Source: a virus. Taken from it: a stretch of DNA of 64,000 bases. Where the stretch lies: positions 1 to 64,000 of the IMG/VR virus record IMGVR_UViG_3300005921_000001. One strand, given 5' to 3'. Positions 1 to 64,000 of the stretch are shown here, in pieces. The notes beneath the pieces are model-generated. The model searched no databases, was not told the DNA's origin, and worked only from the letters and a program-made list of their open reading frames with translations. Each line of letters begins with the position of its first letter. The first letter of the stretch is position 1. The translations under genes and the position numbers were made by a program.

Positions 1-1
1 C

Positions 2-1099
2 TACCTTTATAACAGCCTGGTTGTTTGGGCGCGTGAAGGTGTTGATGGAATCGAAGACGAGAGTCGCAAAGAAATTTCGGCGGGATACAGATATACGCCG
101 ATTATGGAGTCTGGTCATTATAAGGGTCAGGCTTACGACGGTCGGATGACTAATATCATCTTCAATCACTGCATTTTATGCGAAAGAGGACGTGCAGGTT
201 CCGATGTGGTCGTCGGAGATTCCGCACCAACAGAGAAGGAGAATCAAATGACCACGAAATCTGTACTTGCCAAACTGAGCACGAAGCTGAAGTCCGTTCT
301 GGCGGCTGATTCCAATCTACCAGAAATCGAGGGAATGTTGGCTGTACTCGCCAAGGACGCCGAAACGGATGCTAATGCTGGCATTCCGGCCGGTGCCAAA
401 GCCGAAAAGAAAGAAACAGCGGGCAACGACGCTAAGACTGAAGAGGACGAAGAGGAAGAGTGGGAGACTGCCAAGGACGCCATGCGCAAAGGCGGCATGG
501 ACGAATCCATGGTGGAAGCCTGCGACGCCCGCTTCCGTGGTGGACGGGACGCTCGCCGGGCGCATGATGCGCGCAGCCGCTTGGGGCGCGATGAAACGCC
601 CGAAGAGGAAAAAGAGCGTATGGAAAAGGAAAAGAAGGCCGAAGACGCCCGCAAGCACGCACGCGATAAGAAACGTGCGCATGACGCTGAAGAGGCTGAG
701 AAAAAGAAGGCTGAAGATGCTAAGCGGGGTCGCGCTAACGATGCAGCCCCCCTGACTCGTCAAGCCATGGACGAAGCCATCGAGGCAAACACCAAGACCA
801 TTCGCGCGCAGCAGCGGGCCTTGCGCGAAGCCGAACGACATGTGCGCCCGTGGATCGGCAACATTGCACTCGATTCCGCCGAAACAGCCGATGACGTATA
901 CAGGCTGGCACTCAAGACCGCGCGGCCGAATCTTGATTTGAAAGGTGTCGATCCTTCCGCCTACCGCGCCATGTTGGAACTAATTCCACAGCCGCGCGGA
1001 CAAATGGCGGCGGATACCGATGATGGCATGGCGTTCGATGCTTCGGTAGCAGACAAATACGGCAAGCTGTTCCCGGACGCCGGTCGTCTGACGAACTAA
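2..1099 (+). CDS. DUF2213 prohead protease/scaffold-like protein (5' end missing)
   Basis: The reading frame is open from the left edge, so the gene starts outside the window. The first 75 codons match the end of a DUF2213 domain (ISAGYRY..., YDGRMTNIIFNH, GRAGSDVVVGDS). DUF2213 genes sit just before the capsid gene in many phages and are thought to encode a head maturation protease with a scaffold tail. The rest is a highly charged, Lys/Glu/Arg/Ala-rich region, probably helical and coiled coil, followed by a compact C-terminal part. An internal ATG at 248 has a strong ribosome site (agaaggaga at 233-241) and would give a separate 283-residue scaffold. The decoration and capsid genes follow. 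The family call is fairly firm; the protease role is inferred. Confidence 0.8.
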   Translation, partial: YLYNSLVVWAREGVDGIEDESRKEISAGYRYTPIMESGHYKGQAYDGRMTNIIFNHCILCERGRAGSDVVVGDSAPTEKENQMTTKSVLAKLSTKLKSVLAADSNLPEIEGMLAVLAKDAETDANAGIPAGAKAEKKETAGNDAKTEEDEEEEWETAKDAMRKGGMDESMVEACDARFRGGRDARRAHDARSRLGRDETPEEEKERMEKEKKAEDARKHARDKKRAHDAEEAEKKKAEDAKRGRANDAAPLTRQAMDEAIEANTKTIRAQQRALREAERHVRPWIGNIALDSAETADDVYRLALKTARPNLDLKGVDPSAYRAMLELIPQPRGQMAADTDDGMAFDASVADKYGKLFPDAGRLTN

Positions 1100-1128
1100 T
1101 TATATCAACGAACAAAGGAGTAATTACT

Positions 1129-2088
1129 ATGGCGCCTCCCGGCGGATTCCAAACTTCGATGCAGCAAGTTCCTGCCGTAGGCGTAGCAGGCGACTTTGCA
1201 AGCGCAAATGCATGGATGTCGGCTGTAGCCGGCCCCAGCGCGCTCGTTGCCGGTGCAGCGGGCGTTTATGTAGGGCGGTTCTGCTGGACCGCGCCACCCC
1301 CTGATCCGGATGATACTAACGCCATTGTAAACAGCTTTGGCGCGGGCAATGTGGCGGGCTTTGTTCACCGCGCACAGCAGGCACTTATCACCGGCTTCTT
1401 GCAAGACGCATCCATGCTGATCCCGCCGGGATACCAGATGGGCATCATGGTACAGGGCGATTTCTGGATCGTCAACAGCGGTACGGGCGAGGCTGTAGTT
1501 GGCCAGAAAGCCTATGCGAACTTTGCGAATGGCTTGGCTACTTTCGCCGCAACAGGTTCGCCAAGCACAGCCGCGTCCGGCTCGGCTTCAAGCATTGCTG
1601 CCGAAACCAATTCATTTACGGCATCGATTAGCGGCGATGTAATGACCGTCTCCGCCGTAGGCTCCGGTACGTTGTATCCGGGAACTACGATCAGCGGCAC
1701 AGGTGTTACGACCGGCAACCAGATCGTTTCGCAGATTTCTGGTACGGCAGGTGGGGTGGGAACCTATCTGGTATCGATCCCCGAACAGTCGGTGGTCAGC
1801 GAAGCGATCAGCGGCACCTACGGTCTGCTTACGGTTGGCGGTACGGTCGTTTCCGGCTTTGCTGTAGGCCAGACGATCACCGGCACCAATGTTGTTGCCG
1901 GAACACAGATCACCGCGCTTGGCACCGGCACAGGTGGCGCAGGTACTTACGTCGTCAATAACAACACGGTCGTAAGTTCCACAGCCATTTCAGCCTATGG
2001 TAATGTCGAAACCAAATGGTATGCGGCATCCGGCGGCTTGCCCGGCGAATTGGTCAAAATTACTTCCTGGGTCGGTTCTCAGGGCTAA
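1129..2088 (+). CDS. Head decoration-like structural protein with two inserted beta modules
   Basis: This 319-residue protein lies between the scaffold and major capsid genes, the usual place of a capsid cement protein. It starts at an ATG after a clear AAGGAG site. Residues 1-160 and the last 30 (KWYAASGGLPGELVKITSWV) look like a decoration protein. Residues 162-288 hold two copies of a Gly/Thr/Val-rich repeat (TMTVSAVGSGTL-like and GTGTGGAGTYVV) that also appears in the sheath, neck and baseplate J proteins. No catalytic motif is visible. The module may be exposed on the capsid surface; that is inference. Confidence 0.6.
   Translation: MAPPGGFQTSMQQVPAVGVAGDFASANAWMSAVAGPSALVAGAAGVYVGRFCWTAPPPDPDDTNAIVNSFGAGNVAGFVHRAQQALITGFLQDASMLIPPGYQMGIMVQGDFWIVNSGTGEAVVGQKAYANFANGLATFAATGSPSTAASGSASSIAAETNSFTASISGDVMTVSAVGSGTLYPGTTISGTGVTTGNQIVSQISGTAGGVGTYLVSIPEQSVVSEAISGTYGLLTVGGTVVSGFAVGQTITGTNVVAGTQITALGTGTGGAGTYVVNNNTVVSSTAISAYGNVETKWYAASGGLPGELVKITSWVGSQG
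1612..1992 (+). repeat. Recurring beta module, copies 1 and 2
   Basis: Two consecutive protein-level repeats, residues about 162-230 and 231-288 of the decoration protein. Each runs hydrophobic strand, SGTL-x-PG, TISGTGV, TGTGGxGTYxV, then VVSSxAIS. The two copies differ at the DNA level, so this is an old duplication. Confidence 0.7.
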
Positions 2089-2115
2089 TTCTCTCGCAAC
2101 GAAAGGAATAACGCA

Positions 2116-3231
2116 ATGTTTCAGAACATCCAGGAAGCGAGGGAAGCCTTCCGCGCGGTTCATTCCGGCCACAACGGGGCCGGCGAACGCTTTGGTATCT
2201 ACCTTCCCGGCGTGCAATCCTTCCTGCCCGACTCGTTCAAGAGCGAGCAGAGGGGATATAGCATGGCAATGGACGCACAGCCGTCCCTTGTTACTGACCC
2301 CAATTCGGGTATTCCCTGGTTCCTGACCAACTATGTAGACCCTGCGGTTTACAAAATTCTTCAGGCGCCTGTTGAAGCAGCCAACATCTATGGCGAACGG
2401 CGCACAGGGAATTGGACTACTACGACAGCCATGTTCCTGACCGTGGAACATACGGGCGAAACGTCCAGCTACGACGATTATGTCAACAACGGCGAATCGA
2501 ACGCCAATGCAAACTTTCCCCAACGCCAGAATTATCTGTACCAGACGATCAAACAGTATGGTGAACTGGAAATAGCGCGGGCGGGCGAAGCGCGCATCAA
2601 TTGGGTATCGGAACTGGACGGCTCGGCCGCAAACAACATGATGCGGTTCGAAAACTTCATGTACTTTTTTGGCATCCAAGGGCTGGAGAACTATGGTGGG
2701 TTGAACGATCCATCCTTGCCCGCATCGCTTACCCCGGCCACCAAAGCCTATGGCGGAACGACATGGTTCAGCGGCAATCAGCTTAAGGCTACGCCGAACG
2801 AAGTGTATAACGACATCCTGGCGGTCTACACCTCGCTGGTTAACCAGACGGATGGTTACGTCGATTCCAAATCCAAGCTCACGCTCGCCATGAGCCCCGG
2901 CTCGGCAACGGCGATGAAGGCGGCCAACAGCTTCGGCGTCAACACCTACGAGTTGTTGGAAGAAAATCTGCCGAACCTTACTATCAAGACGGCAACACAG
3001 TACAACCAGACTTCCGCCAGCAATCCGCAGGGTATTGCGGCGGGCAACTTCATGCAGATGATTGCTGATGAAGTGGGTGGCCAGAAGACCGGCTATGCTT
3101 CATTCAGCGAAAAGATGCGTTCGCATCCGATCATTCGCGAGATGTCGGCGTTCAAACAGAAGGTGACAGGGGGCGGATTCGGAGTTATTTGGCGCATCCC
3201 AATCGGGGTCGCTTCAATGGTTGGTATCTAA
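2116..3231 (+). CDS. Major capsid protein, DUF2184 family
   Basis: The 371-residue product looks like the DUF2184 family of HK97-fold major capsid proteins: an N-terminal helix, a long E-loop-like stretch (residues 60-130), a segment naming the C-terminal P-domain (FSEKMRSHPIIREMSAFKQK) and an ending in GGFGVIWRIPIGVASMVGI. It follows the decoration gene by 27 bp with an AAAGGAA site. Length and position agree with a capsid subunit. No long N-terminal delta domain is visible, consistent with a separate scaffold upstream. Confidence 0.88.
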   Translation: MFQNIQEAREAFRAVHSGHNGAGERFGIYLPGVQSFLPDSFKSEQRGYSMAMDAQPSLVTDPNSGIPWFLTNYVDPAVYKILQAPVEAANIYGERRTGNWTTTTAMFLTVEHTGETSSYDDYVNNGESNANANFPQRQNYLYQTIKQYGELEIARAGEARINWVSELDGSAANNMMRFENFMYFFGIQGLENYGGLNDPSLPASLTPATKAYGGTTWFSGNQLKATPNEVYNDILAVYTSLVNQTDGYVDSKSKLTLAMSPGSATAMKAANSFGVNTYELLEENLPNLTIKTATQYNQTSASNPQGIAAGNFMQMIADEVGGQKTGYASFSEKMRSHPIIREMSAFKQKVTGGGFGVIWRIPIGVASMVGI

Positions 3232-3240
3232 GGAGACTCT

Positions 3241-3777
3241 ATGCCAGACAACAAACAACCTGCCGCGCCCGCAATTCTGAAGGGCGATGAAATCCCCAAC
3301 AACGGTACAGTAACGGTCGCGTGCAATGTTGCCACGACCGGCATTGTTCTTCAGCTTTACGAGTTCGAGGAATCCGAAGAGCCGGTTCTTGGCGGAGGCA
3401 CGCGCGTCCGCAAGGTAGCGGTTGCTGTTGGCGATCCGATCACGATATTTGGTACATCGGTCGCCAAGGGTGTTGTTCCGCGCTGTGAAATCCTGATGGG
3501 CTATGCGTTGACCAAGAATGTCGATGCACAGTTCATCAAGAAATGGCTCAAGGACAACGCGCAGAGCCCATTGGTCAAGAACGGTTGTATTCACGCTTGG
3601 GCAACCAACCGCGATAACCGGAACTGGACCAAGGAGAACGAATCCCGGCGCAGCGGGCTACAGCCGATTGTTCCCGGCGTGGACGACAAAGGCCGCCCCC
3701 TGGACCTGCGCGTTCCCCGGCGCCGCAATACCGGCATTGGCAACGTAGGTGCTATTACTCAGGGTGTTGCATCGTAA
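3241..3777 (+). CDS. Hypothetical head-region protein
   Basis: A 178-residue protein encoded directly after the capsid gene (AAGGAG site, ATG at 3241) and abutting the DUF4054 gene. The middle is beta-rich; the last 50 residues are basic (RRSGLQ, RVPRRRNTG). I do not recognise the family. Its place between capsid and connector genes suggests a minor head or stopper role, which is inference only. Confidence 0.6.
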   Translation: MPDNKQPAAPAILKGDEIPNNGTVTVACNVATTGIVLQLYEFEESEEPVLGGGTRVRKVAVAVGDPITIFGTSVAKGVVPRCEILMGYALTKNVDAQFIKKWLKDNAQSPLVKNGCIHAWATNRDNRNWTKENESRRSGLQPIVPGVDDKGRPLDLRVPRRRNTGIGNVGAITQGVAS

Positions 3778-4263
3778 ATGGGCATCCAGGTAACATTAAC
3801 CTACGGCCCTTGGATTGCGCTGTTTCCGGAGTTCTCGAACACCGTAAGCGAAGCGCAATTCAGCCTATGGTTGATTGTTACCACAACGCTCCACCGCAAT
3901 GACGGTGGCGGCCCGGTAACGAATGCGCAATCGCAGACGACGCTGCTCAGCCTTGCGCTTGCGCATCTTTGTTTCATCTATCTTGGCACAAACACCCAAC
4001 CCGCTGCGCAAACGGTAGGTCGCATCAACAGTGCGTCGGAGGGTAGCGTTGCCGTTACCACCGATTATGGTGCTAATGTCAGTCAAAGCATGGCGTTTTG
4101 GATACAAACAAAGTATGGCGCGCTTTACTGGCAGATGACCAGCGTTTACCGCACTATGCGATGGATTCCAAACCCACGCCCTGCAATCACCAGCAACATC
4201 TATGGTCCCGGACCTGGCCCGTGGGGCAATGGCTGGGGCGGCTTCGGATGGCCTAATTTCTGA
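3778..4263 (+). CDS. DUF4054 head-tail connector protein
   Basis: The 161-residue product has the DUF4054 pattern: an N-terminal FPEF segment, a central helical part, the motif VGRINSASEGSVAVTTDYG near residue 80, then QTKYGALYWQMTSVYRTMRWIP. DUF4054 proteins follow the capsid gene in many myoviruses and are taken to be head completion (adaptor) proteins. The C-terminus is Gly/Pro/Trp-rich (PGPGPWGNGWGGFGWPNF). The stop overlaps the next start (TGATG). Confidence 0.8.
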   Translation: MGIQVTLTYGPWIALFPEFSNTVSEAQFSLWLIVTTTLHRNDGGGPVTNAQSQTTLLSLALAHLCFIYLGTNTQPAAQTVGRINSASEGSVAVTTDYGANVSQSMAFWIQTKYGALYWQMTSVYRTMRWIPNPRPAITSNIYGPGPGPWGNGWGGFGWPNF

Positions 4264-4796
4264 TGGCGATCAAAGGTGGTGAAAAGCTTGTTCTGTGGAT
4301 GAACAAGATGGCAGCACAATTGAAAAAGCCTGCTGTTGTCAGAGTAGGCTTTCTGGAGTCTGCTACATATCCGAACGGTACTCCGGTTGCGATGGTGGCA
4401 GCAATACAGGATTTTGGAACCGGAAAGATTCCCCCGCGTCCATTTTTCCGTAATATGATCGCAAAACACAAGAAGGAGTGGGAACCTGCGCTTGCGTTGG
4501 GTATCAAACGCAATGGCTACGATATCAAGAAAACCTTGATGCAACTTGGTGAAGGTATCGCCGGTCAACTTCGCCAGAGTATTGTAGACACGAATGCACC
4601 GGCGCTAAGTCCCATTACCGTCATGCTTCGCGGAATGAAATCGCACGATCAATCTTTGGTTGTGACAGGTAAGACGGTTGGTATTGCGGCACAGCGCGTG
4701 CGTGACAGCAAAACGAATTATGGAGCATCAACCAAAGTTCTGGTGGACAGTGGGCATTTGCTCAATTCCGTTGACTACGAAGTAACAACGCCTTAA
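4263..4796 (+). CDS. Head-closure or tail-completion protein, HK97 gp10/Mu gpG-like
   Basis: This 177-residue protein has the features of small morphogenesis proteins found after DUF4054 genes: VRVGFLESATYPNGTPVAMVAAIQDFGT followed by IPPRPFFRNM and a C-terminal VDSGHLLNSVDYEV. The PPRPF motif with a following helix is typical of this group. It starts at the TGATG overlap with the DUF4054 gene, so the two are probably translated together. Confidence 0.6.
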   Translation: MAIKGGEKLVLWMNKMAAQLKKPAVVRVGFLESATYPNGTPVAMVAAIQDFGTGKIPPRPFFRNMIAKHKKEWEPALALGIKRNGYDIKKTLMQLGEGIAGQLRQSIVDTNAPALSPITVMLRGMKSHDQSLVVTGKTVGIAAQRVRDSKTNYGASTKVLVDSGHLLNSVDYEVTTP

Positions 4797-4808
4797 CAGG
4801 AGACCACA

Positions 4809-5867
4809 ATGGCAGGTCAACTCAACTACAATAACCAACCGCTGTGGAGCCCTTCTATTGGCGATCTCCCCAGCTTTACACAAATGTTGGCGCAGTCGGA
4901 CCTATCGCTTAGCGAGGCGATTGTTCCTGCCGCTATTACCACAGTAGGCAACGGAACGATTACCGCTACCGCGCTGAATGCCGGCGCAGTTGTTCGCTCA
5001 GGGCCAACCGCCGCTTACACGGATACATTTGACACAATCGCCAACATCATTGCATCGCAATCTGGTGGGTGGGTGTCAGGGGGTGGCTTCCAGTGCATCC
5101 TTAAGAACCTGACAGCCTTTCCGCAAACGCTTTCGGCGGGGGCTACGGGTATTGTTCTGCCGACAACGATTATCGTCGGCCCGTGGCAGGAGGCTATTTA
5201 TTCCTTTGTGTTTGGCGGTACAGCGAACGCACCGACTATTACAGTATACCATCTTTCCACGGGTTCCGTTGCAGATGCGGCCGGTGTTACATCGCCGCAA
5301 ATTACATCTGTCACGACCGTTGGTGCCGCTACGCTTGCTGCCGCAGCCATTGCGCAGGGAATCATCTCGCGAGGCGGTGCGCAGTCTAACGCGGCATTTG
5401 TCGATACGACCGACACCGCAACAAACATTATTGCGGCCAATCCGGGCCTGATAGGAAAGATTGGTTCCTCTTGCCTGTTCTATTATCAGAACGGCACCAA
5501 CGCGACTGTTACATTCACCGGCGGAACTGGTGTCAACAGTGCTGGAACAATTGACACCATCGAAGGTAATTGTGCGGCGCTCTACCAGATCAACTACACC
5601 GCCGCTGCTACGCTTGTTTTCACGTTGATTGCCAAGTGGAACGTGCCCACGGCACCGAACGGAACCTTCGTAGCAAACGGCGTCACACCTGTTACGGTGG
5701 CGGACAGCCGCCTTACTGCAAACTCGGTTATTATCGTAACGCTCAAAACGGTTGGCGGTACGGTCGGCGCGATCCCAGCGCCGAAGACTGTTACGCCGGG
5801 CACCGGCTTTACGATTGCCGGAACAGTCTCCGATAGCAGCACCTACAATTACTTCATCGTCAACTAA
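4809..5867 (+). CDS. Structural protein with internal duplication
   Basis: A 352-residue protein with an AGGAGA site before ATG 4809. It has two related halves: the segment around residues 40-110 (ATALNAGAVVRSGPTAAYTD, then IIASQSGG and a CILKN strand) recurs around residues 165-240 (AAAAIAQGIISRGGAQSNAAF, IIAANPG, CLFYYQN). The last 70 residues resemble a short beta domain found at the C-terminus of other phage structural proteins (PVTVADSRLTANSVIIVTLK). Probably a virion surface protein; no enzyme motif is seen. Confidence 0.55.
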   Translation: MAGQLNYNNQPLWSPSIGDLPSFTQMLAQSDLSLSEAIVPAAITTVGNGTITATALNAGAVVRSGPTAAYTDTFDTIANIIASQSGGWVSGGGFQCILKNLTAFPQTLSAGATGIVLPTTIIVGPWQEAIYSFVFGGTANAPTITVYHLSTGSVADAAGVTSPQITSVTTVGAATLAAAAIAQGIISRGGAQSNAAFVDTTDTATNIIAANPGLIGKIGSSCLFYYQNGTNATVTFTGGTGVNSAGTIDTIEGNCAALYQINYTAAATLVFTLIAKWNVPTAPNGTFVANGVTPVTVADSRLTANSVIIVTLKTVGGTVGAIPAPKTVTPGTGFTIAGTVSDSSTYNYFIVN

Positions 5868-6241
5868 TGAACCTGCACGGGATCGTAGCGGGAAACATCA
5901 GCGCGGTAAACCCGTTCGTAACAGTAGTGATTAGCGCCTCGGCCGGTTACGCGACGCTTCCGTCAGCCGAGCGTGTTCCGCAATACAACAACACGCCCGC
6001 ACAAGCGCAAATTCAAGCGATGACCGGCGGCGATCTTCGGCAGATTGAAGGACTCAACCTGAATGGTACGCTGCGCAAGTTCTACTTTTACGGTGATGTC
6101 GAAGCTACCGTTCGCGCCGATCTCAAGGGTGGCGATATCATTACAGATATGGAAGGGCAGGAATGGCTTGTAAATCAAGTGATGGAAACATGGCCCGATT
6201 GGTGCGCGGTCGTGGCCACCCTACAGGTTCCTACGCCATGA
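5867..6241 (+). CDS. Head-closure-type neck protein
   Basis: The 124-residue protein belongs, by recall, to a conserved set found between DUF4054 and neck-terminator genes. Its marks are an N-terminal NLHGIVAGNISAVNPFVTV, a central IEGLNLNGTLRKFYFYGDV and a final GQEWLVNQVMETWPDWCAVV. It starts one base inside the preceding stop (TAATG) and ends in an ATGA overlap with the next gene. Confidence 0.6.
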   Translation: MNLHGIVAGNISAVNPFVTVVISASAGYATLPSAERVPQYNNTPAQAQIQAMTGGDLRQIEGLNLNGTLRKFYFYGDVEATVRADLKGGDIITDMEGQEWLVNQVMETWPDWCAVVATLQVPTP

Positions 6242-9200
6242 GACTTGCTGCGCTTGTCATGGTCTTTCTGGTAGCCCTATTAAACCCTCCTGCCTTCGCG
6301 CAAACCGGAGCCCCGCCTTCCCCTGTAGGTGGTGCGCAGCTTTGCAATAGCTGCTATACACCGTTTGCGGTCGGAACAACATCAACACCTATAGCATTCC
6401 CTGCGTCGATCCCGCCTTACTCGACCGTAACCCTAAACAATACAGGGACGGTCGATGCTTATATTGAGCAGGGTCAATCGACGGTCGTAGCAACGCTGGC
6501 AAGCCCTGTGCTGCGCGCCGGCACAAGCATTGTTCTCAATGCCACACAAGGCGGCTATTTGGCTGCAATTACGGCAAGCGGTACAACTAACATCGATATT
6601 TTTCAGGCAACAGCGTCCGTGCTGTTGCATACGTCCTCGGCAAATGGAGGCGGTGGCTCGCCTACGGGCCCGGCCGGTGGCGACCTAAGCGGTACTTATC
6701 CCAACCCCGGCGTAGCCCGAATCCTTGGCCAGACGCCAAGCCCGCTTGCCACGGACAACGCTGCGCAGGCTACAGCCTTCCTGAACCTGTTCTCTGCTGG
6801 CACACAGGGCCTTGTGCCCGCCAGCGGTGGCAGCAGCACGCTGCTCTATTTGAACCAAGCGGGGCAATTCACGAGCCCCCCTGGTTCTTCCTGTGGCGGC
6901 AATGCGTGCGGGACGTTTGCCACGCAGAACTATGCTACACCACCAATTATCGGCGGCGTGACGCCGAATGCGGCCTTCTACAGCGCGCTCACTGACACCG
7001 GCATTACAGGCTCTATTCAATGCCTTCACGCTAATTCAGGGGGGTTGATTTCGGGGACAGGTAGCGATTGTGGTTCGGGCGGTGGCGGCTACCCGCCCGC
7101 AGGAACTACAGGGCAACCGCAGTACAACAACAATGGAGTTTTCGGAGCTTACACGGCAATCCCGTTAGCCTATGGAGGGTCGGGACAAACGACCGTGGCC
7201 GGTGCGCTTGGCTGTTCGGGCTTCAATATCAATTGCCTGACGGTTCAAGGCGATGCCAACTACCAATTGCTTGCGACAGATCGCGCTGTCGAACTTGGAA
7301 CGCCGTTTACAACTGTACGCACTGACACGCTGCCATGTGCCGATTTACTTAGTGCGGGTCAGGGTCTGCAAATTTATGATCCCGCACAAAACATCAATGT
7401 GCTGGATTATTTGAACGTCATTCCCAGTTCGTCATGCGGCGATACCCTGAATGGGTCCGTGAACACTATTGTAAATGCCTACTATGCCGGCTCGCGAATC
7501 TTTGCCATTAGTAACGGCATCAATGGCTGGCAGGTTGTTGTTTCGGCGCCCCCGATCTTCCAGCTTGATTTTGCCCGCGATTTTGGGGGCGTCGTTACAA
7601 AGGTAAACGGCACAAATTCATGTACGATAACGGCCAGTTCTGCCAATATCTCTTGCTCCGGTACGCCGACGTTCACACAAGCTGATGTTGGTGATATTGT
7701 AACAGCCGACGCATGTGCATCGGGTGGTACGCTTTTCACATCCTATCTGGTTTCTGTCACGGCGGGGACTGGCAGTGCTGTGATGCACGATCAGCCCGCC
7801 GTAAATTGTTCGTCCATGAAAATGATAAATCAGATCAATGTGGCTACGGGAGGCAGTGGTTACAAATTCGGTGCATTTGAAACATTGGTCGGAGGGTCTC
7901 CGGTTGCGGCACAGGTCGGAACGCCAGCGGTACTGGGAGCTAGTTCACTTACGATCAGCAGTGGTGGTTCAGGGGGCACCAACGGATGCACGGCGCTTAC
8001 GTTGAATGCGGCCGGGCGCGCGTTGCAGGGTTTGCAGGCGACCTTTGCGGGAACTATCAGTGGGAATGCCTTGACATCCGTTTCCGGGGTGTTTCTGACG
8101 CCGGGAAGTTACACGTCGTTGACAGGCTACACCTATGACGGTTCTGGCTATTACGACAGCATCCCTGTTACTGGTTGCGGTCTTGTAGGTGCGACGGTGA
8201 ATGTTTCGTTTGCTATACAGGTAGAAAGTCTTTCTGGAGCAATAGGCGTTTATCCGATTTCGTCCATTCCATGCGCGACAATGATTGCCGATACTACAAC
8301 GTCTACCAGCCATGGCACAGGGGCTACGTTCTACTGTCGATCATTTGCTCCGGTACAGTGGATCGGACATGACAATATAGCATCGATGCAAAAAATGGCG
8401 ACTGCCGAAAGTGCAGGCAATGCGGCGGGTGCACCAATTACAGTTCAAGTCAATGGATTATTTGGTACATCAGGTCTCAACCCTGCTACGAATGCCATTC
8501 TTGGCCCCGCATCGGTGATCGGCACGGGACCATTCATTTCCGGCTTCTACCATATTCCCAATACAGGCGGCGATATTCTACCGATTGTTGACTCCAATCC
8601 GAACGGTAGTGAAAACCCGTTTTCGTTTCTGATGCAGGTTAATCAGTCCGGTACATTCATTCGCAACCTGACATTTTACGGTGACACGACTTCGAGTACA
8701 TGGGATCGTGATGTAACAGCCTATGGTCCTATGAAATGGGCTACATTTCAGGATATTGTCGGGATTGATACAACAGGTCATATTTTCGGTGTAGGTGGTG
8801 ATAGTACGGGGTGTGGCGTCATCGAAGAGTCCAACTTCGATAACATCCGTTCTTACATAGTTGGTAGCACAACCTACAAAGACCCCGCACTTGGCTTCGA
8901 CGCTGTAGGATGCTCACCGGGCTCGAACAATATCAGCTTGATCCGGCAACGCTCATTCGATGATCCGTATTTCGCCCTCACTGTGCGTCCCGCCACAGGG
9001 AGCACGGGGAACGGCTCGCACGACATCACAAACACGGACCCGAAGTATGAGCGGTCCGGGCTCGACGACGCACGCACGACAGCGGGCCAAATCCTGCTCG
9101 GCTGCAATACCGATTGTCTGTTAATGCAGTGGCCATCCACGACAGGAACGCCGATCAGTGGGAGCGCGAACGGTGGCGTTTCAAGCGTTTTCATTACCAA

Positions 9201-9948
9201 CGCGATATTTGCCAACCCATCCGTCAATTCGTTTGCTGTGATCGTCGAGGGGCTTCAACAGTCCGACGTAAGCCAGATTTACATAACAGGAAACATAACT
9301 GCGGCAGCGCATTCGCACGGCGGAGGTTTTCTGTTCAACGCTTGTAATGCGGCGTGCATTCTCAATGTGCCACAGAACAGTACCGTCGATTACAATTTGC
9401 TTGCTACGTCTTACCCAAATGCCGGACAAATCATGTCCGGTTCCATTGAGTACGATGCACATGGATACAATCCCGTTTTTTCGGCGGATAATGGGATCAA
9501 CATTGCTTGCGATGGCGGCAATGGGGTTTTGAATGCGGGCGGTGTTTGTGTGATTGGTGTTGGCAATGGTGGAACGGGGGCTATTACTCCGCAAGCAGCG
9601 CGCGCCAACCTCAATATCGACGGGCTTACCTACCGCAGCAACAACCTTAACTATCAGATGCTTGCCACGGATCGGATGGTAGCACCAAGTATTGCGCAAG
9701 CGGATCGTACATGGTCGTTGCCTTGTGCCGCTTCCGTAAACCCAGGTCAAACCTTGATCGTTGACGATTTCCAGGGGCTCGTCAACGGAACACATACGAT
9801 CACAGTTCAGCCATCTGCGTCCGGTTGTTCGGATGTGCTGAATGGTGCGAACAGTGGGGGAGCCGGTATTGTAATGAGCACTGCATATCAGGCTGAAATC
9901 TTTGCCAGCGATGGCGCATCGCGTTGGACGCTAATCGGTGTGCAGTAA
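6238..9948 (+). CDS. Large fibre-like protein with Sec signal peptide
   Basis: I choose the ATG at 6238 (ATGA overlap with the previous stop), not the longer frame from 6163, because it starts a textbook signal peptide: MRLAALVMVFLVALL followed by AFAQ. The mature part is about 1,215 residues. It has a phage fibre motif GGDLSGTYPNPGVARI near residue 145. A stretch with the feel of a right-handed beta helix lies near residues 700-1060. Two related modules (near residues 325-435 and the last 120) share NYQxLATDR, TLPCA and SxCxDxLNG. Cysteine pairs are frequent, fitting a secreted protein. Its place among neck genes, far from the other fibres, is odd. Possibilities are a head fibre, a depolymerase, or a cargo gene made for the host envelope. 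Confidence 0.7.
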   Translation: MRLAALVMVFLVALLNPPAFAQTGAPPSPVGGAQLCNSCYTPFAVGTTSTPIAFPASIPPYSTVTLNNTGTVDAYIEQGQSTVVATLASPVLRAGTSIVLNATQGGYLAAITASGTTNIDIFQATASVLLHTSSANGGGGSPTGPAGGDLSGTYPNPGVARILGQTPSPLATDNAAQATAFLNLFSAGTQGLVPASGGSSTLLYLNQAGQFTSPPGSSCGGNACGTFATQNYATPPIIGGVTPNAAFYSALTDTGITGSIQCLHANSGGLISGTGSDCGSGGGGYPPAGTTGQPQYNNNGVFGAYTAIPLAYGGSGQTTVAGALGCSGFNINCLTVQGDANYQLLATDRAVELGTPFTTVRTDTLPCADLLSAGQGLQIYDPAQNINVLDYLNVIPSSSCGDTLNGSVNTIVNAYYAGSRIFAISNGINGWQVVVSAPPIFQLDFARDFGGVVTKVNGTNSCTITASSANISCSGTPTFTQADVGDIVTADACASGGTLFTSYLVSVTAGTGSAVMHDQPAVNCSSMKMINQINVATGGSGYKFGAFETLVGGSPVAAQVGTPAVLGASSLTISSGGSGGTNGCTALTLNAAGRALQGLQATFAGTISGNALTSVSGVFLTPGSYTSLTGYTYDGSGYYDSIPVTGCGLVGATVNVSFAIQVESLSGAIGVYPISSIPCATMIADTTTSTSHGTGATFYCRSFAPVQWIGHDNIASMQKMATAESAGNAAGAPITVQVNGLFGTSGLNPATNAILGPASVIGTGPFISGFYHIPNTGGDILPIVDSNPNGSENPFSFLMQVNQSGTFIRNLTFYGDTTSSTWDRDVTAYGPMKWATFQDIVGIDTTGHIFGVGGDSTGCGVIEESNFDNIRSYIVGSTTYKDPALGFDAVGCSPGSNNISLIRQRSFDDPYFALTVRPATGSTGNGSHDITNTDPKYERSGLDDARTTAGQILLGCNTDCLLMQWPSTTGTPISGSANGGVSSVFITNAIFANPSVNSFAVIVEGLQQSDVSQIYITGNITAAAHSHGGGFLFNACNAACILNVPQNSTVDYNLLATSYPNAGQIMSGSIEYDAHGYNPVFSADNGINIACDGGNGVLNAGGVCVIGVGNGGTGAITPQAARANLNIDGLTYRSNNLNYQMLATDRMVAPSIAQADRTWSLPCAASVNPGQTLIVDDFQGLVNGTHTITVQPSASGCSDVLNGANSGGAGIVMSTAYQAEIFASDGASRWTLIGVQ

Positions 9949-10665
9949 GTGCTTGTTATATCACTCAAGCCCAACCAGACCGACATCAATACTCTCCTGA
10001 GCGCGTTCCTTTTGACGGTAGTGCCGAGCGGTGTGGAGGTTGTCCTTGGGCAAGACAACAAAGTATCGGAGCCGCTTGGCCCCGACTTCCTCGTCATGAC
10101 ACCCATCCGCCGCGAACGCATTTCGACCAACGTCGATACCTACGCAGATTGCTACTTCACAGGCTCCATTACCGGTTCAGTATTGACGGTCACATCAACC
10201 GAGTATGGGCAGATCGTTCCCGGAACTACCATATGGGGCGAAGGCATTCTGGCGAATACGACCGTCGTTCGGTCCAGCGCACCTAATGTCTGGTTGCTAA
10301 GCAACACGCAAACGGTCGTTTTAGAAAGCATGGCAGCTGGCACGCAAGCCTTGACGCAATCGACCAAGATCACATTCCAGATCGATGTACATGGCCCTAA
10401 TTCGGCTGACAACGCACAAAACATCTCGACGTTGTTTCGCGATGAAGTAGCGGTCGATTACTTCACAGCGAGCAATCCGGCAATCACCCCCCTGTATGCC
10501 GACGATCCACGGCAAATGTCATTCCTGAACGATCAGAACCAGATCGAACGGCGTTGGATTGTAGAGGCGCTGGTTCAAGCGGATCAGACAACTACCATCG
10601 CATTCCAGTTTTTCGATCAGGCAACTATCACACCCATCGATGTGCAGGCCGCTTACCCTGCCTAA
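9949..10665 (+). CDS. Neck terminator (gp12-like/LIC_12616-type) protein
   Basis: A GTG start directly abuts the preceding stop. The 238-residue product shows the tail-terminator pattern ISLKPNQTDI, LLSAFLLTVVPSGVEVVLGQ, FLVMTP, then IDVHGPNSADNAQ and DDPRQMSFLN. It is expected to cap the tail tube at the neck. Residues 69-129 are an insertion of the recurring beta module, splitting the normal domain after NVDTYADC. The sheath gene follows after an AAAAGGAG site. Confidence 0.75.
   Translation: MLVISLKPNQTDINTLLSAFLLTVVPSGVEVVLGQDNKVSEPLGPDFLVMTPIRRERISTNVDTYADCYFTGSITGSVLTVTSTEYGQIVPGTTIWGEGILANTTVVRSSAPNVWLLSNTQTVVLESMAAGTQALTQSTKITFQIDVHGPNSADNAQNISTLFRDEVAVDYFTASNPAITPLYADDPRQMSFLNDQNQIERRWIVEALVQADQTTTIAFQFFDQATITPIDVQAAYPA
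10153..10335 (+). repeat. Recurring beta module in neck terminator
   Basis: Residues about 69-129 (FTGSITGSVLTVTS, then PGTTIWGEGI, then TVVLESMAAG) follow the same strand pattern as the modules in the decoration and sheath proteins, but the Gly-rich GTGTGG turn is degenerate. Confidence 0.6.
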
Positions 10666-10680
10666 AAGGAGTAACAAATC

Positions 10681-12681
10681 GTGTCCACGATACCTGCAAG
10701 CGACATCGCACAAATCATTCCCGGCGTTCTTCCAGCAGGCGGCTCGTCATTCTCGCTTATTGGATTGATGTTGTCCTCCAGTTCGCGTGTACCGATCAAC
10801 GGCACCGATAACCCGGTTATTCTGGCCTTCGCCAACGCGCTTGCTGTTTCGTCCTACTTTGGACCGAATTCCATCGAATATGAATTGGCGTCGACCTATT
10901 TCCTTGGTTTTACCAATTCGCAGGCGCTTCCCGGAAGCCTGCTCATTGCTCAATACAATAGCACGCGGGTTTCGGCCTTCTTGCGCGGTGGCAACGCGTC
11001 CGCGCAGCTTGCTGCGTTGCAGGCTATTACCAGCGGCGCGCTGGAAGTCATTGTTGATGGCTTTTCGTGGAAATCGACCAGCATCAACCTTTCTTCCGAC
11101 AATACATTTTCCGCCATAGCGGCTACCGTTCAATCCGATTTGGCGCTTCCAAGTTCCGCAAGCGGCACAGGCTCTATTGCTCCGAACGTCAATCCTGGCA
11201 GTTCGAACAATATGGGTGTTATGACGATTACGGGTGGTGTTACAGGAACGATTGCCGTTGGTCAGGTTGTAGCAGGCTCTGGAGTTTCCGCAGGAACTTA
11301 CATCACCGGCTATGGCACGGGAACTGGTGGTGATGGAACCTATTACGTTAGCATTTCGCAGACGGTCAATAGTGAAGCCCTGACGTTTACCGCCAGCGCG
11401 GCGTCGTTTACAGCATCGATTGCAGGCAACACGATGACCGTTTCGGCGGTTGGTTCCGGTACGTTGCAGCCGGGCATGGTTGTAACAGGTGCGGGCGTTA
11501 CCGCCGTTACGACCATCAAGTCGCAGCAATCCGGTACGATTGGCGGTGATGGTGCATATACGATCTACCCGTCGCAGACGGTTAGTTCCGAAGCCATGAC
11601 CGGCGCTCCGGGCGCCATTGCCGTAACCTACGATTCTATCGCGGAAGCATTTGTCATTACGTCGGGAACGAATGGCACGGTTTCAACGGTTTCGTTTGGA
11701 ACACGCTCGCTTGCTACGACGATGCTTTTAACGCAAGCCACAGGTGCTGTGCTTTCGCAGGGCGCGGCTCCAGCCGATCCTGTCGGTTTCATGACCAACG
11801 TGCAGCAACAGACACAGAATTGGGAAACGTTGTTCATGACATTCGATCCCGATCTGATCTTGGGCAACCCGTCCGAACCGCCTACGCAAAAGCTGTTGTT
11901 TGCGCAATGGACCAACAGCACCGACGACGCTTTCACTTACGCTTGTTGGGATCAGGATATCTTGCCTACCGAAGGCTTGGCTACGGGCTCGTTCGGTTAT
12001 TTGAACGGGATCAATGGTGCCAACAATTCCGGCATAGTACCAATTTCAACTAGTGATCCCAACAAGGCCGCTTTTGTAGCCGGCACAATCGCCTCGGTGA
12101 ATTTCTCGCAGACAGACGGCCGCACGGTGCTTAAGTTCCGGCAACAGACCGGGCTTGTGGCTGACGTTACCAGCCAGACCGTAGCTAACAATCTTCGTTC
12201 CAACGGCTACAACTTCTATGGTGCATGGGCTACACGGGCCAACAATTTCATAGGCTTTGCAGACGGCGTTATTTCCGGTCCGTTCAACTGGGTCGATTCT
12301 TACATCGATCAGGCATGGCTGGACGACGCGCTCCAGGTAGCGCTGATGACCATGTTCTTCAATATCCGGTCGATTCCGTTCAATCAGCCCGGCGCATCGA
12401 TTGTTCGTACCGCTTGTTTGGGTCCGATCAACGCCGCACTCAACTTCGGCGCCATTGTGCCGGGTGTAGACCTTACCCCCTTGCAAATCCAGACTATCAA
12501 CAATGCCGCCGGCAACCAGCAGGCGGGTGCCATTGTAGCGAACACGGGTTGGTATTTGCAGGCGGCTATTACCACGGCTTCGGCGGCGCAGCGCACGGCG
12601 CGTGCGGCAACAGGAACCTTGTGGTATGCGGACGGTGGCTCCGTACAGGAAATCTCGCTTAACGTCGTTGACGTTCAATAA
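10681..12681 (+). CDS. Tail sheath protein, DUF3383 family
   Basis: GTG start after AAAAGGAG. The 666-residue protein has a DUF3383 N-terminus (IIPGVLPAGGSSFSLIGLML, then AYFGPNS-like) and C-terminus (FYGAWATRANNF, WVDSYIDQAWL, GWYLQA). This family forms the contractile sheath in many myoviruses lacking a T4-type sheath. Two copies of the recurring module occupy residues about 173-308, so the protein is longer than the usual sheath of this type. The tube gene follows by 12 bp. The sheath, with hub, spike and baseplate J genes nearby, identifies the phage as contractile-tailed. Confidence 0.87.
   Translation: MSTIPASDIAQIIPGVLPAGGSSFSLIGLMLSSSSRVPINGTDNPVILAFANALAVSSYFGPNSIEYELASTYFLGFTNSQALPGSLLIAQYNSTRVSAFLRGGNASAQLAALQAITSGALEVIVDGFSWKSTSINLSSDNTFSAIAATVQSDLALPSSASGTGSIAPNVNPGSSNNMGVMTITGGVTGTIAVGQVVAGSGVSAGTYITGYGTGTGGDGTYYVSISQTVNSEALTFTASAASFTASIAGNTMTVSAVGSGTLQPGMVVTGAGVTAVTTIKSQQSGTIGGDGAYTIYPSQTVSSEAMTGAPGAIAVTYDSIAEAFVITSGTNGTVSTVSFGTRSLATTMLLTQATGAVLSQGAAPADPVGFMTNVQQQTQNWETLFMTFDPDLILGNPSEPPTQKLLFAQWTNSTDDAFTYACWDQDILPTEGLATGSFGYLNGINGANNSGIVPISTSDPNKAAFVAGTIASVNFSQTDGRTVLKFRQQTGLVADVTSQTVANNLRSNGYNFYGAWATRANNFIGFADGVISGPFNWVDSYIDQAWLDDALQVALMTMFFNIRSIPFNQPGASIVRTACLGPINAALNFGAIVPGVDLTPLQIQTINNAAGNQQAGAIVANTGWYLQAAITTASAAQRTARAATGTLWYADGGSVQEISLNVVDVQ
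11197..11604 (+). repeat. Recurring beta module, two copies in the sheath
   Basis: Residues about 173-238 and 241-308 of the sheath. The second copy shares the run TASI, TMTVSAVGSGTL, PG, and SGTxGGxGxYxxxxSQTVSSEAMTG with copy 1 of the decoration protein. Confidence 0.75.
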
Positions 12682-12693
12682 GGAGCACCATCC

Positions 12694-13122
12694 ATGTCTA
12701 TTACCGCTGCCAATGCACTAATAACCCTTGCCGTAGAGTCGGTATTTCCTAACGCCGTCCAGATTCAAGGCTTTGCAGCCGATGATCTATTCGATGCTGA
12801 AGATATGGAAATCGTCGAAACGCTCATGGGCGTGGACGGATACCTTTCGGCGGGTTACGTTAACGTACCGTTCAACATGAACATCAGTCTACAGGCGGAT
12901 TCGCTTTCCAACTTCCTGTTTGACCAATGGTTCGCGGCGCAGCGCGCGGCGCAGGACGTGTTTGCAGCGGATGGCGAAATTGTCTTGCCGAGCATCGGCA
13001 CATCGACGATCCTTTCAAACGGATATCTTGTCAAATACAAGCCGGTGGCTGATGCCAAAAAGCTGCTCCAGCCGCGCAAGTACATGATCCGGTTCAACAG
13101 CAACCAGCCCATCCCGCTCTAA
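12694..13122 (+). CDS. Tail tube protein
   Basis: A 142-residue protein encoded immediately after the sheath gene with an AAGGAG site. Segments such as GFAADDLFDAEDMEIVETLMGVDG and FNMNISLQADSLSNFLFDQW match the tube proteins that accompany DUF3383 sheaths. Size, position and lack of other motifs support the inner tube role. Confidence 0.75.
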   Translation: MSITAANALITLAVESVFPNAVQIQGFAADDLFDAEDMEIVETLMGVDGYLSAGYVNVPFNMNISLQADSLSNFLFDQWFAAQRAAQDVFAADGEIVLPSIGTSTILSNGYLVKYKPVADAKKLLQPRKYMIRFNSNQPIPL

Positions 13123-13131
13123 GGAGGCCCA

Positions 13132-13602
13132 ATGCGGCGTGAAAAGGATGTAACGATCACGGCGGAAGGCCGTGACAAAGGGAAGGTGTTTCACCTTCGC
13201 GAAATGCCGGCCGCACAGGGGGAACGATGGGCCGCACGCGCGTTGCTGCTTATGGCGCGTTCGGGGCAGGATATAGGCCCTCTGGATAGCCGCAGCGGCC
13301 TTGCAGGGCTTGCTGTGGCGGGCGTCTCGTCGCTGGGGCTCATAGACTTCCGCGAAGTAGAACCCTTGATGGATGAAATGTTTCAGTGCGTTACCATCAA
13401 GACCGATCCCAAGACCGGCGTTGTCCGCCCTCTCCTTCCCGAAGATGGTATCAATTCCGACATTGAAGAAATTGCAACCCGTGTTCAACTTCGCAAGGAA
13501 ATTCTGGAGTTGCACATGGGTTTTTCGTTGGCCGAACTCCGATCAAAGGTAGTGAGTTCGGCGGGGACGACATCCGTGGAATCATCCAGTACCCAAACAT
13601 AA
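13132..13602 (+). CDS. Tail assembly chaperone, short form (lambda gpG analogue)
   Basis: AAGGAGG precedes the ATG. The 156-residue product (KVFHLREMPAAQGERWAARA, LIDFREVEPLMDEMFQCV) is the kind of protein found between tube and tape measure genes and believed to hold the tape measure during tail assembly. Near its 3' end lies the slippery heptamer GGGTTTT in the correct phase, giving a longer form by a -1 shift. Confidence 0.75.
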   Translation: MRREKDVTITAEGRDKGKVFHLREMPAAQGERWAARALLLMARSGQDIGPLDSRSGLAGLAVAGVSSLGLIDFREVEPLMDEMFQCVTIKTDPKTGVVRPLLPEDGINSDIEEIATRVQLRKEILELHMGFSLAELRSKVVSSAGTTSVESSSTQT

Positions 13603-13763
13603 GCTATGCCATGGGTGCGGTTATTTCGGCGGACAAAGCCAAGCTCCATGAACTGCAAACAATTTACGGCGGTGTTGATCTTTATGACCTATTGGAAATC
13701 ATAATGGTCGATTCCCACAATCGCGCTGTGGCCCAGCAGCATTACGCGAAAGAGAACAAGTAG
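13132..13763 (+). CDS. Tail assembly chaperone, -1 frameshift product (gpGT analogue)
   Basis: The sequence G GGT TTT at 13518-13524 is a classical X XXY YYZ site in the zero frame. After slipping, the next codon is at 13524 and the frame stays open for 79 codons to the TAG at 13761. The fused product is about 210 residues and ends with GGVDLYDLLEIIMVDSHNRA, an ending I know from downstream partners of tail chaperones. A separate start at ATG 13611 is possible but lacks a convincing ribosome site. The TAG overlaps the GTG of the tape measure gene. Confidence 0.75.
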
Positions 13764-15589
13764 TGGCGTCAGTTATTGACTCCCTTGTTGTAGAACTCGG
13801 TTTGGACCCCTCCAAATTTACGGCGGGGCAAACGAAAGCGTTGGATGCCTATAAGAAGGGTAGGCAAGCCATTGAAGATGAGAATAAGAAAATTGAAGTC
13901 TCAATGGCGGATGTTTCGACATTTATTTCCAAGCTACGTGATCAGGCTATTGAGCTATTTGCCATTTTCACTGCCGGCCGTGGAATCAAGGATTTCATAC
14001 AAGATACGGTCACAACGACAGCAGCTATTGGTCGGCTCGCTTATCAGTTCGACGAATCTGTTTCCGATCTTGCTGCATGGCGCAATGCGGCGCAGCAAAC
14101 AGGTGGTAGCGCGGATGATATAACAAGTTCGATTGGATCATTGACGAATGATCTTCAGCAGCTTACCTTAACCGGACAGTCCGCCACCATTCCATATTTC
14201 CGCGCGCTTGGCATTGGGATCACAGACGCTAAAGGGCGCATGAAAAGCGCCACGCAACTTTTTCTTGAAATCAATCGAGCAGTGCAGGGCATGGACCCAG
14301 CGCGCGCACGCTCGCTCATTATGGGGTTGGGGCTAGGGCAAAGTGCGGTAAATCTGCTGACACTTAATCCGTCGCGCTTGCAAGCGATTCTAGAAACGGC
14401 TCGCAAGTCGGCACCAACACAAGCGGACATCAAAGCCGCGCAAGCCTATCAACAGGCGTGGTTCCAAATTCAACAGCAGTCCGAAACTGTTGGGCGCACC
14501 ATGCTTACAGATGTAGCACCAGCGTTGCTACAAGTCCTGGGTTATTTGAAGCAATTCTTTACCTATTTGCAAACACATAAAGACACTGCCACGACTATAT
14601 TTTATGCAATGGCTACGGCTGTTGGTGTCCTTAGCACAGCAATCGGAATTGGATTAGCACGCACTGCACTTGGTCAATTGGCTTGGGCCTTTAAGCCCAT
14701 CATCTATATATTCGATTTATTCCTTGGTACGCTGATTCCCGAAGCCCTTCTTAGCCTTGCTACTCTAACAAGTACGGCACTTCCCGCGTTGAGTGAAGCG
14801 TTTTTTGCGCTCGGCGCTGCTATGGAGGCAACCCCCCTTGGATGGTTGATTACAGGGTTGGCGGCCATCATTGGGTTAGGCTACCTGGCATATAAAACAT
14901 GGAACGTTGCGCCGTCGAAAAAAGGTAGGCAGCAGTACAACGAGCTTACCGGCCAAAACGACACCTGGGTCTATGAAAACGGAACGTGGAAGAACAAAGG
15001 ATCAGGAGCAAGTGGCTTAAGTTCAAACGCATGGGTTGCTGCTAAATCGGCACAACAAAAATACGGCATTCCGGCTGAGGTAACATACGCACAATGGCAA
15101 TTAGAAAGTGGCAGTGGTAAGCACACACCTCCAGGCTCTAACAACCCATTCGGAATAAAAGCGTCGCCAGGACAACCCGGTGTAAATGCTTGGACGACTG
15201 AAATAGTAAATGGCAAAGCTGAACGGGTGATGGCACGCTTTGCTAAGTTTGCTTCTTTGGCAGATGCTTTTGAAGCGCACGCGCGCTTGCTTGCTACATC
15301 ATCGAAATATGCTGCTGCACGCAAGCTTGAAGATAATCCTTACGCTTTTGCAAATGCCTTGACAGGTGTTTATGCGACCGACCCAACTTACGGTGGAAAA
15401 CTTGGTCAAATAATTGCTCAGATTAGCGCGCAATCTGGTGGTGGCAATTCCAGTTCAAATGCTACAACAAACATTGGCGAACTGCACATCCATACCAAAG
15501 CCACGGACATGGCAGGCATCGCCAAGGATGCACGGACGCAACTGGCACGCAATACCTTTGCCGCACAAGCGCAGGGCGGAGGTAATTAG
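13763..15589 (+). CDS. Tape measure protein with glucosaminidase domain
   Basis: GTG start overlapping the preceding TAG. The 608-residue protein begins with VIDSLVVELGLDPSKFTAGQ, typical of tape measure proteins of this phage group, then helical segments and hydrophobic stretches at about 275-345 and 355-380. Residues about 420-557 resemble a FlgJ-type glucosaminidase (KYGIPAEVTYAQWQLESGSG, NNPFGIK, FASLADAFEAHARLL); the likely catalytic Glu is near 448. This domain would open peptidoglycan during infection. The end (GELHIHTKATDMAGIAKD) is the conserved tape measure tail. At 608 residues it predicts a fairly short tail. Confidence 0.82.
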   Translation: MASVIDSLVVELGLDPSKFTAGQTKALDAYKKGRQAIEDENKKIEVSMADVSTFISKLRDQAIELFAIFTAGRGIKDFIQDTVTTTAAIGRLAYQFDESVSDLAAWRNAAQQTGGSADDITSSIGSLTNDLQQLTLTGQSATIPYFRALGIGITDAKGRMKSATQLFLEINRAVQGMDPARARSLIMGLGLGQSAVNLLTLNPSRLQAILETARKSAPTQADIKAAQAYQQAWFQIQQQSETVGRTMLTDVAPALLQVLGYLKQFFTYLQTHKDTATTIFYAMATAVGVLSTAIGIGLARTALGQLAWAFKPIIYIFDLFLGTLIPEALLSLATLTSTALPALSEAFFALGAAMEATPLGWLITGLAAIIGLGYLAYKTWNVAPSKKGRQQYNELTGQNDTWVYENGTWKNKGSGASGLSSNAWVAAKSAQQKYGIPAEVTYAQWQLESGSGKHTPPGSNNPFGIKASPGQPGVNAWTTEIVNGKAERVMARFAKFASLADAFEAHARLLATSSKYAAARKLEDNPYAFANALTGVYATDPTYGGKLGQIIAQISAQSGGGNSSSNATTNIGELHIHTKATDMAGIAKDARTQLARNTFAAQAQGGGN

Positions 15590-16209
15590 TGTCCAGCCCC
15601 GGACAACTAATGACGGCCGATTCGGGCTCGCTCCCCAATGCGCCCGGACAACCGGCATGGGGCATCTACCTTGGCGGCGCTCCTGTCATTACAGCGGACA
15701 CGACCGTTTCTCTGGAATGGTCGAAGGATTGGACGGTTTCCGACTTCCCTGTTGAAACAGGTGCCTTTCAAAGTTACGATAAGGTAGAGCTGCCATTTAC
15801 CGCCAAGCTGCGGTTCGCGGCCGGTGGCTCAGTTTCGGACAGGCAGGAATTCCTTTCATCCGTTTCCGCCATAGCCCCCCTGGTCACGCTCTACCAACTG
15901 GCCATGCCCGAGGTGGGATTTTACCCCAGCGTCGTTGTCCACCATTATGGTTTCGACCGGCGCAACGATAGCGGCTTGGGTCTGCTGATCGTTGACGTAT
16001 ACGTCACGGAAGTCCGTGCGACCGCTACGGCGGCTTTCACCAATACCGCCAACCCTGGAAGCGCCAACCCTGTCGGTGGCGGCAATCCGCAGGGTATTGC
16101 GGCTACTCAGCAAGAGCAAAGTGTATTCAATACCAATCTTGATAATATCAACGCAAACCAAGGCTTTAATCAGGGAGCAGATTCTTTCAATGGCGGGGCA
16201 GGGTGGTAG
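15589..16209 (+). CDS. Baseplate/tail structural protein
   Basis: GTG start overlapping the tape measure stop (TAGTG). The 206-residue product has the pattern VSLEWSKDWTVSDFPVETGA, FQSYDKVELPFTAKLRF and GLGLLIVDVYVTEVRATA, known from proteins encoded between tape measure and baseplate plug. It is probably a hub-associated or tail-tip protein. The last 60 residues are Asn/Gly/Gln-rich and likely disordered. Confidence 0.6.
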   Translation: MSSPGQLMTADSGSLPNAPGQPAWGIYLGGAPVITADTTVSLEWSKDWTVSDFPVETGAFQSYDKVELPFTAKLRFAAGGSVSDRQEFLSSVSAIAPLVTLYQLAMPEVGFYPSVVVHHYGFDRRNDSGLGLLIVDVYVTEVRATATAAFTNTANPGSANPVGGGNPQGIAATQQEQSVFNTNLDNINANQGFNQGADSFNGGAGW

Positions 16210-16521
16210 ATGCTCATAGTTCCTTTGCAAGCCGTGCCGTCGCAGATCGTCAATGTGAATTTGGCGCAACAGGCTGTGACGCTGAACGTGTACCAGAAGC
16301 GAACGGCGCTCTACACCGACGTTCTTGTTGGTGGAGTCCTTCTGATGGGTGGTATCATATCCGAGAATTGCAACCGTTTGATTCGATCATTGTACCTAGG
16401 CTTTACAGGGGATTTCGTCTATCTGGATTTGCAGGGCAATGCTGATCCATATTACACGGGGCTGGGGGATCGTTGGCAATTGGCATATCTAACACCCACC
16501 GATTTGGGCGGGGCCGGGTAG
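16210..16521 (+). CDS. Baseplate plug protein (Pam3 gp18-like)
   Basis: The 103-residue protein starts immediately after the preceding stop. It matches the small baseplate plug family in the order QIVNVNLAQQAVTLNVYQK, LYTDVLVGGVLLMGG, NCNRLIRSLYLGFTGDFVYLD and a final DLGG. The plug closes the baseplate centre in cyanophage Pam3; function here is by analogy and by its place before the hub. Confidence 0.75.
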   Translation: MLIVPLQAVPSQIVNVNLAQQAVTLNVYQKRTALYTDVLVGGVLLMGGIISENCNRLIRSLYLGFTGDFVYLDLQGNADPYYTGLGDRWQLAYLTPTDLGGAG

Positions 16522-16522
16522 C

Positions 16523-17416
16523 TTGTCATTCGTTCAGCGCCTCCTGAACATCGAATTTACGCTGGCGTCCGGAAATTTCGCGGAAAGCGGAACAAATACC
16601 GTTACCCTATCGGGTTTACGTGCGAGCGCGCATGTGGTCAAATCAGGCCAAATACGCGATACGCTTGAACTCGATGTCTACGGCATGACACCTTCGCAAA
16701 TGCGCCAGCTTTCGACGCTGGGGATGCAGGTTCAACTACAGCCGCGCAATCAGGTAACGGTTATGGCGGGAGATGTTGTAGGCGGAATGCTCAAGGAGTT
16801 TTCCGGCACGATCTACAACGCCTATACCGATCTTGCCGGTATGCCGGATGTTGCTTTTCGCTTGTCCGCGCAAACGGCGCAGTTCGATGCTGTTACCAAT
16901 GAGAACTCGAAACTATACCCAGGAACGGTTGCCGTTGCCGATGTGATGCAGGATTTTGCAACAACCCTCGGGCTGCATTTTGAAAACAACGGTGTAACAA
17001 GCACATTGTCCAACGAGTATTTGTGGGGATCGACGTACCAGCAGCTTGGCAAATGCGCCAAGGACGCAGGGATTTCATTCACCATAGATTCCAAATCAAG
17101 CATATTGGCGATTTGGCCCAAGAATGGAGCGCGGACCTCATCGGGGCAAATACCTGTTATCTCTGCCGCAACAGGCATGGTCAAAGCGCCAACATTTACG
17201 GCACAAGGTGTTGAAGTAACCTCCCTGTTCAATCCGATCTTTTCTATTGGCGGCCAGGTGCAAATTCAAACAGAAATAGAAATTGCGCAACCTGCTAACG
17301 GAACATGGGCTATATTCAAGCAAGAGGACCACCTTGAAAGCATGGTCCCCCATGGCGAATGGTTCTCGGTGCTTGGTTGTTATAATCCGCAGTATTCAGC
17401 GCCGTTGCCCGAATGA
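16523..17416 (+). CDS. Baseplate hub protein
   Basis: A TTG start one base after the plug stop. The 297-residue product has late-control/hub features: a beta-rich start (FTLASGNFAESGTNTVTLSGLRA), a middle with GTVAVADVMQDFATTLGLHFEN and YLWGSTYQQLGKCAKDAGISF, and an end in HGEWFSVLGCYNPQY. It would form the trimeric hub under the tube. The next start (ATG 17413) overlaps its TGA. Confidence 0.72.
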   Translation: MSFVQRLLNIEFTLASGNFAESGTNTVTLSGLRASAHVVKSGQIRDTLELDVYGMTPSQMRQLSTLGMQVQLQPRNQVTVMAGDVVGGMLKEFSGTIYNAYTDLAGMPDVAFRLSAQTAQFDAVTNENSKLYPGTVAVADVMQDFATTLGLHFENNGVTSTLSNEYLWGSTYQQLGKCAKDAGISFTIDSKSSILAIWPKNGARTSSGQIPVISAATGMVKAPTFTAQGVEVTSLFNPIFSIGGQVQIQTEIEIAQPANGTWAIFKQEDHLESMVPHGEWFSVLGCYNPQYSAPLPE

Positions 17417-18066
17417 GCAGCGCAGGCGCTATAGGGCAAATGTCGCCGGACGATACGGCGACCGATTTTACCGCGATTTCGTTTCTCATCAGGCAAACAT
17501 TGGCCTATGTTCGGACGGCACAGATTGTTCAAGTCAAAGCCGTTACGACCACGGACACTGTAGCAGGCTCCGGTTACGTTTCGATCCAGCCGCTTGTGAA
17601 CCTAACGGACGGGCTTGGAAACTTCGCAGGGCAGCACGGCACACTACAAAACATCCCCTTCCTGCGCTTGCAAGCCGGCACAAACGCGATCATCAACGAT
17701 CCGCAAGTTGGTGATATAGGGCTGGCGGTGTTTTGCGACCGCGATATTTCCGCCGTAAAGAATGCGCTGGCTCCAAGTAACCCAGGATCGTTTCGCCGCT
17801 TCGATATGTCGGACGGTATTTATTTGTTCACGATTCTTGCTGCTACACCTACGCAATACCTTCAGTTCATTCCGGCAGGTGGCATGACTCTGGCCGATAG
17901 CCTCGGCAACCTCATTCAAATGCTGATGGATGGTATCGAAATAACCACGCTAACGCTGACCGTTGACGGCAATTTGGTCGTTACTACAGCACCAAGCGGA
18001 ACCTTTACCAGCGCGGACGGCAAGACGATCACTGTCACCAGCGGAATCATAACAGCAATCGTTTGA
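17413..18066 (+). CDS. Baseplate spike protein, Gp138 N-terminal family
   Basis: ATGA overlap with the hub gene. The 217-residue protein has the Gp138-type OB-like fold signature (VKAVTTTDTVAGSGYVSIQPLV, PFLRLQAGTNAIINDPQVGDIGLAVFCDRDIS), which forms the membrane-puncturing spike in contractile tails. The C-terminal repeats (TLTVDGNLVVTT, GKTITVTSGIITAIV) would be the spike beta helix. A 151-bp non-coding gap follows, the only large one in the tail genes. Confidence 0.8.
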   Translation: MSSAGAIGQMSPDDTATDFTAISFLIRQTLAYVRTAQIVQVKAVTTTDTVAGSGYVSIQPLVNLTDGLGNFAGQHGTLQNIPFLRLQAGTNAIINDPQVGDIGLAVFCDRDISAVKNALAPSNPGSFRRFDMSDGIYLFTILAATPTQYLQFIPAGGMTLADSLGNLIQMLMDGIEITTLTLTVDGNLVVTTAPSGTFTSADGKTITVTSGIITAIV

Positions 18067-18092
18067 AAATGATGCTGCGGACAGGATATGAA

Positions 18093-18179
18093 TAGCGAAG
18101 AGAGTTTGATAGAGCCGAGTTACCATAAGCCCCAACCGTCCTGAGACGGAAGACCAAGCGATTCAAACTCTCATCGCTA
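18093..18179 (+). ncRNA. Structured RNA candidate between spike and wedge genes
   Basis: Bases 18093-18109 and 18163-18179 pair over 17 positions with one A-A mismatch (tagcgaAgagagtttga against its complement). The 53-base interior has a second hairpin, ccgtc-ctga-gacgg at about 18136-18149. There is no U-run after the stem, so it is not an ordinary terminator, and it does not fit a tRNA or a hammerhead core. It could be a cis element controlling the wedge and baseplate genes, a processing site, or a small RNA. The strand is assumed from the flanking genes. Confidence 0.45.
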
Positions 18180-18217
18180 AATTAAGCTCGTAGCACAGCA
18201 TTTTTGGAAAGTCAAGC

Positions 18218-18598
18218 ATGACCACAACCTTGGCGCTTTGGAACAACCCGGAGAACCTGCCCGGTCAACCGGCTAATTGGGATTTGTACGTCGACAACAA
18301 TGGCAACATTGCGATCAACACGGGAGGATTGCAGCTTGCGCAAGACGCGGCATCCGCGATCAAAACATTTTTGGGCGAGGTCTACTACGATACGAATTAC
18401 GGGGTGCCATACTTCCAAACGATATTGGGGAAGCTTCCGCCCTTGGCGCTTGTTAAAGCCCTATTCGTGCAGGCGGCATTGACGGTTCCCGGCGTGGTGC
18501 AAGCACGCTGTTATTTAACTTCCTTCAACCATCGGACCTTTTCCGGGCAGGTACAAATAACGGATGAAACAGGCCAAGTCTTTACAGCGAACTTCTAA
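18218..18598 (+). CDS. Baseplate wedge protein, T4 gp25-like
   Basis: The 126-residue product (LQLAQDAASAIKTFLGEVYYD, TNYGVPYFQTILG, QARCYLTSFNHRTFSGQVQITD) has the pattern of gp25/W-like wedge proteins, which nucleate sheath assembly. It comes just before baseplate J. I see no strong purine-rich ribosome site upstream (tttttggaaagtcaagc), so translation may depend on the structured leader. Confidence 0.72.
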   Translation: MTTTLALWNNPENLPGQPANWDLYVDNNGNIAINTGGLQLAQDAASAIKTFLGEVYYDTNYGVPYFQTILGKLPPLALVKALFVQAALTVPGVVQARCYLTSFNHRTFSGQVQITDETGQVFTANF

Positions 18599-18601
18599 TA
18601 C

Positions 18602-20086
18602 ATGACATCGCCCGCGACCAACATTCCGCAACCCTATTGGAACACGGCAACCGGCTTTGTTGCCCCCCCTGAATCGGCCATTTTGGCCGGCGCTATTGCC
18701 GATCTACAACAGGCGTTCGGCGGTAGCCTTAACCTTGACCCAAATGTTTCCAGCACGCTTACTACACCGCAAGGACAATTGGCATCCGAAATTGCTGCTA
18801 CTGTAGGCAACGCGGACGACGTTTTCTGCTTCTTCACCACACAGGTTGATCCCGCCTATGCCACCGGCCGGATGCAGGATGCTATTGGCCGCATCTATTT
18901 CATGGAGCGCAATGGTGCCGAACCAACCGTCCTGAATATCGTTTGTTCAGGGGGTAACGGGGTTGTGATCCCGTCCGGCGCGGCTGTCATCGATTCGGCC
19001 GGAAATAATTATACAACATCGGGGGGCACAATTCCCGGCACGGGAATGATTACCCTGGAATTTTCAGCGGTTATCCCCGGCCCTACAATGGTCCCGGAAA
19101 CCGTTACAATCTACCAAGCTATTTCAGGGTGGGATTCGGCAACAGTTTCGGGCGGTACGGTAGGTACGGCAACGGAAGGCCGTGCGGCTTTCGAGTCGCG
19201 GCGCGAAGCATCCGTTGAAGCCAACGCGCTTGGCATTATGGGTGCCATTCTAGGTTCCATCGCCAATTTGCCTGGTGTACTCGATTATTGGGGTATCGAT
19301 AATCCTACAACAGGAACGGTCGTTCTTTATGGCGTTTCGATAACTGCCAATAGCATGTACCTTGCTGTGGTCGGCGGAACAGACAAGAATGTGGCAAATG
19401 CTATCCTCGCACGGCGCCCTCCGGGAACGCCGATGGTTGGTAACACAACGGTCAATGTTGTGTATAATCCATTGGGCACTGATGGGCAACCCTTGTATGA
19501 AAATCCGCCAACCTACGCAATCATTTTTGAGCGACCTACTGATGTGAACATCTTGTTCTCGGTGGTGCTGGTCAATAGCCCTGCGGTTCCCTCGAACGGC
19601 GTGGCCCTTGTGCAGAATGCTATTGTGAGCGCTTTCAACGGCGGCTTCCCTGGACTTACGCGGGCGCGCATAGCCAGCCTGCTTCTTTCGACTAACTACG
19701 TTCCTGTCGTTCAAGCATTGGGGCCATGGGCGCAAATCCGTTCATTAGGCATCAATTCAGCTAACACGCCTATTGTCACAGCTACAGCGTCGTTTGCCAC
19801 TAATGTGATGACAGTTTCTGCCATTTTGACCGGCGGCAATGCGTTGGCTATTGGACAAACAATCGACGATAGCCTTTCCAACGGCGAAGTAGCACCGGGG
19901 ACTATCATTACCGGACAAACGGGGGGGACGACCGGCGGTGTAGGCACCTACACCTTGAGCCAGCCGGTTGGAACCATTGCCAGCGAAACAGTCGCCGCAC
20001 TGCTGCCAAATCAACTATCCGTACAGGTGTTTGGCAATCAGGAGCCGGTTCTGAACGCCAATAACATTGCGGTTACGGCTACATGA
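18602..20086 (+). CDS. Baseplate J-like wedge protein
   Basis: The 494-residue protein has the baseplate J pattern: an N-terminal NLDPNVSSTLTTPQGQLASE and DPAYATGRMQDAIGRIYFMER, a beta-rich centre, then GRAAFESRREASVEANALGI, ANAILARRPPGTPMVG and a C-terminal VVQALGPWAQIRSLGI. One recurring beta module sits near residues 395-467, before the last strand. The stop overlaps the DUF2612 start (ATGA). Confidence 0.82.
   Translation: MTSPATNIPQPYWNTATGFVAPPESAILAGAIADLQQAFGGSLNLDPNVSSTLTTPQGQLASEIAATVGNADDVFCFFTTQVDPAYATGRMQDAIGRIYFMERNGAEPTVLNIVCSGGNGVVIPSGAAVIDSAGNNYTTSGGTIPGTGMITLEFSAVIPGPTMVPETVTIYQAISGWDSATVSGGTVGTATEGRAAFESRREASVEANALGIMGAILGSIANLPGVLDYWGIDNPTTGTVVLYGVSITANSMYLAVVGGTDKNVANAILARRPPGTPMVGNTTVNVVYNPLGTDGQPLYENPPTYAIIFERPTDVNILFSVVLVNSPAVPSNGVALVQNAIVSAFNGGFPGLTRARIASLLLSTNYVPVVQALGPWAQIRSLGINSANTPIVTATASFATNVMTVSAILTGGNALAIGQTIDDSLSNGEVAPGTIITGQTGGTTGGVGTYTLSQPVGTIASETVAALLPNQLSVQVFGNQEPVLNANNIAVTAT
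19784..20002 (+). repeat. Recurring beta module in baseplate J
   Basis: Residues about 395-467: ATASFATNVMTVSAIL, then APGTIITGQTGGTTGGVGTY and TIASETVAA. Same order of motifs as in the sheath and decoration copies, with a longer first loop. Confidence 0.65.
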
Positions 20087-20763
20087 TCCCAAATACAGGA
20101 CCATCGTATCCGCCGCCCCCTGCCGCCGGCAGCAATGCCATTGGTTTGTACCAGATTGGAATTTCCCCGGTTGGGTCGATATCGATCTTAGATCCTGAAC
20201 AACCAATCATTAGCCAATACGCGAACAGCCCGGCCGTCGACTCGTTGCTCTACTCATTTGCAGCGGCACTGGATCAAACGCAAAACTTCGATAGATTTTA
20301 CGATAACATTTGGAACATTACCACAGCGATAGGTTATGGGCTCGATGTGTGGGGACGGATCGTTGGAGTTTCCAGAGTGCTCTATATTCCGCAAGGCAGC
20401 GGCCCGTGGCTTGGGTTTGCGGAAGCGGATGATCCTGCACATGAACAACCCTTTGGGTTTGGCATCTTCTATTCCGGCGAGGAGCTGACCAGCAACTATT
20501 CCTTGACGGATGGTGCCTACCGTATCCTCATCCTTGCCAAGGCCCTGTTAAATATCACGAATTGTTCAATTCCAGCCATCAACCAAATTTTACAACTCTT
20601 GTTTGCCGGGCGTGGCGATTGTTATTGTACGGATGGCCAAAACATGACCATGACGTATTATTTCAATTTTGTGCTAACGTCGGTTGAAACGGCTATCGTT
20701 ACGCAATCCGGTGTTTTGCCGCGCCCTGCCGGTGTGGCGTCTTCTGTCACCATAGTTCCGTAG
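20083..20763 (+). CDS. DUF2612 baseplate-fibre adaptor
   Basis: ATGA overlap with baseplate J. The 226-residue product fits DUF2612: a short Pro-rich start, QYANSPAVDSLLYSFAAALDQ, a helical YDNIWNITTAIGYGLDVWGRIVGV, then YRILILAKALLNITNCSIPAINQILQLL. These proteins are encoded between baseplate J and the fibres and probably play the role of P2 gpI. Confidence 0.75.
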   Translation: MIPNTGPSYPPPPAAGSNAIGLYQIGISPVGSISILDPEQPIISQYANSPAVDSLLYSFAAALDQTQNFDRFYDNIWNITTAIGYGLDVWGRIVGVSRVLYIPQGSGPWLGFAEADDPAHEQPFGFGIFYSGEELTSNYSLTDGAYRILILAKALLNITNCSIPAINQILQLLFAGRGDCYCTDGQNMTMTYYFNFVLTSVETAIVTQSGVLPRPAGVASSVTIVP

Positions 20764-20771
20764 GGACAATC

Positions 20772-21938
20772 ATGCAAGCATCAAATATACCGTCCTACAA
20801 ATGGCTGTACGTTTGGGCTATTGGAACGACCAGCAGCTACATCAACCTCATTCCTGAAACAAACGTCAATCCGAATGAGGCATCGCAGTATCTTGGATTT
20901 CCACCCAACACGTTTGTGGCGACCGGCGCGGGCGGTGAACCGCCATCCGGCAAGGATTTCAATGGTGCATACCAGATGGTCACAGCCTGGGAGCAGTGGT
21001 ATCAGGCGGGTGGTATTTTCATTCCCTTCGATGGCGGATTTTCGACACAGATCGGCGGATACCCGGCTGGCGCAGCCCTGCAATCCGAGTCCGGTCCCGG
21101 CCTGCTTTGGGTCAACAGTGTCGACAACAACACAAACGATCCCGACAGCAACGAAGGCGGGTGGAATGCGGTTACATTACTTCCCTTGTTTGGCCCCGAT
21201 ACGGGAACGGCAAATGCCGTTGTTGTGACACTTTCGACTAATTTCTCCAACTTGTCGGATTTCAATGGTCGACTGATTACAATTCACAAAGGTTCTTCAG
21301 TAAACACTGGCCCCGTAACGATTACATTAAACAGCTTTCCAACGAAGCCTTTAGCTCATTCGGATGGTTCTGCGATTGGCGCCAACGAATTACCAGCCAA
21401 CGCTTATTTCACGGTAGTCTGGGATAATGGATTGGGTATATTCGAGCTTCAGAGTCTTGGTTATAAACTGGGCACCGCAGCTACTAAATTCTCATCAAGT
21501 CTAGTCGATACTATTGTTTCATCCGTAACAGGTGTCCCCGTTACGAGTGGAAACATTCCAGTATTCTCGGATACGAATGGTACGGTTTCGGACTCGGGAG
21601 TTGCGGCGGCATCTCTTGCAAGCGGGTTGGTGGTTGCTTGGGCGATCACCGATGGTTCGACCATCTTTGCCAATTTGAACATCAATAGCATATCGAATTC
21701 AGGAACCGGCGTCTATGTCGTTGGCCTTGCCATAGCGCCCGCGCATGGCGGCGCGATCTTCTATTCTTCGGGAAGCGGTGGCGGGTCCGCCGTTTGGGGT
21801 GGCTCAGGCAATGGTAGTACAAGTCCCGATATTACCGCCAACACATTCACGCTCACAACAAACAATGCTGGCGGATCGGGCGGGCAGCGCGCCAACATTG
21901 CATCGGCAGGCGTCTTGATCGTGTTTGGTACACCTTGA
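20772..21938 (+). CDS. Tail fibre protein
   Basis: A 388-residue protein encoded right after the DUF2612 gene. The first 130 residues look like an attachment domain (YKWLYVWAIGTTSSYINLIPE, SGKDFNGAYQMVTAWEQWYQAGG). The rest is Gly/Ser/Thr/Asn-rich beta sequence (NIPVFSDTNGTVSDSGVAAA is a known fibre motif). The last 60 residues are almost free of charge (SGSGGGSAVWGGSGNGS). No signal peptide, unlike the next two proteins. Confidence 0.7.
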   Translation: MQASNIPSYKWLYVWAIGTTSSYINLIPETNVNPNEASQYLGFPPNTFVATGAGGEPPSGKDFNGAYQMVTAWEQWYQAGGIFIPFDGGFSTQIGGYPAGAALQSESGPGLLWVNSVDNNTNDPDSNEGGWNAVTLLPLFGPDTGTANAVVVTLSTNFSNLSDFNGRLITIHKGSSVNTGPVTITLNSFPTKPLAHSDGSAIGANELPANAYFTVVWDNGLGIFELQSLGYKLGTAATKFSSSLVDTIVSSVTGVPVTSGNIPVFSDTNGTVSDSGVAAASLASGLVVAWAITDGSTIFANLNINSISNSGTGVYVVGLAIAPAHGGAIFYSSGSGGGSAVWGGSGNGSTSPDITANTFTLTTNNAGGSGGQRANIASAGVLIVFGTP

Positions 21939-21949
21939 AAGAACACCGG

Positions 21950-22543
21950 ATGAAACAGCTAAAGTACGCATTACTGACCGGCATGGCATTGCTCCTTTGC
22001 TGGCTTTCCGATCCAGCACACGCACAGTCGTCAACTAACGCTTGCGCAGGCATTTTTTACTACGGCAATGTTCTTACAGCCGGGCAATGGCAAGCGTGTA
22101 TCGCGTCACTACAACCCGCGCTCAATTATACGCCGGTCAACAAAGCCGGCGATTATATGACCGGTCCTTTGGCTATAACGCACATCAACGGCGGTTCCGG
22201 CAAGCCCACGGTTGCGGCGGGGACGGGTGCAGGAACAAGCCCCACCGTTACAATTCCAAACGGCTTCGATTCCGATTTCACACTGTCGGTCGTAACCGGC
22301 ACATCGCCAACAGGTTCCAATACCATTGTGGGAACGGTTACATTCTCGGCATCCTATGTGACTAATCCGCCGCTTTGTACCTTGACGCCATCCAGCGCCA
22401 CCGCAGCCGCGTTAAACGGCGCTACGCAAGTTTATTTGAACTACATATCCGGACCACCGTATCCGTCCGAGATCATGTATTCGGGATCGTCCGCGCTGGC
22501 GGGATCGACTACTTACACATGGACCGTTCACTGTTTCGGCTAA
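21950..22543 (+). CDS. Small fibre-like protein with signal peptide
   Basis: I choose ATG 21950 over the TTG at 21935 because it starts a clear signal peptide (MKQLKYALLTGMALLLCWL, cleavage after AHA). The mature 170 residues include NKAGDYMTGPLAI, a motif common in phage fibres, and Ser/Thr/Gly-rich beta sequence. It lies between a cytoplasmic-type fibre gene and a large S74-type fibre gene. It may be a fibre subunit or an envelope-exported accessory protein. Confidence 0.65.
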   Translation: MKQLKYALLTGMALLLCWLSDPAHAQSSTNACAGIFYYGNVLTAGQWQACIASLQPALNYTPVNKAGDYMTGPLAITHINGGSGKPTVAAGTGAGTSPTVTIPNGFDSDFTLSVVTGTSPTGSNTIVGTVTFSASYVTNPPLCTLTPSSATAAALNGATQVYLNYISGPPYPSEIMYSGSSALAGSTTYTWTVHCFG

Positions 22544-22556
22544 AGGAGCGCCACGC

Positions 22557-24770
22557 ATGAAGCGTCTACTCTACCTTCTCTGGCTTGTTGCCGGCGCAGC
22601 ATTTGCACAACCCCCTGCTCCGCAGGGAACGTCTGTTGTGCAGGGCAGTATTGTGTTGTCTGTTACCATTGCCGGCGAAAACGCCGCATTGCCGGTAACA
22701 CCGGGCGCAAGTTCTGCGGCGTTAACTTACTACAACGCCGGTTCCAAGACTGCATATTGCACGCCAGTAGCAACAAGCGGAGGATTGGCAACAACTTCAT
22801 CGAAGGCTGTTCTTGCGGGCACGTCTTGGACTGAGTGGAATACGAACTATTATGCCTATATTTCGTGCATAACTGGCGGTTCGGATAGTACGACTGTTTA
22901 CGTGTATCAGGCCAACGGGCCGATTCAATTCGCCGTGATTGGGTCAGGTAGCGGCGGCCCAAGCGTTACCTGGCCACCCAGTGGTGATGCAGTTATATCG
23001 ACTGCCAGCAATTCACCAAGTGGTGTTGCGGAAGTTGATGGTGACTGCCTGCTTGGTTCCGGGGGTGTTTGGACAGCCGGTTCCTGTAGCTCGGCTGGGG
23101 TATCGAGTTTCAATACTCGTACCGGGGCTGTAACGCTTCTTAACACTGATCTTTCAGGTGCAGGAGGGTTACTTGCTGCAAACAACCTTTCCGATGTAGC
23201 AAATGGCTACACAGCTCTTGGAAATCTCCATGTCAGTTTGACTAGCGCCAAGACATTCACGATCACAAATTCTCTCACACTGGCCGGGACCGATGGTTCG
23301 ACGCTGAACATCGGAACAGGCGGAACGCTGGGATCGAATGCCTTCACCAGCACGGCGTATGCGCCTCTGGCATCACCTGCACTGACCGGCATTCCTACGG
23401 CCCCAACTGCTGCCGCTAACACAAATACGACACAGCTTGCGACAACTGCCTTTGTAATTGGGCAGGGCTACGGAACCGGCAACGCGCTATTCGGTACAAC
23501 GACCGGCAACACGACAAATGATGTCATGTGCATGTCGAATACGACTGTCGGCGTGAAGGACTGCGAGACAGCACTTTCCGCTCTGGCGCTTCTCGCCAGC
23601 CCGACGTTTACTGGCACGCCATTAGCTCCGACCGCCGCAGTAAATACAAATACGACGCAAATTGCTACCACAGCCTTCGTGATCGGCCAAGGCTATGGCA
23701 CTGGCAATGGAAACGCGATTTTTGGCACGATAACAGGTAACACAAATAATGACGCCGTTTGCATGTCGAACACGACGGTCGGAGTGAAAGATTGCGGTTC
23801 GGCGCTTGGAACTGCCGCAGCACAGAATACGGGGACATCCGGTGCGACGATCCCCTTGCTTAATGGCACGAATACATGGTCTGCCGTGCAGAGTATCAAT
23901 TCCGGCGATCTCTCGTTGAAGGGTGCGACATCGGGAACTATTACACTCAACGCCGCAGCAACTGCCGGGTCAAATACGATGACGATACCGGCGAATACAT
24001 CGACGTTGATGTGTGTGGCGTGCGTGCAGACGCTAACGGCTGCGCTCACATTCGACGATGGCACTATTGCTGCCGCGTCAGGCTTCACGTTCGGGGCTGC
24101 TGTTGCCATGGGCGGATTCAACATAACGGGCGGCAATAACATCCTGTCGAATAATAATGCCGGTTATGGCATCAACGGTGGCAGTTGTATCACTTCCGCC
24201 ACCACACTCTGTATACAGGTGGACAAGGCGCAGAACGCTGGCATAGGGACGCACGGAGTAGCTGGCGACGCATCAATTATCACCGGCACTGCTTCTGCTG
24301 CTGAGCAGATGTATTGGGGGACCGGTACATGGTTTGCCCCCGGCATCACGCCGGGGTCTTCGGCACAGACTGGCGATGTTTGTTATAATACGACAGGTCT
24401 GCAAATCTTCTTGGAAAGCGTATCCTGCCTCGTGTCGCTTGAGGACGATAAGGACATCGCAGGGGATATCAATCCTGCGATAGCTTTGTCTGAGATTATG
24501 CGCATGAATCCGTTCTATTTCACGTTCAATCAATCGAAACATCCGACTGCGGATACTGAGATGCAAGCCGGTCTAGGTGCGCGGAATTTGCACAGCATTG
24601 ATGCACGTCTGACATTTTCCGATCACGGGAAGTTGCAGGGTGTCCGCGATAAGGCTGTTGAAGCCGTCCTTGTTGCGGCACTACAAGCACAGCAGGAAGA
24701 AATTGACGGTTTGGTTGTGGTTGTGATATTGCTTGTGGGGTGGAACGTTTATTTGACGGTGCGAAAATGA
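22557..24770 (+). CDS. Large tail fibre with signal peptide and S74-like C-terminus
   Basis: AAAGGAG precedes the ATG. The 737-residue protein opens with a short signal peptide (MKRLLYLLWLVAGAAFAQ). Repeats (SPxxTGxPxAPTAAxNTNTTQ, ATTAFVIGQGYGTGN) at about residues 272-413 are typical of fibre shafts. Residues about 620-715 look like a peptidase S74 intramolecular chaperone (DINPAIALSEIMRMNPFYF, LGARNLHSIDARL, VEAVLVAALQAQQEEID), though the usual Ser-Lys cleavage pair is not clear. The last 20 residues are a hydrophobic segment (VVVVILLVGWNVYL) with a basic end, like a membrane anchor, which is unusual for this family. Confidence 0.75.
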   Translation: MKRLLYLLWLVAGAAFAQPPAPQGTSVVQGSIVLSVTIAGENAALPVTPGASSAALTYYNAGSKTAYCTPVATSGGLATTSSKAVLAGTSWTEWNTNYYAYISCITGGSDSTTVYVYQANGPIQFAVIGSGSGGPSVTWPPSGDAVISTASNSPSGVAEVDGDCLLGSGGVWTAGSCSSAGVSSFNTRTGAVTLLNTDLSGAGGLLAANNLSDVANGYTALGNLHVSLTSAKTFTITNSLTLAGTDGSTLNIGTGGTLGSNAFTSTAYAPLASPALTGIPTAPTAAANTNTTQLATTAFVIGQGYGTGNALFGTTTGNTTNDVMCMSNTTVGVKDCETALSALALLASPTFTGTPLAPTAAVNTNTTQIATTAFVIGQGYGTGNGNAIFGTITGNTNNDAVCMSNTTVGVKDCGSALGTAAAQNTGTSGATIPLLNGTNTWSAVQSINSGDLSLKGATSGTITLNAAATAGSNTMTIPANTSTLMCVACVQTLTAALTFDDGTIAAASGFTFGAAVAMGGFNITGGNNILSNNNAGYGINGGSCITSATTLCIQVDKAQNAGIGTHGVAGDASIITGTASAAEQMYWGTGTWFAPGITPGSSAQTGDVCYNTTGLQIFLESVSCLVSLEDDKDIAGDINPAIALSEIMRMNPFYFTFNQSKHPTADTEMQAGLGARNLHSIDARLTFSDHGKLQGVRDKAVEAVLVAALQAQQEEIDGLVVVVILLVGWNVYLTVRK
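23370..23795 (+). repeat. Imperfect tandem repeat in the large tail fibre
   Basis: Unit 1 is about 23370-23564 (195 nt) and unit 2 about 23595-23795 (201 nt). They encode the same 65-67 residues with a GN insertion in unit 2. Differences are mostly at third codon positions, so the duplication is under protein-level selection. Confidence 0.7.
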
Positions 24771-25240
24771 ACTTCTACACCGACGTAATCCAGAAACACC
24801 CCCTGTACCATTCGCCCAACCGATGCGCGGCGTTAGGGCTGCTGGAGCCTATCATGCGGCAAGCCGTGCAACGGTTCATGGCGGCATCGCCTGTGCCGTT
24901 GATGGTATTTGAAACCTACCGAAGCTCGGAACGTCAAATAGCCCTGTTCAACGCCAAGGCTACCGAACTGCGAACGGTTGGTGTGCACCATTACGGACTA
25001 GCCTGCGATCTGGTCAAAGTCGTCAACGGCCAACCGTCATGGAAAGGTGATTTTTCGTTCTTTGCTCCGCTGGCGAAGGAAATGGGGCTCATTTCCGGTC
25101 TGAATTGGGGACAGCCGGACTCGCACCATTCGTTTATCGATTCCGATCACGTCCAAAGAATTACGGTTGCGCGGCAGGTTGCTTTGTTTGCCGGAACATG
25201 GTATCCGGACGACGCATACGATCCCTATAAGGATGGATAG
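24767..25240 (+). CDS. Endolysin, M15-family L,D/D,D-peptidase
   Basis: The ATG at 24767 overlaps the fibre stop (ATGA), giving 157 residues. It has VFETYRSSERQIALF, the zinc motif HHYGLACDLV (His near 74/75, Asp 81) and a second metal site near DSDHVQ (His 128). This is the single-domain VanY/L-alanyl-D-glutamate peptidase type used as endolysin by many phages of Gram-negative hosts. No signal peptide, so it needs the holin encoded downstream. It opens the lysis cassette. Confidence 0.85.
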   Translation: MNFYTDVIQKHPLYHSPNRCAALGLLEPIMRQAVQRFMAASPVPLMVFETYRSSERQIALFNAKATELRTVGVHHYGLACDLVKVVNGQPSWKGDFSFFAPLAKEMGLISGLNWGQPDSHHSFIDSDHVQRITVARQVALFAGTWYPDDAYDPYKDG

Positions 25241-25266
25241 CGCCATCAAACAAGGAGACCCATGTA

Positions 25267-25581
25267 ATGACAAATGTTAATCAGATTATTGGTGGTACGC
25301 TCAAGAGCGGTGCCATCAGCAACTTCGGACAGTTGGTAGTCGAACTGAGTTCGGACGCCGTTGGCCTTGCCGATCAGGAAGCGCAGGACTTCGACAACGC
25401 GCTGGATACCTTGACGGAAAAAATCGAAGCCGGCGAAGCGCCGTCGCAGGCATGGAGCGAAGTTTGGGGTCCGTATGAAGCTAAAGCTCGCTCCGATGCG
25501 TGGAAGGCCGCCATGGGCGCATTGAAGCAATGCGTTTCCGCGTTCGATACCTTCGTCAACGCGCTTGGGAGCATGTTGTAA
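25267..25581 (+). CDS. Hypothetical helical protein
   Basis: A 104-residue, mostly helical protein with many acidic residues (ALDTLTEKIEAGEAP, WSEVWGPYEAKARSDAWKAAM). No membrane segment. Ribosome site AGGAGA upstream and a TAATG overlap with the next gene. I do not recognise the family; it lies among lysis and accessory genes. Confidence 0.6.
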   Translation: MTNVNQIIGGTLKSGAISNFGQLVVELSSDAVGLADQEAQDFDNALDTLTEKIEAGEAPSQAWSEVWGPYEAKARSDAWKAAMGALKQCVSAFDTFVNALGSML

Positions 25582-25886
25582 TGCCTAACCCCGACCAAAT
25601 CGCAGAACAGCTTGCCGCGCAAAGCGCCGCCGCACTTCCGAAGTGGAAATGCCACAAGGAAGTGTGGGCGGCGAAGATAACGGACCAGATGCCGGCCGGA
25701 ATTGGGTCCGCAGGTCTTGGCGCATGGACGCTGGACAATGGCGGCTATGTCACCGTTTCAGAAGCCCTTCGCGCACGCGTTCCGTCCGGCACCAGCCCCG
25801 TCGGTGGCTACTACGTCCGCTATGCTGACGGCTTCGAAAGCTGGTCGCCGGCCAAGGCATTCGAGGAAGGATACACGAGGCTATGA
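25581..25886 (+). CDS. Small conserved phage protein (KCHKxVWAAKI type)
   Basis: The start at 25581 (TAATG overlap) is preferred over an upstream in-frame ATG. The 101-residue product carries KWKCHKEVWAAKIT, GGYVTVSEALRARVP and GYYVRYADGFESWSPAKAFEEGYTRL, a pattern common in phage accessory proteins of unknown function. It is translationally coupled to the Tad2-like gene by ATGA. Confidence 0.7.
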   Translation: MPNPDQIAEQLAAQSAAALPKWKCHKEVWAAKITDQMPAGIGSAGLGAWTLDNGGYVTVSEALRARVPSGTSPVGGYYVRYADGFESWSPAKAFEEGYTRL

Positions 25887-26158
25887 CGGACATTCAAGAA
25901 ATCGGCTGGGCCGTGAAGCAGATGCGAAATGGCTCCAAGGTGCAGCGCGCGGGATGGAACGGGAAGGGGATGTTTCTCTATCTCGTCCCGGCCAACTCCT
26001 ACGCAGCGCAGACAGGTGCCGCGAAGGGCTATTGGGGCGAAAATGCTCTTGTGCCCTACGGCGCCTATGTCGCCATGAAAACCGCGCAGGAAAACGTCGT
26101 CCCGTGGCTTTGCTCACAGACCGACTTGCTTGCGACCGATTGGGAAGTCGCGGAGTGA
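25883..26158 (+). CDS. tad2: Tad2-like anti-Thoeris protein (DUF2829)
   Basis: The 91-residue product shows the DUF2829/Tad2 pattern: a helix with WAVKQMRNGSKVQRAGWNGKG, a MFLYLV strand, YVAMKTAQENVVPW and the ending CSQTDLLATDWEV. Tad2 proteins of other phages bind the cyclic-ADPR-type signal made by Thoeris defence and so prevent the abortive response. The coupled position in an accessory cluster agrees with a counter-defence role. Assignment is from the family pattern; ligand binding here is inferred. Confidence 0.8.
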   Translation: MTDIQEIGWAVKQMRNGSKVQRAGWNGKGMFLYLVPANSYAAQTGAAKGYWGENALVPYGAYVAMKTAQENVVPWLCSQTDLLATDWEVAE

Positions 26159-26439
26159 CCAGCGTGACCTATTCATTCGAAGTTACGGCCGCGACCAAGG
26201 CCGAAGCGAAGCAGAAAATCGCCAAGGAATTCGACAACGTGGTTGCATACCAGCCTATCCATGCCGCCGACCGTGCGCCGGCTCAGGCTGCTGGCGAGGC
26301 GTTCATTGATGCATTGATTGACCCGCCTGATGGGCAGGAAATCTATGTGAACATTTACGGTTCTGTGGGCTGTCGCGGCGAAAAAGACATTACCGGCGCG
26401 AATGTGTCGGTGAGAGCATTGCTGACTCCGAAGCGATAA
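26155..26439 (+). CDS. Hypothetical protein, GTG start coupled to tad2
   Basis: The frame is open further upstream but a GTG at 26155 overlaps the tad2 stop (GTGA); a second GTG lies at 26164. The product is about 94 residues (VTYSFEVTAATKAEAKQKIAKEFDNVVAYQP..., IYVNIYGSVG), probably an alpha/beta small domain. I recognise the style from other phages but not a named family. Confidence 0.6.
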   Translation: MTSVTYSFEVTAATKAEAKQKIAKEFDNVVAYQPIHAADRAPAQAAGEAFIDALIDPPDGQEIYVNIYGSVGCRGEKDITGANVSVRALLTPKR

Positions 26440-26445
26440 CGAGAT

Positions 26446-26520
26446 CACCATCCCGATTCTCCCCCTGAGAATGACTACGGCGCGCGGTCGGGATGGTGTA
26501 TGTTCATTGAGCCGCGCGCC
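26446..26520 (+). promoter_or_regulatory. Pseudoknot-like leader before the holin gene
   Basis: Stem A pairs about 26446-26456 with 26488-26498 (caccatcccga with tcgggatggtg). Stem B pairs 26479-26487 with 26512-26520 (ggcgcgcgg with ccgcgcgcc), with a possible tgagaa/ttctca extension. The 5' arm of B lies in the loop of A, directly against A's 3' arm. They can form an H-type pseudoknot or exclude each other. The holin ATG is 20 bases downstream. A role in timing lysis is inference. Confidence 0.45.
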
Positions 26521-26540
26521 GGTTCTCATTTGGAGCAAAC

Positions 26541-26924
26541 ATGGGTAATTCCGCAAACCCCGCAATGGACGGCGTGTTTTCGGCTGTACGGTCGTTATTG
26601 ATCGGCATCGGCCTTGCACTTGCGGCCAACGGGGTAGCAACAAATTCTCCGGTGTACAGGGGGGTACAGATCGCGGCGGGCAGCATCATGTTTATTGGCC
26701 CTGCAGGGTGGTCGCTGTATTTAGCCATCACGCACGCCTTGACGCAACGCAAGGCGGTTGCGGTTGGTGTTCAAGCGGGTATCAACCTTGTCGTAGCAGG
26801 GCAGGCGCTTACGAATGGCGGCAAGTTGATTCAAATTGCCAACCCGGACGCAACACCTCCGAAACCTGTTACGGAATACTCCGCCCAACAAATCGTGCGC
26901 AACTTTGCTCCCCCGGCGAAGTAA
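26541..26924 (+). CDS. Holin candidate (Pam3 gp28-like)
   Basis: The 127-residue protein has two hydrophobic helices, about residues 14-32 (VRSLLIGIGLALAANGV) and 40-63 (QIAAGSIMFIGPAGWSLYLAIT), and a polar C-terminal half. The pattern fits the Pam3-gp28 type putative holins encoded next to an M15 endolysin. A ribosome site (TTGGAG) lies in the unpaired stretch after the pseudoknot-like leader. It would make the inner-membrane holes that release the endolysin. Confidence 0.65.
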   Translation: MGNSANPAMDGVFSAVRSLLIGIGLALAANGVATNSPVYRGVQIAAGSIMFIGPAGWSLYLAITHALTQRKAVAVGVQAGINLVVAGQALTNGGKLIQIANPDATPPKPVTEYSAQQIVRNFAPPAK

Positions 26925-26925
26925 T

Positions 26926-27132
26926 ATGCTTGCTTTCCTCGCATGGCTCTGGAACCTGATCACCGGACGCGACCAGCAAGCCACATCCGATCAAGCACTA
27001 GGCCGCTCCGAGCAGGCGCAAGCCGATGCAACCGTAGCCGCGCAAGCGGAAGCGCGCATAGCAGCGTCCGAGGCTCAAGGGCCAAGAAATATCGACGAAG
27101 CAATTCAGCGGGCGAAGGATGGGACGATATGA
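26926..27132 (+). CDS. i-spanin-like protein (Rz analogue)
   Basis: The ATG at 26926 is one base after the holin stop. The 68-residue product has a hydrophobic N-terminal anchor (MLAFLAWLWNLITG) and an Ala/Glu/Gln-rich helical rest, as expected of a short inner-membrane spanin. It overlaps the next gene by ATGA. Short length makes this tentative. Confidence 0.5.
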   Translation: MLAFLAWLWNLITGRDQQATSDQALGRSEQAQADATVAAQAEARIAASEAQGPRNIDEAIQRAKDGTI

Positions 27133-27392
27133 AACGCGAGACAGTTTTTGCGACTCTTCCGGTCATTTATCTGTGTGCAGCTTTTGCAGCGGCTTGCGCC
27201 AGCGCCCCGACAGCCGCGATTCCTTCCGCCCCCTTGTGCTTGCCGGTTCCGGCGTATAGCAGCGCCCAGCAAGCCGCGCTGGCGCAGGAATGGACCGCGT
27301 TGGCGCACGAGCACCCGGCATGGGTTACAGTGCAGGCATTCATTCCCGATGCAGTGCGTTTGCGCGATGCGGCGCGTGCTGCTTGCAAGTAA
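27129..27392 (+). CDS. o-spanin-like lipoprotein candidate (Rz1 analogue)
   Basis: The 87-residue product from ATG 27129 begins with a signal sequence and a weak lipobox (FAAAC-AS), then a Pro-rich segment (PSAPLCLPVPAYS), as in Rz1-type lipoproteins. Together with the upstream anchored protein it would link inner and outer membranes in the last lysis step. The lipobox is imperfect, so an ordinary secreted protein is possible. Confidence 0.5.
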   Translation: MKRETVFATLPVIYLCAAFAAACASAPTAAIPSAPLCLPVPAYSSAQQAALAQEWTALAHEHPAWVTVQAFIPDAVRLRDAARAACK

Positions 27393-27447
27393 CATCTATG
27401 GCCACGCTGCGGCGGCAATGGTAATAGGCACGGCGTAGGAGATCGAA

Positions 27448-27633
27448 ATGAGCGACGTGAATTCGACTGCGGCGATAATCATCAACCGAGGCCGCCGATA
27501 CCCGCACGGGTTCAACCATTATGACGATGGTTGGAACGCTTTCGTTGACGGTAAACCTTTTGTCGCCGTGGGGGTGTCATGGCGAGATGGGTGGAAAGAC
27601 GCTTGCGAAGCGAAAGCTGTAGACAAGATTTAG
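27448..27633 (+). CDS. Small hypothetical protein
   Basis: A 61-residue protein with a good AGGAGA site seven bases before the ATG. The central GFNHYDDGWNAFVDGKPF and WRDGWKDACEAK suggest a small folded domain. No known family. Confidence 0.5.
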   Translation: MSDVNSTAAIIINRGRRYPHGFNHYDDGWNAFVDGKPFVAVGVSWRDGWKDACEAKAVDKI

Positions 27634-27650
27634 CCCTCGTGAGGAACGAC

Positions 27651-27947
27651 ATGGAAAACGATTGCAAGGCTTCCGAAATCAAAAGGCTCACGACCGAACT
27701 GGAGCGCGCCTACCGCTGCATTCAGGGGCTTTACCATGCCGCCGGTGATGGTGCGCACGTCCCGGACAACATCAAGACATATCACTGCATGACCATCGGC
27801 GCGGCGAAGAGGTTCGTTTTCGACGAATCGTTGGACGGTGCGGAATACTTTCTCGGCAGGCAACTTGACGTTCTCCATGCTGCGCTTCGCCTGCCTGCCG
27901 GTCGGAAAGAGCCTGCGGATGAACACGCCGAAGCGCCGGCAGCGTAG
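27651..27947 (+). CDS. Hypothetical protein, Ea22-like style
   Basis: The ATG at 27651 after GAGGAACGAC gives 98 residues. The N-terminal helix (EIKRLTTELERAYRCIQGLYHAAGDG) followed by a compact part (MTIGAAKRFVFDESLDGAEYFLG) is similar in style to accessory proteins of many phages. Function unknown. Confidence 0.55.
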   Translation: MENDCKASEIKRLTTELERAYRCIQGLYHAAGDGAHVPDNIKTYHCMTIGAAKRFVFDESLDGAEYFLGRQLDVLHAALRLPAGRKEPADEHAEAPAA

Positions 27948-27965
27948 ACGAACCGTGGGGCGGCG

Positions 27966-28307
27966 ATGGCTGAAGACACACCCTTCAATGCCGTAGCGGC
28001 CAGTCACGCGGCTGACCATCAGCCACCGTTGCCACCGACCACGACGCGGGAAGAGGATATTGTTACAGCAGGGCAGCGCAAGATCAATCTGATTTGGGAG
28101 TACACGCAAGCGGTAATTTCGATTGTCGTGGTCCTGTCAAACATGGTTGTTGCCGTCTGGAACGGTATCATGGGGAGGCCCATCGAGGTTCCGGTCGTGC
28201 TGTCTTCGTCGCTCTTTTTGATAGTCGGATTCTATTTTAGCCGGACTAATCACGCGGCCATCGGCGGTGTTGGGCAAAAGCCGGAAGGCGTGTATACGGG
28301 GCGATGA
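27966..28307 (+). CDS. Two-helix membrane protein
   Basis: A 113-residue protein with an extramembrane N-terminus (about 45 residues) and two hydrophobic helices, about 48-66 (AVISIVVVLSNMVVAVW) and 73-91 (VPVVLSSSLFLIVGFYF), ending RTNHAAIGGVGQKPEGVYTG. It may be a second holin or antiholin, or a lysis accessory. Not identified further. Confidence 0.55.
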   Translation: MAEDTPFNAVAASHAADHQPPLPPTTTREEDIVTAGQRKINLIWEYTQAVISIVVVLSNMVVAVWNGIMGRPIEVPVVLSSSLFLIVGFYFSRTNHAAIGGVGQKPEGVYTGR

Positions 28308-28310
28308 TTC

Positions 28311-28469
28311 ATGGCGCACGATAACGGTTCGCGGAGTACACATGATGAACTTGTGGCATTGCGAAACCGCGTGCGGCTGCTAGAGGATGCTTTTAGCGAC
28401 TTCAAGCGGCAGGTTGAACACGATGTGCAAGACATCAAGAATCGGCTTCAACATATTACATCGGAGTAG
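28311..28469 (+). CDS. Short coiled-coil protein
   Basis: A 52-residue frame (ATG 28311, TAG 28467-28469), three bases after the membrane protein stop and two before the next ATG. It reads as a single amphipathic helix (DELVALRNRVRLLEDAFSDF, then QVEHDVQDIKNRL). Tight spacing and heptad pattern support it as real; it may pair with the following coiled-coil membrane protein. Confidence 0.5.
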   Translation: MAHDNGSRSTHDELVALRNRVRLLEDAFSDFKRQVEHDVQDIKNRLQHITSE

Positions 28470-28471
28470 GT

Positions 28472-28861
28472 ATGCCGGATCAGGGGGACGCTTGCGATCA
28501 GTGGGCGCGCGGCAAAGCCGCCGAAGCATTGCAGGCCGCACAATCGCTAGGCCGGGAGATGGAGATACGGTTCGAGAATATCGACCAGCGCCTTCACGAT
28601 TTCGCCGCTGCTACCAGTGAAAGCGAAACGCGAACCAACAAGAGTCAAACCGATGGTGAGAACCGCTTGAAGACCGAGATGGGTGCAATCGAAATCCGGC
28701 TCCTGGCCGCAATCGGCAAGATTGAAACTGCCATGAATACGCAGAGTGCTACCTATAGCAACAGGTTTTGGGATACAACGACCAAGATTATTGTAGGGCT
28801 AGTGGGTGTGCTGTGGGCAATCGCTTTTGCCTATGTTGGTTCAGGGCAGGCGCACCATTGA
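28472..28861 (+). CDS. Coiled-coil protein with C-terminal membrane anchor
   Basis: The 129-residue protein has about 100 residues of predicted coiled coil (EMEIRFENIDQRLHDF, MGAIEIRLLAAIGKIETAM) and a C-terminal helix (IIVGLVGVLWAIAFAYVG). This architecture resembles XhlA/haemolysin-like lysis accessory proteins, but the family cannot be fixed by eye. Confidence 0.55.
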   Translation: MPDQGDACDQWARGKAAEALQAAQSLGREMEIRFENIDQRLHDFAAATSESETRTNKSQTDGENRLKTEMGAIEIRLLAAIGKIETAMNTQSATYSNRFWDTTTKIIVGLVGVLWAIAFAYVGSGQAHH

Positions 28862-28862
28862 A

Positions 28863-29186
28863 ATGGCGGACACCCATAACAGCCAATCGAGTTCGTCGGC
28901 ATACGCGGCCCCAACCTTTTATTTTACCACGCCGCCGGAAGCTGTGAACCGAATCCTGGGAACGCTGATCGGCGCCATGTGGGTTTCCGGAGCTGCGGTG
29001 TTTATTTCGTTGCTGGTGGGGCTTGGCTGTTATATCAAAATAGCCGATCTTGATAAGTTGTACCAAAAGGAAAACATGAACTTCGGACTTTGGGTTGATT
29101 ACACCAACGAGCTAAAGGGCGAACTCGTTGCGCATGGAATCCCAACCCCGCCCAACCCATGTACTAGCAAAGGAGCGTGTCCTTAG
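28863..29186 (+). CDS. Single-pass membrane protein
   Basis: The ATG at 28863 lies one base after the preceding stop, giving 107 residues: a polar, Ser-rich N-terminus, one long hydrophobic helix at about 33-60 (LIGAMWVSGAAVFISLLVGL), and a soluble C-terminus with two Cys near the end. Function unknown. Confidence 0.5.
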   Translation: MADTHNSQSSSSAYAAPTFYFTTPPEAVNRILGTLIGAMWVSGAAVFISLLVGLGCYIKIADLDKLYQKENMNFGLWVDYTNELKGELVAHGIPTPPNPCTSKGACP

Positions 29187-29504
29187 ATGGCCCACCACAT
29201 CATCATTATCAAACACCCAAGCGGCACACAGCAATACAGCGCCAGCGGATCGGACATGGATACCATGATCGCTGCCGTCACTGCCTCTTCGGAAGCGCCA
29301 TCTTACTTAGCCCCTGCGCTTACCTGGACCGAGTATGGCACTGGCTCTACACCGTCTAGCACCGGCTCGCAAATCACATGGACAAATAACGATTTGTCGC
29401 TCGAATGGGAAACCGATACGTCGGACTTGTCCTCGGTCGTTTCCGCCTTGAATGCATCCGGCGATACGGCGCTTGCCAACTCATTGCAGGCTCTACTTAA
29501 CTAA
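29187..29504 (+). CDS. Hypothetical soluble protein
   Basis: A 105-residue Ser/Thr-rich protein that starts at the base after the preceding stop. No membrane segment and no known motif. It may be a minor virion or decoy protein; nothing in the sequence decides. Confidence 0.5.
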   Translation: MAHHIIIIKHPSGTQQYSASGSDMDTMIAAVTASSEAPSYLAPALTWTEYGTGSTPSSTGSQITWTNNDLSLEWETDTSDLSSVVSALNASGDTALANSLQALLN

Positions 29505-29516
29505 GGAGTCCCCACC

Positions 29517-29744
29517 ATGGCATTAGGTCATGTTCTTTTCATCCTGCTGGCGATCCTGTTTATCGCCTGTGTCTTCGGCCTGCTGTGGTGGGGATTCTCG
29601 CGTATTTGGCCTCTGATCCCGCTTCCCGAACCAATCAAGACCATCCTGTACGTGCTGCTTGTGGTTATTGTAGGGCTTATCCTGCTTTATGCAGCCTACG
29701 ATATTTTCACGGGCGCGTCGGGTTGCTTGGGTCTGCGCTGCTAA
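29517..29744 (+). CDS. Two-helix hydrophobic membrane protein
   Basis: A 75-residue protein made almost entirely of two hydrophobic helices (VLFILLAILFIACVFGLLWW and TILYVLLVVIVGLILLYAAY) joined by a Pro-rich turn (PLIPLPEPI). AAGGAG precedes the ATG. Last substantial gene of the rightward block. It may be another holin-type protein. Confidence 0.6.
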   Translation: MALGHVLFILLAILFIACVFGLLWWGFSRIWPLIPLPEPIKTILYVLLVVIVGLILLYAAYDIFTGASGCLGLRC

Positions 29745-29771
29745 AAAGGCACTTGCGTTCTGCCCAAAGGT

Positions 29772-29879
29772 ATGGTTTGGTTTCCCTACTGTGATGTAGA
29801 GTTTAACGAATGCGCCCGTATTGGCGTCAACGTAAACAGCAGGAGACCCACAATGCGGCGGACGTTCAAAACCGCCTGA
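29772..29879 (+). CDS. Possible 35-residue ORF before the terminator
   Basis: An open frame from ATG 29772 to TGA 29879, with an internal in-frame ATG at 29853 preceded by AGGAGA. The predicted peptide is Cys-containing and has no recognisable features. It is the only coding candidate in the gap between the rightward and leftward blocks. Confidence 0.25.
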   Translation: MVWFPYCDVEFNECARIGVNVNSRRPTMRRTFKTA

Positions 29880-29907
29880 TCTAACACAAACATACAGCCT
29901 TCGCTCG

Positions 29908-29941
29908 AAGCCCCGCCGGTTATGCCGCGCGGGGCTTTTTG
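29908..29941 (+). terminator. Rho-independent terminator of the late block
   Basis: A 9-bp stem (aagccccgc / gcggggctt) with an 11-base loop is followed by a run of T. On the other strand no T-run follows the stem, so it acts on rightward transcription and protects the convergent rtcB operon. Confidence 0.85.
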
Positions 29942-29945
29942 TTTG

Positions 29946-31172
29946 TTAGCCCTTCACGTTCACAACTTGACGCAGTCGGTGTACGATTTCCACAAGATCG
30001 GTCTGCGCGGCCATCACGTCACCGATTGGTTTGTAGGCGGCAGGACTTTCGTCGATCACGTCGGCATCAAGTCGCGCCTCGATGCCCTTCATGGCTTCCG
30101 CATGTTGCTCAAGGGTGATGGCTTTCTTTGCTGCGCCGCGCGACATTGACCGACCGGCCCCGTGCGAACAGGACTGAAACGATTCCTTGTTGCCTTTGCC
30201 GCGAATGACGAAACTGCCGGTCCCCATTGAGCCGGGGATAATGCCTAAATCGCCTTCGCGCGCTCGAACCGCACCCTTGCGTGTCACGATCACGTTTTGG
30301 CTGAAATGGTTCTCTAGCGCGACGTAGTTGTGATGGCAATTCACGGCTTCGGTCGTGATGGTAACGTCGCGGCCAAGTGCTTTTGTAGTGGCTTCTCGAA
30401 CCGCTTCCATCATCAGACATCGATTGGCAAGTGCATACTCCTGCGCCCAATCGACGGCTTCGACGTAATCCTTGAAGTCCTCCGTTCCGGCTGGAAGGTA
30501 GGAAAGCTCGGCGTCCGGCAGTGTGACGAAATACCGGCGCATGTGCTCTTTCGCACGCTCTATGAAATACCGCCCAATTTGATTGCCAACACCACGCGAC
30601 CCCGAATGCAGCATGAACCAAACCACTTCGCTTTCATCAATACAAATTTCAATGAAATGATTTCCAGTACCAAGTGTCCCAAGGTGGCGCTGGTAGCGCG
30701 CGCCCCATCGCGCTAACATGGGGTGTTTTGCTCCTATGGAGGCAAAGCCTTCGTTCATTCGTTCGTTGTTCTTCACAAACGCTTCGATGCGTGGTGAAAG
30801 ATCGTGCCATGATCCACGATCATTCTCACCACCATTGTCGGTTCGGCCATGCGGGACAGCAGCTTCGATAGCAAGCCGAACACCATGCAAATTGTCTGGT
30901 AAATCGCTGGCGACCAAATTGGTCCGTGCCGCGACCATACCGCAGCCGATATCGACGCCGACCGCTGCCGGAACGATTGCACCCTTGGTCGCGATCACGC
31001 TTCCTACGGTGGCACCCATTCCCCAATGACAGTCAGGCATTACCGCGACGTGTTTGAAAATGAATGGAAGACGCGATACGTTTTCGAGCTGCGCCATCGC
31101 CTGAGGCTCGACTTGAACACCGTCCGTCCACATTTTGATCGGAGCGGCGCCTTCTGAAATATGTACGTTCAT
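29946..31172 (-). CDS. rtcB: RtcB RNA ligase
   Basis: The ATG at 31172 with AAAGGAAC upstream gives 408 residues; the longer frame has no ribosome site. It has the RtcB motifs: HWGMGATVGS, the metal site GVDIGCGM (Asp 73, Cys 77), GTGNHFIE, HSGSRGVGNQ, HHNYVALENH and the guanylylation motif SHGAGRSMSR. RtcB joins 2',3'-cyclic or 3'-phosphate ends to 5'-OH ends using GTP and Mn2+. In a phage it could repair tRNAs cut by host anticodon nucleases. It is the last gene of the leftward block. Confidence 0.95.
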   Translation of the reverse strand: MNVHISEGAAPIKMWTDGVQVEPQAMAQLENVSRLPFIFKHVAVMPDCHWGMGATVGSVIATKGAIVPAAVGVDIGCGMVAARTNLVASDLPDNLHGVRLAIEAAVPHGRTDNGGENDRGSWHDLSPRIEAFVKNNERMNEGFASIGAKHPMLARWGARYQRHLGTLGTGNHFIEICIDESEVVWFMLHSGSRGVGNQIGRYFIERAKEHMRRYFVTLPDAELSYLPAGTEDFKDYVEAVDWAQEYALANRCLMMEAVREATTKALGRDVTITTEAVNCHHNYVALENHFSQNVIVTRKGAVRAREGDLGIIPGSMGTGSFVIRGKGNKESFQSCSHGAGRSMSRGAAKKAITLEQHAEAMKGIEARLDADVIDESPAAYKPIGDVMAAQTDLVEIVHRLRQVVNVKG

Positions 31173-31185
31173 GGTAGCTGTTCCT

Positions 31186-31389
31186 TTATAGCACAACGTA
31201 CAAGCCAATAGCCATCGCCATTAGCAGGCCGAACGCTATTGCGTCAACGCCGATGGTCCACGAAGTAGTGGACCATCGGCGTTGAGCCATTGCATGAGAT
31301 TGCACCCTTGGGGCGGTGCCGTCTGCCACCCTAAGACGAAGCTCTTCCAGCTTCGTCTTAGGGCGATTGTCGTTTAGGTCGTTTCGCAT
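31186..31389 (-). CDS. Small single-pass membrane protein containing two perfect hairpins
   Basis: The ATG at 31389 (AAAGGCGA upstream) gives 67 residues: a basic, polar first two thirds and a C-terminal helix (AIAFGLLMAMAIGLYVVL). It overlaps the upstream gene and ends 13 bases before rtcB. Two long perfect inverted repeats lie inside it, so the codons may be secondary to an RNA structure. Coding status is therefore uncertain. Confidence 0.45.
   Translation of the reverse strand: MRNDLNDNRPKTKLEELRLRVADGTAPRVQSHAMAQRRWSTTSWTIGVDAIAFGLLMAMAIGLYVVL
31244..31285. repeat. Perfect 18-bp inverted repeat, 6-base loop
   Basis: Arms 31244-31261 (tcaacgccgatggtccac) and 31268-31285, loop gaagta. No T-run on either side. 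It lies 72 bases upstream of the rtcB start. Confidence 0.9.
31329..31363. repeat. Perfect 15-bp inverted repeat, 5-base loop
   Basis: Arms 31329-31343 (ccctaagacgaagct) and 31349-31363, loop cttcc. Its stem sequence is unrelated to the neighbouring 18-bp repeat. Confidence 0.9.
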
Positions 31390-31630
31390 CAAGATCGCCT
31401 TTCGTGGTTGCGCCTTCCGGCGGAGGTGAGTTAAGTAAGCGGTGCAAGTCTTTCATGGCTGCTCCCATGTTCTCATAATGGTCTTTGACAGCATATGCAA
31501 CATAGTTATGCATCAAGCGCAAGTAGACTTTCCATTTGGCAGATGAACGATTGAAACAAATCTCTGCTACTTTGACCGCGCCAATGTAGATATGATATTC
31601 GCGTGGCTTTTCAGTACGAAGCGTTGACAT
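31358..31630 (-). CDS. Hypothetical protein
   Basis: The ATG at 31630 overlaps the upstream stop (TAATG), giving 90 residues. The N-terminal half looks like a small alpha/beta fold (REYHIYIGAVKVAEICFN, WKVYLRLMHNYVAYAVKDHYE); the C-terminus is basic and Pro-rich. Unknown function. Confidence 0.55.
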   Translation of the reverse strand: MSTLRTEKPREYHIYIGAVKVAEICFNRSSAKWKVYLRLMHNYVAYAVKDHYENMGAAMKDLHRLLNSPPPEGATTKGDLDAKRPKRQSP

Positions 31631-32682
31631 TACCCACATGTTTCACCTGCATTAAGCCGCTTGATGATTTCTTCTGCCACGCGCACCCAACGGCCGTTAT
31701 AGCCACCGGGCTCATCGAATACGGCGTCGTCCTTCGCATCCAGAACAATGTGGTCGTCAACGACGCGCCAGGGGGTGGGATGGGCTTCGAATAATGACTT
31801 CGTTGGAACGCGAACGCGGTCGTCATGCCGCCCCCACCAGCCGTAAACGCCGGAACTAATGCCTTTCGGCCGGCGGTCCATAGCGCGCCGGAAGGCTCGT
31901 GATGGCTCCGTCCAGTTATCGAACGTCAGCCCATGCTCCCACATTTCATCGCCTGCGGTTAGTACATCATAGACAAGGCGTTCATCGTCGCATGTCAGCA
32001 CATGCCGGGCAATAGCATCGCGCGCATAGAAATCGTATTTGAGTGTTCGATCTTCTGTTAGTTCCATATAGGAACAAACGTTGTACGTGCGTACCGTTGG
32101 TTTATGAAGTTCTGCTACTTTGAGGCCGCGCCAGTACAGGTATTTGGATCGGTCGGGAAATACCTGCACGTTCTGGTCGGCTTCGCGGACAGCGCCGGGC
32201 AGGAAGATATCGGCACGCTTTTCCCATGCTTCAACCATTTCTGGATGCTCGATAACGATCAACGTCTTACCATCGGCGCCTTCAAGTGGCGCGTCGGTGG
32301 CAAGCGTTGTTCCGCTTTCGTCGCGCGTGTTGGCTTCCAGTTCCCGGAATGCCTGCCACATTTTCCAGTTGCGGCCATAGGAAGTTGTATACGGTAGATC
32401 GGTGTAGCGGGCTTTCAACAGGTTGAACCGTTCGCAGCGTATGCGCAACCCTTCAAACGATTGTCCCCTGAACTCTGCCAACTTCTTCTGGAATGTGTAC
32501 TTATCGCGGCCGATCCATACAACCGGCTCTGCGCCAAGCCGTACCAGCACGGCCATTGCATATTTGAGCCCGGTTCCGAAGTAACCAATCGGATTGGCCG
32601 TTTGTGGCTTTACGCTCACGCCCATCATGGTGAAGGCGCGCAGGTCTATTAGTCCCGGCGTAGCGAATACGATTGCGGTCAT
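31630..32682 (-). CDS. GHKL-ATPase-like phage protein
   Basis: This 350-residue protein has NPIGYFGTGLKYAMAVLVRLG at residues 31-51, resembling the Gly-rich G1 box and lid of GHKL (Hsp90/histidine-kinase-like) ATPases, preceded by a helix (DLRAFTMMGVSVKP). The C-terminal half has conserved-looking Trp/Arg/Asp patterns (GVYGWWGRHDDRVRVP, ALDAKDD-like). I know similar proteins in other phages without a proven role. ATP binding is inferred. Confidence 0.55.
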   Translation of the reverse strand: MTAIVFATPGLIDLRAFTMMGVSVKPQTANPIGYFGTGLKYAMAVLVRLGAEPVVWIGRDKYTFQKKLAEFRGQSFEGLRIRCERFNLLKARYTDLPYTTSYGRNWKMWQAFRELEANTRDESGTTLATDAPLEGADGKTLIVIEHPEMVEAWEKRADIFLPGAVREADQNVQVFPDRSKYLYWRGLKVAELHKPTVRTYNVCSYMELTEDRTLKYDFYARDAIARHVLTCDDERLVYDVLTAGDEMWEHGLTFDNWTEPSRAFRRAMDRRPKGISSGVYGWWGRHDDRVRVPTKSLFEAHPTPWRVVDDHIVLDAKDDAVFDEPGGYNGRWVRVAEEIIKRLNAGETCG

Positions 32683-32981
32683 GATGAATACTCTTCAACT
32701 TTAGCAACTAAATCAGCAACCGCGTCCATGAACTCATTAGCCCTGTGCGCTGTTGAATGAAGTGCAATATCATACGACTTTTTTAGAAGCTTCAACATTT
32801 CTGGAGCGACACTAATCAGTTTTGCGTCTGCGCGGTCTCGTTCGGTAAGCGTGCGTATACAGACAATTGTTCTATTCCCTTCTTTGATGTAGTGTGGGTC
32901 GAAATCACCGTTTTTTCGATGCGTGCTCGCATTTGGGCGCTCAAGACGCCACGGTCTCGGCGTATAGTTCATCTTTGTCAT
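32679..32981 (-). CDS. Small conserved phage protein (ADAxLIxxAPEML type)
   Basis: The 100-residue product overlaps its neighbours by ATGA at both ends. It has PRPWRLERPNAS near the start and DRADAKLISVAPEMLKLLKK in the middle, a pattern seen in many phage proteins of unknown function. Confidence 0.65.
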   Translation of the reverse strand: MTKMNYTPRPWRLERPNASTHRKNGDFDPHYIKEGNRTIVCIRTLTERDRADAKLISVAPEMLKLLKKSYDIALHSTAHRANEFMDAVADLVAKVEEYSS

Positions 32982-33169
32982 TTGATTCTCCTTAGTTCCC
33001 TGGCTGCTGCAAAATGTTTCTCAGCTTCAGCGAGCAAGACAGCGGGGTTGCGGACGCGCCCGGATTTGGCGGCGATCTCGTAATCGCGGCCAAGGCTCTC
33101 ATGCTTTTCCGCGCGGACTTGCGCTTCGCTGCGGTAGGGCCGGGCTGTGATTTCTTCGAGGGTGTTCAT
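32978..33169 (-). CDS. Small hypothetical protein
   Basis: A 63-residue protein with ATGA overlaps at both ends. It reads as two helices (SEAQVRAEKHESLGRDYEIA, AVLLAEAEKHFAAARELRR). No known family; the coupling supports that it is translated. Confidence 0.55.
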   Translation of the reverse strand: MNTLEEITARPYRSEAQVRAEKHESLGRDYEIAAKSGRVRNPAVLLAEAEKHFAAARELRRIK

Positions 33170-33357
33170 GGGTGGAATAACCTTTTGCCTTTCTTGAGCC
33201 GCTTCGCGAGCTTTCCGCCCTTATGAGGACGATGTTTTCGTGGGCGCCGTTTGCCGCCAATATCCACGCATCTTTGCAGGTTTGGTCGCGTGGCTTCGAC
33301 AGGTCCACTGCCAAGTAACAACGCCGCAACCGCAGCCATTCCAAGTTCACGTCTCAT
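33166..33357 (-). CDS. Small cationic protein with signal peptide
   Basis: The ATG at 33357 overlaps the upstream stop; the end overlaps the next ATG. The 63-residue product starts with a short signal peptide (MRRELGMAAVAALLLGSGP, cleavage near VEA) and ends with a strongly basic tail of Lys, Arg, His and Gly. It would be exported or bind the membrane. Unknown family. Confidence 0.5.
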   Translation of the reverse strand: MRRELGMAAVAALLLGSGPVEATRPNLQRCVDIGGKRRPRKHRPHKGGKLAKRLKKGKRLFHP

Positions 33358-33554
33358 CACGCTTTCTCCTCTATGACCCGTCGCATTTTGGACATTGCTG
33401 TTTGCCGGCGGGACTCGGCAATATCGAGCATGGCGAACGCCATGCGGCGTTTGTGCCGGCCTTTGCAGGTAGCAAAATGAATCGCTGCCGCAACATAGGT
33501 GGCGTCCGCCAAGCGATAAGCGTCCTGCGCGGAGCGTAATTCATCCGTGTTCAT
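33357..33554 (-). CDS. Small helical protein
   Basis: The ATG at 33554 gives 65 residues (MNTDELRSAQDAYRLADATY); a TTG at 33575 with GGAGG upstream would add seven residues. Overlaps its neighbours at both ends. Helical and basic at the C-terminus; unknown role. Confidence 0.5.
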   Translation of the reverse strand: MNTDELRSAQDAYRLADATYVAAAIHFATCKGRHKRRMAFAMLDIAESRRQTAMSKMRRVIEEKA

Positions 33555-33975
33555 GTTTGCGCATCGCTTCTTCAAGCGCCTCCCGCGAATCGAATTCCTG
33601 GCCCTCCAGCCGGGCTACCGCCGGCCGCCATCGATAGGGCACGCGCCAAAGTACAATCTCCGCTAATTTCCAACGGCGTGTTCCGGCTGCGAATTTCCTG
33701 TCCATCCCCGCTTGTATACAACGAGCGGCAATGAATGTGGAATAGGTTGTTGCGTGGCGAAGCTCCAAAACAACCGGATCGCCTTTCTCCATCGGATCGC
33801 ATCTAACACCATCTTCTTTCCTACGATCAGACACCGAATTAGATTTCGTTTCATAAATCAGATAATCAACCGGCGTTAACGTAACAAACAGTGGCGGGCT
33901 CTTCGCGAACGCTATGGCGCGGTCGGTGGCTTTGGTCGTGTCGACCTCCTCTGCTGAAACAGGATGCCAATCCAA
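33541..33975 (-). CDS. Hypothetical protein
   Basis: A 144-residue frame whose first plausible start is TTG 33975, inside the upstream small gene. It has no known motif; the C-terminus (WRPAVARLEGQEFDSREALEEAMRKHE) is helical. The weak start leaves its N-terminus uncertain. Confidence 0.45.
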   Translation of the reverse strand: MDWHPVSAEEVDTTKATDRAIAFAKSPPLFVTLTPVDYLIYETKSNSVSDRRKEDGVRCDPMEKGDPVVLELRHATTYSTFIAARCIQAGMDRKFAAGTRRWKLAEIVLWRVPYRWRPAVARLEGQEFDSREALEEAMRKHEHG

Positions 33976-34082
33976 CCTCGTGCGTGCTCGTCCCGGCGAA
34001 CCGCATCAAGCACGATTTCACCTGCTTTGCATGGTGAATGCCCAGCCTTGGTAAGCAATTTGTAAATCCGATGGTATTTCAT
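33912..34082 (-). CDS. Small conserved phage protein (KAGHSPxKAxEIVLDA type)
   Basis: The ATG at 34082 overlaps the helicase stop (ATGA). The 56-residue product has LLTKAGHSPCKAGEIVLDAV and ARGWIGILF, a short pattern I know from other phages. It is coupled to the helicase gene and overlaps the next gene. Confidence 0.6.
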   Translation of the reverse strand: MKYHRIYKLLTKAGHSPCKAGEIVLDAVRRDEHARGWIGILFQQRRSTRPKPPTAP

Positions 34083-35596
34083 TGTGCCCGCTCCTCAGTG
34101 ATAAAGATCAGTTCATCCAGCGTCCGCGTGAACGCTACATATTGGAGGTTTGTCTCCTGCATTTGCTGCCACTCCTGCCGTGCCCACTTGGACGGCATAA
34201 GGTCCGGCCGCAGGATGGCTACGCGCCGCCACTCGCGCCCCTTGGCTTTGTGCGCGGTTGAAAGCGTCAGCACGCCATTGGCGTCTGAAAACATGCCTTC
34301 CAACTTGGTGATCAGCTTGGGGATCGTGCGCTCGGTTTCGGAAAGCGCGCCGATAACCGCTTCGATAGATGCTACACGGTCGTTGACCGTTTCGGCCTTA
34401 CCCTCTTCTCCCCGCGCGGTAAACTTTGCTACTTCGCGGTCGCGCCAGCGCGCCAACTTGCTCTCAAGATTCTCGATACCCTTCGCCCGCTGTTTCTTTA
34501 TCAATGAAACAAGCCCGGCACCTATGTCCTTGCCGAGTACCGCGCAGCCAACCCCCCTGGCTATCAGCGCAAAAGCCGTAGTGATCAGGGGGGCTGTGTT
34601 GCGGCATAGGATGGCGTCGTGGGTGTCGAGCTTGGTCGTGGCTTCGCTCAGCGTCAGGTAGGATATCGTGCCTTGCGCGGCGTTGGGGGCGGTTTCAAAA
34701 CAAGGCACGTTGCTTCGCACCATCTCACCTACCGATGTTGGGCAACGGTAGGACACGGTTAGCGGCAGCTCGGTGCAGTTGAACTCCGCGCGGATCAAAT
34801 CCATCGCGTCGTGGCTGGCGCCCGTGAAGCCATATATGGCTTGCCGGTCGTCGCCTACCGCCATGAGCCTACCGCCCGGTTTCAGGGCCAGCTTGGCAAT
34901 GGCGCGGCGGACGGGGTTGGTGTCCTGCGCCTCGTCAACAAATACCCAATCGTTCTGCCACAGCCGCAGGCGCCATAGTAGCGGGAGGTAGAGCATATCG
35001 TCGAAATCGATATCACCTTCGCGCGCCGCTTCGTTGGATCGACGCAACAGGACGCGCGCCATTTCGATTGCCTGCTCTTCGTCGGCGTCTTCCGATTCGA
35101 GGTATAGATCATGGTGGGCAATGAGGTCGGCCCACTTGCCACCGTCGAAAGCTACCAGCGCGCCAACGCCTTCGCCTTTGGCAAAGGCAACTAATTTGCA
35201 AACGAAATCGGCATATAGGTCGAAATCTACATCACCGACCGTTTCGCGCAGGATGCGGCGCAGCTTGCCGGTATCGAGTCTCAGGTCGCGGCGATTCAGC
35301 TTTTTGCGGATCGCGTTGAAGCCTACCGAGTGGAACGTGCTGGCGCGGACTTTGCTCAAATCCACGTCCGGGATTTGCGCCAGTGCCGCCATGACCGTGG
35401 TCGTCTTGCCGCTGCCGGCAACCGCCTTGACAATGGCGCTGCCTTTGCCTTCACGTATCCAGTTCAGGATGTTTGCTTGGTACACCGACGGCGCGGCGAT
35501 CTTGAGCGACCGTTCGCCACTGGCTGCTGCGTTGAGCCGCGCGCCAAGTTCTTTGGCTATGGCGCTGTTGAAAGCGAAGAGTTGGATGGAGGTCAT
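34079..35596 (-). CDS. UvrD/Rep-family SF1 helicase 1
   Basis: The 505-residue protein has SF1A motifs: Walker A AVAGSGKTTT (residues 58-67), FHSVGFNAI (Ia), VFVDEAQDTN (Walker B), GDDRQAIYGFTGA (III), SYRCP (IV), TLSTAHKAKGREWRRV (V) and YVAFTRTLDELI (VI). It should translocate 3'-5' on single-stranded DNA. The 80-100 residues after Walker A are shorter than in UvrD. It follows a small leader gene (ATGA overlap) and a promoter-like motif. Confidence 0.9.
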   Translation of the reverse strand: MTSIQLFAFNSAIAKELGARLNAAASGERSLKIAAPSVYQANILNWIREGKGSAIVKAVAGSGKTTTVMAALAQIPDVDLSKVRASTFHSVGFNAIRKKLNRRDLRLDTGKLRRILRETVGDVDFDLYADFVCKLVAFAKGEGVGALVAFDGGKWADLIAHHDLYLESEDADEEQAIEMARVLLRRSNEAAREGDIDFDDMLYLPLLWRLRLWQNDWVFVDEAQDTNPVRRAIAKLALKPGGRLMAVGDDRQAIYGFTGASHDAMDLIRAEFNCTELPLTVSYRCPTSVGEMVRSNVPCFETAPNAAQGTISYLTLSEATTKLDTHDAILCRNTAPLITTAFALIARGVGCAVLGKDIGAGLVSLIKKQRAKGIENLESKLARWRDREVAKFTARGEEGKAETVNDRVASIEAVIGALSETERTIPKLITKLEGMFSDANGVLTLSTAHKAKGREWRRVAILRPDLMPSKWARQEWQQMQETNLQYVAFTRTLDELIFITEERAQ

Positions 35597-35700
35597 GCTG
35601 ACCTCGCAAACAGTTTTTCAGCGGCTGACCGGGCTCGTTCAAACTGTGTGGGGGTTCGCATTGGGTTCTCCGGTGGCGCTGTATCAGATATCTTCGTCAT
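35593..35700 (-). CDS. 35-residue leader protein before helicase 1
   Basis: GGGAGA precedes ATG 35700 by six bases; the TGA overlaps the helicase ATG (ATGA). The peptide is Pro-rich first, then a basic helix (FERARSAAEKLFARSA). Its likely role is to couple translation of the helicase; any separate function is unknown. Confidence 0.5.
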   Translation of the reverse strand: MTKISDTAPPENPMRTPTQFERARSAAEKLFARSA

Positions 35701-35726
35701 CGCATCTCTCCCGTGTTGACAATCGC

Positions 35727-35757
35727 AACCTAAAGAGCCTTTGGGCAAAAGTAAAGC
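35727..35757 (-). promoter_or_regulatory. Leftward promoter candidate A
   Basis: On the minus strand: GCTTTACTTTTGCCC, with -35-like TTTACT, 17-base spacer and -10-like TAGGTT, 27 bases before the first ATG. It shares a 15-nt core with sites B and C. Confidence 0.6.
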
Positions 35758-35760
35758 CCC

Positions 35761-36114
35761 TTATCCCATCTTTTCGAGCCAAAAGGCAATTATTTTTTCG
35801 TTCCCTTCCCGTTCCATCTTGTGCACCGTGGGCCGCGAAACGCCTAGCGCCGTCGCAACGCCGCCTAACCCAAGGCCGCTGCGGCGGCGGGCAAGGGCTA
35901 GGAATTCGGGCAAGCCCGGCTTGGCGCGGGCCAGCGGCCCTAGCCACATGGGACAGGGGCCTTGATCGGTTTCCGCCCGCCACAGCCCCCCCCGACTCAA
36001 GCCTAGCGCCTTGGCCGCGTCTGCGACGCGCATTCCGGCTTTCTGGCGCCTGCACCACAGACATTCGCCGGGCGTCCGTGGCTCTAACTGCTCTATTTGT
36101 TTCTGCACAACCAT
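35761..36114 (-). CDS. Protein with two helix-turn-helix segments and a CxxC
   Basis: The ATG at 36114 (AGGAAGG upstream) gives 117 residues. There is a CLWCRRQKAG motif near residue 18. Two HTH-like segments follow: VADAAKALGLSRGGLWRAE (about 30-48) and GVATALGVSRPTVHKMERE (about 84-102). The second is XRE-like. It may be a transcription regulator; it ends just upstream of promoter candidate A. Confidence 0.6.
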   Translation of the reverse strand: MVVQKQIEQLEPRTPGECLWCRRQKAGMRVADAAKALGLSRGGLWRAETDQGPCPMWLGPLARAKPGLPEFLALARRRSGLGLGGVATALGVSRPTVHKMEREGNEKIIAFWLEKMG

Positions 36115-36536
36115 TCCAACCACCTTCCTGCTTGAATCCCTTCCGTCTTCAATGCCGCATTACCTAATAGCTCGTTCCTTGGTATACCATCCGCTAACCG
36201 TTTGAAAAGCCAAGGGGGTAGGAAGAGGAATGTTTCGCGTTCGATGCGCAACAAAGTAGTAGCCCGACCCCCGGCGCTTTCCCACGATTCCTGCCATAAG
36301 GCTTGAGTTCGCACCCTTTCTGCGCACTCAAGCCGAACGGGTGTATCCGGCCGCTTGGGCCACGCGTCCAAACGCTTCAACTCCACCAGCCCCTGACATG
36401 TTTTGCCACGGTGCCAAAGCGCGTACAAAACATCCGGCGTTCCCGGATCGGCGCTGTTCTCCAGACGGCATAACCGCCCGAACGGGTGTAGCGTGCGGTG
36501 GAGTGTTGCCCATAGGCCGTGTTCTTTCGTGCTCAT
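36093..36536 (-). CDS. Predicted PD-(D/E)xK nuclease-like protein (VRR-NUC style)
   Basis: The ATG at 36536 overlaps the methyltransferase stop (ATGA), giving 147 residues. Residues 25-55 contain LENSADPGTPDVLYALW and GLVELKRLD, the spaced GTPD...ELK of this nuclease superfamily. The C-terminal half is helical. Adjacent to the C5 methyltransferase it could be a resolvase or part of a modification-restriction pair. Recognised by motif only. Confidence 0.5.
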   Translation of the reverse strand: MSTKEHGLWATLHRTLHPFGRLCRLENSADPGTPDVLYALWHRGKTCQGLVELKRLDAWPKRPDTPVRLECAERVRTQALWQESWESAGGRATTLLRIERETFLFLPPWLFKRLADGIPRNELLGNAALKTEGIQAGRWLEWLCRNK

Positions 36537-37399
36537 TGGTTCATCGCCAAGATCGCATTGCCAATCATTTCCGGGATTTGCGGGACGACGGCGTTGCCGA
36601 GGCAGCACAATCGGTCCACGTTAATGGAAACCCCATCAGCCACTCGACAAATATCGGGTTCGGAACTCCAGTAATCTGCTCCATACAAACCAAAGCATCT
36701 TCCAATCGGTGGTGTGTTGTTCGTCCATCCATTACTAACTTCTCGGCTGCTGTTTTTGGGTTTCTTGATCCGCGTCTTGCTGCCCGAGGTGTTGGTAATA
36801 TTCCAAGGCTTTTCGCGATTGCCCACCCCAACTTGTTCGGAGTTTGGCGCCCGTCGCCGCTGCAAGTCAAATTCAGATCGTTCGTCAATGGGCTGGCTTG
36901 CGGGGTAGGCAATAATCCAGATTCGGTCCCGCCTGTGAGGGGCACCAACGGCGGAAGCCGGTATGCAGTGCCATTCCGCATCATACCGGAGCGCGGCCAA
37001 GTCTCCGAGAACGCGGTCAAGTCCTCTAGCAAGCAGGGCTGAAACGTTTTCCACGATTGCGTAGTCCGGTCGTAGTTCGCCAATGAGACGGGAATACTCC
37101 GACCATAAACCGCTGCGTGCGCCCGTAATGCCTTCGCCGCGTCCCGCGCAACTGATATCCTGGCAGGGAAATCCTCCGCAGATAACGTTTGGAACAATCC
37201 CGGCTCGTCCAAGATGTTTCGCCGTGAGCGTTTTGACATCTTCATAGCACGGAACCTTGGGCCAATGTTTCTTCAGCACGCGTCGGCAAAACGGATCAAT
37301 TTCACAAAAAGCAACTGTCTTAAAGCCCCCTGTTCTTTCAAGTCCAAGGCTGAAACCTCCGATACCGCTGAACAGGTCAAGAACATTATACTTATACAC
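36533..37399 (-). CDS. dcm: DNA cytosine C5-methyltransferase
   Basis: A GTG start overlapping the upstream stop (TAGTG). The 288-residue protein has the ordered C5-MTase motifs: DLFSGIGGFSLGLE (I), GGFPCQDIS with catalytic Cys 79 (IV), YAIVENV with Glu 117 (VI), HRRDRIW (VIII-like) and LGNAVVPQIPEMIG (X). It methylates cytosine in phage DNA, probably to escape host restriction. The target-recognition region (about 165-255) is short. Another frame on the same strand (36565-37245) is open for 226 codons; see findings. Confidence 0.92.
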   Translation of the reverse strand: MYKYNVLDLFSGIGGFSLGLERTGGFKTVAFCEIDPFCRRVLKKHWPKVPCYEDVKTLTAKHLGRAGIVPNVICGGFPCQDISCAGRGEGITGARSGLWSEYSRLIGELRPDYAIVENVSALLARGLDRVLGDLAALRYDAEWHCIPASAVGAPHRRDRIWIIAYPASQPIDERSEFDLQRRRAPNSEQVGVGNREKPWNITNTSGSKTRIKKPKNSSREVSNGWTNNTPPIGRCFGLYGADYWSSEPDICRVADGVSINVDRLCCLGNAVVPQIPEMIGNAILAMNQ

Positions 37400-37779
37400 T
37401 ATTGACCCGCCGCCTTAAACAAAGCTTCCTTCTGCGCTACCGTAAGTCTGTTCGAACGGTCCCATTGTTCGCGCAGGCTGGCAATGAAATCGGCAAAGCT
37501 GCCGCGCGGGTCGCTTTCTTCGATGGCCTCGAAAGCATTATTGATTCGTTCGGCTTCCGGATCGGCCCTGCGAAGTGTTTGTGATGGTTGATGCTGCGCC
37601 ATTTCTACAGGTGATTCCACCTTTATCAACCTATCGAAAGCACTATTCCAATCGTAAGCGTGCGCGCGCAACAGGGCGTTGGCCTTCCGCAAGGCGCCCA
37701 ACGCCTCTTCGTCGTTGTCGCTGAGTGTTAGCTGCATTAGTTTGCGAAGCTTGCGAAACGAGTCTACAGACATTGCCAT
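37399..37779 (-). CDS. Conserved phage protein (KLMxLTLSDNDxEAL type)
   Basis: The 126-residue product starts with FRKLRKLMQLTLSDNDEEAL and ALRKANALLRAH, a pattern known from phages and bacteria without assigned function. Its C-terminal half is polar and helical. No clear ribosome site. The stop overlaps the methyltransferase start. Confidence 0.6.
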   Translation of the reverse strand: MAMSVDSFRKLRKLMQLTLSDNDEEALGALRKANALLRAHAYDWNSAFDRLIKVESPVEMAQHQPSQTLRRADPEAERINNAFEAIEESDPRGSFADFIASLREQWDRSNRLTVAQKEALFKAAGQ

Positions 37780-37782
37780 GGA

Positions 37783-37962
37783 TTAAGTCCAATAAATAAT
37801 AATGATGGCGGCAAGCAAGCTCACGGGACCGCAGAACATGCCTACGATGTACCATGCGGCGGCTTCAAGCGGCAATAAGGTAGGGAACTCTAATCGTTCT
37901 ATCGCGATGACACTCCCTAACAAACCAGATAGAAGCCAGGTAAAGATCATTATAACTAACAT
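37783..37962 (-). CDS. Small two-helix membrane protein
   Basis: The ATG at 37962 (AAGGGAGA upstream) lies inside the end of the exonuclease gene. The 59-residue product has two hydrophobic helices (MLVIMIFTWLLSGLLGSVI and AAWYIVGMFCGPVSLLAAII). Unknown role. Confidence 0.55.
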   Translation of the reverse strand: MLVIMIFTWLLSGLLGSVIAIERLEFPTLLPLEAAAWYIVGMFCGPVSLLAAIIIIYWT

Positions 37963-38543
37963 CGGTTCTCCCTTTCCAGCAAGGCGCGGTGAACACGCAT
38001 ACAAGCCCTTGCATCGGCAAGGGCGCCGTGGGCACCGGCAAAACCTTCGCCGCAGAAGAACTGGTGGGCTTCCGCAAGGTTGGGAGGCTTCCACTTATCG
38101 AAACCAGCCGCTTTCATGCGTGCCGTTGGCGGCAGGTTCATAATAGGACCGGCAGCGCGCATACAACAGAACGTTCGCGGTCCCGGCTTGGGCTCGCGCT
38201 TCAACTTGGCCGCTTGTGCCGCCATGACCAAATCGTCGAAATCCGCATTGAACGCCACAACCCCTTGTGCTACCGCGCGCATGTTGTAAAAGACGCTCAG
38301 TACCGTTACCAGTGGCAAGCCTATGGCTAGTGCAATTTCGGTCGTTATGCCGTGAACCTTGGCCGCTTGTTCTGGAATCTTGTAGCTCTCCGGCTTTACG
38401 ATCAGGCTAGCAATCTGTACTTCATTGCCAGCATCATCTGCCAGGATCGCACCTAGTTGAACAAGGTGCGGCTGCGCTGCGTGGTCAGGGGGTAGCGTTG
38501 GCTGAACGAACCCAGATGTCTCTGTGTCGTAGTAGAGAATCAT
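37956..38543 (-). CDS. DnaQ-like 3'-5' exonuclease (DEDDh)
   Basis: The 195-residue protein has Exo I YYDTETSG (Asp 6, Glu 8), a KVHGITTEIA motif, Exo II VAFNADFDDLV and Exo III HGALADARACMRV. This DEDDh set resembles the DNA polymerase III proofreading subunit or RNase T-like nucleases. In this genome it could help process RNA or DNA ends, as the polymerase carries its own exonuclease domain. Confidence 0.85.
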   Translation of the reverse strand: MILYYDTETSGFVQPTLPPDHAAQPHLVQLGAILADDAGNEVQIASLIVKPESYKIPEQAAKVHGITTEIALAIGLPLVTVLSVFYNMRAVAQGVVAFNADFDDLVMAAQAAKLKREPKPGPRTFCCMRAAGPIMNLPPTARMKAAGFDKWKPPNLAEAHQFFCGEGFAGAHGALADARACMRVHRALLERENRC

Positions 38544-38806
38544 TGCATGAACTCCATTATGTGGTCACTGCGAAGTGTTCGTGGCATCATGCAATCAAGC
38601 AAGCGTTCGCGTAATTGCTCGTTGGATTCAAGTGGCTTTCTCTCCAGCCCATAAATTTGTGCCATCATACCAGTCAGTTTCCAGTAATCCGCTTCGGTAA
38701 ACGGAACGCGGCTGTACTTCATCAACGATCCGACACGCACAATGGCCGGAGTACACGCGACGAAACCGACAAGTCCTGTAATAAGACCGCGCCGTGTTTG
38801 CGTCAT
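38540..38806 (-). CDS. Small protein with Tat-like leader
   Basis: The ATG at 38806 gives 88 residues and the stop overlaps the exonuclease start. The leader TQTRRGLITGLVGFVACTPA has a twin Arg and hydrophobic stretch, like twin-arginine signals seen in some small phage proteins. After it come AIVRVGSLMKYSR and a polar helical domain. Function unknown; export is inferred. Confidence 0.5.
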   Translation of the reverse strand: MTQTRRGLITGLVGFVACTPAIVRVGSLMKYSRVPFTEADYWKLTGMMAQIYGLERKPLESNEQLRERLLDCMMPRTLRSDHIMEFMQ

Positions 38807-38845
38807 GAAAAAATCCTCCCAAATAGTCCTATAGAGCAACAGCGT

Positions 38846-39460
38846 TCATGCCGCCTTCTTTAACCCAAGTTTTTCGTTGATGGCGTCTAGCCGCACGGCA
38901 GGCAGGTTTCCAACGATGGTAATTGGGATCAGGTTTTCTAGGAACGGGGCTACTTCCGGCCAACGTTCGACAAGCGCGGTTGACGTAGTTGACCCGTAGA
39001 TAATTCCTTTCACCTCATTGCGCAGTCGCGTGTAATCGTCTTTCAGGTTTTCGGTAGCCTGCTTGATGGACCAATACTCTTGAAACAACGAATCAGGTTC
39101 GTTGATCGTAAAATCACGGTTGTGCTGGTCTTCTGCAAGGAATCGGCGGCGATCAACAAAGCTGTTTGCTTCTTGCAAACGTGCTGCGCTGAATTTCAGG
39201 TTTTGGGGATGACCATCGAATCTAAGCTTGGCCCATTGATCACCAAAATTAAGTCCGATCTGATCTAGTTCTACCAGCCACCCCGATGGCAGTTCGGCCA
39301 TCTTGGTACGAATTGCAGGCGTATAGAATCTTTGATAAACTTTATCAGCCAAGGCGATTCGGCGCTTCAGAATAGTATCCGATTGAAAATCGAATTTTCC
39401 TTCCAATAAGCGCGTTACGATAGTATCACGAGTCGAGTTTGTAAGTTTGAAGTTTTTCAT
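38846..39460 (-). CDS. Nmad5-like protein
   Basis: A 204-residue protein whose start (LTNSTRDTIVTRLL), middle (LPSGWLVELDQIGLNFG) and end (ALVERWPEVAPFLEN, LPAVRLDAINEKLGL) match my memory of Nmad5 (putative nucleotide-modification-associated domain 5). The role of that family is not experimentally clear. It lies next to the DNA polymerase gene. Confidence 0.55.
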   Translation of the reverse strand: MKNFKLTNSTRDTIVTRLLEGKFDFQSDTILKRRIALADKVYQRFYTPAIRTKMAELPSGWLVELDQIGLNFGDQWAKLRFDGHPQNLKFSAARLQEANSFVDRRRFLAEDQHNRDFTINEPDSLFQEYWSIKQATENLKDDYTRLRNEVKGIIYGSTTSTALVERWPEVAPFLENLIPITIVGNLPAVRLDAINEKLGLKKAA

Positions 39461-39482
39461 GCTGCGTCTCCTTTGGTTTGTG

Positions 39483-41894
39483 TCACGAACAATCCCCCCA
39501 CGTAGCCCCGCGCTCGCGTTCTACAAGGACGGGCACTTTCAGCTTGACGGCCTGTTCCATGATCCGCGTCAGTTCGCGCCCGGCTTCATCGCCGGCGGGC
39601 GTGCGGGGAATGGACGTATCGAGTTCGTCGTAAATGGTCAAGTAATAAGGGCCAAGCACGTCGCAGATACCTGCTTCCCACGCATCGACCATTGCCTTCT
39701 TCATTATGTCGGCGTTGCTGGATTGCATCTTGCGGTTCAACGCTGCATAGGATTTGTAGAGCCTGATATTTGGTCCATATTCCTGCAAGGCTTCTTCGCG
39801 GCGCAATGGTGGTTTATTGTCCGTCCAGTTGTTGACTGGCTCCCATAATGAAAAATGCTGCCTGCGGCCAAGAATCGATGTCACATAATGGTTCTTTTCC
39901 GCCCAACGCTGCGCGGCGTTAAACGTGGCAAGCGTAAACGGAAGTTTGGTTTCATATAATTTGATGAAGTCTTCGGCTTCCGCGACCGAGCACTTAATCA
40001 GCAAGGCCAGCTTGCCCGCGCGGGCGCCGTACCCCTTGGCGAAGTTAATTCCCTTCACCTGCTTGCGTCTGTACTTATCCTCCGGATCAATACCGCACAT
40101 TTCCGCGCAAAGCTTATGGTAATCGGTTTTCGGGTCTTCCTTGTACCGCTGCCGGATTTCTTCTGCTCCCTGCCCTACCGCAAAATGTGCTAACAAACGG
40201 TATTCGATTTGTGACATGTCATCGCGCTGCCAATCGCAATCCGTTTCAGGAAGGAAGATGGACCTGACTAGCGACGCTAGAGGAGCTTCGGGATCATCTC
40301 GGTCATCAACGCGCGCCGGAACGTTGGCAAGGTTCGGGTTGGCCGCTGCTATGCGCGCAATCGTTCCTCCACCATCGTCTTTTAGTTGTTTGAACTCGCA
40401 GTGGATGCGCCCGTTGATCTGATGCCCCAGGATGTGTCCATCAAGGAACGTGTTGATGATGGTATTGACGCGGCGCCCTGCTGCGATGGCATCAATCAAA
40501 GGGTCGCCTGCATGGGCTTCAAGGAATCCTTTTGTTACCGAAGGTTTCTTGGACTTTGGCGTCATGGGAACTTTGATCCCGCGCGCTGTTAGATGCTGTG
40601 CGAAGCTTTCCGGTGCCATGAGTTCGGCGGCGGGGCTGGACCAGCGCCGCATTTCCGCGATCCATTTATCGCGCTCTACCGCCAGTTTGGCACGCAATTC
40701 GTCCGCACGGTCAACATTGACCGGGACGCCACGGCGGCGCATTGCTACCAGAATCGGGATCAAACGGCTTTCGATAGAGTAGATGGTTGGAAGCTCTTCC
40801 GCCTCCAGTTTCTTTTGTTGAAGTGGAAAGATGCGCAATGGAAGGTCTACATCGCCTTCCGCGTAGGCACCGACATACATCGCAGGCAACCGCCAAAGGT
40901 TGCTCTTTATTTGATCGTCCGTTGTCCAGCCCTGTGTTGCGGCTGCTGCAACAAGCAATGTTTCTTGCTTGCGTTCTCCCAAATAATCATGCGCCAGCGC
41001 ATTGAGGTTAAACTCATAGCGCCATTCATCGAGCAACGGTTCGGCAATTTGTACGTCGTCGAAGCCCGCGCATCCGGCAAGCGTGACGCCATAGTTCGCC
41101 AGCCAATCGAGATCGTAATCCAGTTTGGCACCAACAATCCGCCCCTTGAATGCATTTAGTTCTTCCCGTGCCCATCGCCATACGACATTTTCGTCCAAAT
41201 TTCCGCCGCCTTCGTGCCGGGTGGGGAAATAGAAGCGGCGGCCGTCATCGGTGCCCACGCCAAGCCCCACCACATAACAGTCGGGGCGGCGGCAACCGGG
41301 GCCTTTGGTTGTTAGTTCGAGGTCTTTGGTTTCAACGTCGATGCAGAGTTGTTTGCAGGATTGAAGGCTCGGTAGTTCTTGCGGCGCGGTCCATGTGCTA
41401 GACGGCAATGTTGGTGGTTGGTGAATTATGTGCGCTGGTTGATGTGAGGAGGGGCGTGGATCGGGCGATTGATACAAAGGTTCTTTAGGATGTTTCAGTG
41501 TAGAGTCTTGTGCTGTGCGTCCTCTGTATCTATCAATCAATAATGTACCAGCAGCATCTGTTGCGGGCATAACAACAGTACCTTCGCCACCTCGACCTAA
41601 TTCCGACTGAATGCCAAGAGAAAGCCATGCACGCTTGCGGTCCTGCCACCACCCTTCCCTAGCGTTTAGTACCGTAAAAGGCGGCAGGGTGAATTTCTGT
41701 GCCAGCTCGCCGCTCTTCTTTGGCGCAAGGCTTTCGCCCAACAGACCATCGCCGTATAGTTCGCGTTCGGCGTCCTGCCTACGCACTCTGCCCCCCCGCA
41801 CAATCGCTTCGCCAGGCTTGCGGTACGGATCAAGCGTTGTGCCGTAGGTAAGGCCACCTACCAAAGAAGCAGTTTCAACAGGCTTATCGTTCAC
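39483..41894 (-). CDS. Family A DNA polymerase with 3'-5' exonuclease and extra N-terminus
   Basis: GTG start overlapping the clamp-like gene stop (GTGA). Of 803 residues, about 180-350 are a DEDDy exonuclease (CIDVETKD with Asp 185 and Glu 187, KLDYDLDWL, YEFNLNALAHDYLG). About 380-803 are the polymerase: motif A DMSQIEYRLL (Asp 559), motif B RKQVKGINFAKGYG (Arg 610, Lys 614, Phe 618), motif C TIYDELD (Asp 756). Phe at the O-helix position predicts poor dideoxynucleotide use, as in E. coli Pol I. The first 115 residues (LPPFTVLNAREGWWQDRKRA) do not belong to PolA; a Pro-rich linker (about 135-175) follows. Confidence 0.92.
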   Translation of the reverse strand: MNDKPVETASLVGGLTYGTTLDPYRKPGEAIVRGGRVRRQDAERELYGDGLLGESLAPKKSGELAQKFTLPPFTVLNAREGWWQDRKRAWLSLGIQSELGRGGEGTVVMPATDAAGTLLIDRYRGRTAQDSTLKHPKEPLYQSPDPRPSSHQPAHIIHQPPTLPSSTWTAPQELPSLQSCKQLCIDVETKDLELTTKGPGCRRPDCYVVGLGVGTDDGRRFYFPTRHEGGGNLDENVVWRWAREELNAFKGRIVGAKLDYDLDWLANYGVTLAGCAGFDDVQIAEPLLDEWRYEFNLNALAHDYLGERKQETLLVAAAATQGWTTDDQIKSNLWRLPAMYVGAYAEGDVDLPLRIFPLQQKKLEAEELPTIYSIESRLIPILVAMRRRGVPVNVDRADELRAKLAVERDKWIAEMRRWSSPAAELMAPESFAQHLTARGIKVPMTPKSKKPSVTKGFLEAHAGDPLIDAIAAGRRVNTIINTFLDGHILGHQINGRIHCEFKQLKDDGGGTIARIAAANPNLANVPARVDDRDDPEAPLASLVRSIFLPETDCDWQRDDMSQIEYRLLAHFAVGQGAEEIRQRYKEDPKTDYHKLCAEMCGIDPEDKYRRKQVKGINFAKGYGARAGKLALLIKCSVAEAEDFIKLYETKLPFTLATFNAAQRWAEKNHYVTSILGRRQHFSLWEPVNNWTDNKPPLRREEALQEYGPNIRLYKSYAALNRKMQSSNADIMKKAMVDAWEAGICDVLGPYYLTIYDELDTSIPRTPAGDEAGRELTRIMEQAVKLKVPVLVERERGATWGDCS

Positions 41895-42838
41895 GCCCTA
41901 ACCCCCATAACAACCCCCCTGCACTCCGGCCCAACAAACAAGGTAGGGCGCGTCCATGCTATAGGTTGCCACGCGGTAGCGCAACTAAGCATGGCGTCTA
42001 GAACTTTGGTCTCCCATATTGAGAAGTGATCAGGGGGGACGTCTGTTTCAACGTCGATCTCAACTACGGTAGCGCCGCGCTTGATTGTTAGATGGTTACG
42101 GCGGACTTCGACAAGGCTTTCGGTCATGGCTGCGGCGTCGGCATAGGCCGCGCGCCATTCGCCGGTGATCGACGTGGCTGCTTCTGTTCCTGCATTGGCG
42201 AAGATATTATCAACTGCGCTTGGCATTTGTTGAACATCGAGCTGCGCTTGGAGGAAACGCCCGTCTGACCACTTGAACGCTAACGCACCTTCAAGCGATG
42301 CGTAAAGTTCAGGGGAATTGGCTACAAGAAATTCCGCGCCGTCTTTGGTTAGCATGGACGGCGGGCTTTGCCAGCCGGGGAATTCGATATCAATGCCGCA
42401 TTTGTTGTTGACGGTCGTAGCACTGTTGTCCATGAGTCGGATGCAACTTATCCAGCCGGGCCGTGTATCGAGAACAAACGGTAGCGCAGTCTTCAGGACC
42501 GTTGGTAGTTCTTTCGGCGCGGAGCGCCATTCAAGATTCGCATTGTAGCGCGGTGGCTGCTCGTTGCGTAGCACAGGAATTGTAGCACGCAATCGCCCAC
42601 TGTTGATCTTGAGCGTATTGTCCTTTAAGACGATCTTTAGATCGCCCTGCATTCGGTCCAGCGCGGTTTCCAGTTCTTCGCCGGGGACTGAAAATGTTTC
42701 TTCCAGCGTCGTTGGCGCTGCGGCCTGCAACGCGCGGTTCTGCGCGTGGACCATACCGCCGTTGAAATGGTAGCAGCCGAACGGGCCGGGGTCGTTGCGG
42801 GTTAGGGCGGGTTTAAGGAAGGTGATGATGTCTTTCAT
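41891..42838 (-). CDS. Sliding-clamp-like protein
   Basis: A 315-residue protein encoded just before the polymerase with a GTGA overlap. Its start (FLKPALTRN, CYHFNGGMVHAQNRALQAAAP) and the alternation of short strands (LKDNTLKINSGRLRATIPVL) resemble the beta-clamp fold of phage clamps. No enzymatic motif is present. A processivity role is inferred from fold impression and position. Confidence 0.6.
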   Translation of the reverse strand: MKDIITFLKPALTRNDPGPFGCYHFNGGMVHAQNRALQAAAPTTLEETFSVPGEELETALDRMQGDLKIVLKDNTLKINSGRLRATIPVLRNEQPPRYNANLEWRSAPKELPTVLKTALPFVLDTRPGWISCIRLMDNSATTVNNKCGIDIEFPGWQSPPSMLTKDGAEFLVANSPELYASLEGALAFKWSDGRFLQAQLDVQQMPSAVDNIFANAGTEAATSITGEWRAAYADAAAMTESLVEVRRNHLTIKRGATVVEIDVETDVPPDHFSIWETKVLDAMLSCATAWQPIAWTRPTLFVGPECRGVVMGVRA

Positions 42839-43206
42839 CCCTGAAGTACCTTTTCAAAGTCAACAGACTCGGAATAATACCCATTCGACATTCCCAACCA
42901 ACGGATCGTAACGCCTCCTTTTGCGGTATCTATCTTGTAAAAGGTCCATGTGTGGCTTTCATAGACGTCTTCTGGTGCGGGCTCATCCTTGTTGCTGATT
43001 TCCTCTGCAACAAGAACAGGAGAACCGATCAAATCAGCCAAATCACCGACAATACTTTCCACTTCACAGCTTTCACAACAATCTTGCTCATGATACATTC
43101 GATAGGTGATACCATCTATCGATTTGAACTCAATTACAGTGCTTTCTTCATTCTTGTGAACAAGCTGAAGTGTCTTGCCAACTAGTTCTTCTATGTTGCA
43201 GTCCAT
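42835..43206 (-). CDS. DUF7448-like protein
   Basis: The ATG at 43206 (GGAGG upstream) gives 123 residues. It has MYHEQDCCESCEVESIVGDL, DLIGSPVLVAEEIS and HTWTFYKIDTAKGGVTIRW, matching a small phage family I recall as DUF7448. Several Cys and acidic residues; role unknown. It is translationally coupled to the clamp-like gene. Confidence 0.65.
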   Translation of the reverse strand: MDCNIEELVGKTLQLVHKNEESTVIEFKSIDGITYRMYHEQDCCESCEVESIVGDLADLIGSPVLVAEEISNKDEPAPEDVYESHTWTFYKIDTAKGGVTIRWLGMSNGYYSESVDFEKVLQG

Positions 43207-43207
43207 G

Positions 43208-44092
43208 CTATCCTCCATCGTTTCCTATTGCTTGCGTGGCCTTCTTTGGATCGCCTTTGCAGAACACCAAAACATCTTGGTGTGTCTTGCCAAGTTTTCG
43301 AGCGGCATTGAATTGTCTGGTAATGCGGACGGGCAAGGAACCAACAGCGGTCACAAGGATCGCGCTGTTGTAAAAGCGAGCACCGGCGGCTTCGAACGCC
43401 TCAACTGTGTGGGCAGGAAAGTTCCGATAGAAACCATCCCCGTCGCGAATGTCGCCAACAACAAAGCAAGCAAAACGATCAAGGCGCAACATGCGTACCG
43501 CAGCCGCTATGATCTGACCATACATCTCGCGGAATTGCGGATAGGGCATGTTGCTTAAGTCCCTAGAGTCCGTAGAGTATACCTCCAAATCGGCGTATGG
43601 CGGACATGAGAAAATGAAATCCGCTTGCAAGCCCGGCACCAGCGTCTCAACATCGAGGCTATTACCGTTGATCCAGCGTGGCATGAATTCGGGGTCGCAA
43701 ATTGCTGCCCCCTGAACCTTGTTTGCTTCGATCTGCCGCGCGGATAGGTCAATGCCGGTGTAATGGAGACCCAGCTTGCTGGCTACTATGCCGCGAACGC
43801 TTCCCCCTGCAAAAGGGTCGAGGACGTTGCCACCGGGTGGGCAGAACCAGCGGCAGGCAAGTTCTACAAGGACCGGGTCGAAGATGGATGTGCCAGATGC
43901 CGTCGATTCAATAGCGTCTGGTTGATAGTAATTTTCCCTGAATTCTTCGATAGAAAGTTCACGCCCAAGATGCTTTTCTGTTTCTCGTTTTTTATCATAG
44001 AAGCTAATATCGCGCGCTGTATCAGGTGTGCCCCCCTGAAACACACCAGCACGATATTGTTTCTTGTCGGCAGAGTCGTTTGAACCGCTCAC
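43208..44092 (-). CDS. N4/N6 amino DNA methyltransferase
   Basis: A GTG start overlapping the small upstream ORF. The 294-residue product has TSIFDPVLVELACRWFCPPGG, SAM motif LDPFAGGSVRG (91-101), TGIDLSARQ (motif II), and the catalytic FSCPPYADLE (162-166 SCPPY). The SxPPY form suggests N4-cytosine, but adenine N6 is possible. Related phage enzymes, as I recall, have an N-terminal segment (PPFSVLDARxGYWQxRKRxW) that is missing here and appears at the N-terminus of the polymerase instead. Confidence 0.82.
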   Translation of the reverse strand: MSGSNDSADKKQYRAGVFQGGTPDTARDISFYDKKRETEKHLGRELSIEEFRENYYQPDAIESTASGTSIFDPVLVELACRWFCPPGGNVLDPFAGGSVRGIVASKLGLHYTGIDLSARQIEANKVQGAAICDPEFMPRWINGNSLDVETLVPGLQADFIFSCPPYADLEVYSTDSRDLSNMPYPQFREMYGQIIAAAVRMLRLDRFACFVVGDIRDGDGFYRNFPAHTVEAFEAAGARFYNSAILVTAVGSLPVRITRQFNAARKLGKTHQDVLVFCKGDPKKATQAIGNDGG

Positions 44093-44172
44093 CGACTTCT
44101 CTCTCTCTCAACCACATGCTCGCCGCGCATAAGGTCTTGGCCGAAGGTGCGTGCAAAGGAACGTTTGCTCAT
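44089..44172 (-). CDS. 27-residue coupled ORF
   Basis: ATG 44172 overlaps the PLP enzyme stop (ATGA) and its TGA overlaps the GTG of the methyltransferase. The peptide is strongly basic and polar (MSKRSFARTFGQDLMRGEHV). The double overlap suggests it is at least a translational bridge. Confidence 0.45.
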   Translation of the reverse strand: MSKRSFARTFGQDLMRGEHVVERERSR

Positions 44173-44942
44173 AGCGCGCTGGCCCTAATTCCTACGATCC
44201 ATAATAAATCCCCTGGTTGCAGGAATGGAATGCACTTAGCTTCATAAAAAGGGTCCAGGGGGGTGCTGTGTAGATGGGTTATTTTGGCAGGCACGTGGTA
44301 GTCCGTTCCCGAATTTACGATTTCGGACAATTGATTCCAGAATAATGGTGCCCATTGATCGAGTCGCTTACGCGGATCGGCACCAACCGAAACGCCAATA
44401 ACGGGAAGTCTGCGATCATCTTTTACAAGATGGTGGAGAATTCCTGCCAACGACATGCCGCTTCCCACTGGGACTACAATCCGTTTTGCCTCAACGGGGA
44501 TATTGCGTCCTTGCCCTGCGGTTTGTGCCACAGCTTCTGCGCATTCCATGCCGAAAGGTATGAGCTTGAACATAGTTGTCTGCGCATCGGCTGCCGCGCG
44601 CGCTTTGATAACTGCGTTATAGCCAGCCTTGTGTTGAATAATCTCGGCGCCGAATGCTTGCGCTTCTTTCATCTCGGGGGTCAATGCGCCTAATGGGCAG
44701 TGCAATCGTGCCGGAATGCCTAGCGAAGCCGCAATGCGCGCCACAATGTTCATCTGTGGGCTGGAGCGACTGGACGCTGTAACTAGCCCCTTGGCGCCTT
44801 GGGCAAGCGCCCAACAGGTTCGAGCCTTACCGCCGGGAGCGCCGGCGGCAAGGTAAAGATCGTCGCGCTTTAAGAAAACACCACCGCAAGCCTGAACAGG
44901 TGTCAATGCGTTTTGGTATGCAAACTCTGTTATTGGCAGCAT
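44169..44942 (-). CDS. PLP-dependent enzyme, fold type II (tryptophan synthase beta-like superfamily)
   Basis: The 257-residue protein has KRDDLYLAAGAPGGKARTCW with the likely PLP Lys 39, TASSRSSPQMNIVARIAASLG, and VPVGSGMSLAGILHHL as the phosphate-binding Gly loop. This is the ACC deaminase/D-cysteine desulfhydrase-like group, but shorter. It sits between a GNAT acetyltransferase and a DNA methyltransferase gene. A role in making or loading an amino-acid-derived DNA modification is a guess from context. Confidence 0.78.
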   Translation of the reverse strand: MLPITEFAYQNALTPVQACGGVFLKRDDLYLAAGAPGGKARTCWALAQGAKGLVTASSRSSPQMNIVARIAASLGIPARLHCPLGALTPEMKEAQAFGAEIIQHKAGYNAVIKARAAADAQTTMFKLIPFGMECAEAVAQTAGQGRNIPVEAKRIVVPVGSGMSLAGILHHLVKDDRRLPVIGVSVGADPRKRLDQWAPLFWNQLSEIVNSGTDYHVPAKITHLHSTPLDPFYEAKCIPFLQPGDLLWIVGIRASAL

Positions 44943-45391
44943 GAAAGCAATCCCTCCCCTGTTTCCCTTTGCATCTTGTAGGCTTCGCCATTCAAGGCGT
45001 CACCTATAATCGTGAAACCAAGCTTTGTGTATAGCCGAATGGCCGATTCGTTTACCTTGTGAACACCAAGGACCGTAGGCAATGCTCCTGCGCGATATAT
45101 CAAATTTCTGATGAGTGCCGTCGCTGCACCATGCCCCCGGTGCTCCGGGGCGGTAGCTATGATATCAAGCTCAGCTTCCTGCTTCCGGCGCTTTATACGA
45201 GTACAAGAAAACGCAGCAAGCTCTTCGTTTCGCATAACTATCCAAATATCGCCAATGGCGTAGCGTTGCCTATTACAGTATGCGATATAAGAAAAATGTT
45301 TGGTGAACGGGGAACAAGAAGCCAGCTTTACGATTGCTTTGTTCTGTTCGAACGTAGCCTGTCGCAAGCTGACTTCTGTGCCCGTTTTCAT
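44930..45391 (-). CDS. GNAT-family acetyltransferase
   Basis: The 153-residue product has the GNAT fold pattern, including ELDIIATAPEHRGHGAATALI (the acetyl-CoA binding R/Q-x-x-G-x-G/A turn), then LGVHKVNESAIRLYTKLGF. Substrate unknown. It overlaps the PLP enzyme start by 13 bases and abuts the next gene, so these form one unit. The Mom DNA-modification protein also has a GNAT fold, but nothing specific to Mom is seen. Confidence 0.82.
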   Translation of the reverse strand: MKTGTEVSLRQATFEQNKAIVKLASCSPFTKHFSYIAYCNRQRYAIGDIWIVMRNEELAAFSCTRIKRRKQEAELDIIATAPEHRGHGAATALIRNLIYRAGALPTVLGVHKVNESAIRLYTKLGFTIIGDALNGEAYKMQRETGEGLLSCCQ

Positions 45392-46393
45392 TTACGCGGC
45401 TTTCTTGCCAACGTAAATGTTTTCCTCGGTAAAGCCCTTCGGCAGAACCGCCGAAACGATACCGTTGGCATCGATATTGTGATCGATGCCATGCTTGTTG
45501 CGCAGAATGTTCTTGATACGGTATTCGACAATCTGCTTCGCCGTGAACGATTTGGTGTCCTCGATCTTGGACATGCTTATGATCTGATTCATCGTGTATT
45601 TGCCGCGAAGCATCAGTTCAACCAGTCTTGCAAGGCTGGAGGATTCTCGTACCGCTTTGCCTTCGCCAAGAACGATTGTAGAAACGCGCGGCTTGCGCTC
45701 GGCCTTCGTCTTGGGCTCCTTTGCCACCTTCGCCTTCCGCTCGGTGGTAGCCTTGGGCTTGCGGGGCTCCGCATTGCCGCGCTTTTTCGTCGATGCCATT
45801 TCTTCTCCTTCCGGTTCGGCGGCTGGCGGACCATCCGACAACTCAATCGAACCAAACTTTTCGTTCAACGCCCGAAGGAGCGCGGACTGCGCCGCAGCCC
45901 TATCGGTCGTTTCCTCATACCCCCATATACGTAGCAGATCGCAGATTGTCGAGGTCTGGAGGTATTCGTTGTTGCAATCGGCGGGGGTTTCCAGAAGAAA
46001 CGCGGCATATTTGTTACCACGCGCCTCCTGCGCCCGCAACGCCTGCTTGGCCGTCTTGCGGTCGGCAAATCGGCTGATGTCGTATGCCGCTATATCGAGC
46101 AGGGGGTAGGTCAGGAGAAAGATACGCTGCTCCGTTGGTTGCGATGGAGCGGCAACCGATGAAGGCAGCAGCCCGCACATCAGCGCCCATACGCGCGGGA
46201 TTGCCTTGGCCTTGGACTGAAAGACCTTGACTGGCGCTTCGTCCGCCGGCTTCAGGAGGTTGTAGACATCGACCAGTAGGCTGGTTTTCAGGTTAGCTAG
46301 GTCTTCGATGTTGGCAACGGCGTGAACGCCAAAGCCTTCGGTCTTTTCCCCAATTGTAACTTGGATGGGGTTTTCTGTGATGAGGAACGTCAT
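45392..46393 (-). CDS. Hypothetical protein with Lys/Arg-rich linker
   Basis: A 333-residue protein. The first 200 residues form an unrecognised domain (ANIEDLANLKTSLLVDVYNLL, MCGLLPSS). Then comes a linker of Lys, Arg, Pro, Ala and Glu (about 200-240), histone-H1-like in style, and a C-terminal domain (SLARLVELMLRGKYTMNQII, AKQIVEYRIKNILRNKHG), possibly a winged helix. It likely binds nucleic acid. An internal ATG before the linker could give a short form. Confidence 0.5.
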   Translation of the reverse strand: MTFLITENPIQVTIGEKTEGFGVHAVANIEDLANLKTSLLVDVYNLLKPADEAPVKVFQSKAKAIPRVWALMCGLLPSSVAAPSQPTEQRIFLLTYPLLDIAAYDISRFADRKTAKQALRAQEARGNKYAAFLLETPADCNNEYLQTSTICDLLRIWGYEETTDRAAAQSALLRALNEKFGSIELSDGPPAAEPEGEEMASTKKRGNAEPRKPKATTERKAKVAKEPKTKAERKPRVSTIVLGEGKAVRESSSLARLVELMLRGKYTMNQIISMSKIEDTKSFTAKQIVEYRIKNILRNKHGIDHNIDANGIVSAVLPKGFTEENIYVGKKAA

Positions 46394-46632
46394 TGGGTTC
46401 TCCGATTCTGGTTTAGGGTTTCGACGTGTGCTTGATGGATTCCGGTTACGGCGTAAATCATGACACCTCGGGGCGTGTCCGAAAGCCGTTCTTGCGCGGC
46501 TGCGCGGGCGGCATCGAGGGTGGGGTGCTCAAGGGTCTCGTACCGGCCCCGCCCACGGAAAACCACCGTGGTAAAGTGTGTGGCATGGGCCAGCACCCAT
46601 TCTTCGTGCGGGTCGGGGCGGTGTGGTTTCAT
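46390..46632 (-). CDS. Small conserved phage protein
   Basis: The ATG at 46632 overlaps the upstream stop (ATGA), giving 80 residues. The pattern TVVFRGRGRYETLEHPTLDAARAAA and GVMIYAVTG is known from phage proteins of unknown role. Its own stop overlaps the next gene. Confidence 0.6.
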   Translation of the reverse strand: MKPHRPDPHEEWVLAHATHFTTVVFRGRGRYETLEHPTLDAARAAAQERLSDTPRGVMIYAVTGIHQAHVETLNQNRRTQ

Positions 46633-46859
46633 GGTGCCGATAGCTTGCGTTGACATTTGCTGCACTTATCCTCGATAAACATATCAATGTCCCATCCATG
46701 CCTCGGCGTAAGTCCGCAAAGAGATGGCGTAAACCGTATAGCAGCAAACGAATCGCTGGTATGTTCGACTGCATGAAGCTTCCATCCGCGTTGACCTGCA
46801 TCAAAACCAGTAGCAGATGAACGCTGGTTTGGTCGTGTTGTTAACCAATGCAAGGTCAT
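46629..46859 (-). CDS. Small CxxC protein
   Basis: The ATG at 46859 overlaps the upstream stop (ATGA). The 76-residue product ends with LCGLTPRHGWDIDMFIEDKC and then SKCQRKL. The paired Cys suggest a zinc ribbon. Similar short proteins occur in other phages. Confidence 0.55.
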   Translation of the reverse strand: MTLHWLTTRPNQRSSATGFDAGQRGWKLHAVEHTSDSFAAIRFTPSLCGLTPRHGWDIDMFIEDKCSKCQRKLSAP

Positions 46860-47158
46860 TTTAGATAGTCCGATTTGATTCGCAAATCGATCACACTCTT
46901 TTCCACACCATCGATAAGCAAAACGGACGCCGTAAGGGGCTCCCATTTGCCGTAATGATCGATTGCAGCCAGTCCAGTCGTCGTGTCTGAGATAACAGAA
47001 CGGGTGGATCGGCAAACATGTTGGACGCCGTTTTTGGCGTTAGGCGCGTACCGTTCGAAAACGAAATGGCGATAGCCAACCTTGCCGCTGCTTTTCTTGT
47101 TTCGCGCAATGTAGCGCGCCGTTTCGAGGTCGGAAGCCTGCCGGATCATGATCGCCAT
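46856..47158 (-). CDS. Hypothetical protein, first gene after promoter B
   Basis: The ATG at 47158 with GGGAGA upstream is preferred to a TTG at 47206 that lies inside the promoter-like motif. The product has 100 residues (MIRQASDLETARYIARNKK, VLLIDGVEKSVIDLRI). Unknown family; first gene of a coupled leftward set. Confidence 0.55.
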   Translation of the reverse strand: MAIMIRQASDLETARYIARNKKSSGKVGYRHFVFERYAPNAKNGVQHVCRSTRSVISDTTTGLAAIDHYGKWEPLTASVLLIDGVEKSVIDLRIKSDYLK

Positions 47159-47185
47159 TGCCAATCTCCCGTGGTGTCGAAGGAC

Positions 47186-47215
47186 ACGATACCGATCCTT
47201 GGGCAAGAGTAAAGC
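47186..47215 (-). promoter_or_regulatory. Leftward promoter candidate B
   Basis: Minus strand GCTTTACTCTTGCCC with -35-like TTTACT, 16-base spacer and -10-like TATCGT; the next ATG is 28 bases away. It follows a terminator-like hairpin, as expected of a new transcription unit. Confidence 0.6.
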
Positions 47216-47245
47216 CCTAAATGCGATATTTTTCGTCTTTTTTCG

Positions 47246-47300
47246 AAAAATCGCCCGGCCGGGGCCGCTACGGGGGAGGAACGGCGCTGCTGGCCGGGCG
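47246..47300 (-). terminator. Leftward terminator candidate
   Basis: On the minus strand a 9-bp GC stem (47292-47300 with 47252-47260, cgcccggcc/ggccgggcg) with a 31-base loop is followed by ATTTTT. It comes after the 47315-47731 gene and before promoter B. An adjacent A/T-rich hairpin is at 47228-47251. Confidence 0.55.
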
Positions 47301-47314
47301 CTCAGGCGCCGCGC

Positions 47315-47731
47315 CTAAGAGGGTATCGTGAGTCTGACCGGGGGACCGCCGGGCTTCTGCGCCGCCGTAGCGGCTACGATTCGTTCGGCAGCGCGCATGA
47401 CGCGCTCGGCCATGGTGTTGTTCTGGCATTCCACGCTGCGCCGCGCCGTGTTATTGGCAAGGTGGTAGAGGGTTTCGCGGTCTATCTCCAAGACGATAGG
47501 TTGCCCTGCATTCTTGTTACGCTCTAAAATCTCTAAATCAAACGCCAGCTCCAAATCGAATACCAGCATATTCGAGCGCGTTGAACTTAATACAAGCCTA
47601 TCAGTCACACCTTCCAAGGCATGTCTTACTTCGCCAACGGTCACTTCAGATAATTGCCCAATGTAAATCGAGCGTCCTTTTGGAAGAAAATGCTCTGCAA
47701 AAACTTTTTCCATTTGAGTCATTTCTAGCAT
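47315..47731 (-). CDS. Hypothetical protein after thyX
   Basis: The ATG at 47731 overlaps the thyX stop; AAGGAG sits nine bases upstream. The 138-residue product is helical in its second half (TAERVMRAAERIVAATAAQ-like) and has a GEVRHALEGVTDRLVLSSTR segment. No known family. Confidence 0.55.
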   Translation of the reverse strand: MLEMTQMEKVFAEHFLPKGRSIYIGQLSEVTVGEVRHALEGVTDRLVLSSTRSNMLVFDLELAFDLEILERNKNAGQPIVLEIDRETLYHLANNTARRSVECQNNTMAERVMRAAERIVAATAAQKPGGPPVRLTIPS

Positions 47732-48714
47732 TGCACATACTCCTTGGGTAGCGGCATCGTGGCTTCGTTGGGAATGGTTTTACGGTACTGGCGCCAGCCT
47801 CGGAAATTGCCGTGCTGTTCAGGATTGGCAAAGCGCGCTACAATAGTCATCGGCATTTTACAGTTTTTCTTTTGCTCTTCCGTCAATTCCGCCGGGAAAG
47901 TTATATCATATGGACCTGTTATTTCATCTGGCGTGGCCTGATGCTCAAAAGGACTCAAATGTTTCGACGCCAATAGTCGGTCGTAAAGCACAAGGTCTTC
48001 TTCCACGGTGCTGCGGCGGCCGGTCTCATGGCTCTCGTAGCTTACACGAGCACAGCGGGCGACTGAAATTTTAATGCACATCTCTAGTGCTTCGTTTGTT
48101 TTTTCAGAAACACTTGGTTGATATGCATCGGAAGGAACTACAAAGGGTAAATGCCACTGATTATGCGCAAGCGGTTTTGGTATTACCATGCTACGTGCTT
48201 CCCACATGGCAACGGCCAAGGCATGCATTTCCGGCTGCGCAGCCTTATCGAGTCGTAGGCCGAAGAAATTGTCCCATTCGGTCGCTGTCACCACGACGTT
48301 GATGTGGAGGAACGGTTCAAGGATGCGGTTGACGATTTGTTTGTGTAATCCAAATGACAGAAGATACTCAGCGTTATCAGCCGCCGCTATAGCTGCACCC
48401 CTCCAGCCATGCTCGCAAGTTGCTTTAGTATTGTACCAGCCATGCGGCCCACGTTCCTCATTTGTTATTTCCTCGACGGCCTGCATCCCCGGCTGGTTCT
48501 TGCCCCAAAACACAGGCGCGGCGCGTAGCGCATCCGAGCGAACTTCTTCAATGGATTTGGCAACCGGAATGGCGCGGCTGCTGGATGCGTTGCGACTGAA
48601 GACGCGGTGGGTAAGAAATTCGCCGTGAATAAACTTCGGATAACGAAGCTTCATCGTCGTCAGGCGAATACCTTCGGGCGAAATGCTATCGCAGATGACT
48701 TTGGCTTCGATCAT
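47725..48714 (-). CDS. thyX: Flavin-dependent thymidylate synthase
   Basis: The 329-residue protein has a ThyX signature variant HRVFSRNASSSRAIPVAK near residue 36, plus HKQIVNRILEPFLHINVVVTATEWDNFF, RSMVIPKPLA and KHLSPFEHQA. ThyX makes dTMP from dUMP using FAD, NADPH and methylene-tetrahydrofolate. It is longer than typical ThyX (about 220-260), a form common in phages. With RNR and dCTP deaminase it completes a dTTP route. Confidence 0.9.
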   Translation of the reverse strand: MIEAKVICDSISPEGIRLTTMKLRYPKFIHGEFLTHRVFSRNASSSRAIPVAKSIEEVRSDALRAAPVFWGKNQPGMQAVEEITNEERGPHGWYNTKATCEHGWRGAAIAAADNAEYLLSFGLHKQIVNRILEPFLHINVVVTATEWDNFFGLRLDKAAQPEMHALAVAMWEARSMVIPKPLAHNQWHLPFVVPSDAYQPSVSEKTNEALEMCIKISVARCARVSYESHETGRRSTVEEDLVLYDRLLASKHLSPFEHQATPDEITGPYDITFPAELTEEQKKNCKMPMTIVARFANPEQHGNFRGWRQYRKTIPNEATMPLPKEYVQC

Positions 48715-49085
48715 CGTTTCTTATTCCTTATCAATCGTTTCTTTTGCCGCGCTACTAAAAAATTAACCATTATAGCGACTTGCTGTTTCTTTTCTTCATT
48801 CATAATTTCCCTGTTCAAATACCAACGCGATTTCTTCAAATCCTCCAACCGATCCGCGCCGGGCTTTTCGCCGGCACGCCAGATGTATTTCAGCGCATTG
48901 CCAAGGCAGAAGTTGAAATGCTCGGCAACCGCAATACATTCGACACCGCTTGGATGTTTGTTGTAGTGTGGCGGGTGGTCGACCAAATCTGGTTTAGTAT
49001 CAGAGATCAAAAGTCCTTGTCGCTTGAGTAATCTGCGCGGAGCTTTCGTGAGTCGCGTTGTCATTTTCACCATAGGTTTAGCCAT
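48711..49085 (-). CDS. DUF3310 protein
   Basis: The 124-residue product contains VDHPPHYNKHPSGVECIAVA, then LGNALKYIWRAGEKPG and EDLKKSRWYLNREI, the full DUF3310 pattern. These are common phage proteins, sometimes labelled nucleotide kinase-like. The N-terminus is basic. Its stop overlaps the thyX start. Confidence 0.85.
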   Translation of the reverse strand: MAKPMVKMTTRLTKAPRRLLKRQGLLISDTKPDLVDHPPHYNKHPSGVECIAVAEHFNFCLGNALKYIWRAGEKPGADRLEDLKKSRWYLNREIMNEEKKQQVAIMVNFLVARQKKRLIRNKKR

Positions 49086-49088
49086 TAG

Positions 49089-49181
49089 TCACACTCCTGC
49101 CAAATGTATTTCCTCATCCGTAGGTTCTCGCAAGATGCCTTCAATGCGGTTCGACTCACGAACAAAATCGACGATGCTCAT
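49089..49181 (-). CDS. Truncated Fic/Doc N-terminus-like small ORF
   Basis: The ATG at 49181 (AAGGAAGG upstream) gives 30 residues: MSIVDFVRESNRIEGILREP then TDEEI. The ESNRIEGI segment is typical of the N-terminus of longer phage Fic/Doc-like proteins. Here a TGA ends it early, so it may be a remnant or a minimal peptide. Confidence 0.45.
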   Translation of the reverse strand: MSIVDFVRESNRIEGILREPTDEEIHLAGV

Positions 49182-49197
49182 GCTTCTACGCCTTCCT

Positions 49198-49359
49198 TCA
49201 CTGGTGCAGGATACAATCTTGCACTTCAAAATATGACCCCGCCTCGTTTGAATGCTGCGTCTTTGCTGAGGCTTCCGCCTTCTCTTTGTCTATGAAAGCT
49301 TCAACAGGATACGCGCCGTCTGCATACTCAACTCTCATCATAACCACGTAGATTCTCAT
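49198..49359 (-). CDS. Small hypothetical protein
   Basis: The ATG at 49359 overlaps the upstream DUF2493 stop (ATGA), giving 53 residues of a small alpha/beta pattern (MRIYVVMMRVEYADGAYPVE, then FIDKEKAEASAK). Its ending (FEVQDCILHQ) is like other short phage proteins. Confidence 0.55.
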   Translation of the reverse strand: MRIYVVMMRVEYADGAYPVEAFIDKEKAEASAKTQHSNEAGSYFEVQDCILHQ

Positions 49360-49700
49360 GCTTCTACAACCTCCACTCCAGCCGCACGCGCCTTGCGCAG
49401 CATGTCCGCCGTTCCCCTGCCGCCGGGGAATGCTACGACCAGCGTAGGGCGGCCGTCCGCAAGCATGTTGCTGTTGCGTATCGGGCCGGCGCGGACACCA
49501 TAGGCATTCCAATCCGCATAGTAGGTATAGCGGCTTAGTCCGCGTTTCATGGCCCATCCCCGCGCAAAACTATCCGCTCCGCGCGCGCCGCCTTCAATCA
49601 GGTGTGTAAAATTATACTTGGCGTGCAAGGCGTCCAGCATAGCGAAGACATGTTCCCGATTGGCATAGTCCCTGCCACCGCAAACTAGAACTGTGGTCAT
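49356..49700 (-). CDS. DUF2493 (SLOG-superfamily) protein
   Basis: The ATG at 49700 gives 114 residues. It shows VLVCGGRDYANREHVFAML, HLIEGGARGADSFARGWA and LVVAFPGGRGTADMLRKA, the DUF2493/YspA pattern of the SLOG nucleotide-binding fold. It may sense or bind a nucleotide signal; function unproven. Coupled by ATGA to both neighbours. Confidence 0.85.
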   Translation of the reverse strand: MTTVLVCGGRDYANREHVFAMLDALHAKYNFTHLIEGGARGADSFARGWAMKRGLSRYTYYADWNAYGVRAGPIRNSNMLADGRPTLVVAFPGGRGTADMLRKARAAGVEVVEA

Positions 49701-49870
49701 TCGCAACTAACCTCATAAACGTCACAGCGTTCAATCTTTACGCAGTGCTTCTTCGCTTCAGCGTGTTTCGCAGCCTCCTTCTCGGCTGTTTTATAATTAT
49801 CAGATTCCCAAGAGCACCTTTGACACCTCGCGATTGCATGAATGATTGATGGCTCAGTCTTGTTCATCAT
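49697..49870 (-). CDS. Small zinc-finger-like protein
   Basis: A 57-residue frame from ATG 49870 (or 49867), overlapping the helicase stop and the DUF2493 start (both ATGA). It has CQRCSWESDNY near residue 15 and a later H-x6-HC, so a small zinc site is likely. Similar single zinc-finger peptides are known in phages. Confidence 0.6.
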   Translation of the reverse strand: MMNKTEPSIIHAIARCQRCSWESDNYKTAEKEAAKHAEAKKHCVKIERCDVYEVSCE

Positions 49871-51330
49871 AACCTATACCCATACGCCGTTTGCGGGGCT
49901 ACCATCACCAGCCGTTCGCTGGCGCGGGTCATTCCAACATAGAAAACACGGTGCTCGCTATCCGGATCGATTGCGTAGCCCCGTTCGACACGCGGCGTCA
50001 TATCGGTACAAAGCAGCACGTTGGCGGCTTCGGCGCCTTTGGAGCCGTGAATCGTATCTATGCGGATGCGCGGAGCATCGGTCAAACGCTCGTTGCGCCG
50101 TAAACATGCCAGGTAATATTCGCGCGTCTCCAGCGCAATGTTCACCAACGCATCGTGCCATATCAAGTTTGTATCGTAACCTAATTCGGCTGCTGTGTAG
50201 GTTCGATCCTCGGGCGCTTCTCCTAGCGTCCAAGGAAGGCCAGCGGCTGAAAATGCGAAGTGGGCATTTTCAGCCGTGATGCTTTTCCCGGCGCGCAAGG
50301 CTTCATGGGCTTGAATGGCTTTCACATCAGCAGCATCAACCGACGACTCCCCTTTCACCGAATAGATTACCCCCTGTTCCCGAGTGGTTTGGATCAGGGG
50401 GGTTAGCTGCTTGCGGGTTCGCGCAAGCAGCAGCCAATGGCCTTGACTCAAGTCTGCTTCTTCGGGGTTGGCTACCCAATCAACGGTCCCTTTCCGTTGA
50501 TTGGGTAGCCACGGGCGATGCCGCTGGCGTCTAACCCTGCTTGCTACTTCGCTGGCTGCATCGAACACGGCTTGAGGGATGCGGTGGGAAAGCGGGAGGT
50601 AGTCGATTTCATAGTCAAGGTTCAGGAAGTAGTCGTCGGCTGCTCCGGCCCATTTGTGAATACTCTGCAAATGATCGCCGGCCACATACAGCGCATCGAC
50701 ATTGGCAAAGGCGCGCTCGGCTACCGCCCATTGCAGCAATGTGAAATCCTGGGCTTCGTCAACGATAGCTATATCGACCGGCACGGGTCCGGCTTCGCGG
50801 AGGAACCGTTCAAGAATGTCGGTAAAGTCGATTAGTCCGGTATCGAAACGGAAGGCGCTGTAGGCTTCCGAAAAGCGCAACAGGCGGAACCAGTCTATTT
50901 CACCGCCGTGGTCCTGCCACGCGGCTTGCAAAGATTGGCGGGTGGTCCGGGTGTAATGGTCGAGTGTCAGCAACGGATCGGCGTTCATGCCGGCGGCGGG
51001 TGCGTCGGTATCGGTGCTGGTTGATGTAATTAGTTCGCCGGTTACGCCCGCAAGATCAGATAGATGCTCGTTGCCTAGAATATCGGAACGCTTCAAGACC
51101 AATTGCCGGAATGCAAGGCTATGGAGTGTGCGGAAATATGGAAGATCATCGGCGCTGAATCCGAATTGCTCTTCCGCGCGGTGGCGCGCTTCCCCTACCG
51201 CCGCCCGCGTGAACGAAACAAAGGCTATGCGGTCGGGCCGCGTGCCTGCTTCAAGGGCCGCTGCCATTATGTTCAGCGCGCGGGTTGTCTTGCCGGCGCC
51301 GGGGCCGCCGATCAGGAGGGTGCGTTTCAT
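49867..51330 (-). CDS. UvrD/Rep-family SF1 helicase 2
   Basis: The ATG at 51330 overlaps the upstream stop (ATGA) and starts MKRTLLIGGPGAGKTTRALN, putting Walker A at the very N-terminus; this gives 487 residues. Other motifs: FTRAAVGEARHRA (Ia), IAIVDEAQDFT (II), GDHLQSIHKWAGA (III), LSHRIP (IV), RIDTIHGSKGAEA (V) and YVGMTRASERLV (VI). It is distinct from helicase 1, closest in style to UvrD-like helicases of T4 Dda or phage type. Three perfect inverted repeats lie within 270 bp of its coding sequence. Confidence 0.9.
   Translation of the reverse strand: MKRTLLIGGPGAGKTTRALNIMAAALEAGTRPDRIAFVSFTRAAVGEARHRAEEQFGFSADDLPYFRTLHSLAFRQLVLKRSDILGNEHLSDLAGVTGELITSTSTDTDAPAAGMNADPLLTLDHYTRTTRQSLQAAWQDHGGEIDWFRLLRFSEAYSAFRFDTGLIDFTDILERFLREAGPVPVDIAIVDEAQDFTLLQWAVAERAFANVDALYVAGDHLQSIHKWAGAADDYFLNLDYEIDYLPLSHRIPQAVFDAASEVASRVRRQRHRPWLPNQRKGTVDWVANPEEADLSQGHWLLLARTRKQLTPLIQTTREQGVIYSVKGESSVDAADVKAIQAHEALRAGKSITAENAHFAFSAAGLPWTLGEAPEDRTYTAAELGYDTNLIWHDALVNIALETREYYLACLRRNERLTDAPRIRIDTIHGSKGAEAANVLLCTDMTPRVERGYAIDPDSEHRVFYVGMTRASERLVMVAPQTAYGYRL
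50244..50510. repeat. Three perfect inverted repeats inside helicase 2
   Basis: Arms 50244-50256/50264-50276 (13 bp, loop gaagtgg), 50406-50415/50422-50431 (10 bp, loop ggttcg), and 50470-50486/50494-50510 (17 bp, ggctacccaatcaacgg, loop tcccttt). All lie in coding sequence between motifs IV and V. Confidence 0.85.
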
Positions 51331-51812
51331 GGCATATCTGCGTCGGTTATTTTTTGCCAACGTGCAACAGCCACAAGTGCTTCTGGGGTTTGCCACAAAC
51401 GAGCTATTTGGTAGTTATTGGACGCAGCATTGTTATCTTTTTTACTACAAACAAGCGTCTCTCGACATTGTAATGGTTTGAATGGGGTTGTGTGAATTTC
51501 ACACAAACCCTTTTTCAAAAAAGTACAACGTCCTTTACACCAACCAGTAAATGCAGCCATAAATCCGCCTTCCATTTCTGGACCGGCGCACCCTTCGCAA
51601 CCAATAGAGGCAGGGCATAAAACAATAATACGTTCGTCATTATTGCATTCGGCACTTGGCTCCAACCAATCGGCCATAAGCCGTTGAGCGTACCCAGCAT
51701 CGATTGCGCATGTTGCTTCTTCTGGTGTCATCCAACCAGGGTTGTGTTCGCACGCGCCAACGCAATACTTGCATGTGCAAGATTCAATTGTACCTTTTAA
51801 CTTGGTTGTCAT
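51327..51812 (-). CDS. Cys-rich YkgJ-like metal-binding protein
   Basis: The ATG at 51812 overlaps the dCTP deaminase stop (ATGA), giving 161 residues with about 14 Cys, including CTCKYCVGAC near the start, GCEGCAGP, and GRCTFLKKGLCEIHTTPFKP followed by LQCRE. This resembles the YkgJ-like zinc/iron-chelating family. GACEHNPGWMTPEEA matches phage members. The cofactor and role are not known. Confidence 0.7.
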   Translation of the reverse strand: MTTKLKGTIESCTCKYCVGACEHNPGWMTPEEATCAIDAGYAQRLMADWLEPSAECNNDERIIVLCPASIGCEGCAGPEMEGGFMAAFTGWCKGRCTFLKKGLCEIHTTPFKPLQCRETLVCSKKDNNAASNNYQIARLWQTPEALVAVARWQKITDADMP

Positions 51813-52264
51813 TTCGCCTCCTGCGGTCCACGATCCTGGTTCTGGTATTTGCCGGTGTAGCGCGTTGCGTCGTCGACCCTGTGGAAAACCACTTGTGCTA
51901 TACCTACGCCACGGGGAACGATCAGCGCATAGTTGGTATGGTTGGTCAGTTCTAGCGTCAAGTAGCCGAACCAACCCGGTTCAATGACTGTGTTTTGAAC
52001 GGTTAAACCTTTACGTGCCCATGAGGATTTATCGTGAACAATGCCGAGCACATCCGGCGGCATCGTAAACCGCTCTATGGTTGACACCAAACAGAAACCC
52101 CCTGCCCCCAACAAAAGCTTTTTCCTAACTCCTTTGCTATCGAACTCCACGCGAACATCGTAGCCAGCCGGGCCAAGCCCGTAGGTCATGCCTGCATATT
52201 CGGTGCGCTCGCAGAAAGGGTCTACGGGGCGGAGCTGGCGGAGCGTGGTGGCGGAGAGGATCAT
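51809..52264 (-). CDS. dcd: dCTP deaminase / dUTPase-family protein
   Basis: The ATG at 52264 overlaps a short upstream ORF (ATGA), giving 151 residues. The trimeric dUTPase/DCD motifs are visible: GPAGYDVRVEF, IVHDKSSWARKGL, NTVIEPGWFGYLTLELTN (catalytic Glu in VIEPGW), GIAQVVFH and YTGKYQNQ. This ending favours dCTP deaminase, supplying dUTP/dUMP to ThyX. First large gene after promoter C. Confidence 0.88.
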   Translation of the reverse strand: MILSATTLRQLRPVDPFCERTEYAGMTYGLGPAGYDVRVEFDSKGVRKKLLLGAGGFCLVSTIERFTMPPDVLGIVHDKSSWARKGLTVQNTVIEPGWFGYLTLELTNHTNYALIVPRGVGIAQVVFHRVDDATRYTGKYQNQDRGPQEAK

Positions 52265-52308
52265 GGCTTGGCAACCATGATTAACAAGCGACGTTCTTCC
52301 GCGATCAT
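52261..52308 (-). CDS. 15-residue leader peptide
   Basis: ATG 52308 has a strong site (GGGAGG) and the TGA overlaps the dCTP deaminase ATG. The peptide (MIAEERRLLIMVAKP) probably only couples translation; the arrangement repeats that of helicase 1. Confidence 0.4.
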   Translation of the reverse strand: MIAEERRLLIMVAKP

Positions 52309-52332
52309 GCAATCCTCCCATAGCTTCCGGCT

Positions 52333-52363
52333 TGCCTAAACCCCTTGCGGGCGAAAGTAAAGC
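52333..52363 (-). promoter_or_regulatory. Leftward promoter candidate C
   Basis: Minus strand GCTTTACTTTCGCCC with -35-like TTTACT, 17-base spacer and -10-like TAGGCA, 25 bases before the leader peptide ATG. Confidence 0.55.
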
Positions 52364-52370
52364 GGTATTT

Positions 52371-52538
52371 TCAAGTGTGCGGTATGGCCTTCAATGCTTG
52401 CGCCGCTGCTTCAAGTTCGACTGCTGCGTATTCGATCAGGCTGCGCCAGACGCGCTTCTTGACCACCATTGTTACCAACACACCTGCGGCGCGGAAGGCG
52501 TGGTCGGCTGCTTGGCTTACTTGAGCGCCGGGCGTCAT
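52371..52538 (-). CDS. Small helical protein after RNR
   Basis: The ATG at 52538 overlaps the RNR stop (ATGA). The 55-residue product is helical (GAQVSQAADHAFRAAGVLVT, SLIEYAAVELEAAAQAL). The coupling and the clean frame support it; role unknown. Confidence 0.5.
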   Translation of the reverse strand: MTPGAQVSQAADHAFRAAGVLVTMVVKKRVWRSLIEYAAVELEAAAQALKAIPHT

Positions 52539-54238
52539 TCGCAACTCCTCCGGCCTATTTCGTCAATGGCGCAAGTAAGTTCATCGGATGGCGCGCTGGT
52601 AAGCAGCGCGCCGCGCTTGCCATCGCGGTTGAAAGTTGTGCACCCCTTGCCACCGCCGGCATGAACCTTGGAATAGATTCCTACGAAATCCGCCCACGGC
52701 ATTGAGCCATTGACATTGCAGGTTTTGGAAACGGCGCTATCGACATACCGTTGGGCGGTCAGGAGGACTGCTACATGCTCGTCCGCTGTTACCTCATCAC
52801 AAACCTTACCGCGAACGCTAAGGAACTGCGCGCCGTAGTCCTCGAAAGTATCTACGATGCGCCCTTCCGGCGTCATGATTGGGCGCTCGGTCTTGTAGGC
52901 AAAGACCGGCTCTATGCCGCTGCTTACGTTGTCGGCGCACAAACTGATCGTTCCGGTTGGCGCAATGCTTGTTAGATGGCTGTTGCGAATACCGTGTTTG
53001 ACTATGCCATCCTGAATATCAGGGGGGAGTGTTTGGATGAATTTTCCTTCGGTGTAGGGACTAGCGAACAAGGGGAAGGGGCCTTTTTCCTTCGCCAGTT
53101 CAATGGACGCGCGGTAGCATTCATCGCGTATGGTTTCCAGAACCTTTGCCTCGAATTCAAGAAAACCCGGCGATCCATATTTGTTTCCCAAAGCTTCGCC
53201 CGCATTTGCCAGCCCCATGACGCCTAACCCCATGCGGCGTTTGTTATACGCTTCCTGCGCTTGCGCGGGCCAAGGGTACAGGGAGCGGTCCACCACGTTG
53301 TCCATGGCACGGACTACTGCTAGGATGTCGACGCGTAGTTGGTCGAAGCTGAAATCATATGCAGGATTGGTTGTTGCAGGGTTAAGGCCGTTCGGTGACA
53401 GGTACTTCACCAGATTGAACGATCCCAACAAACAGGCGCCGTAAGGTGGAAGTGGCTGCTCCCCGCAAGGATTACAGGCTGCGATCTGTTCGCAGTACCA
53501 AAGATTGTTCGTCTTGTTGACGGTATCGACGAAGAAGACACCGGGCTCGGCCCATTCCCATGTCGAACGCATGATCTTCTGCCAAAGGTCAACGGCACGG
53601 ACTTCGCGGTCGGTCTGGCCGCCGAAGCTTAGCGGAAATAACGCATCGTTGGCTACCGCTTCCATGAACGCATCGGTTACGGCGACTGAAATGTTGAAGC
53701 CTTCCAACGCGCTGGGAACCTGTTTGGCAAAGATGAATTCCTCGATGTCGGGATGATCAACCCGCAAAATCCCCATCTGTGCGCCCCGGCGGTGACCGCT
53801 GGACTGCATCGTAAGCCCGGTTACGTTATATAACGACATGAAAGAAACAGGCCCGGTGGCGTCCGATTCAATTTGCTTTACGCGGTATCCGCGCGGTCGC
53901 AGTGTCGAAAAATCGTATCCTATGCCGCCGCCGAGCTTCGCCGTTTGTGCGGATTCGGTCAAACGTTGCATGATCGATCCGTCGCCATCTACCAGGCTAT
54001 CGTTGATAGTCCCCGATACATAACAATTAAAGCTGGTAGTTCGCCTCGTAGCGCCAATGGAACCTTGTATCCGGCCGCCGGGGCAGAACCGCTGTTCGAG
54101 CAGAATATCGCGCAATTCATGGTAATGATCGCCATTATCCGCAAGTCCAAATGAAACACGGTTGGCATACTCTTTGAAGCTTTCCCGGCGTCCCCGGTAC
54201 TTCATTCCGTGGTAGCGGTCGGCGCTTTCGGTGTGCAT
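52535..54238 (-). CDS. nrdJ: Class II (adenosylcobalamin-dependent) ribonucleotide reductase
   Basis: The 567-residue protein directly abuts the primase gene (TAG then ATG). It shows RFCPGGRIQGS, TTSFNCYVSGTIND, AKLGGGIGYDFS, the active site ACNPCGEQPLPPYGACLLGS, and SIAPTGTISLCADNVSSGIEP. Single-chain size and lack of class I/III features point to class II, which uses coenzyme B12 to make dNDPs or dNTPs. The C-terminal Cys (SCE) could be part of the redox tail. B12 availability in the host is implied. Confidence 0.9.
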   Translation of the reverse strand: MHTESADRYHGMKYRGRRESFKEYANRVSFGLADNGDHYHELRDILLEQRFCPGGRIQGSIGATRRTTSFNCYVSGTINDSLVDGDGSIMQRLTESAQTAKLGGGIGYDFSTLRPRGYRVKQIESDATGPVSFMSLYNVTGLTMQSSGHRRGAQMGILRVDHPDIEEFIFAKQVPSALEGFNISVAVTDAFMEAVANDALFPLSFGGQTDREVRAVDLWQKIMRSTWEWAEPGVFFVDTVNKTNNLWYCEQIAACNPCGEQPLPPYGACLLGSFNLVKYLSPNGLNPATTNPAYDFSFDQLRVDILAVVRAMDNVVDRSLYPWPAQAQEAYNKRRMGLGVMGLANAGEALGNKYGSPGFLEFEAKVLETIRDECYRASIELAKEKGPFPLFASPYTEGKFIQTLPPDIQDGIVKHGIRNSHLTSIAPTGTISLCADNVSSGIEPVFAYKTERPIMTPEGRIVDTFEDYGAQFLSVRGKVCDEVTADEHVAVLLTAQRYVDSAVSKTCNVNGSMPWADFVGIYSKVHAGGGKGCTTFNRDGKRGALLTSAPSDELTCAIDEIGRRSCE

Positions 54239-55771
54239 CTACATCTTCTCCATGGTTGCGCGCGGGATATCGTGCGGCTCGGTTTGATGGCTGGGGGCGG
54301 GAATGCTCCAGTAGGAAAGCTCCTTGCCTTTGATAACGGCAGTATGGTTCTTGACGCCGCGCCGGGCAAGCACACGGTAGAGTTCGCGTTCGCTGCTGAC
54401 CGTAGCTTTATGGCGGTGCATGTAGTCCATAAAATCCGTTGAACAAAAGTAGGTACGTCCATCGCCATCCGTGTAGGGCTTCCCCAACAGCAATTCGTCC
54501 AAATTGCGCCCGATAACCCTGCTGGTACAAAAGCGGACAAGCAGCACCCACAACTGACCTTCTTTGGTAGCGTCCTCCGGTACGGGCGTCCGGTTGGCTT
54601 TCGCCAGCCTTTCGCCAACAATTTCGCGCCAGGTGGAATCCTTCACGAATGCCGGCCAGACGCCAAGCTTCTCGAAACACACCTTCTGGAAACGGCGCTG
54701 ATCCATAATGTCTTCGGTGGAAATTTCAAGCCTCAACCCGTTCACATCCCACATCCAAAGCGGTGGATCGGTATCCAGAAGATCAAGATCGCCGAATGTT
54801 ACTTGCGGATCGTCCGCCGATCCCGCTACCCCGTACTTCCGGGTAAGGCATACCCCCCTGTTACAGACCGAACAAATAGGCTCCTGGCGGCATTGAAATG
54901 AGTAATGTTTCTTGGAAAGTGATTTGGCTATCGACGCCAATTCGCGACTGGTCAAGGGGGGTTTCATTAGGGTGTTGTAGGCTGAAAAATGCTTTAACCA
55001 ATCTTCCTTGTAACGTTTCTTCAAATAGACTGCTATGTTGAACATGCCGTTGTTCTGCCAATCGCCAAACCCTATGCGGGCGCGCGTTTCAAGGCAGGGC
55101 GGGGCTTCTTTCAACAGGTCGTCGTAGCTGTCGCCGTGTGTTGGGGTTTGGAAGGATTCCAGTTCGGCGGGTGTGATTGCTGTGGTATCGACAAGGCTTA
55201 AGAATTCTTCCGGCGTAGCGGCACTAGCATCGGGTTTTAGGGCATAGCGAAGTGTGCGGTCGCCCCCATTGTAAGGAATGTTGATCCAGTTTCCGGTATC
55301 GGCTTCCGACGCCAGCTTGGATTGCTTGGGAAATACCTCGACGCCGGGGTAGCCAAGCAGGACGGCCCATTCGGCAAGCTTGGCGCGGACCAGTGCTGCC
55401 GGGGCTTTGGGTCTGCAAAACAGGTATAGATGCGCGCCCCCACTTTTCGTTCGGCATAGAATTAGAGGAAGCTTATAGCTTGTTATGTTGTTCAGTAGTG
55501 CGGCAAGGTCCAGGGGGTAGACATCTACGTCTATGGCACCGAACGATGTTGTACCTTCGTCGTCGATTGGAATTATGCCTAGCCCTAAGCGGCCTTCAAG
55601 GTGGTTGCGCCATAGTTCGGTTGTTACAGGTTCTTGCGTGGTCCACGCTTTACCTTTGATCTTGCCTTCGCCATCGGCCTTGGCGCCGTTAGGTATTTCA
55701 TACCGCCCATGCGCGCGGGCAAGGCCGCTGAAGGCGGCTGCAAAGCCGTGGATGGTGGCGGGGGTTAGCAT
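54239..55771 (-). CDS. AEP-superfamily primase
   Basis: The 510-residue protein has the archaeo-eukaryotic primase pattern: GLGIIPIDDEGTTSFGAIDV, with the catalytic DVD at 81-83, and SGGAHLYLF with His 114. NWINIPYN follows near residue 160. A Cys cluster (CRQEPICSVCNRGVC) near 295-310 may bind zinc. The C-terminal region (DLLDTDPPLWMWD onward) may be a helical regulatory domain. It lies with RNR, so priming and dNTP supply are coexpressed. Confidence 0.82.
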   Translation of the reverse strand: MLTPATIHGFAAAFSGLARAHGRYEIPNGAKADGEGKIKGKAWTTQEPVTTELWRNHLEGRLGLGIIPIDDEGTTSFGAIDVDVYPLDLAALLNNITSYKLPLILCRTKSGGAHLYLFCRPKAPAALVRAKLAEWAVLLGYPGVEVFPKQSKLASEADTGNWINIPYNGGDRTLRYALKPDASAATPEEFLSLVDTTAITPAELESFQTPTHGDSYDDLLKEAPPCLETRARIGFGDWQNNGMFNIAVYLKKRYKEDWLKHFSAYNTLMKPPLTSRELASIAKSLSKKHYSFQCRQEPICSVCNRGVCLTRKYGVAGSADDPQVTFGDLDLLDTDPPLWMWDVNGLRLEISTEDIMDQRRFQKVCFEKLGVWPAFVKDSTWREIVGERLAKANRTPVPEDATKEGQLWVLLVRFCTSRVIGRNLDELLLGKPYTDGDGRTYFCSTDFMDYMHRHKATVSSERELYRVLARRGVKNHTAVIKGKELSYWSIPAPSHQTEPHDIPRATMEKM

Positions 55772-56179
55772 TTAGTCTTGGGGTAGGATCAAGCGGGCCA
55801 GCGACTCGGCTGCTGTATCGAGAGACCGAATGCTCGCATCCGTATCGTTCGCCACGATATATTCGACTAGAAACGAATTAACCGCGCGTCGAATAGTCTG
55901 CACTTCCTCCACCAGCCTGCGTGCGGTGACGGGGTTGAAGGCGGCGATGTGAGCGGCCGTGCTTTGAAACCGCTCGCCATGATATGACTTTCTGCCACCA
56001 CATACAGGCAACGAGCAAATGTGTTGATAGCCCATGCCATTCCAGTTTTCTGGGTCCTGGCGGACGTTCCAGTTACCGAATTCATGCCTGTCGCTTACGA
56101 CCCATGGGCCTTCAAATGCCTTCCCCGCCTTCTCCAGCAGTTCCGCCAGTTCGGCGTCGGTCAGGTGTGTATCAGCCAT
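55772..56179 (-). CDS. Ead/Ea22-style accessory protein
   Basis: A 135-residue protein with LTDAELAELLEKAGKAFEGP, HIAAFNPVTARRLVEEVQTI and a helical end, the pattern of Ead/Ea22-like proteins. Such genes are common in the early regions of phages. Role unknown. It abuts the primase gene. Confidence 0.65.
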   Translation of the reverse strand: MADTHLTDAELAELLEKAGKAFEGPWVVSDRHEFGNWNVRQDPENWNGMGYQHICSLPVCGGRKSYHGERFQSTAAHIAAFNPVTARRLVEEVQTIRRAVNSFLVEYIVANDTDASIRSLDTAAESLARLILPQD

Positions 56180-56477
56180 CGAAGTTCCTCACATTGAATG
56201 CACGCCGTTGAAAGGGGTTTGGTCGCGTGCCCTTGGGTGTTAGCGCAATCCGTGCCTCCAGCCCATCAAGGCTGACGCGGGCGCCCTGTGTGTCCACGCC
56301 GGGTTCTAACCCGAGAAACTCGAATGGTAGTCCACATTCCGCGCATTTGATGCGAATATCAGCAATATATCCAACTACACAGGATTCCGTAGCATTGTCA
56401 AGCAAACGACCGACATTCACCATAGCCTTGAAGTCCTTGTGTTCGCACTTGGTCAGGGGTTTGAGTGCGGCGGTCAT
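56172..56477 (-). CDS. Small conserved phage protein with paired Cys
   Basis: The ATG at 56477 overlaps the upstream stop (ATGA), giving 101 residues. CEHKDFKAMVNVGRL, IRIKCAECGLPFEFLGLEPG and RVSLDGLEARIALTPKGTRP form a pattern I know from many phages without a function. CAEC with the first Cys may bind zinc. Confidence 0.65.
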   Translation of the reverse strand: MTAALKPLTKCEHKDFKAMVNVGRLLDNATESCVVGYIADIRIKCAECGLPFEFLGLEPGVDTQGARVSLDGLEARIALTPKGTRPNPFQRRAFNVRNFDG

Positions 56478-56776
56478 TGTTTGCGTGCCTCTGACCAATA
56501 CTCGTCGTCAATTTTGCGATACACCGCGTCCGATAGCTTCTTCGCTCCTGTGATAGCTACGAAGCCTCTGTCATCAAGCGGAATCGTATCTTCCAAATCC
56601 CCGGCGTCATTGTGCAAATCAAGCAGGAATGTTGCGGACGCCTGATCCACTGCATGCTCGCGACACTTCTCAAACTCGGCCTTCATCTCGGCAAACGAGT
56701 CACGCTCCAAGCCCATGTTCGTGTGCCTAGCGTTCTGGTCGCTGTCGATGTAAATCATTTTCATATAGGCGCTCAT
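56474..56776 (-). CDS. Hypothetical protein
   Basis: A 100-residue acidic, helical protein with ATGA overlaps at both ends (AEMKAEFEKCREHAVDQASA). A second ATG at 56764 is possible. No known family. Confidence 0.55.
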   Translation of the reverse strand: MSAYMKMIYIDSDQNARHTNMGLERDSFAEMKAEFEKCREHAVDQASATFLLDLHNDAGDLEDTIPLDDRGFVAITGAKKLSDAVYRKIDDEYWSEARKQ

Positions 56777-57165
56777 GATTTCTTCCCCTCCTTCCCGGCG
56801 GCACCGAATGCAGCAAGCGCGTTGCGGGCGGCCGTCATTGCTTCGTCAAGCGCATAGACGGCGCCGCAATTCGTTTTGGGCAGCGTCGCACCAAGCCGGT
56901 CAGCGTGGCGCGCATAAGGTCCGTCTGGCTTCCCCTCGCCGTTCCATCCGGCGACAATCTCACGGACACCGGCGAGCGCCTTTGCGGATACTAATGCCGT
57001 CAGCGCCTCCGCCAGCCCGTCGGCCAGGTCGGCGCGGATGTAGGCCGTTTGTAAAACACCTCCAGATTCCTTATAAGCCGTGGTGTATTCGTCGTTGAGC
57101 GTGGCGATCCACGTGTCATTGGCCCATATCCGCGCGGGCGCTTCCGGCTTCGCTTCGTCAGACAT
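56773..57165 (-). CDS. Ead/Ea22-style accessory protein
   Basis: A 130-residue protein (ARIWANDTWIATLNDEYTTA, YIRADLADGLAEALTALVSA) with the YIRADL motif seen in many phage early proteins. Helical C-terminus. Role unknown. Confidence 0.6.
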   Translation of the reverse strand: MSDEAKPEAPARIWANDTWIATLNDEYTTAYKESGGVLQTAYIRADLADGLAEALTALVSAKALAGVREIVAGWNGEGKPDGPYARHADRLGATLPKTNCGAVYALDEAMTAARNALAAFGAAGKEGKKS

Positions 57166-57177
57166 TGCTCTGGGGGC

Positions 57178-57513
57178 TCATGATTGTGGAACCGCTCCTG
57201 CGATTGCAGCACGCGTATCGGCAAACAGTTCGTCGCACTCTCGTTCATAGCGTGAGGCATTCCATGCACCGCCGTCGAGCGCAGCCCATCGTTGCGCAAT
57301 TCTGAGAAGGGCAGGCGCACCAGCGAACAGACACGCATTCGCTATCGCCTCATCCTTTGTAATCTTGACGGTCGATTCATCGCAGAAATTAAACTCCGCG
57401 ATGTCATCATTATTCGAGCCGCCGTAGACAAAGACGTTCTTTTCCCACACGGTCACTTCCCACGGCTCCGGCGTGGGATGGTCATCGTGTCGTAGAGGCC
57501 GCGTAGTTATCAC
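57178..57513 (-). CDS. Hypothetical early protein
   Basis: A 111-residue protein with PTPEPWEVTVWEKNVFVYGG, then ANACLFAGAPALLRIAQRW, a pattern like the small ADANLIAAAPELL proteins of phages. Function unknown. Confidence 0.55.
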   Translation of the reverse strand: MITTRPLRHDDHPTPEPWEVTVWEKNVFVYGGSNNDDIAEFNFCDESTVKITKDEAIANACLFAGAPALLRIAQRWAALDGGAWNASRYERECDELFADTRAAIAGAVPQS

Positions 57514-57791
57514 GTCTGAGCACTCCCTGGTAGTCTGGTAAATCCATCGAAAGCCGCCAACGCCTTATCAAGCTCTGGCATGAACTCGGGGAATGGCGGC
57601 TTACTGTTGCTGACAACCTTGCGCGCGGCGGCAAGAAGATCATCAAGAGCATCGCCTATAGGTATTGGCACGAAGTATTCTGTGCCGCCTACTAGCACAT
57701 TCATGGTCACGCAATCTTCGCTCATTCTATTATCTCCGCGTCGGTGATGCTTGTGCTTGTCGGGCGCTGCCGGGTTTGCTTCGTCAGCCAT
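57510..57791 (-). CDS. Hypothetical early protein
   Basis: The ATG at 57791 gives 93 residues; ATG 57725 gives a shorter 71-residue form. The second part (MNVLVGGTEYFVPIPIGDAL, DLLAAARKVVS) looks like the Ead style. The first part is polar and His-rich. No named family. Confidence 0.5.
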   Translation of the reverse strand: MADEANPAAPDKHKHHRRGDNRMSEDCVTMNVLVGGTEYFVPIPIGDALDDLLAAARKVVSNSKPPFPEFMPELDKALAAFDGFTRLPGSAQT

Positions 57792-58182
57792 TGTTCGGGT
57801 CCTTTTCGTATATCTCGCCGTACCCTTTGCCAAATGGATACTTTTTGATTTCAAGCGCCTCGTTAACATCGGGTATGGAATCGTCTGGCAATGGCGGCGC
57901 GAACAGAGAAGTACCGATGCGGAAAAATGCCCAAATCATTTCGACCGGCCACCACCAATATGTTCCAACTGGGCCACTCACTTTTTTTGTCAGATGAATG
58001 CCCATGCCATAAGAACATGGGAGCACGTCCTTATATCGACAAAACCAGTGGAGCAGATGCTTCTCGAACTTGGCTTGCAACCATTGTTCCCGATACTCGG
58101 ACGCAATAGACGCCTTCGTGTGAGCGTGCGGCGTATCGACCCCGCAAATTGGACAGACAGAACTACCTATCAAGTCACTCAT
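57784..58182 (-). CDS. Hypothetical protein with CxxC
   Basis: The ATG at 58182 overlaps the upstream stop, giving 132 residues. It opens with a possible zinc knuckle (CPICGVDTPHAHTK) and has an aromatic stretch YWWWPVEMIWAFFRIGTSLF, which may be membrane-associated. Unknown function. Confidence 0.5.
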   Translation of the reverse strand: MSDLIGSSVCPICGVDTPHAHTKASIASEYREQWLQAKFEKHLLHWFCRYKDVLPCSYGMGIHLTKKVSGPVGTYWWWPVEMIWAFFRIGTSLFAPPLPDDSIPDVNEALEIKKYPFGKGYGEIYEKDPNNG

Positions 58183-58795
58183 CGTTCGGGGCCTTTTCGG
58201 TGAGGGCGCGGATGGAAGATATACACAATTTAGCCGTCGTGACGGCTTGGTTCGCGCGGACCAAGATCGGCCTGCATTCTCTGGTAGGTGCGGATACTTC
58301 CCATTTTGCAGCATCTTTCTTATAGCTCTCTGCTATGATTTCTAGCCGTTCGATTACTTCATCCACCGTCTCCTTCCTCACCCGGTCGAGGTCGGCGCGG
58401 AGGCGGGCGATTTCTTTGCCATCCCAATCTTTGGGCGGACTCCACTTCAACACTTTATTCTCGCCCTCCAACTCTACTATCCGCGCTCTCGCCGCATCCC
58501 TTTCCGCCCATGCGGTGCGGAGATGGGAAATGAGCCATGGAATGTCATCTGGAACATGGGCGTAAAAAGTTGCGCGTGTTCTGAGATATTTCTGCGAAAG
58601 TGCTTCGCGGGCATCAAATACAACAACGCGATCCAGCGAGCCGGTGCCGTCCGGCTGGCACCATAATTCGTAAGAAATGCCTCCGTCAGATTCGTCGCGG
58701 CGCTCCACCGAACAGGCCGCAACATGCGCCTTCTCAAGCCTCGCCTCTATCTCCGCAATCCGTGCGGCCTCTGCGGTCGGATGCGGGGCGGTCAT
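58175..58795 (-). CDS. Ead/Ea22-like protein
   Basis: A 206-residue protein with an N-terminal RIAEIEARLEKAHVAACSVE, ATFYAHVPDDIPWLISHLRT, and a long coiled coil (ARARIVELEGENKVLK, EIARLRADLDRVRKETVDEV). This is the typical Ea22-like layout. Role unknown; in lambda-type phages the genes are accessory. Confidence 0.7.
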   Translation of the reverse strand: MTAPHPTAEAARIAEIEARLEKAHVAACSVERRDESDGGISYELWCQPDGTGSLDRVVVFDAREALSQKYLRTRATFYAHVPDDIPWLISHLRTAWAERDAARARIVELEGENKVLKWSPPKDWDGKEIARLRADLDRVRKETVDEVIERLEIIAESYKKDAAKWEVSAPTRECRPILVRANQAVTTAKLCISSIRALTEKAPNDE

Positions 58796-58989
58796 GGTCG
58801 GTCGCTCTCAATTGAAATCCATGCCCAATTAGCAAACGCCACCATTATTGGGACACCAACGAAAAGCGGCCATATGTGTGGGGTACTAGACCTATATCCA
58901 CACACCATCTCTATAACAGCCGTAAGCGCAATACCACCACAAAGCCCCATGATATTGAGCAAAACCTTTTCGACTAGCGACACTTTCAT
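58792..58989 (-). CDS. Two-helix membrane protein
   Basis: A 65-residue protein with two hydrophobic helices (VLLNIMGLCGGIALTAVIEM and IWPLFVGVPIMVAFANWAWI). ATGA overlap with the next gene. Function unknown. Confidence 0.55.
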   Translation of the reverse strand: MKVSLVEKVLLNIMGLCGGIALTAVIEMVCGYRSSTPHIWPLFVGVPIMVAFANWAWISIESDRP

Positions 58990-59022
58990 TCTATCCTCCT
59001 GCTGTGGGTCTTGGAATTATTT

Positions 59023-59062
59023 ATGCTGACGGAACGACTGAAGAAAGCCGTTCCGTCAGCAT
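59023..59062 (-). terminator. 14-bp perfect hairpin after the SSB-like gene
   Basis: Arms 59023-59036 (atgctgacggaacg) and 59049-59062, loop 12 bases. On the minus strand it comes seven bases after the stop and is followed by AAATAATT, a weak U-tract. It could be a partial terminator or an mRNA-stabilising hairpin that adjusts expression downstream. Confidence 0.5.
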
Positions 59063-59068
59063 TCATAC

Positions 59069-59992
59069 TTAGAACGGGATTTCTTCGTCCTCGCTGGCGG
59101 CGCCGGCTACGTCGGCGCGGGCGCGGCCGGATTCGAGCATCGCGTTGAATGCCTTTGCTTCCTGGTACAGGGGGTCGGACGTGCGTATCAGGCTCTTGAT
59201 GTATGGTTCTTCGGTACCGTCCGGTTTCTTGGCGTCCAGTGTTAGCGACCAGCCGTAAAAATTACCTTTCTTGTTGGATTCGAAGTTGGTAGCAAGGCGC
59301 CAACGGTGCGCCCAAATTGGCGGCTGGATAGGGGGGAGCAGGTTTTCGGTTGTGCTGCGTGGGTTGGCATACTTGAACGATGTTTGGCGTTGCATGAACG
59401 CTTGGTACTTCTTGATCTGCGTCGATTTGAATGGAATTACCGCGCGGAACGGGTGGTTGGTGTGGGGATCGATAATCAATGCGAACAGATAGAAAGTTTC
59501 GGAAAGCTCGGTGCCGTTCAACGCCTCGCCCTTTTCGTTGCGGCTGGTAACGCCGTAACTCAAACGTCCGAAGCGCCCTTGCTCCGCCTTCAAGTCCTGG
59601 ATCAACTGATCATCGGGTTTGTGAATGGCAACGAAGCCGCCGCCAAGATTGCGGGGCGTGAACTCCACGTAGTTATGATCGCGGTGAACAGGAATGAAAA
59701 CAAGCCCCGGCTTGCCATCGTACAACTCACCTGTGCCTGTATTGAAGATCATTCCGGCCTTGGCGTTCGGCAAGCCCCCTTGTTCAGGGGGGTTGGCTAC
59801 TTGCGGGCTGTTGGCGGCCAACGGTGTAAGGAAAGGTACTTTCAGCTCGTCGGATGTGACGTTCTCCATGCCCGCACCGGCGTCGGTGCCGAAGTCTACT
59901 ACGGCAAGGTCGGTGCCGGCGGCGGTGGTTATTTCTTGCCCGGTTTTTGGATCGACTTCTTTCAATGTTGCTACTGCTTGTTCGATGCTCAT
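59069..59992 (-). CDS. SSB-like protein with acidic tail
   Basis: The 307-residue protein ends in EDEEIPF, the acidic C-terminal peptide of single-strand DNA-binding proteins. It has VPFLTPLAANSPQVA, GKPGLVFIPVHRDHNYVEFT and WRLATNFESNKKGNFYGW, a pattern of a phage family near replication genes. The OB fold is not obvious by eye. GAAGGAAAAG precedes the ATG. Its strong hairpin-flanked position fits an abundant protein. Confidence 0.6.
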   Translation of the reverse strand: MSIEQAVATLKEVDPKTGQEITTAAGTDLAVVDFGTDAGAGMENVTSDELKVPFLTPLAANSPQVANPPEQGGLPNAKAGMIFNTGTGELYDGKPGLVFIPVHRDHNYVEFTPRNLGGGFVAIHKPDDQLIQDLKAEQGRFGRLSYGVTSRNEKGEALNGTELSETFYLFALIIDPHTNHPFRAVIPFKSTQIKKYQAFMQRQTSFKYANPRSTTENLLPPIQPPIWAHRWRLATNFESNKKGNFYGWSLTLDAKKPDGTEEPYIKSLIRTSDPLYQEAKAFNAMLESGRARADVAGAASEDEEIPF

Positions 59993-60061
59993 CTTTGCTT
60001 TTCCTTCGTTAAGCCATCTTCTGGTTGCCGCAGACGGCGGGGCGGCGGGTGGTTCAGGGGG

Positions 60062-60292
60062 TTACTGCTTACCAATCCAATACACGATTCGATCTTTGAT
60101 CATCTTACGAATTTCCACATCTTCTTTGACCATGTTGGACGCCATTAATTTTATGGCATCTTTCACATCAGAATCAATTGCGGAACCCGCTTCACGAGCA
60201 ATCACGTCTCGAACCGCTTGCCGTGCTATTTCTTCAAATGCGCGGTCAATCAAGCTTTTGATTTCCCCGCCAAAATCGTCTGGACGCGTCAT
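60062..60292 (-). CDS. Small helical protein
   Basis: A 76-residue helical protein (IKSLIDRAFEEIARQAVRDV, DVEIRKMIKDRIVYWIGKQ) preceded by AAGGAG. No known family. Confidence 0.5.
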   Translation of the reverse strand: MTRPDDFGGEIKSLIDRAFEEIARQAVRDVIAREAGSAIDSDVKDAIKLMASNMVKEDVEIRKMIKDRIVYWIGKQ

Positions 60293-60315
60293 TTGTATAA
60301 CTCCTTCGTGGTGGT

Positions 60316-60564
60316 TCAGGGGGTTGGCTTGATGGTTTCAAACTTGATTGGTATTTTGTTGATGGTTGTCCCGTCGTTCATCAACGCACAATCGAAGCGT
60401 TTGCCTACTATAAAGTCTCTAAACTCAAAGCCCATTAGGCAATGTGCTGCGGATGCTTGGTGGCTTTCCGGAAACGATAAAGTAATTTGTAACCCATTGG
60501 AATTTATCCCGTTCATCTCCAGCCATGTTTCAATGGCTATTACGCCCATGGTTAATTTAGTCAT
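60316..60564 (-). CDS. Small hypothetical protein
   Basis: An 82-residue alpha/beta protein (GLQITLSFPESHQASAAHCL, EFRDFIVGKRFDCAL). Ribosome site GGTGAAGAA. Unknown function. Confidence 0.5.
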   Translation of the reverse strand: MTKLTMGVIAIETWLEMNGINSNGLQITLSFPESHQASAAHCLMGFEFRDFIVGKRFDCALMNDGTTINKIPIKFETIKPTP

Positions 60565-60568
60565 TTCT

Positions 60569-60916
60569 TCACCTTAGACCTATTCGGGCAATACATGCTT
60601 GTACATCGCTGTCAAGCGGAGGGCCAACATAATCCTGCAAGCGACGGCGGATCGTATCAGCAATCATGAGCTTGGAGCCTACGTACGTTGCTTGTGTGTA
60701 CTGTAGGCACAGATTTTCAAAATCGCGTTGTGAGCCCTGCTGATAGGTCATGCTTTGCCCGTATGTGAGACGCCGCGTTTCTTCGGCATAGGGCATGGCG
60801 TGCCGGTTGAAGAACAGAGCCCACCCGCCGCCAAGCGTCGCCAGAATCAGAAAGATGATAAACGCGTAAAAGAGCCACGCTGTACCTGTGGCCCCAGCTT
60901 CAATATCTTCGCGCAT
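60569..60916 (-). CDS. Single-pass membrane protein
   Basis: A 115-residue protein with one long helix (WLFYAFIIFLILATLGGGWA, residues 14-33) and a soluble helical domain (TYQQGSQRDFENLCLQYTQA) after it. GGAGGG upstream. It lies next to the lipoprotein gene; together they may act at the cell envelope early in infection. Confidence 0.55.
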   Translation of the reverse strand: MREDIEAGATGTAWLFYAFIIFLILATLGGGWALFFNRHAMPYAEETRRLTYGQSMTYQQGSQRDFENLCLQYTQATYVGSKLMIADTIRRRLQDYVGPPLDSDVQACIARIGLR

Positions 60917-60926
60917 TGTTGCCCTC

Positions 60927-61451
60927 CTACGGGCAATCTTTGGCCACGACGGGGCCAGTGAGTTTGAACGGGGATACAGTCACACGCGGCTCGACGTAAA
61001 CCGGCACAACTTTCTGAGTTGTCGGATCGAGCATCTGGACCCATGTTCCTTCCGCATCGGCCGGCATGTAGAGACCATTCGGCTCGGCTTGCGTCATGAG
61101 CATGTCGCCACTATATTGGCCGAGGCCTGCGCGCACTTTCATTTGCGGATTGGAGAACTGGACGGCGTAGGGTATACCGTACCCTATGGACTGCCCCATG
61201 CAAATCAGGCGCCCATCGATCCCCTGCATGTAGGTCCATGTCGGAACGTTCTTGTCACGAAGTTCGTAAAGGTCTTTGACTTGACGTTTCTCGGCCCAGT
61301 TTACGATGGCTGGAAATCCTACTTCGCGATCCGCTTCGGCGGTTGTCTGCGTCTGGACCTGCTGCATGTGTTGATCGGCGGTTGGTGTTGATGGTTCATC
61401 ACAAGATGCAAGTGTGATGGCCAACGAACCGATAAGTAGTATAAAGCGCAT
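60927..61451 (-). CDS. Phage lipoprotein
   Basis: The 174-residue product begins MRFILLIGSLAITLASCDEP, with a canonical lipobox LASC at 14-17. The mature part has GFPAIVNWAEKRQVKDLYEL, ICMGQSIGYGIPYAVQFSNP, PNGLYMPADAEGTWVQML and VEPRVTVSPFKL, which I recall from lipoproteins of other phages and plasmids. It should be anchored in the host membrane during infection; a superinfection-exclusion role is possible. Confidence 0.75.
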   Translation of the reverse strand: MRFILLIGSLAITLASCDEPSTPTADQHMQQVQTQTTAEADREVGFPAIVNWAEKRQVKDLYELRDKNVPTWTYMQGIDGRLICMGQSIGYGIPYAVQFSNPQMKVRAGLGQYSGDMLMTQAEPNGLYMPADAEGTWVQMLDPTTQKVVPVYVEPRVTVSPFKLTGPVVAKDCP

Positions 61452-61471
61452 GTTTGTTCCTCCTTTGATTG

Positions 61472-62065
61472 TTACTTCTTCACCTTGGATGCTACGAACT
61501 TGGCGTAGGTGGCTTTGAAGACACCGAACAGCTTAGTGGGAACGGTTTCTTCGGGGTCGCGGCCTTCGGCGGCGGCCTGTTTTATTTGCTCGCGCACAAA
61601 GGCGCTGAAGGTTTGAGGCTCGATCCACGCCTTTTGGCTAAGGTCCAGGGGGCGCTTGCGTCTAGCGCAATCGGCAAGGAATTTCTTGGCCCATGCAATA
61701 TCTTCGCGTCCAAACAATATCTGGATGCGCCGTTTGATCAGATCGCCGTGCCCTTGCTTTTCCAATAGCTCAAAAGCTTCGTCGGTCTGATCCTTGGGAA
61801 TGCTGGCGTTGATAATGGTGGCAAGATCGAAACGGGCACCGCCGGGCAACGGCCATGTTTCAAGCCGCGCAGCTATCATCGCGTTGGGCAGGTCGTGCTC
61901 GACAGTCTGTTTGTATCCGGCTTGCTTGTTAGCGAGTAGTAGCTCAAGCTTGGCTATATCATTGCTGTATATTACAGCCGCTTCCGCGTAGGCGCGAACT
62001 TTGGCAATATCTTCGATTGACGTTGCAGTTTCTTCGACATCAGCAACAGGTAGATTCTCGTTCAT
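61472..62065 (-). CDS. Conserved phage early protein
   Basis: A 197-residue protein with helical first half (AKLELLLANKQAGYKQTVEH) and a C-terminal domain (AWAKKFLADCARRKRPLDLS). It is similar in style to a family I recall as DUF7173, but this is not certain. ATG overlaps the end of the upstream gene. Confidence 0.5.
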   Translation of the reverse strand: MNENLPVADVEETATSIEDIAKVRAYAEAAVIYSNDIAKLELLLANKQAGYKQTVEHDLPNAMIAARLETWPLPGGARFDLATIINASIPKDQTDEAFELLEKQGHGDLIKRRIQILFGREDIAWAKKFLADCARRKRPLDLSQKAWIEPQTFSAFVREQIKQAAAEGRDPEETVPTKLFGVFKATYAKFVASKVKK

Positions 62066-62423
62066 GTTGGTTCTCCGGTTCTAGGGTCCACAATACCGCG
62101 TGGACGGGGCGGTAGCAACGGTATTTATTATCCCACAGCAGCATAGTCAAAGTACCACCTGCCTTCTGCGCCGCTACCGTAGCGGCCCATGCGATGTACA
62201 GGGGGTGGCCTATGGGGAGAAGATAGTCGGTAGGCTTGAAGCGGGCCAAGCCGTCCCAAAGCATATCGATAATTCGTTTAGAATCGCCGGGTACGTCGCC
62301 AGGCGGAAGCAGGTATACCAAGGAGCCGAATCCTTCCGCCGGGATCAAGTCGTAAATGCGTTTCATTTGTCCGGTTTCGGGGTCACGCTTCACCGGCTCG
62401 TTTACTACATAGACGATGGGCAT
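62040..62423 (-). CDS. Small conserved phage protein (MPIVYVVNEP type)
   Basis: The ATG at 62423 starts MPIVYVVNEPVKRDPETGQM, then YDLIPAEGFGSLVYLLPPGD and DYLLPIGHPLYIAWAATVAA, a 127-residue pattern common in phage early regions. Its role is unknown. The longer upstream frame overlaps two genes and is not used. Confidence 0.65.
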   Translation of the reverse strand: MPIVYVVNEPVKRDPETGQMKRIYDLIPAEGFGSLVYLLPPGDVPGDSKRIIDMLWDGLARFKPTDYLLPIGHPLYIAWAATVAAQKAGGTLTMLLWDNKYRCYRPVHAVLWTLEPENQHERESTCC

Positions 62424-62437
62424 GGGTGCGGTGGTCC

Positions 62438-62626
62438 TTATGTTTGCTCTTGCGCCTTGGTAATGGCTGCACGCAACTGGTCTTCGGCGGCAATGGCGTC
62501 GTCCTGCGCTTGCCGCGCGGCGCTGCCTGGAGCGCCTATAGGGCGCAGGCGAAAGGCCGGGTTGGTGCGCAGCAGGGTTTCGGCTGCTGTTATTAGGTCG
62601 GTCAGGGGGTTGATTTGTGTTGACAT
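62438..62626 (-). CDS. Small helical protein
   Basis: A 62-residue protein (LTDLITAAETLLRTNPAFRL, AARQAQDDAIAAEDQLRAA), helical and acidic, abutting the next gene. No known family. Confidence 0.5.
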   Translation of the reverse strand: MSTQINPLTDLITAAETLLRTNPAFRLRPIGAPGSAARQAQDDAIAAEDQLRAAITKAQEQT

Positions 62627-63195
62627 TACTTATCACCTTGCTTGGGAGCGGCGGAGAGTGGTGGTGCGGGAGACGGCATCCAGTGCGATGCAATTTCCTC
62701 AATTTCATCCCCGTATTCATCAATCCAGCACGGATTGAGAACCGTGTCCCATGTCGCAATCACTGGGCTGGCGCGTTTGTCTGCATTGAGGTGCCCCGGC
62801 GTGACCCAAATTATCACCCACGTCCCATCCTTCGGCGCCGTCGCAATGTCCTGCCAGCCGTCTGCGCCGGCCTGCCGCGAGGCGAGCGTAAGGGCATGTT
62901 CAACCCGTGAATAGATGTCTTGATATTGTTCGTCTGTTGCGCAACCGCGTATCGGACGGATGATTTGCCTGATTGCATCATCCGTTATCACAGTTTTCCA
63001 TGGCCGCGAGGCGAGGGCCGCCGCGGCTTCGCGGAAGAGTTCCGTCTCACATTTGTGCGCGGTGCCGGTCTTCTCGTTGATATGGACCTCGCGACCTTCT
63101 TTCGTCAGTTTGAATGGGAGCCCGTGCAAGCAGTACCGGCATTCCTTCGCAGCCGCTTCCAGCCGCGCGATCAGATCGTCAGCTATTGTCGTCAT
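62626..63195 (-). CDS. Ea22/DUF551-like protein
   Basis: The ATG at 63195 overlaps the upstream stop (ATGA), giving 189 residues. The N-terminal part (DDLIARLEAAAKECRYCLHG) is Ea22-like. The C-terminal part has WQDIATAPKDGTWVIIWV and HWMPSPAPP, as in DUF551-type domains. A common modular early protein, role unknown. Confidence 0.65.
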   Translation of the reverse strand: MTTIADDLIARLEAAAKECRYCLHGLPFKLTKEGREVHINEKTGTAHKCETELFREAAAALASRPWKTVITDDAIRQIIRPIRGCATDEQYQDIYSRVEHALTLASRQAGADGWQDIATAPKDGTWVIIWVTPGHLNADKRASPVIATWDTVLNPCWIDEYGDEIEEIASHWMPSPAPPLSAAPKQGDK

Positions 63196-63362
63196 GTTAT
63201 TTGGCCCAGCCTTATCCACTCGTTTTGGATATTGTATTCAGGCCACTCGACAAACACCGTGCCGTCTTGCTCGTCCACCGCAAGAATGCGCGCCATGCGA
63301 GTAAATCCGATCCCGAGCCAAGCACGGCGAAGCGAGCCAATTTTTGCCAGATCGTCAGCCAT
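63192..63362 (-). CDS. Small hypothetical protein
   Basis: ATG 63362 overlaps the upstream stop (ATGGCTGA) and the end overlaps the next start (ATGA). The 56-residue product (IGSLRRAWLGIGFTRMARIL, DGTVFVEWPEYNIQNEW) looks like a small beta barrel. Coupling at both ends supports it. Confidence 0.55.
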   Translation of the reverse strand: MADDLAKIGSLRRAWLGIGFTRMARILAVDEQDGTVFVEWPEYNIQNEWIRLGQIT

Positions 63363-63756
63363 TGTCGGGCTCCTTTGCGAGGGCAGCGCGGATGGCAGAG
63401 ATTGCTACACTGCACGTGCAAATTGCATCTGCTGCGGCGCCCTGTGCGGCCACAAGCTCTTCCTTGGAATAAGCCGATTTGTTATCCGCCATACGTTCGA
63501 ATCGCAGACTTGCAGTGCCTTCGTCGTCCATTGCCATAAGCAATTCCTTCACGACAATACAAATCTCCTTCATCCGCTCCCGCGCCGCAGCGAGTTCGGC
63601 TTCTTTTGCCGGGAGGAGGTCTAGAAGCGTGGCGCGGTCTAATTGTCCTTGAAGACCATGTGTATGGAAGCGCGGCTCGTTATCGCGGTCGGCGTTGAAA
63701 CGGACGAAAGCAGTGTGCCGCCTGTGAATTTCCGCGATTACATCGGGGTTGGTCAT
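63355..63756 (-). CDS. Ead/Ea22-like protein
   Basis: The ATG at 63756 overlaps the upstream stop (ATGA), giving 133 residues. Coiled-coil middle (KEAELAAARERMKEICIVVK) and helical end (AAADAICTCSVAISAIRAAL). Typical style of accessory early proteins. Confidence 0.6.
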   Translation of the reverse strand: MTNPDVIAEIHRRHTAFVRFNADRDNEPRFHTHGLQGQLDRATLLDLLPAKEAELAAARERMKEICIVVKELLMAMDDEGTASLRFERMADNKSAYSKEELVAAQGAAADAICTCSVAISAIRAALAKEPDNG

Positions 63757-63947
63757 GAAATACATCCCTTAATCTGTAGTTCAGTGCAGGGCGGCTCAAC
63801 ATTCCACCGATGCATTTCTTGCCCCACTTCGGGGATCGCAAATATCAGGAAAAACACAAGTGCCAACCCACGCCCTGATCCTATGAAAATCGCAAGCATA
63901 AGAACCGACAACCCTGTCGAGGCAACGCAGATATCGAACGGACTCAT
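63753..63947 (-). CDS. Small membrane protein
   Basis: A 64-residue protein with two adjacent hydrophobic helices (ICVASTGLSVLMLAIFIGSG and LALVFFLIFAIPEV), then a short polar tail with two Cys. ATGA overlaps on both sides. Confidence 0.55.
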   Translation of the reverse strand: MSPFDICVASTGLSVLMLAIFIGSGRGLALVFFLIFAIPEVGQEMHRWNVEPPCTELQIKGCIS

Positions 63948-64000
63948 GATCCTGCCTGCTCGGGTTTGCGGAGCTTCATGATACTGTCGTGTAGCGATTC
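63944..64000 (-). CDS. End of a gene entering from the right
   Basis: The minus-strand frame is open from the right edge for 18 codons (SLHDSIMKLRKPEQAGS) to a TGA overlapping the next ATG. The HDSIMKLRKP ending is typical of Ea22-like early proteins, so the coupled cluster continues beyond the window. Confidence 0.6.
   Translation of the reverse strand, partial: ESLHDSIMKLRKPEQAGS

Follow-up and report, generated by a model that had tools for sequence, protein, structure and literature searches.

A small, probably barrel-shaped beta domain recurs in head, neck, sheath and baseplate proteins of a bacterial virus

The window analysed here comprises 64,000 bases of a 74,667-base IMG/VR record of a bacterial virus. 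Four of its structural genes carry copies of a small beta-rich module, and two further structural genes, which are free of the module, serve as internal controls.

1129..2085, plus strand: decoration (minor capsid) protein with an XM1 gp53-like core (PF23982, 2.2e-16; phrog_2122)
2116..3228, plus strand: major capsid protein, module-free internal control (phrog_264; module in 0 of 19 orthologues)
9949..10662, plus strand: neck/tail terminator protein (PF23961, 5.1e-21; NF047498)
10681..12678, plus strand: tail sheath protein, DUF3383 (PF11863, 4.4e-102; PHROG tail sheath)
12694..13119, plus strand: virion structural protein after the sheath, named tube protein from gene order, module-free internal control (phrog_1964; module in 0 of 25 orthologues)
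18602..20083, plus strand: baseplate J-like (wedge) protein (phrog_6, 1.9e-35)

A search profile trained on relatives alone, from which every window copy was excluded, picks up six copies of the module in the window and no more, with scores of 28-71 bits and i-E values from 3e-21 to 8e-8. When the residues of all window ORFs were shuffled, 20 times over, the same profile matched nothing, and the remainder of the 74,667-base record holds no copy beyond these six.

1612..1809, plus strand: module copy 1, decoration protein, first of tandem (67.6 bits; barrel in the AF2 model)
1810..1995, plus strand: module copy 2, decoration protein, second of tandem (45.6 bits)
10153..10338, plus strand: module copy 3, terminator protein, at parent column 75 (28.2 bits, i-E 8e-8)
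11155..11388, plus strand: module copy 4, sheath protein, first copy, inserted at parent column 158 (60.4 bits)
11401..11604, plus strand: module copy 5, sheath protein, second copy (71.3 bits)
19778..19999, plus strand: module copy 6, baseplate J-like protein, at about parent column 391 (42.3 bits)

Number and placement of the copies (two in the decoration protein, one in the terminator, two in the sheath and one in baseplate J) are thereby confirmed as first proposed from the sequence. The proposed common order of motifs holds in general. However, the terminator copy, which is the most degenerate of the six, has SSAPNVWLL where the GTGxGGxGTY turn stands in the others, and the first hairpin of sheath copy 4 is longer (its profile core spans 11203-11379). 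The two decoration copies, which precede the conserved C-terminal tail GELVKITSW, follow each other with no linker.

The decoration tandem was modelled with AF2 from an alignment with 49 tandems, giving a pLDDT of 89.8 and a pTM of 0.78. Each module in this model is about 63 residues long and consists of five to six strands, and one 16-residue strand (E64-79) runs from module 1 into module 2. The module is thus very probably a six-stranded beta-barrel, as judged from the model, and since tandem modules are predicted to share one continuous strand, they should form stiff rods. Insertion into loops suggests that the two ends of the module lie close together. The best PDB match is a 124-residue protein of Arthrobacter phage Bridgette (8eci chain 1; VIA Z 7.5, rmsd 1.8 over 64 residues, 22% identity), which is also the first Foldseek match (E 0.045). 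VIA further lists PF0907 (Z 7.4) and domain 2 of IF2, EF-Tu and eEF1A (Z 6-7, about 72 residues), with rmsd mostly between 2.6 and 3.2. Because these Z values are middling, we claim the fold class alone. No Ig-fold structure is among the Foldseek or VIA matches listed for the tandem, and no lectin is among its listed VIA matches. A profile search of the PDB returned nothing at E 1, and at E 10 it returned no translation factor but only YebT, at E about 5. The model of the complete sheath protein has a pLDDT of 71, with mostly 60-76 in the inserts; its parent part resembles Pa193 (9b42_S, Z 20.8) and E217 (8env_A, Z 20.4), and the inserts form strand sets of their own. With the tandem folding by itself at high pLDDT and the sheath inserts separate in the model, the idea of a common module fold apart from the parents holds up well.

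No curated Pfam or NCBIfam family matches the module. Ig-like Pfam models were found neither in the window proteins up to E 1 nor in 50 tandem members up to E 5, and no CBM model turned up when the window proteins and the 50 members were scanned against Pfam. Three of the 50 members match GTP_EFTU_D2 weakly, at E 0.047 or worse. The tail-fibre profiles PHROGs 21413 and 38233 include the module, with matches that reach E 1e-36; both are long multi-domain profiles in which it is neither named nor delimited. A tblastn search of the phage collection with the module alone gave no match, and the low-complexity filter probably masks the module. A full-text search with the motif strings returned no paper, and we found none describing the module family in the open-access literature, which does not prove that none exists.

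The composition of the module is peculiar, with 30% Ser+Thr, 17% Gly and less than 4% charged residues. Among 145 non-redundant modules, conservation is seen in the turn glycines, in Thr and Val/Ile columns and in Tyr50. Charged residues make up at most 35% of any column, and F1 and Y50 are the only conserved aromatics, a pattern that suits neither a classical catalytic site nor an aromatic-stacking one. A role in catalysis or metal binding is improbable because there is no conserved charged column and charged residues are so few. A glycosylated Ser/Thr-rich coat was considered and rejected, as no glycosyltransferase is present among the ten window proteins scanned (a scan that is not exhaustive).

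Homologues with the same parent and no module were found for all four window proteins. In one loop of the sheath the number of modules is zero in L021-L029, one in L017, L018 and L020 and two in the window and in L007, L008, L011 and L016, while the sheath of L031 has one module in a different loop. Decoration proteins have none (L027, L028), two or three (L018) ahead of the conserved tail. Terminators are empty in L016, L018, L021, L024 and others; one module is present in the window, L007, L017 and L022, and L008 and L011 each have two, in different places. Insertion sites differ among baseplate J proteins, and the window site is absent or elsewhere in L018, L027, L028 and L031. Parent profiles give nine reused insertion positions in all (decoration one, terminator two, sheath three, baseplate three). 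Segments that are integral strands of the parent folds are ruled out, as homologues lacking the segment keep the parent; the view that the modules interrupt or extend otherwise standard domains is therefore borne out. It is almost certain that we are dealing with one domain family having this pattern of insertion.

In 35 related loci we counted 83 copies, all within six of the 19 structural genes; in this survey the grouping of surface proteins was set after the data had been seen and some loci were fetched by module queries, so that its Fisher p value serves as description and no more. The module is present in 12 of 14 decoration, 10 of 24 terminator, 15 of 27 sheath and 13 of 17 baseplate J orthologues, and in 3 of 14 orthologues of fibre gene 20772 and 1 of 15 of gene 20083. 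Orthologues of the capsid, tube, chaperone, tape measure, hub and wedge-18218 proteins in these loci have no module. Cultured phages with short annotated decoration genes exist, and the profile had no match in records of phages that share these parents but have a short sheath or decoration gene. Nine control phage records gave no match at E 0.01; this search had no positive record alongside, and the same query matched other records.

These observations bear on the possibility that the modules serve assembly or stability by contacting neighbouring subunits and cementing capsid trimers, sheath rings or the neck. Precedents are domain2 of YSD1, which cements neighbours in the tail (PMC8718954), domain II of phage 812, which does the same as quoted in PMC9230969, and the trimers formed by the XM1 decoration protein (PMC10457771). 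However, from none to three modules occur at one site among relatives, cultured relatives assemble without them, and one barrel used at nine sites of four unrelated parent proteins would hardly find a specific interface at each. We therefore regard a cementing role as rather improbable.

The original prediction had spoken of one module inserted six times. The window copies are 35-60% similar to one another in protein sequence, which would suit six recent intragenomic duplications or insertions. At the DNA level, however, identity is within the codon-shuffled range for 13 of the 15 pairs of window copies and only slightly above it for the other two (decoration 1 with terminator, and terminator with J), and the nearest relatives of each copy lie in other phages. 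We placed 68 copies from the four parents on a tree, which has few columns and many open forks. Site labels require 22 changes on it, compared with a shuffled mean of 36.7 (0 of 200 shuffles as low), and tandem-position labels 7 compared with 15.9 (0 of 200). Genome labels are unclustered: they need 57 changes, where shuffled labels need 56.3 on average and 164 of 200 shuffles reach a count this low. Recent duplication within the genome was rejected on the DNA identities and genome labels, and gene conversion within a genome on the latter; that the six copies arose recently from one another is extremely improbable. When the decoration and sheath tandems are taken by themselves, clustering is strong by position (4 changes against 12.1) and weak by parent protein (9 against 12.0). 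Since the copies cluster by site and tandem position and not by genome, with almost no similarity left at the DNA level, inheritance appears to be old. On our reading of these sequence comparisons, the present copies would be largely inherited by site, and the tandem pair would represent an old two-module cassette common to decoration and sheath sites.

Gain of modules is still going on elsewhere. Two extra divergent modules sit at the edge of the second module of L066 and are missing from L035; the flanking DNA on either side is 88% identical between L066 and L035. Such recombination at module edges, together with the reuse of tolerated insertion sites, might indicate selfish or neutral sequence, i.e. 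modules that propagate without advantage to the phage because they fold, recombine readily and are tolerated. We consider this quite unlikely, as strongly diverged relatives still have modules at matching sites, the copies cluster by site, and most structural genes lack the module.

Beyond the window, the module is common in phages from the environment, and a scan of viral contigs yielded at least 441 confirmed relatives. Their parents include an SU10-type adaptor, a head-closure protein, a siphophage major tail protein and a capsid protein, and also tail fibres, pectate-lyase spikes and GDSL-esterase fibres. A pair of proteins of about 325 and 660 residues on many freshwater contigs had been considered as terminator and sheath; it is instead the SU10-type adaptor and head-closure protein. 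Named BFVD matches are mostly virion proteins and many others are uncharacterized; two collagen-repeat proteins assigned to Indivirus are also present among these matches. In bacterial genomes the copies are often grouped in prophage-like stretches. All seven copies of Paraburkholderia elongata 5N are located on one contig, six of them in decoration, terminator, sheath and baseplate J proteins. One parent is non-viral, a SusD-type starch-binding protein encoded between a TonB receptor and an alpha-amylase in a single MAG.

An Ig-like domain is a Greek-key sandwich, about 80-100 residues long, that is built of seven to nine strands. Promiscuous Ig-like domains on phage virion proteins are known (Fraser et al. 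2006, J Mol Biol 359:496, as cited in PMC8718954), and optional, exchanged surface domains of phages, chiefly Ig-like, are thus not new as such. Like the Big_1, Big_2 and I-set domains on capsid, tail tube, sheath and fibre proteins, the module is a small optional beta domain exchanged between phages, and the parent fold is intact without it; presence and absence in orthologues, the gain in L066 and the many parents all speak for this shared trait of horizontal shuffling. In contrast to them, it has about 63 residues, is predicted to form a six-stranded barrel of the EF-Tu/IF2 domain 2 type and not a sandwich, has no Ig profile match, and is found in loops and near ends of four proteins of one virion. 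Additional domains in variable number, mostly Ig-like, have been described between the N- and C-terminal core parts of sheath proteins (Evseev et al. 2022, PMC9230969), and the InD of the XM1 sheath is FliD D3-like (PMC10457771). The sheath modules agree with these in varying count and in lying away from the tube-contacting part, but the module is also present in decoration, neck and baseplate proteins. The Bridgette protein differs in being a separate short chain and not an insert, with no significant sequence match. With GTP_EFTU_D2 the module has the fold class in common, with no significant sequence kinship and no shared context. The family differs from known systems in fold, size, absence from Pfam and NCBIfam, and occupancy of four unrelated proteins per particle.

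The modules are portable, neutral Gly/Thr/Ser-rich domains, predicted to be barrels, that are plugged singly or as linkerless tandems into a few permissive loops of virion proteins. As the parent proteins and models suggest, they would stand out from the particle. XM1 has 18 sheath rings and decoration trimers at the three-fold axes (PMC10457771), and E217 has 204 sheath subunits (PMC10329688). If copy numbers resemble those of XM1 and E217, and if the capsid is about T=7, roughly a thousand modules would be present per virion. It is possible that they lend the particle a weakly adhesive surface of high avidity for neutral polysaccharide in the surroundings of the host, and they would take no part in catalysis, contraction or assembly.

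We tentatively favour weak multivalent adhesion to neutral polysaccharide as the most likely role, and an inert spacer or shield is nearly as likely. Tail fibres, spikes, esterase fibres and the SusD-type protein are among the parents, and Ig-like additional sheath domains have been proposed to aid adhesion (PMC9230969). However, the SusD case comes from that single MAG, cultured relatives are viable without the module, and there is no conserved aromatic platform, charged or metal site. The binding of sugar or mucus suggested by the original prediction is thus not borne out by conservation. Furthermore, copies within one virion have no common signature; their mutual similarity does not exceed chance, which speaks against a coat adapted to one specific ligand. 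Of the predicted surface coat, the occurrence of one domain family on head, neck, sheath and baseplate proteins stands. A passive coat of uncharged barrels, preventing aggregation, protecting the particle in soil or water, or masking surfaces of the parent proteins, would need no specific ligand. Very low charge, high Ser/Thr/Gly content, conservation that falls on turn glycines and core residues, and the missing genome-wise similarity all agree with such a coat. The same is true of module identity, which tracks parent identity; signs that the module changes faster than its parent were looked for and not seen. Use of the module in fibres, spikes and the SusD protein, where the job of the parent is binding, is left unexplained by a passive coat, which taken singly we hold to be somewhat unlikely.

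A bolder extension of the adhesion reading is a universal surface tile, one barrel family recombined among phages of all three tail types and placed on head, neck, tail and baseplate at once. We think this unlikely; the whole particle, and not the fibres alone, would then make multivalent contact with the extracellular matrix. Independent of this, a common virion domain is now defined that is missing from the Pfam and NCBIfam collections searched and has no significant PDB profile match. Exact pairs of empty and occupied proteins are now at hand for capsid decoration, neck, sheath and baseplate, together with nine places in a contractile phage where insertion is naturally tolerated. Owing to these pairs and sites, and to prophages in cultured soil bacteria such as Paraburkholderia elongata 5N, the long-standing question of the role of optional phage surface domains is directly testable. 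A second such cultured soil bacterium with a module-bearing prophage is Bradyrhizobium sp. STM 3843.

The head-closure protein of L066 (L066:5563-7881) carries two extra divergent modules relative to that of L035 (L035:4868-6775). The two phages are near-identical, and both flanks share 88% DNA identity. The edges of this difference coincide with module boundaries, and it represents a recent gain (or loss) of modules.

In a Bacteroidota MAG, the module is present inside a SusD-type starch-binding protein (L125:3031-4863), the gene of which has that of a TonB receptor on one side and that of a cyclomaltodextrinase-type alpha-amylase on the other. This parent of the module is non-viral and surface glycan-binding. 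In a Methylovulum MAG, the module lies within a protein that combines a protease with a major capsid protein in one fusion (L129:4033-6567; matches to PF25209 and phrog_133).

Another internal repeat, unrelated to the module, is present at 4809-5864 of the window, with the pairs TTVGNGTITATALNAGAVVRSG / TSVTTVGAATLAAAAIAQGIISRGG and TDTFDTIANIIASQ / TDTATNIIAANP. Family search of the window proteins matched its end to a K1-lyase C-terminal domain, and PHROG gave a weak head-scaffolding match.

Three fibre- or spike-like ORFs of the window have N-terminal stretches whose sequence resembles Sec signal peptides, which is unusual in virion proteins:

6163-9945, putative signal peptide MRLAALVMVFLVALLNPPAFA
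21935-22543, putative signal peptide MKQLKYALLTGMALLLCWLSDPAHA
22557-24770, putative signal peptide MKRLLYLLWLVAGAAFA; chaperone-like region and hydrophobic segment at its end

The phage of the window has an RtcB gene, on the same strand (minus) as the replication genes, and two separate UvrD-type helicase genes:

29946-31208, (-), RtcB RNA ligase (PF01139, 4e-128)
34079-35596, (-), first UvrD-type helicase
49867-51396, (-), second UvrD-type helicase

What the first reader, a model, noticed from the sequence alone, without database searches (positions are those of the whole stretch)
50244..50510. Cluster of three perfect inverted repeats within the helicase 2 coding sequence
Exact stems of 13, 10 and 17 bp with 6-7 base loops occur in 267 bp of an otherwise normal gene, so coding sequence has been bent to keep pairing. 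Together with those near rtcB they look like a genome feature of unrelated stem sequences rather than a mobile repeat family. Possible mechanisms: quasipalindrome correction during replication (template switching), hairpin insertion, or selected mRNA structure.
Basis: partly seen in the sequence, partly recalled or inferred. Interest (0 to 1): 0.6.

Follow-up and report, generated by a model that had tools for sequence, protein, structure and literature searches.

The report
Perfect hairpins inside phage genes
A bacteriophage from a metagenome carries far more perfect DNA hairpins inside its protein-coding genes than chance allows, most likely scars of the copying machinery briefly switching to the wrong template, a known kind of mutation seen here in phages.

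Summary
Three perfect inverted repeats (stems 13, 10 and 18 bp, not 17; loops 7, 6 and 7) lie in a UvrD-like helicase gene of a 74.7-kb phage record, and two more (18 and 15 bp) lie beside rtcB. All nine lie in predicted ORFs.

The helicase repeats align with relatives' proteins without insertion in the arms, and the hairpins are not conserved at homologous sites. So they are neither mobile inserts nor a conserved RNA element. One relative, G027, shows the same excess (11 vs 0.68) at other places, plus many imperfect copies; G028 and G029 do not. Best reading: template-switch (quasipalindrome) mutations that rewrite one arm as the copy of the other, then decay. At the 18-bp site one arm encodes the family sequence and the other is odd, but the formal asymmetry test was not significant. 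The mutation type is known. What stands out is its density in two phages and its clustering.

The parts
49867..51336 (-). UvrD/Dda-like superfamily 1 helicase gene (489 aa from the ATG) that holds three perfect inverted repeats
   Evidence: Pfam UvrD-helicase 5.4e-20, PHROG 1967 1e-64; closest relatives 54-58% identical
50244..50276 (.). perfect inverted repeat, stem 13, loop 7
50370..50401 (.). imperfect inverted repeat, 10 of 11 paired, loop 10
   Evidence: may be chance
50406..50431 (.). perfect inverted repeat, stem 10, loop 6, over the conserved LLLARTR motif
50469..50511 (.). perfect inverted repeat, stem 18, loop 7; gene-sense 3' arm encodes the family sequence (TVDWVA), 5' arm encodes odd residues (WLPNQR)
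31186..31392 (-). 68-aa ORF upstream of rtcB (29946-31172) with two perfect inverted repeats; no family match, so its coding status is uncertain
31244..31285 (.). perfect inverted repeat, stem 18, loop 6
31329..31363 (.). perfect inverted repeat, stem 15, loop 5
36300..36334 (.). inverted repeat of 14 bp with one mismatch, loop 7, in a gene with a PHROG 'DNA helicase' match
45466..45491 (.). perfect inverted repeat, stem 10, loop 6, in ORF 45392-46393

Best explanation
The hairpins are products of template-switch (quasipalindrome-correction) mutation during DNA replication. A short stretch that by chance already partly matched its own reverse complement let the growing strand fold back or jump to the sister strand, copy one arm, and return in register, making a perfect short-loop hairpin in one event. 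Those that left the protein working survived; later point mutations erode them. Shown: excess over chance, perfection, short loops, no insertion in the helicase arms, no conservation, shared excess but different sites in one relative. Inferred: the copying event, its direction, and the decay. Why two of five related phages show it clearly is unknown.
For: Excess over synonymous shuffles in G000 (9 vs 0.58) and G027 (11 vs 0.68), not in G028 (1 vs 0.93) or G029 (4 vs 3.37). No 15- or 18-bp stem sequence recurs in the record. The arms of the three helicase hairpins align without gaps to G027-G030; insertions in G029 and G030 lie between the hairpins, outside the arms. Homologous sites in relatives are on average little paired (30.6% vs 26.1% background, 121 comparisons), yet 16.5% of comparisons are at least half paired vs 6.0% background, as expected of imperfect precursors. 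At 50469-50511 the 3' arm residues VDWVA match G028 and G030 exactly, while the 5' arm has L, N, Q where G028-G030 have R/S, S, D/N. G027 also has stems of 13+ bp with one mismatch (4 vs 0.38) and with two (12 vs 3.12; shuffle maximum 7), as decay would give; by my hand count about 11 of those 28 mismatches are wobble-type (G-T or A-C), near a random share, not the bias RNA selection would leave. The mechanism can make perfect hairpins in one step (PMC8794818, abstract) and acts in coding DNA (PMC8604942, abstract and discussion).
Against: The arm-asymmetry test was not significant: fraction of background at least as asymmetric 0.11 for the 18-bp helicase site, 0.095 for G027:25202, and 0.39 or more in the other seven of nine. 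No direct ancestor-descendant pair was found; the nearest relatives are 54-58% identical in protein. Template switching does not by itself predict the clustering in G000 (4 gaps under 200 bp vs 0.2 expected, 0 of 20000 simulations), and G027 shows no clustering. G000 shows no clear excess of two-mismatch stems (5 vs 3.2). ORFs were picked by length, not by a gene finder.
Confidence: 0.7

Rival explanations
1. Selected mRNA (or single-strand DNA) structure: the hairpins regulate stability, translation or processing of the helicase and rtcB-side transcripts.
For: Both stretches fold far better than shuffles: z -6.8 and -9.4; clustering in a few stretches.
Against: The same hairpins would give such z-scores whatever their origin. 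Not conserved at homologous sites; G027 has its hairpins elsewhere; no Rfam match in the window; no RNase III gene in 5 of 5 records, though a host enzyme could act.
Confidence: 0.12
2. Actively maintained coding palindromes, as proposed for hairworm mitochondria: some feature of this phage's replication keeps converting arms to identity, so the repeats persist as passengers.
For: Perfect stems with few near-perfect ones in G000, many sites, coding, positions differing between relatives, like the pattern described in PMC6649704 (abstract and discussion read).
Against: Stems are 10-18 bp, not up to 284 bp; G027 holds many eroded stems, so maintenance is not evident there.
Confidence: 0.1
3. Intrinsic terminators or other ordinary regulatory hairpins.
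For: 50243-50277 on the + strand passes a loose terminator pattern; 59015-59070 lies just past a gene end.
Against: The 50243 match is antisense to the gene and the scan found 3 vs 2.5 expected by chance; none of the other helicase stems nor the two perfect stems beside rtcB was listed as such; all lie inside ORFs.
Confidence: 0.04
4. Assembly or library artefact (fold-back chimeras).
For: The record is a metagenomic assembly and no reads were available.
Against: A fold-back chimera does not return in register; here the frame and conserved residues continue on both sides of each helicase hairpin, and a second record, G027, shows the same kind of excess.
Confidence: 0.04

Closest known systems
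Quasipalindrome-associated template-switch mutations (PMC7202029, start of abstract in the search listing; PMC8604942, abstract and discussion; PMC8794818, abstract)
   Same: perfect short-spacer inverted repeats, arms made alike, multi-residue changes in coding DNA
   Different: the event itself was not observed here; the density in one small genome is high
Coding palindromes of Nematomorpha mitochondrial genes (PMC6649704, abstract and discussion)
   Same: perfect inverted repeats inside coding genes, both arms coding, positions differ between species
   Different: hairworm repeats reach 284 bp; here 10-18 bp, in a phage, with eroded copies in a relative
General excess of perfect inverted repeats in genomes, viruses included (PMC13155455, passages)
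   Same: more repeats than shuffled sequence
   Different: there they are concentrated between genes; here nine of nine lie in predicted ORFs

Membership tests
Template-switch (quasipalindrome) mutation products | perfect or near-perfect inverted repeat with short spacer beyond chance | tested here: met
Template-switch (quasipalindrome) mutation products | one arm changed into the reverse complement of the other relative to an ancestor | tested here: inconclusive
   suggestive at 50469-50511; asymmetry test not significant; no close ancestor
Template-switch (quasipalindrome) mutation products | imperfect precursor at the same place | tested here: inconclusive
   more half-paired homologous sites than background, 16.5% vs 6.0%; rows not independent
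Nematomorpha-type coding palindromes | long perfect repeats kept identical by conversion | tested here: not met
   stems at most 18 bp; eroded stems in G027
Mobile palindromic inserts (REP, MITE, Rickettsia palindromic elements) | related copies at several places, or an insertion in the host gene | tested here: not met
   no second copy of the 15- and 18-bp stems, no insertion at the helicase arms
Diversity-generating retroelement cruciforms | reverse transcriptase in the genome | tested here: not met
   PF00078 found in 0 of 1 records
Intrinsic terminators | GC stem followed by T run at a gene end | tested here: not met
   one loose antisense match at 50243-50277

The most novel reading that the evidence does not exclude
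Some phages of this replication-module group have a replication trait that makes, and perhaps keeps, coding palindromes at about fifteen times the shuffled expectation and about four times the rate of other phage loci surveyed, partly in clusters: a phage parallel to the hairworm mitochondrial case and an unrecognised source of multi-residue protein change in phages.
Probability: 0.2. Interest if true: 0.6.

Novelty: new member of a known kind. Interest (0 to 1): 0.4.

Why it matters
If right, template switching writes several amino-acid changes at once into phage genes, and does so unevenly among related phages. That offers a natural comparison (G000 and G027 against G028 and G029) for finding which replication or repair gene, or which host, sets the rate. 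It also warns that perfect coding hairpins need not be selected RNA structures.

Tried and rejected
Mobile repeat family: no second near-copy of the 15- and 18-bp stems in the record; 1 and 0 exact matches of the two 18-mers in viral contigs, the one match being a single arm in another context.

Conserved RNA family: no Rfam match in the window. Hairpins as sites for a phage RNase III: no such gene in 5 of 5 records, though a host enzyme could act. DGR: no reverse transcriptase.

rtcB neighbours as relatives: 80 loci were fetched but the DNA matches longer than 150 bases lie in rtcB itself. No relative of the 68-aa ORF was found, and the primase search found none. The helicase search of bacterial genomes gave only weak matches. 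Better relatives came from the DNA polymerase search.

A shared loop motif (GAAG in several loops) was noticed by eye and not tested; I give it little weight. Arm asymmetry as a proof of copying: tested, not significant.

A survey used 185 loci of at least 8 kb, 3.56 Mb; loci overlapping the five main records and shorter loci were dropped, and identical hairpins were counted once. It found 104 coding, non-terminator stems >=10, or 2.9 per 100 kb; G027 had 12.3 and G000 10.7 (one of its nine, 50244, was set aside there by the T-count rule), ranked 7th and 8th, those above being short loci with 2-4 hairpins each. So G000 and G027 are high but not unique. Other phage stretches also exceed shuffles, for example L012, 4 vs 0.38, and L008, 3 vs 0.7.

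Full report
What is there. The window is part of a 74,667-base virus record, G000, with a tail sheath gene, so a contractile-tailed phage. The helicase gene at 49867-51336 (-) belongs to the UvrD/Dda-like group. The three repeats are perfect and at the stated places, except that the longest stem is 18 bp.

Chance. With loops of 3-10 bases the whole record has 9 perfect stems of at least 10 bp; synonymous-codon shuffles gave a mean of 0.54 and codon-order shuffles 0.60 (200 each, maxima 3 and 4), and a second run of 60 synonymous shuffles gave 0.58, maximum 2. For stems of at least 13 bp it is 4 against 0 and 0.005. All nine stems lie inside ORFs chosen by length; two of these ORFs (31186-31392 and 63966-64235) had no match in G027-G030 and may not be genes.

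Relatives. A DNA polymerase search gave four records of similar size, G027-G030, which share replication genes but almost none of the structural genes of G000. Perfect stems >=10 against shuffles: G027 11 vs 0.68; G028 1 vs 0.93; G029 4 vs 3.37; G030 5 vs 2.40. So one of four relatives shows the excess clearly. Ten of its eleven are wholly inside an ORF and one overlaps an ORF end.

Insertion or rewriting. In the helicase the arms align with the residues of G027-G030 without gaps inside the arms; some distant relatives have insertions or gaps nearby. At 50469-50511 the gene-sense 3' arm encodes VDWVA, as in G028 and G030 (LDWVA in G029, VEWVS in G027), while the 5' arm encodes WLPNQR where they have WSSSDR, WRPSNR, WRPSDR and QGAVRT. 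This looks like a 5' arm copied from the 3' arm. But over the nine hairpins tested the difference between arms was not beyond background (0.11 for this one).

Conservation. Across 121 hairpin-relative comparisons, 30.6% of the positions pair in the relative against 26.1% for random places of the same geometry; 16.5% of comparisons were at least half paired against 6.0%. These rows are not independent. This argues against a conserved structure and fits partly paired precursors.

Decay. Allowing mismatches in stems of 13 bp or more, G027 has 1 perfect, 4 with one mismatch and 12 with two, against 0, 0.38 and 3.12; G000 has 3, 1 and 5 against 0, 0.08 and 3.2, its fourth perfect stem (31244) being counted there as a 22-bp stem with two mismatches (40 shuffles). 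G027 thus holds what look like older, eroded hairpins, G000 younger ones. This is inference.

Clustering. Four of eight gaps between the nine G000 hairpins are under 200 bp, against 0.2 expected, 0 of 20000 simulations reaching it; G027 has none. I have no tested explanation; a local hotspot, a single complex event with several switches, or selection are open.

Folding. The antisense-strand transcript stretches fold much better than shuffles (z -6.8 and -9.4), which any long perfect hairpin would give, so this does not separate the explanations.

Literature. Template switching can create perfect hairpins in one event (PMC8794818, abstract) and changes proteins in yeast (PMC8604942, abstract and discussion). 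Perfect coding repeats in hairworm mitochondria were ascribed tentatively to such conversion (PMC6649704, abstract and discussion). A survey of 118,019 genomes found viral repeats densest between genes (PMC13155455, passages). Six searches listed no paper on coding palindromes made by template switching in phages, judging by titles and abstract starts and within that open-licence library only.

Noticed in passing
59015-59070: A 25-bp inverted repeat (84% paired, loop 6) just past the stop of the Pam3_Gp34-like gene; looks like a gene-end structure without a clear T run.
   Followed up: partly
29946-31172: The rtcB RNA ligase gene is 79% identical in DNA to one in another viral contig (L014) whose held stretch shares no other long DNA match, suggesting transfer.
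   Followed up: partly
43208-44942: A DNA methyltransferase-like gene and its neighbour match G027 at 66-69% and not G028-G030; the two phages with hairpin excess both have them (two cases only).
   Followed up: no
L007:4018-4173 (record G000, 64018-64173, just beyond the window): Two 10-bp perfect stems with 8-base loops 128 bp apart in an ORF of doubtful coding status.
   Followed up: partly
31244-31285, 31329-31363, 50244-50276, 59015-59070: Loops of several hairpins contain GAAG on one strand or the other; noticed by eye, not tested.
   Followed up: no
L040:8730-8768, L041:11571-11609, L044:10925-10967: Nearly the same 17-19 bp perfect hairpin occurs in three contigs found through rtcB, outside predicted ORFs where this was checked.
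   Followed up: no
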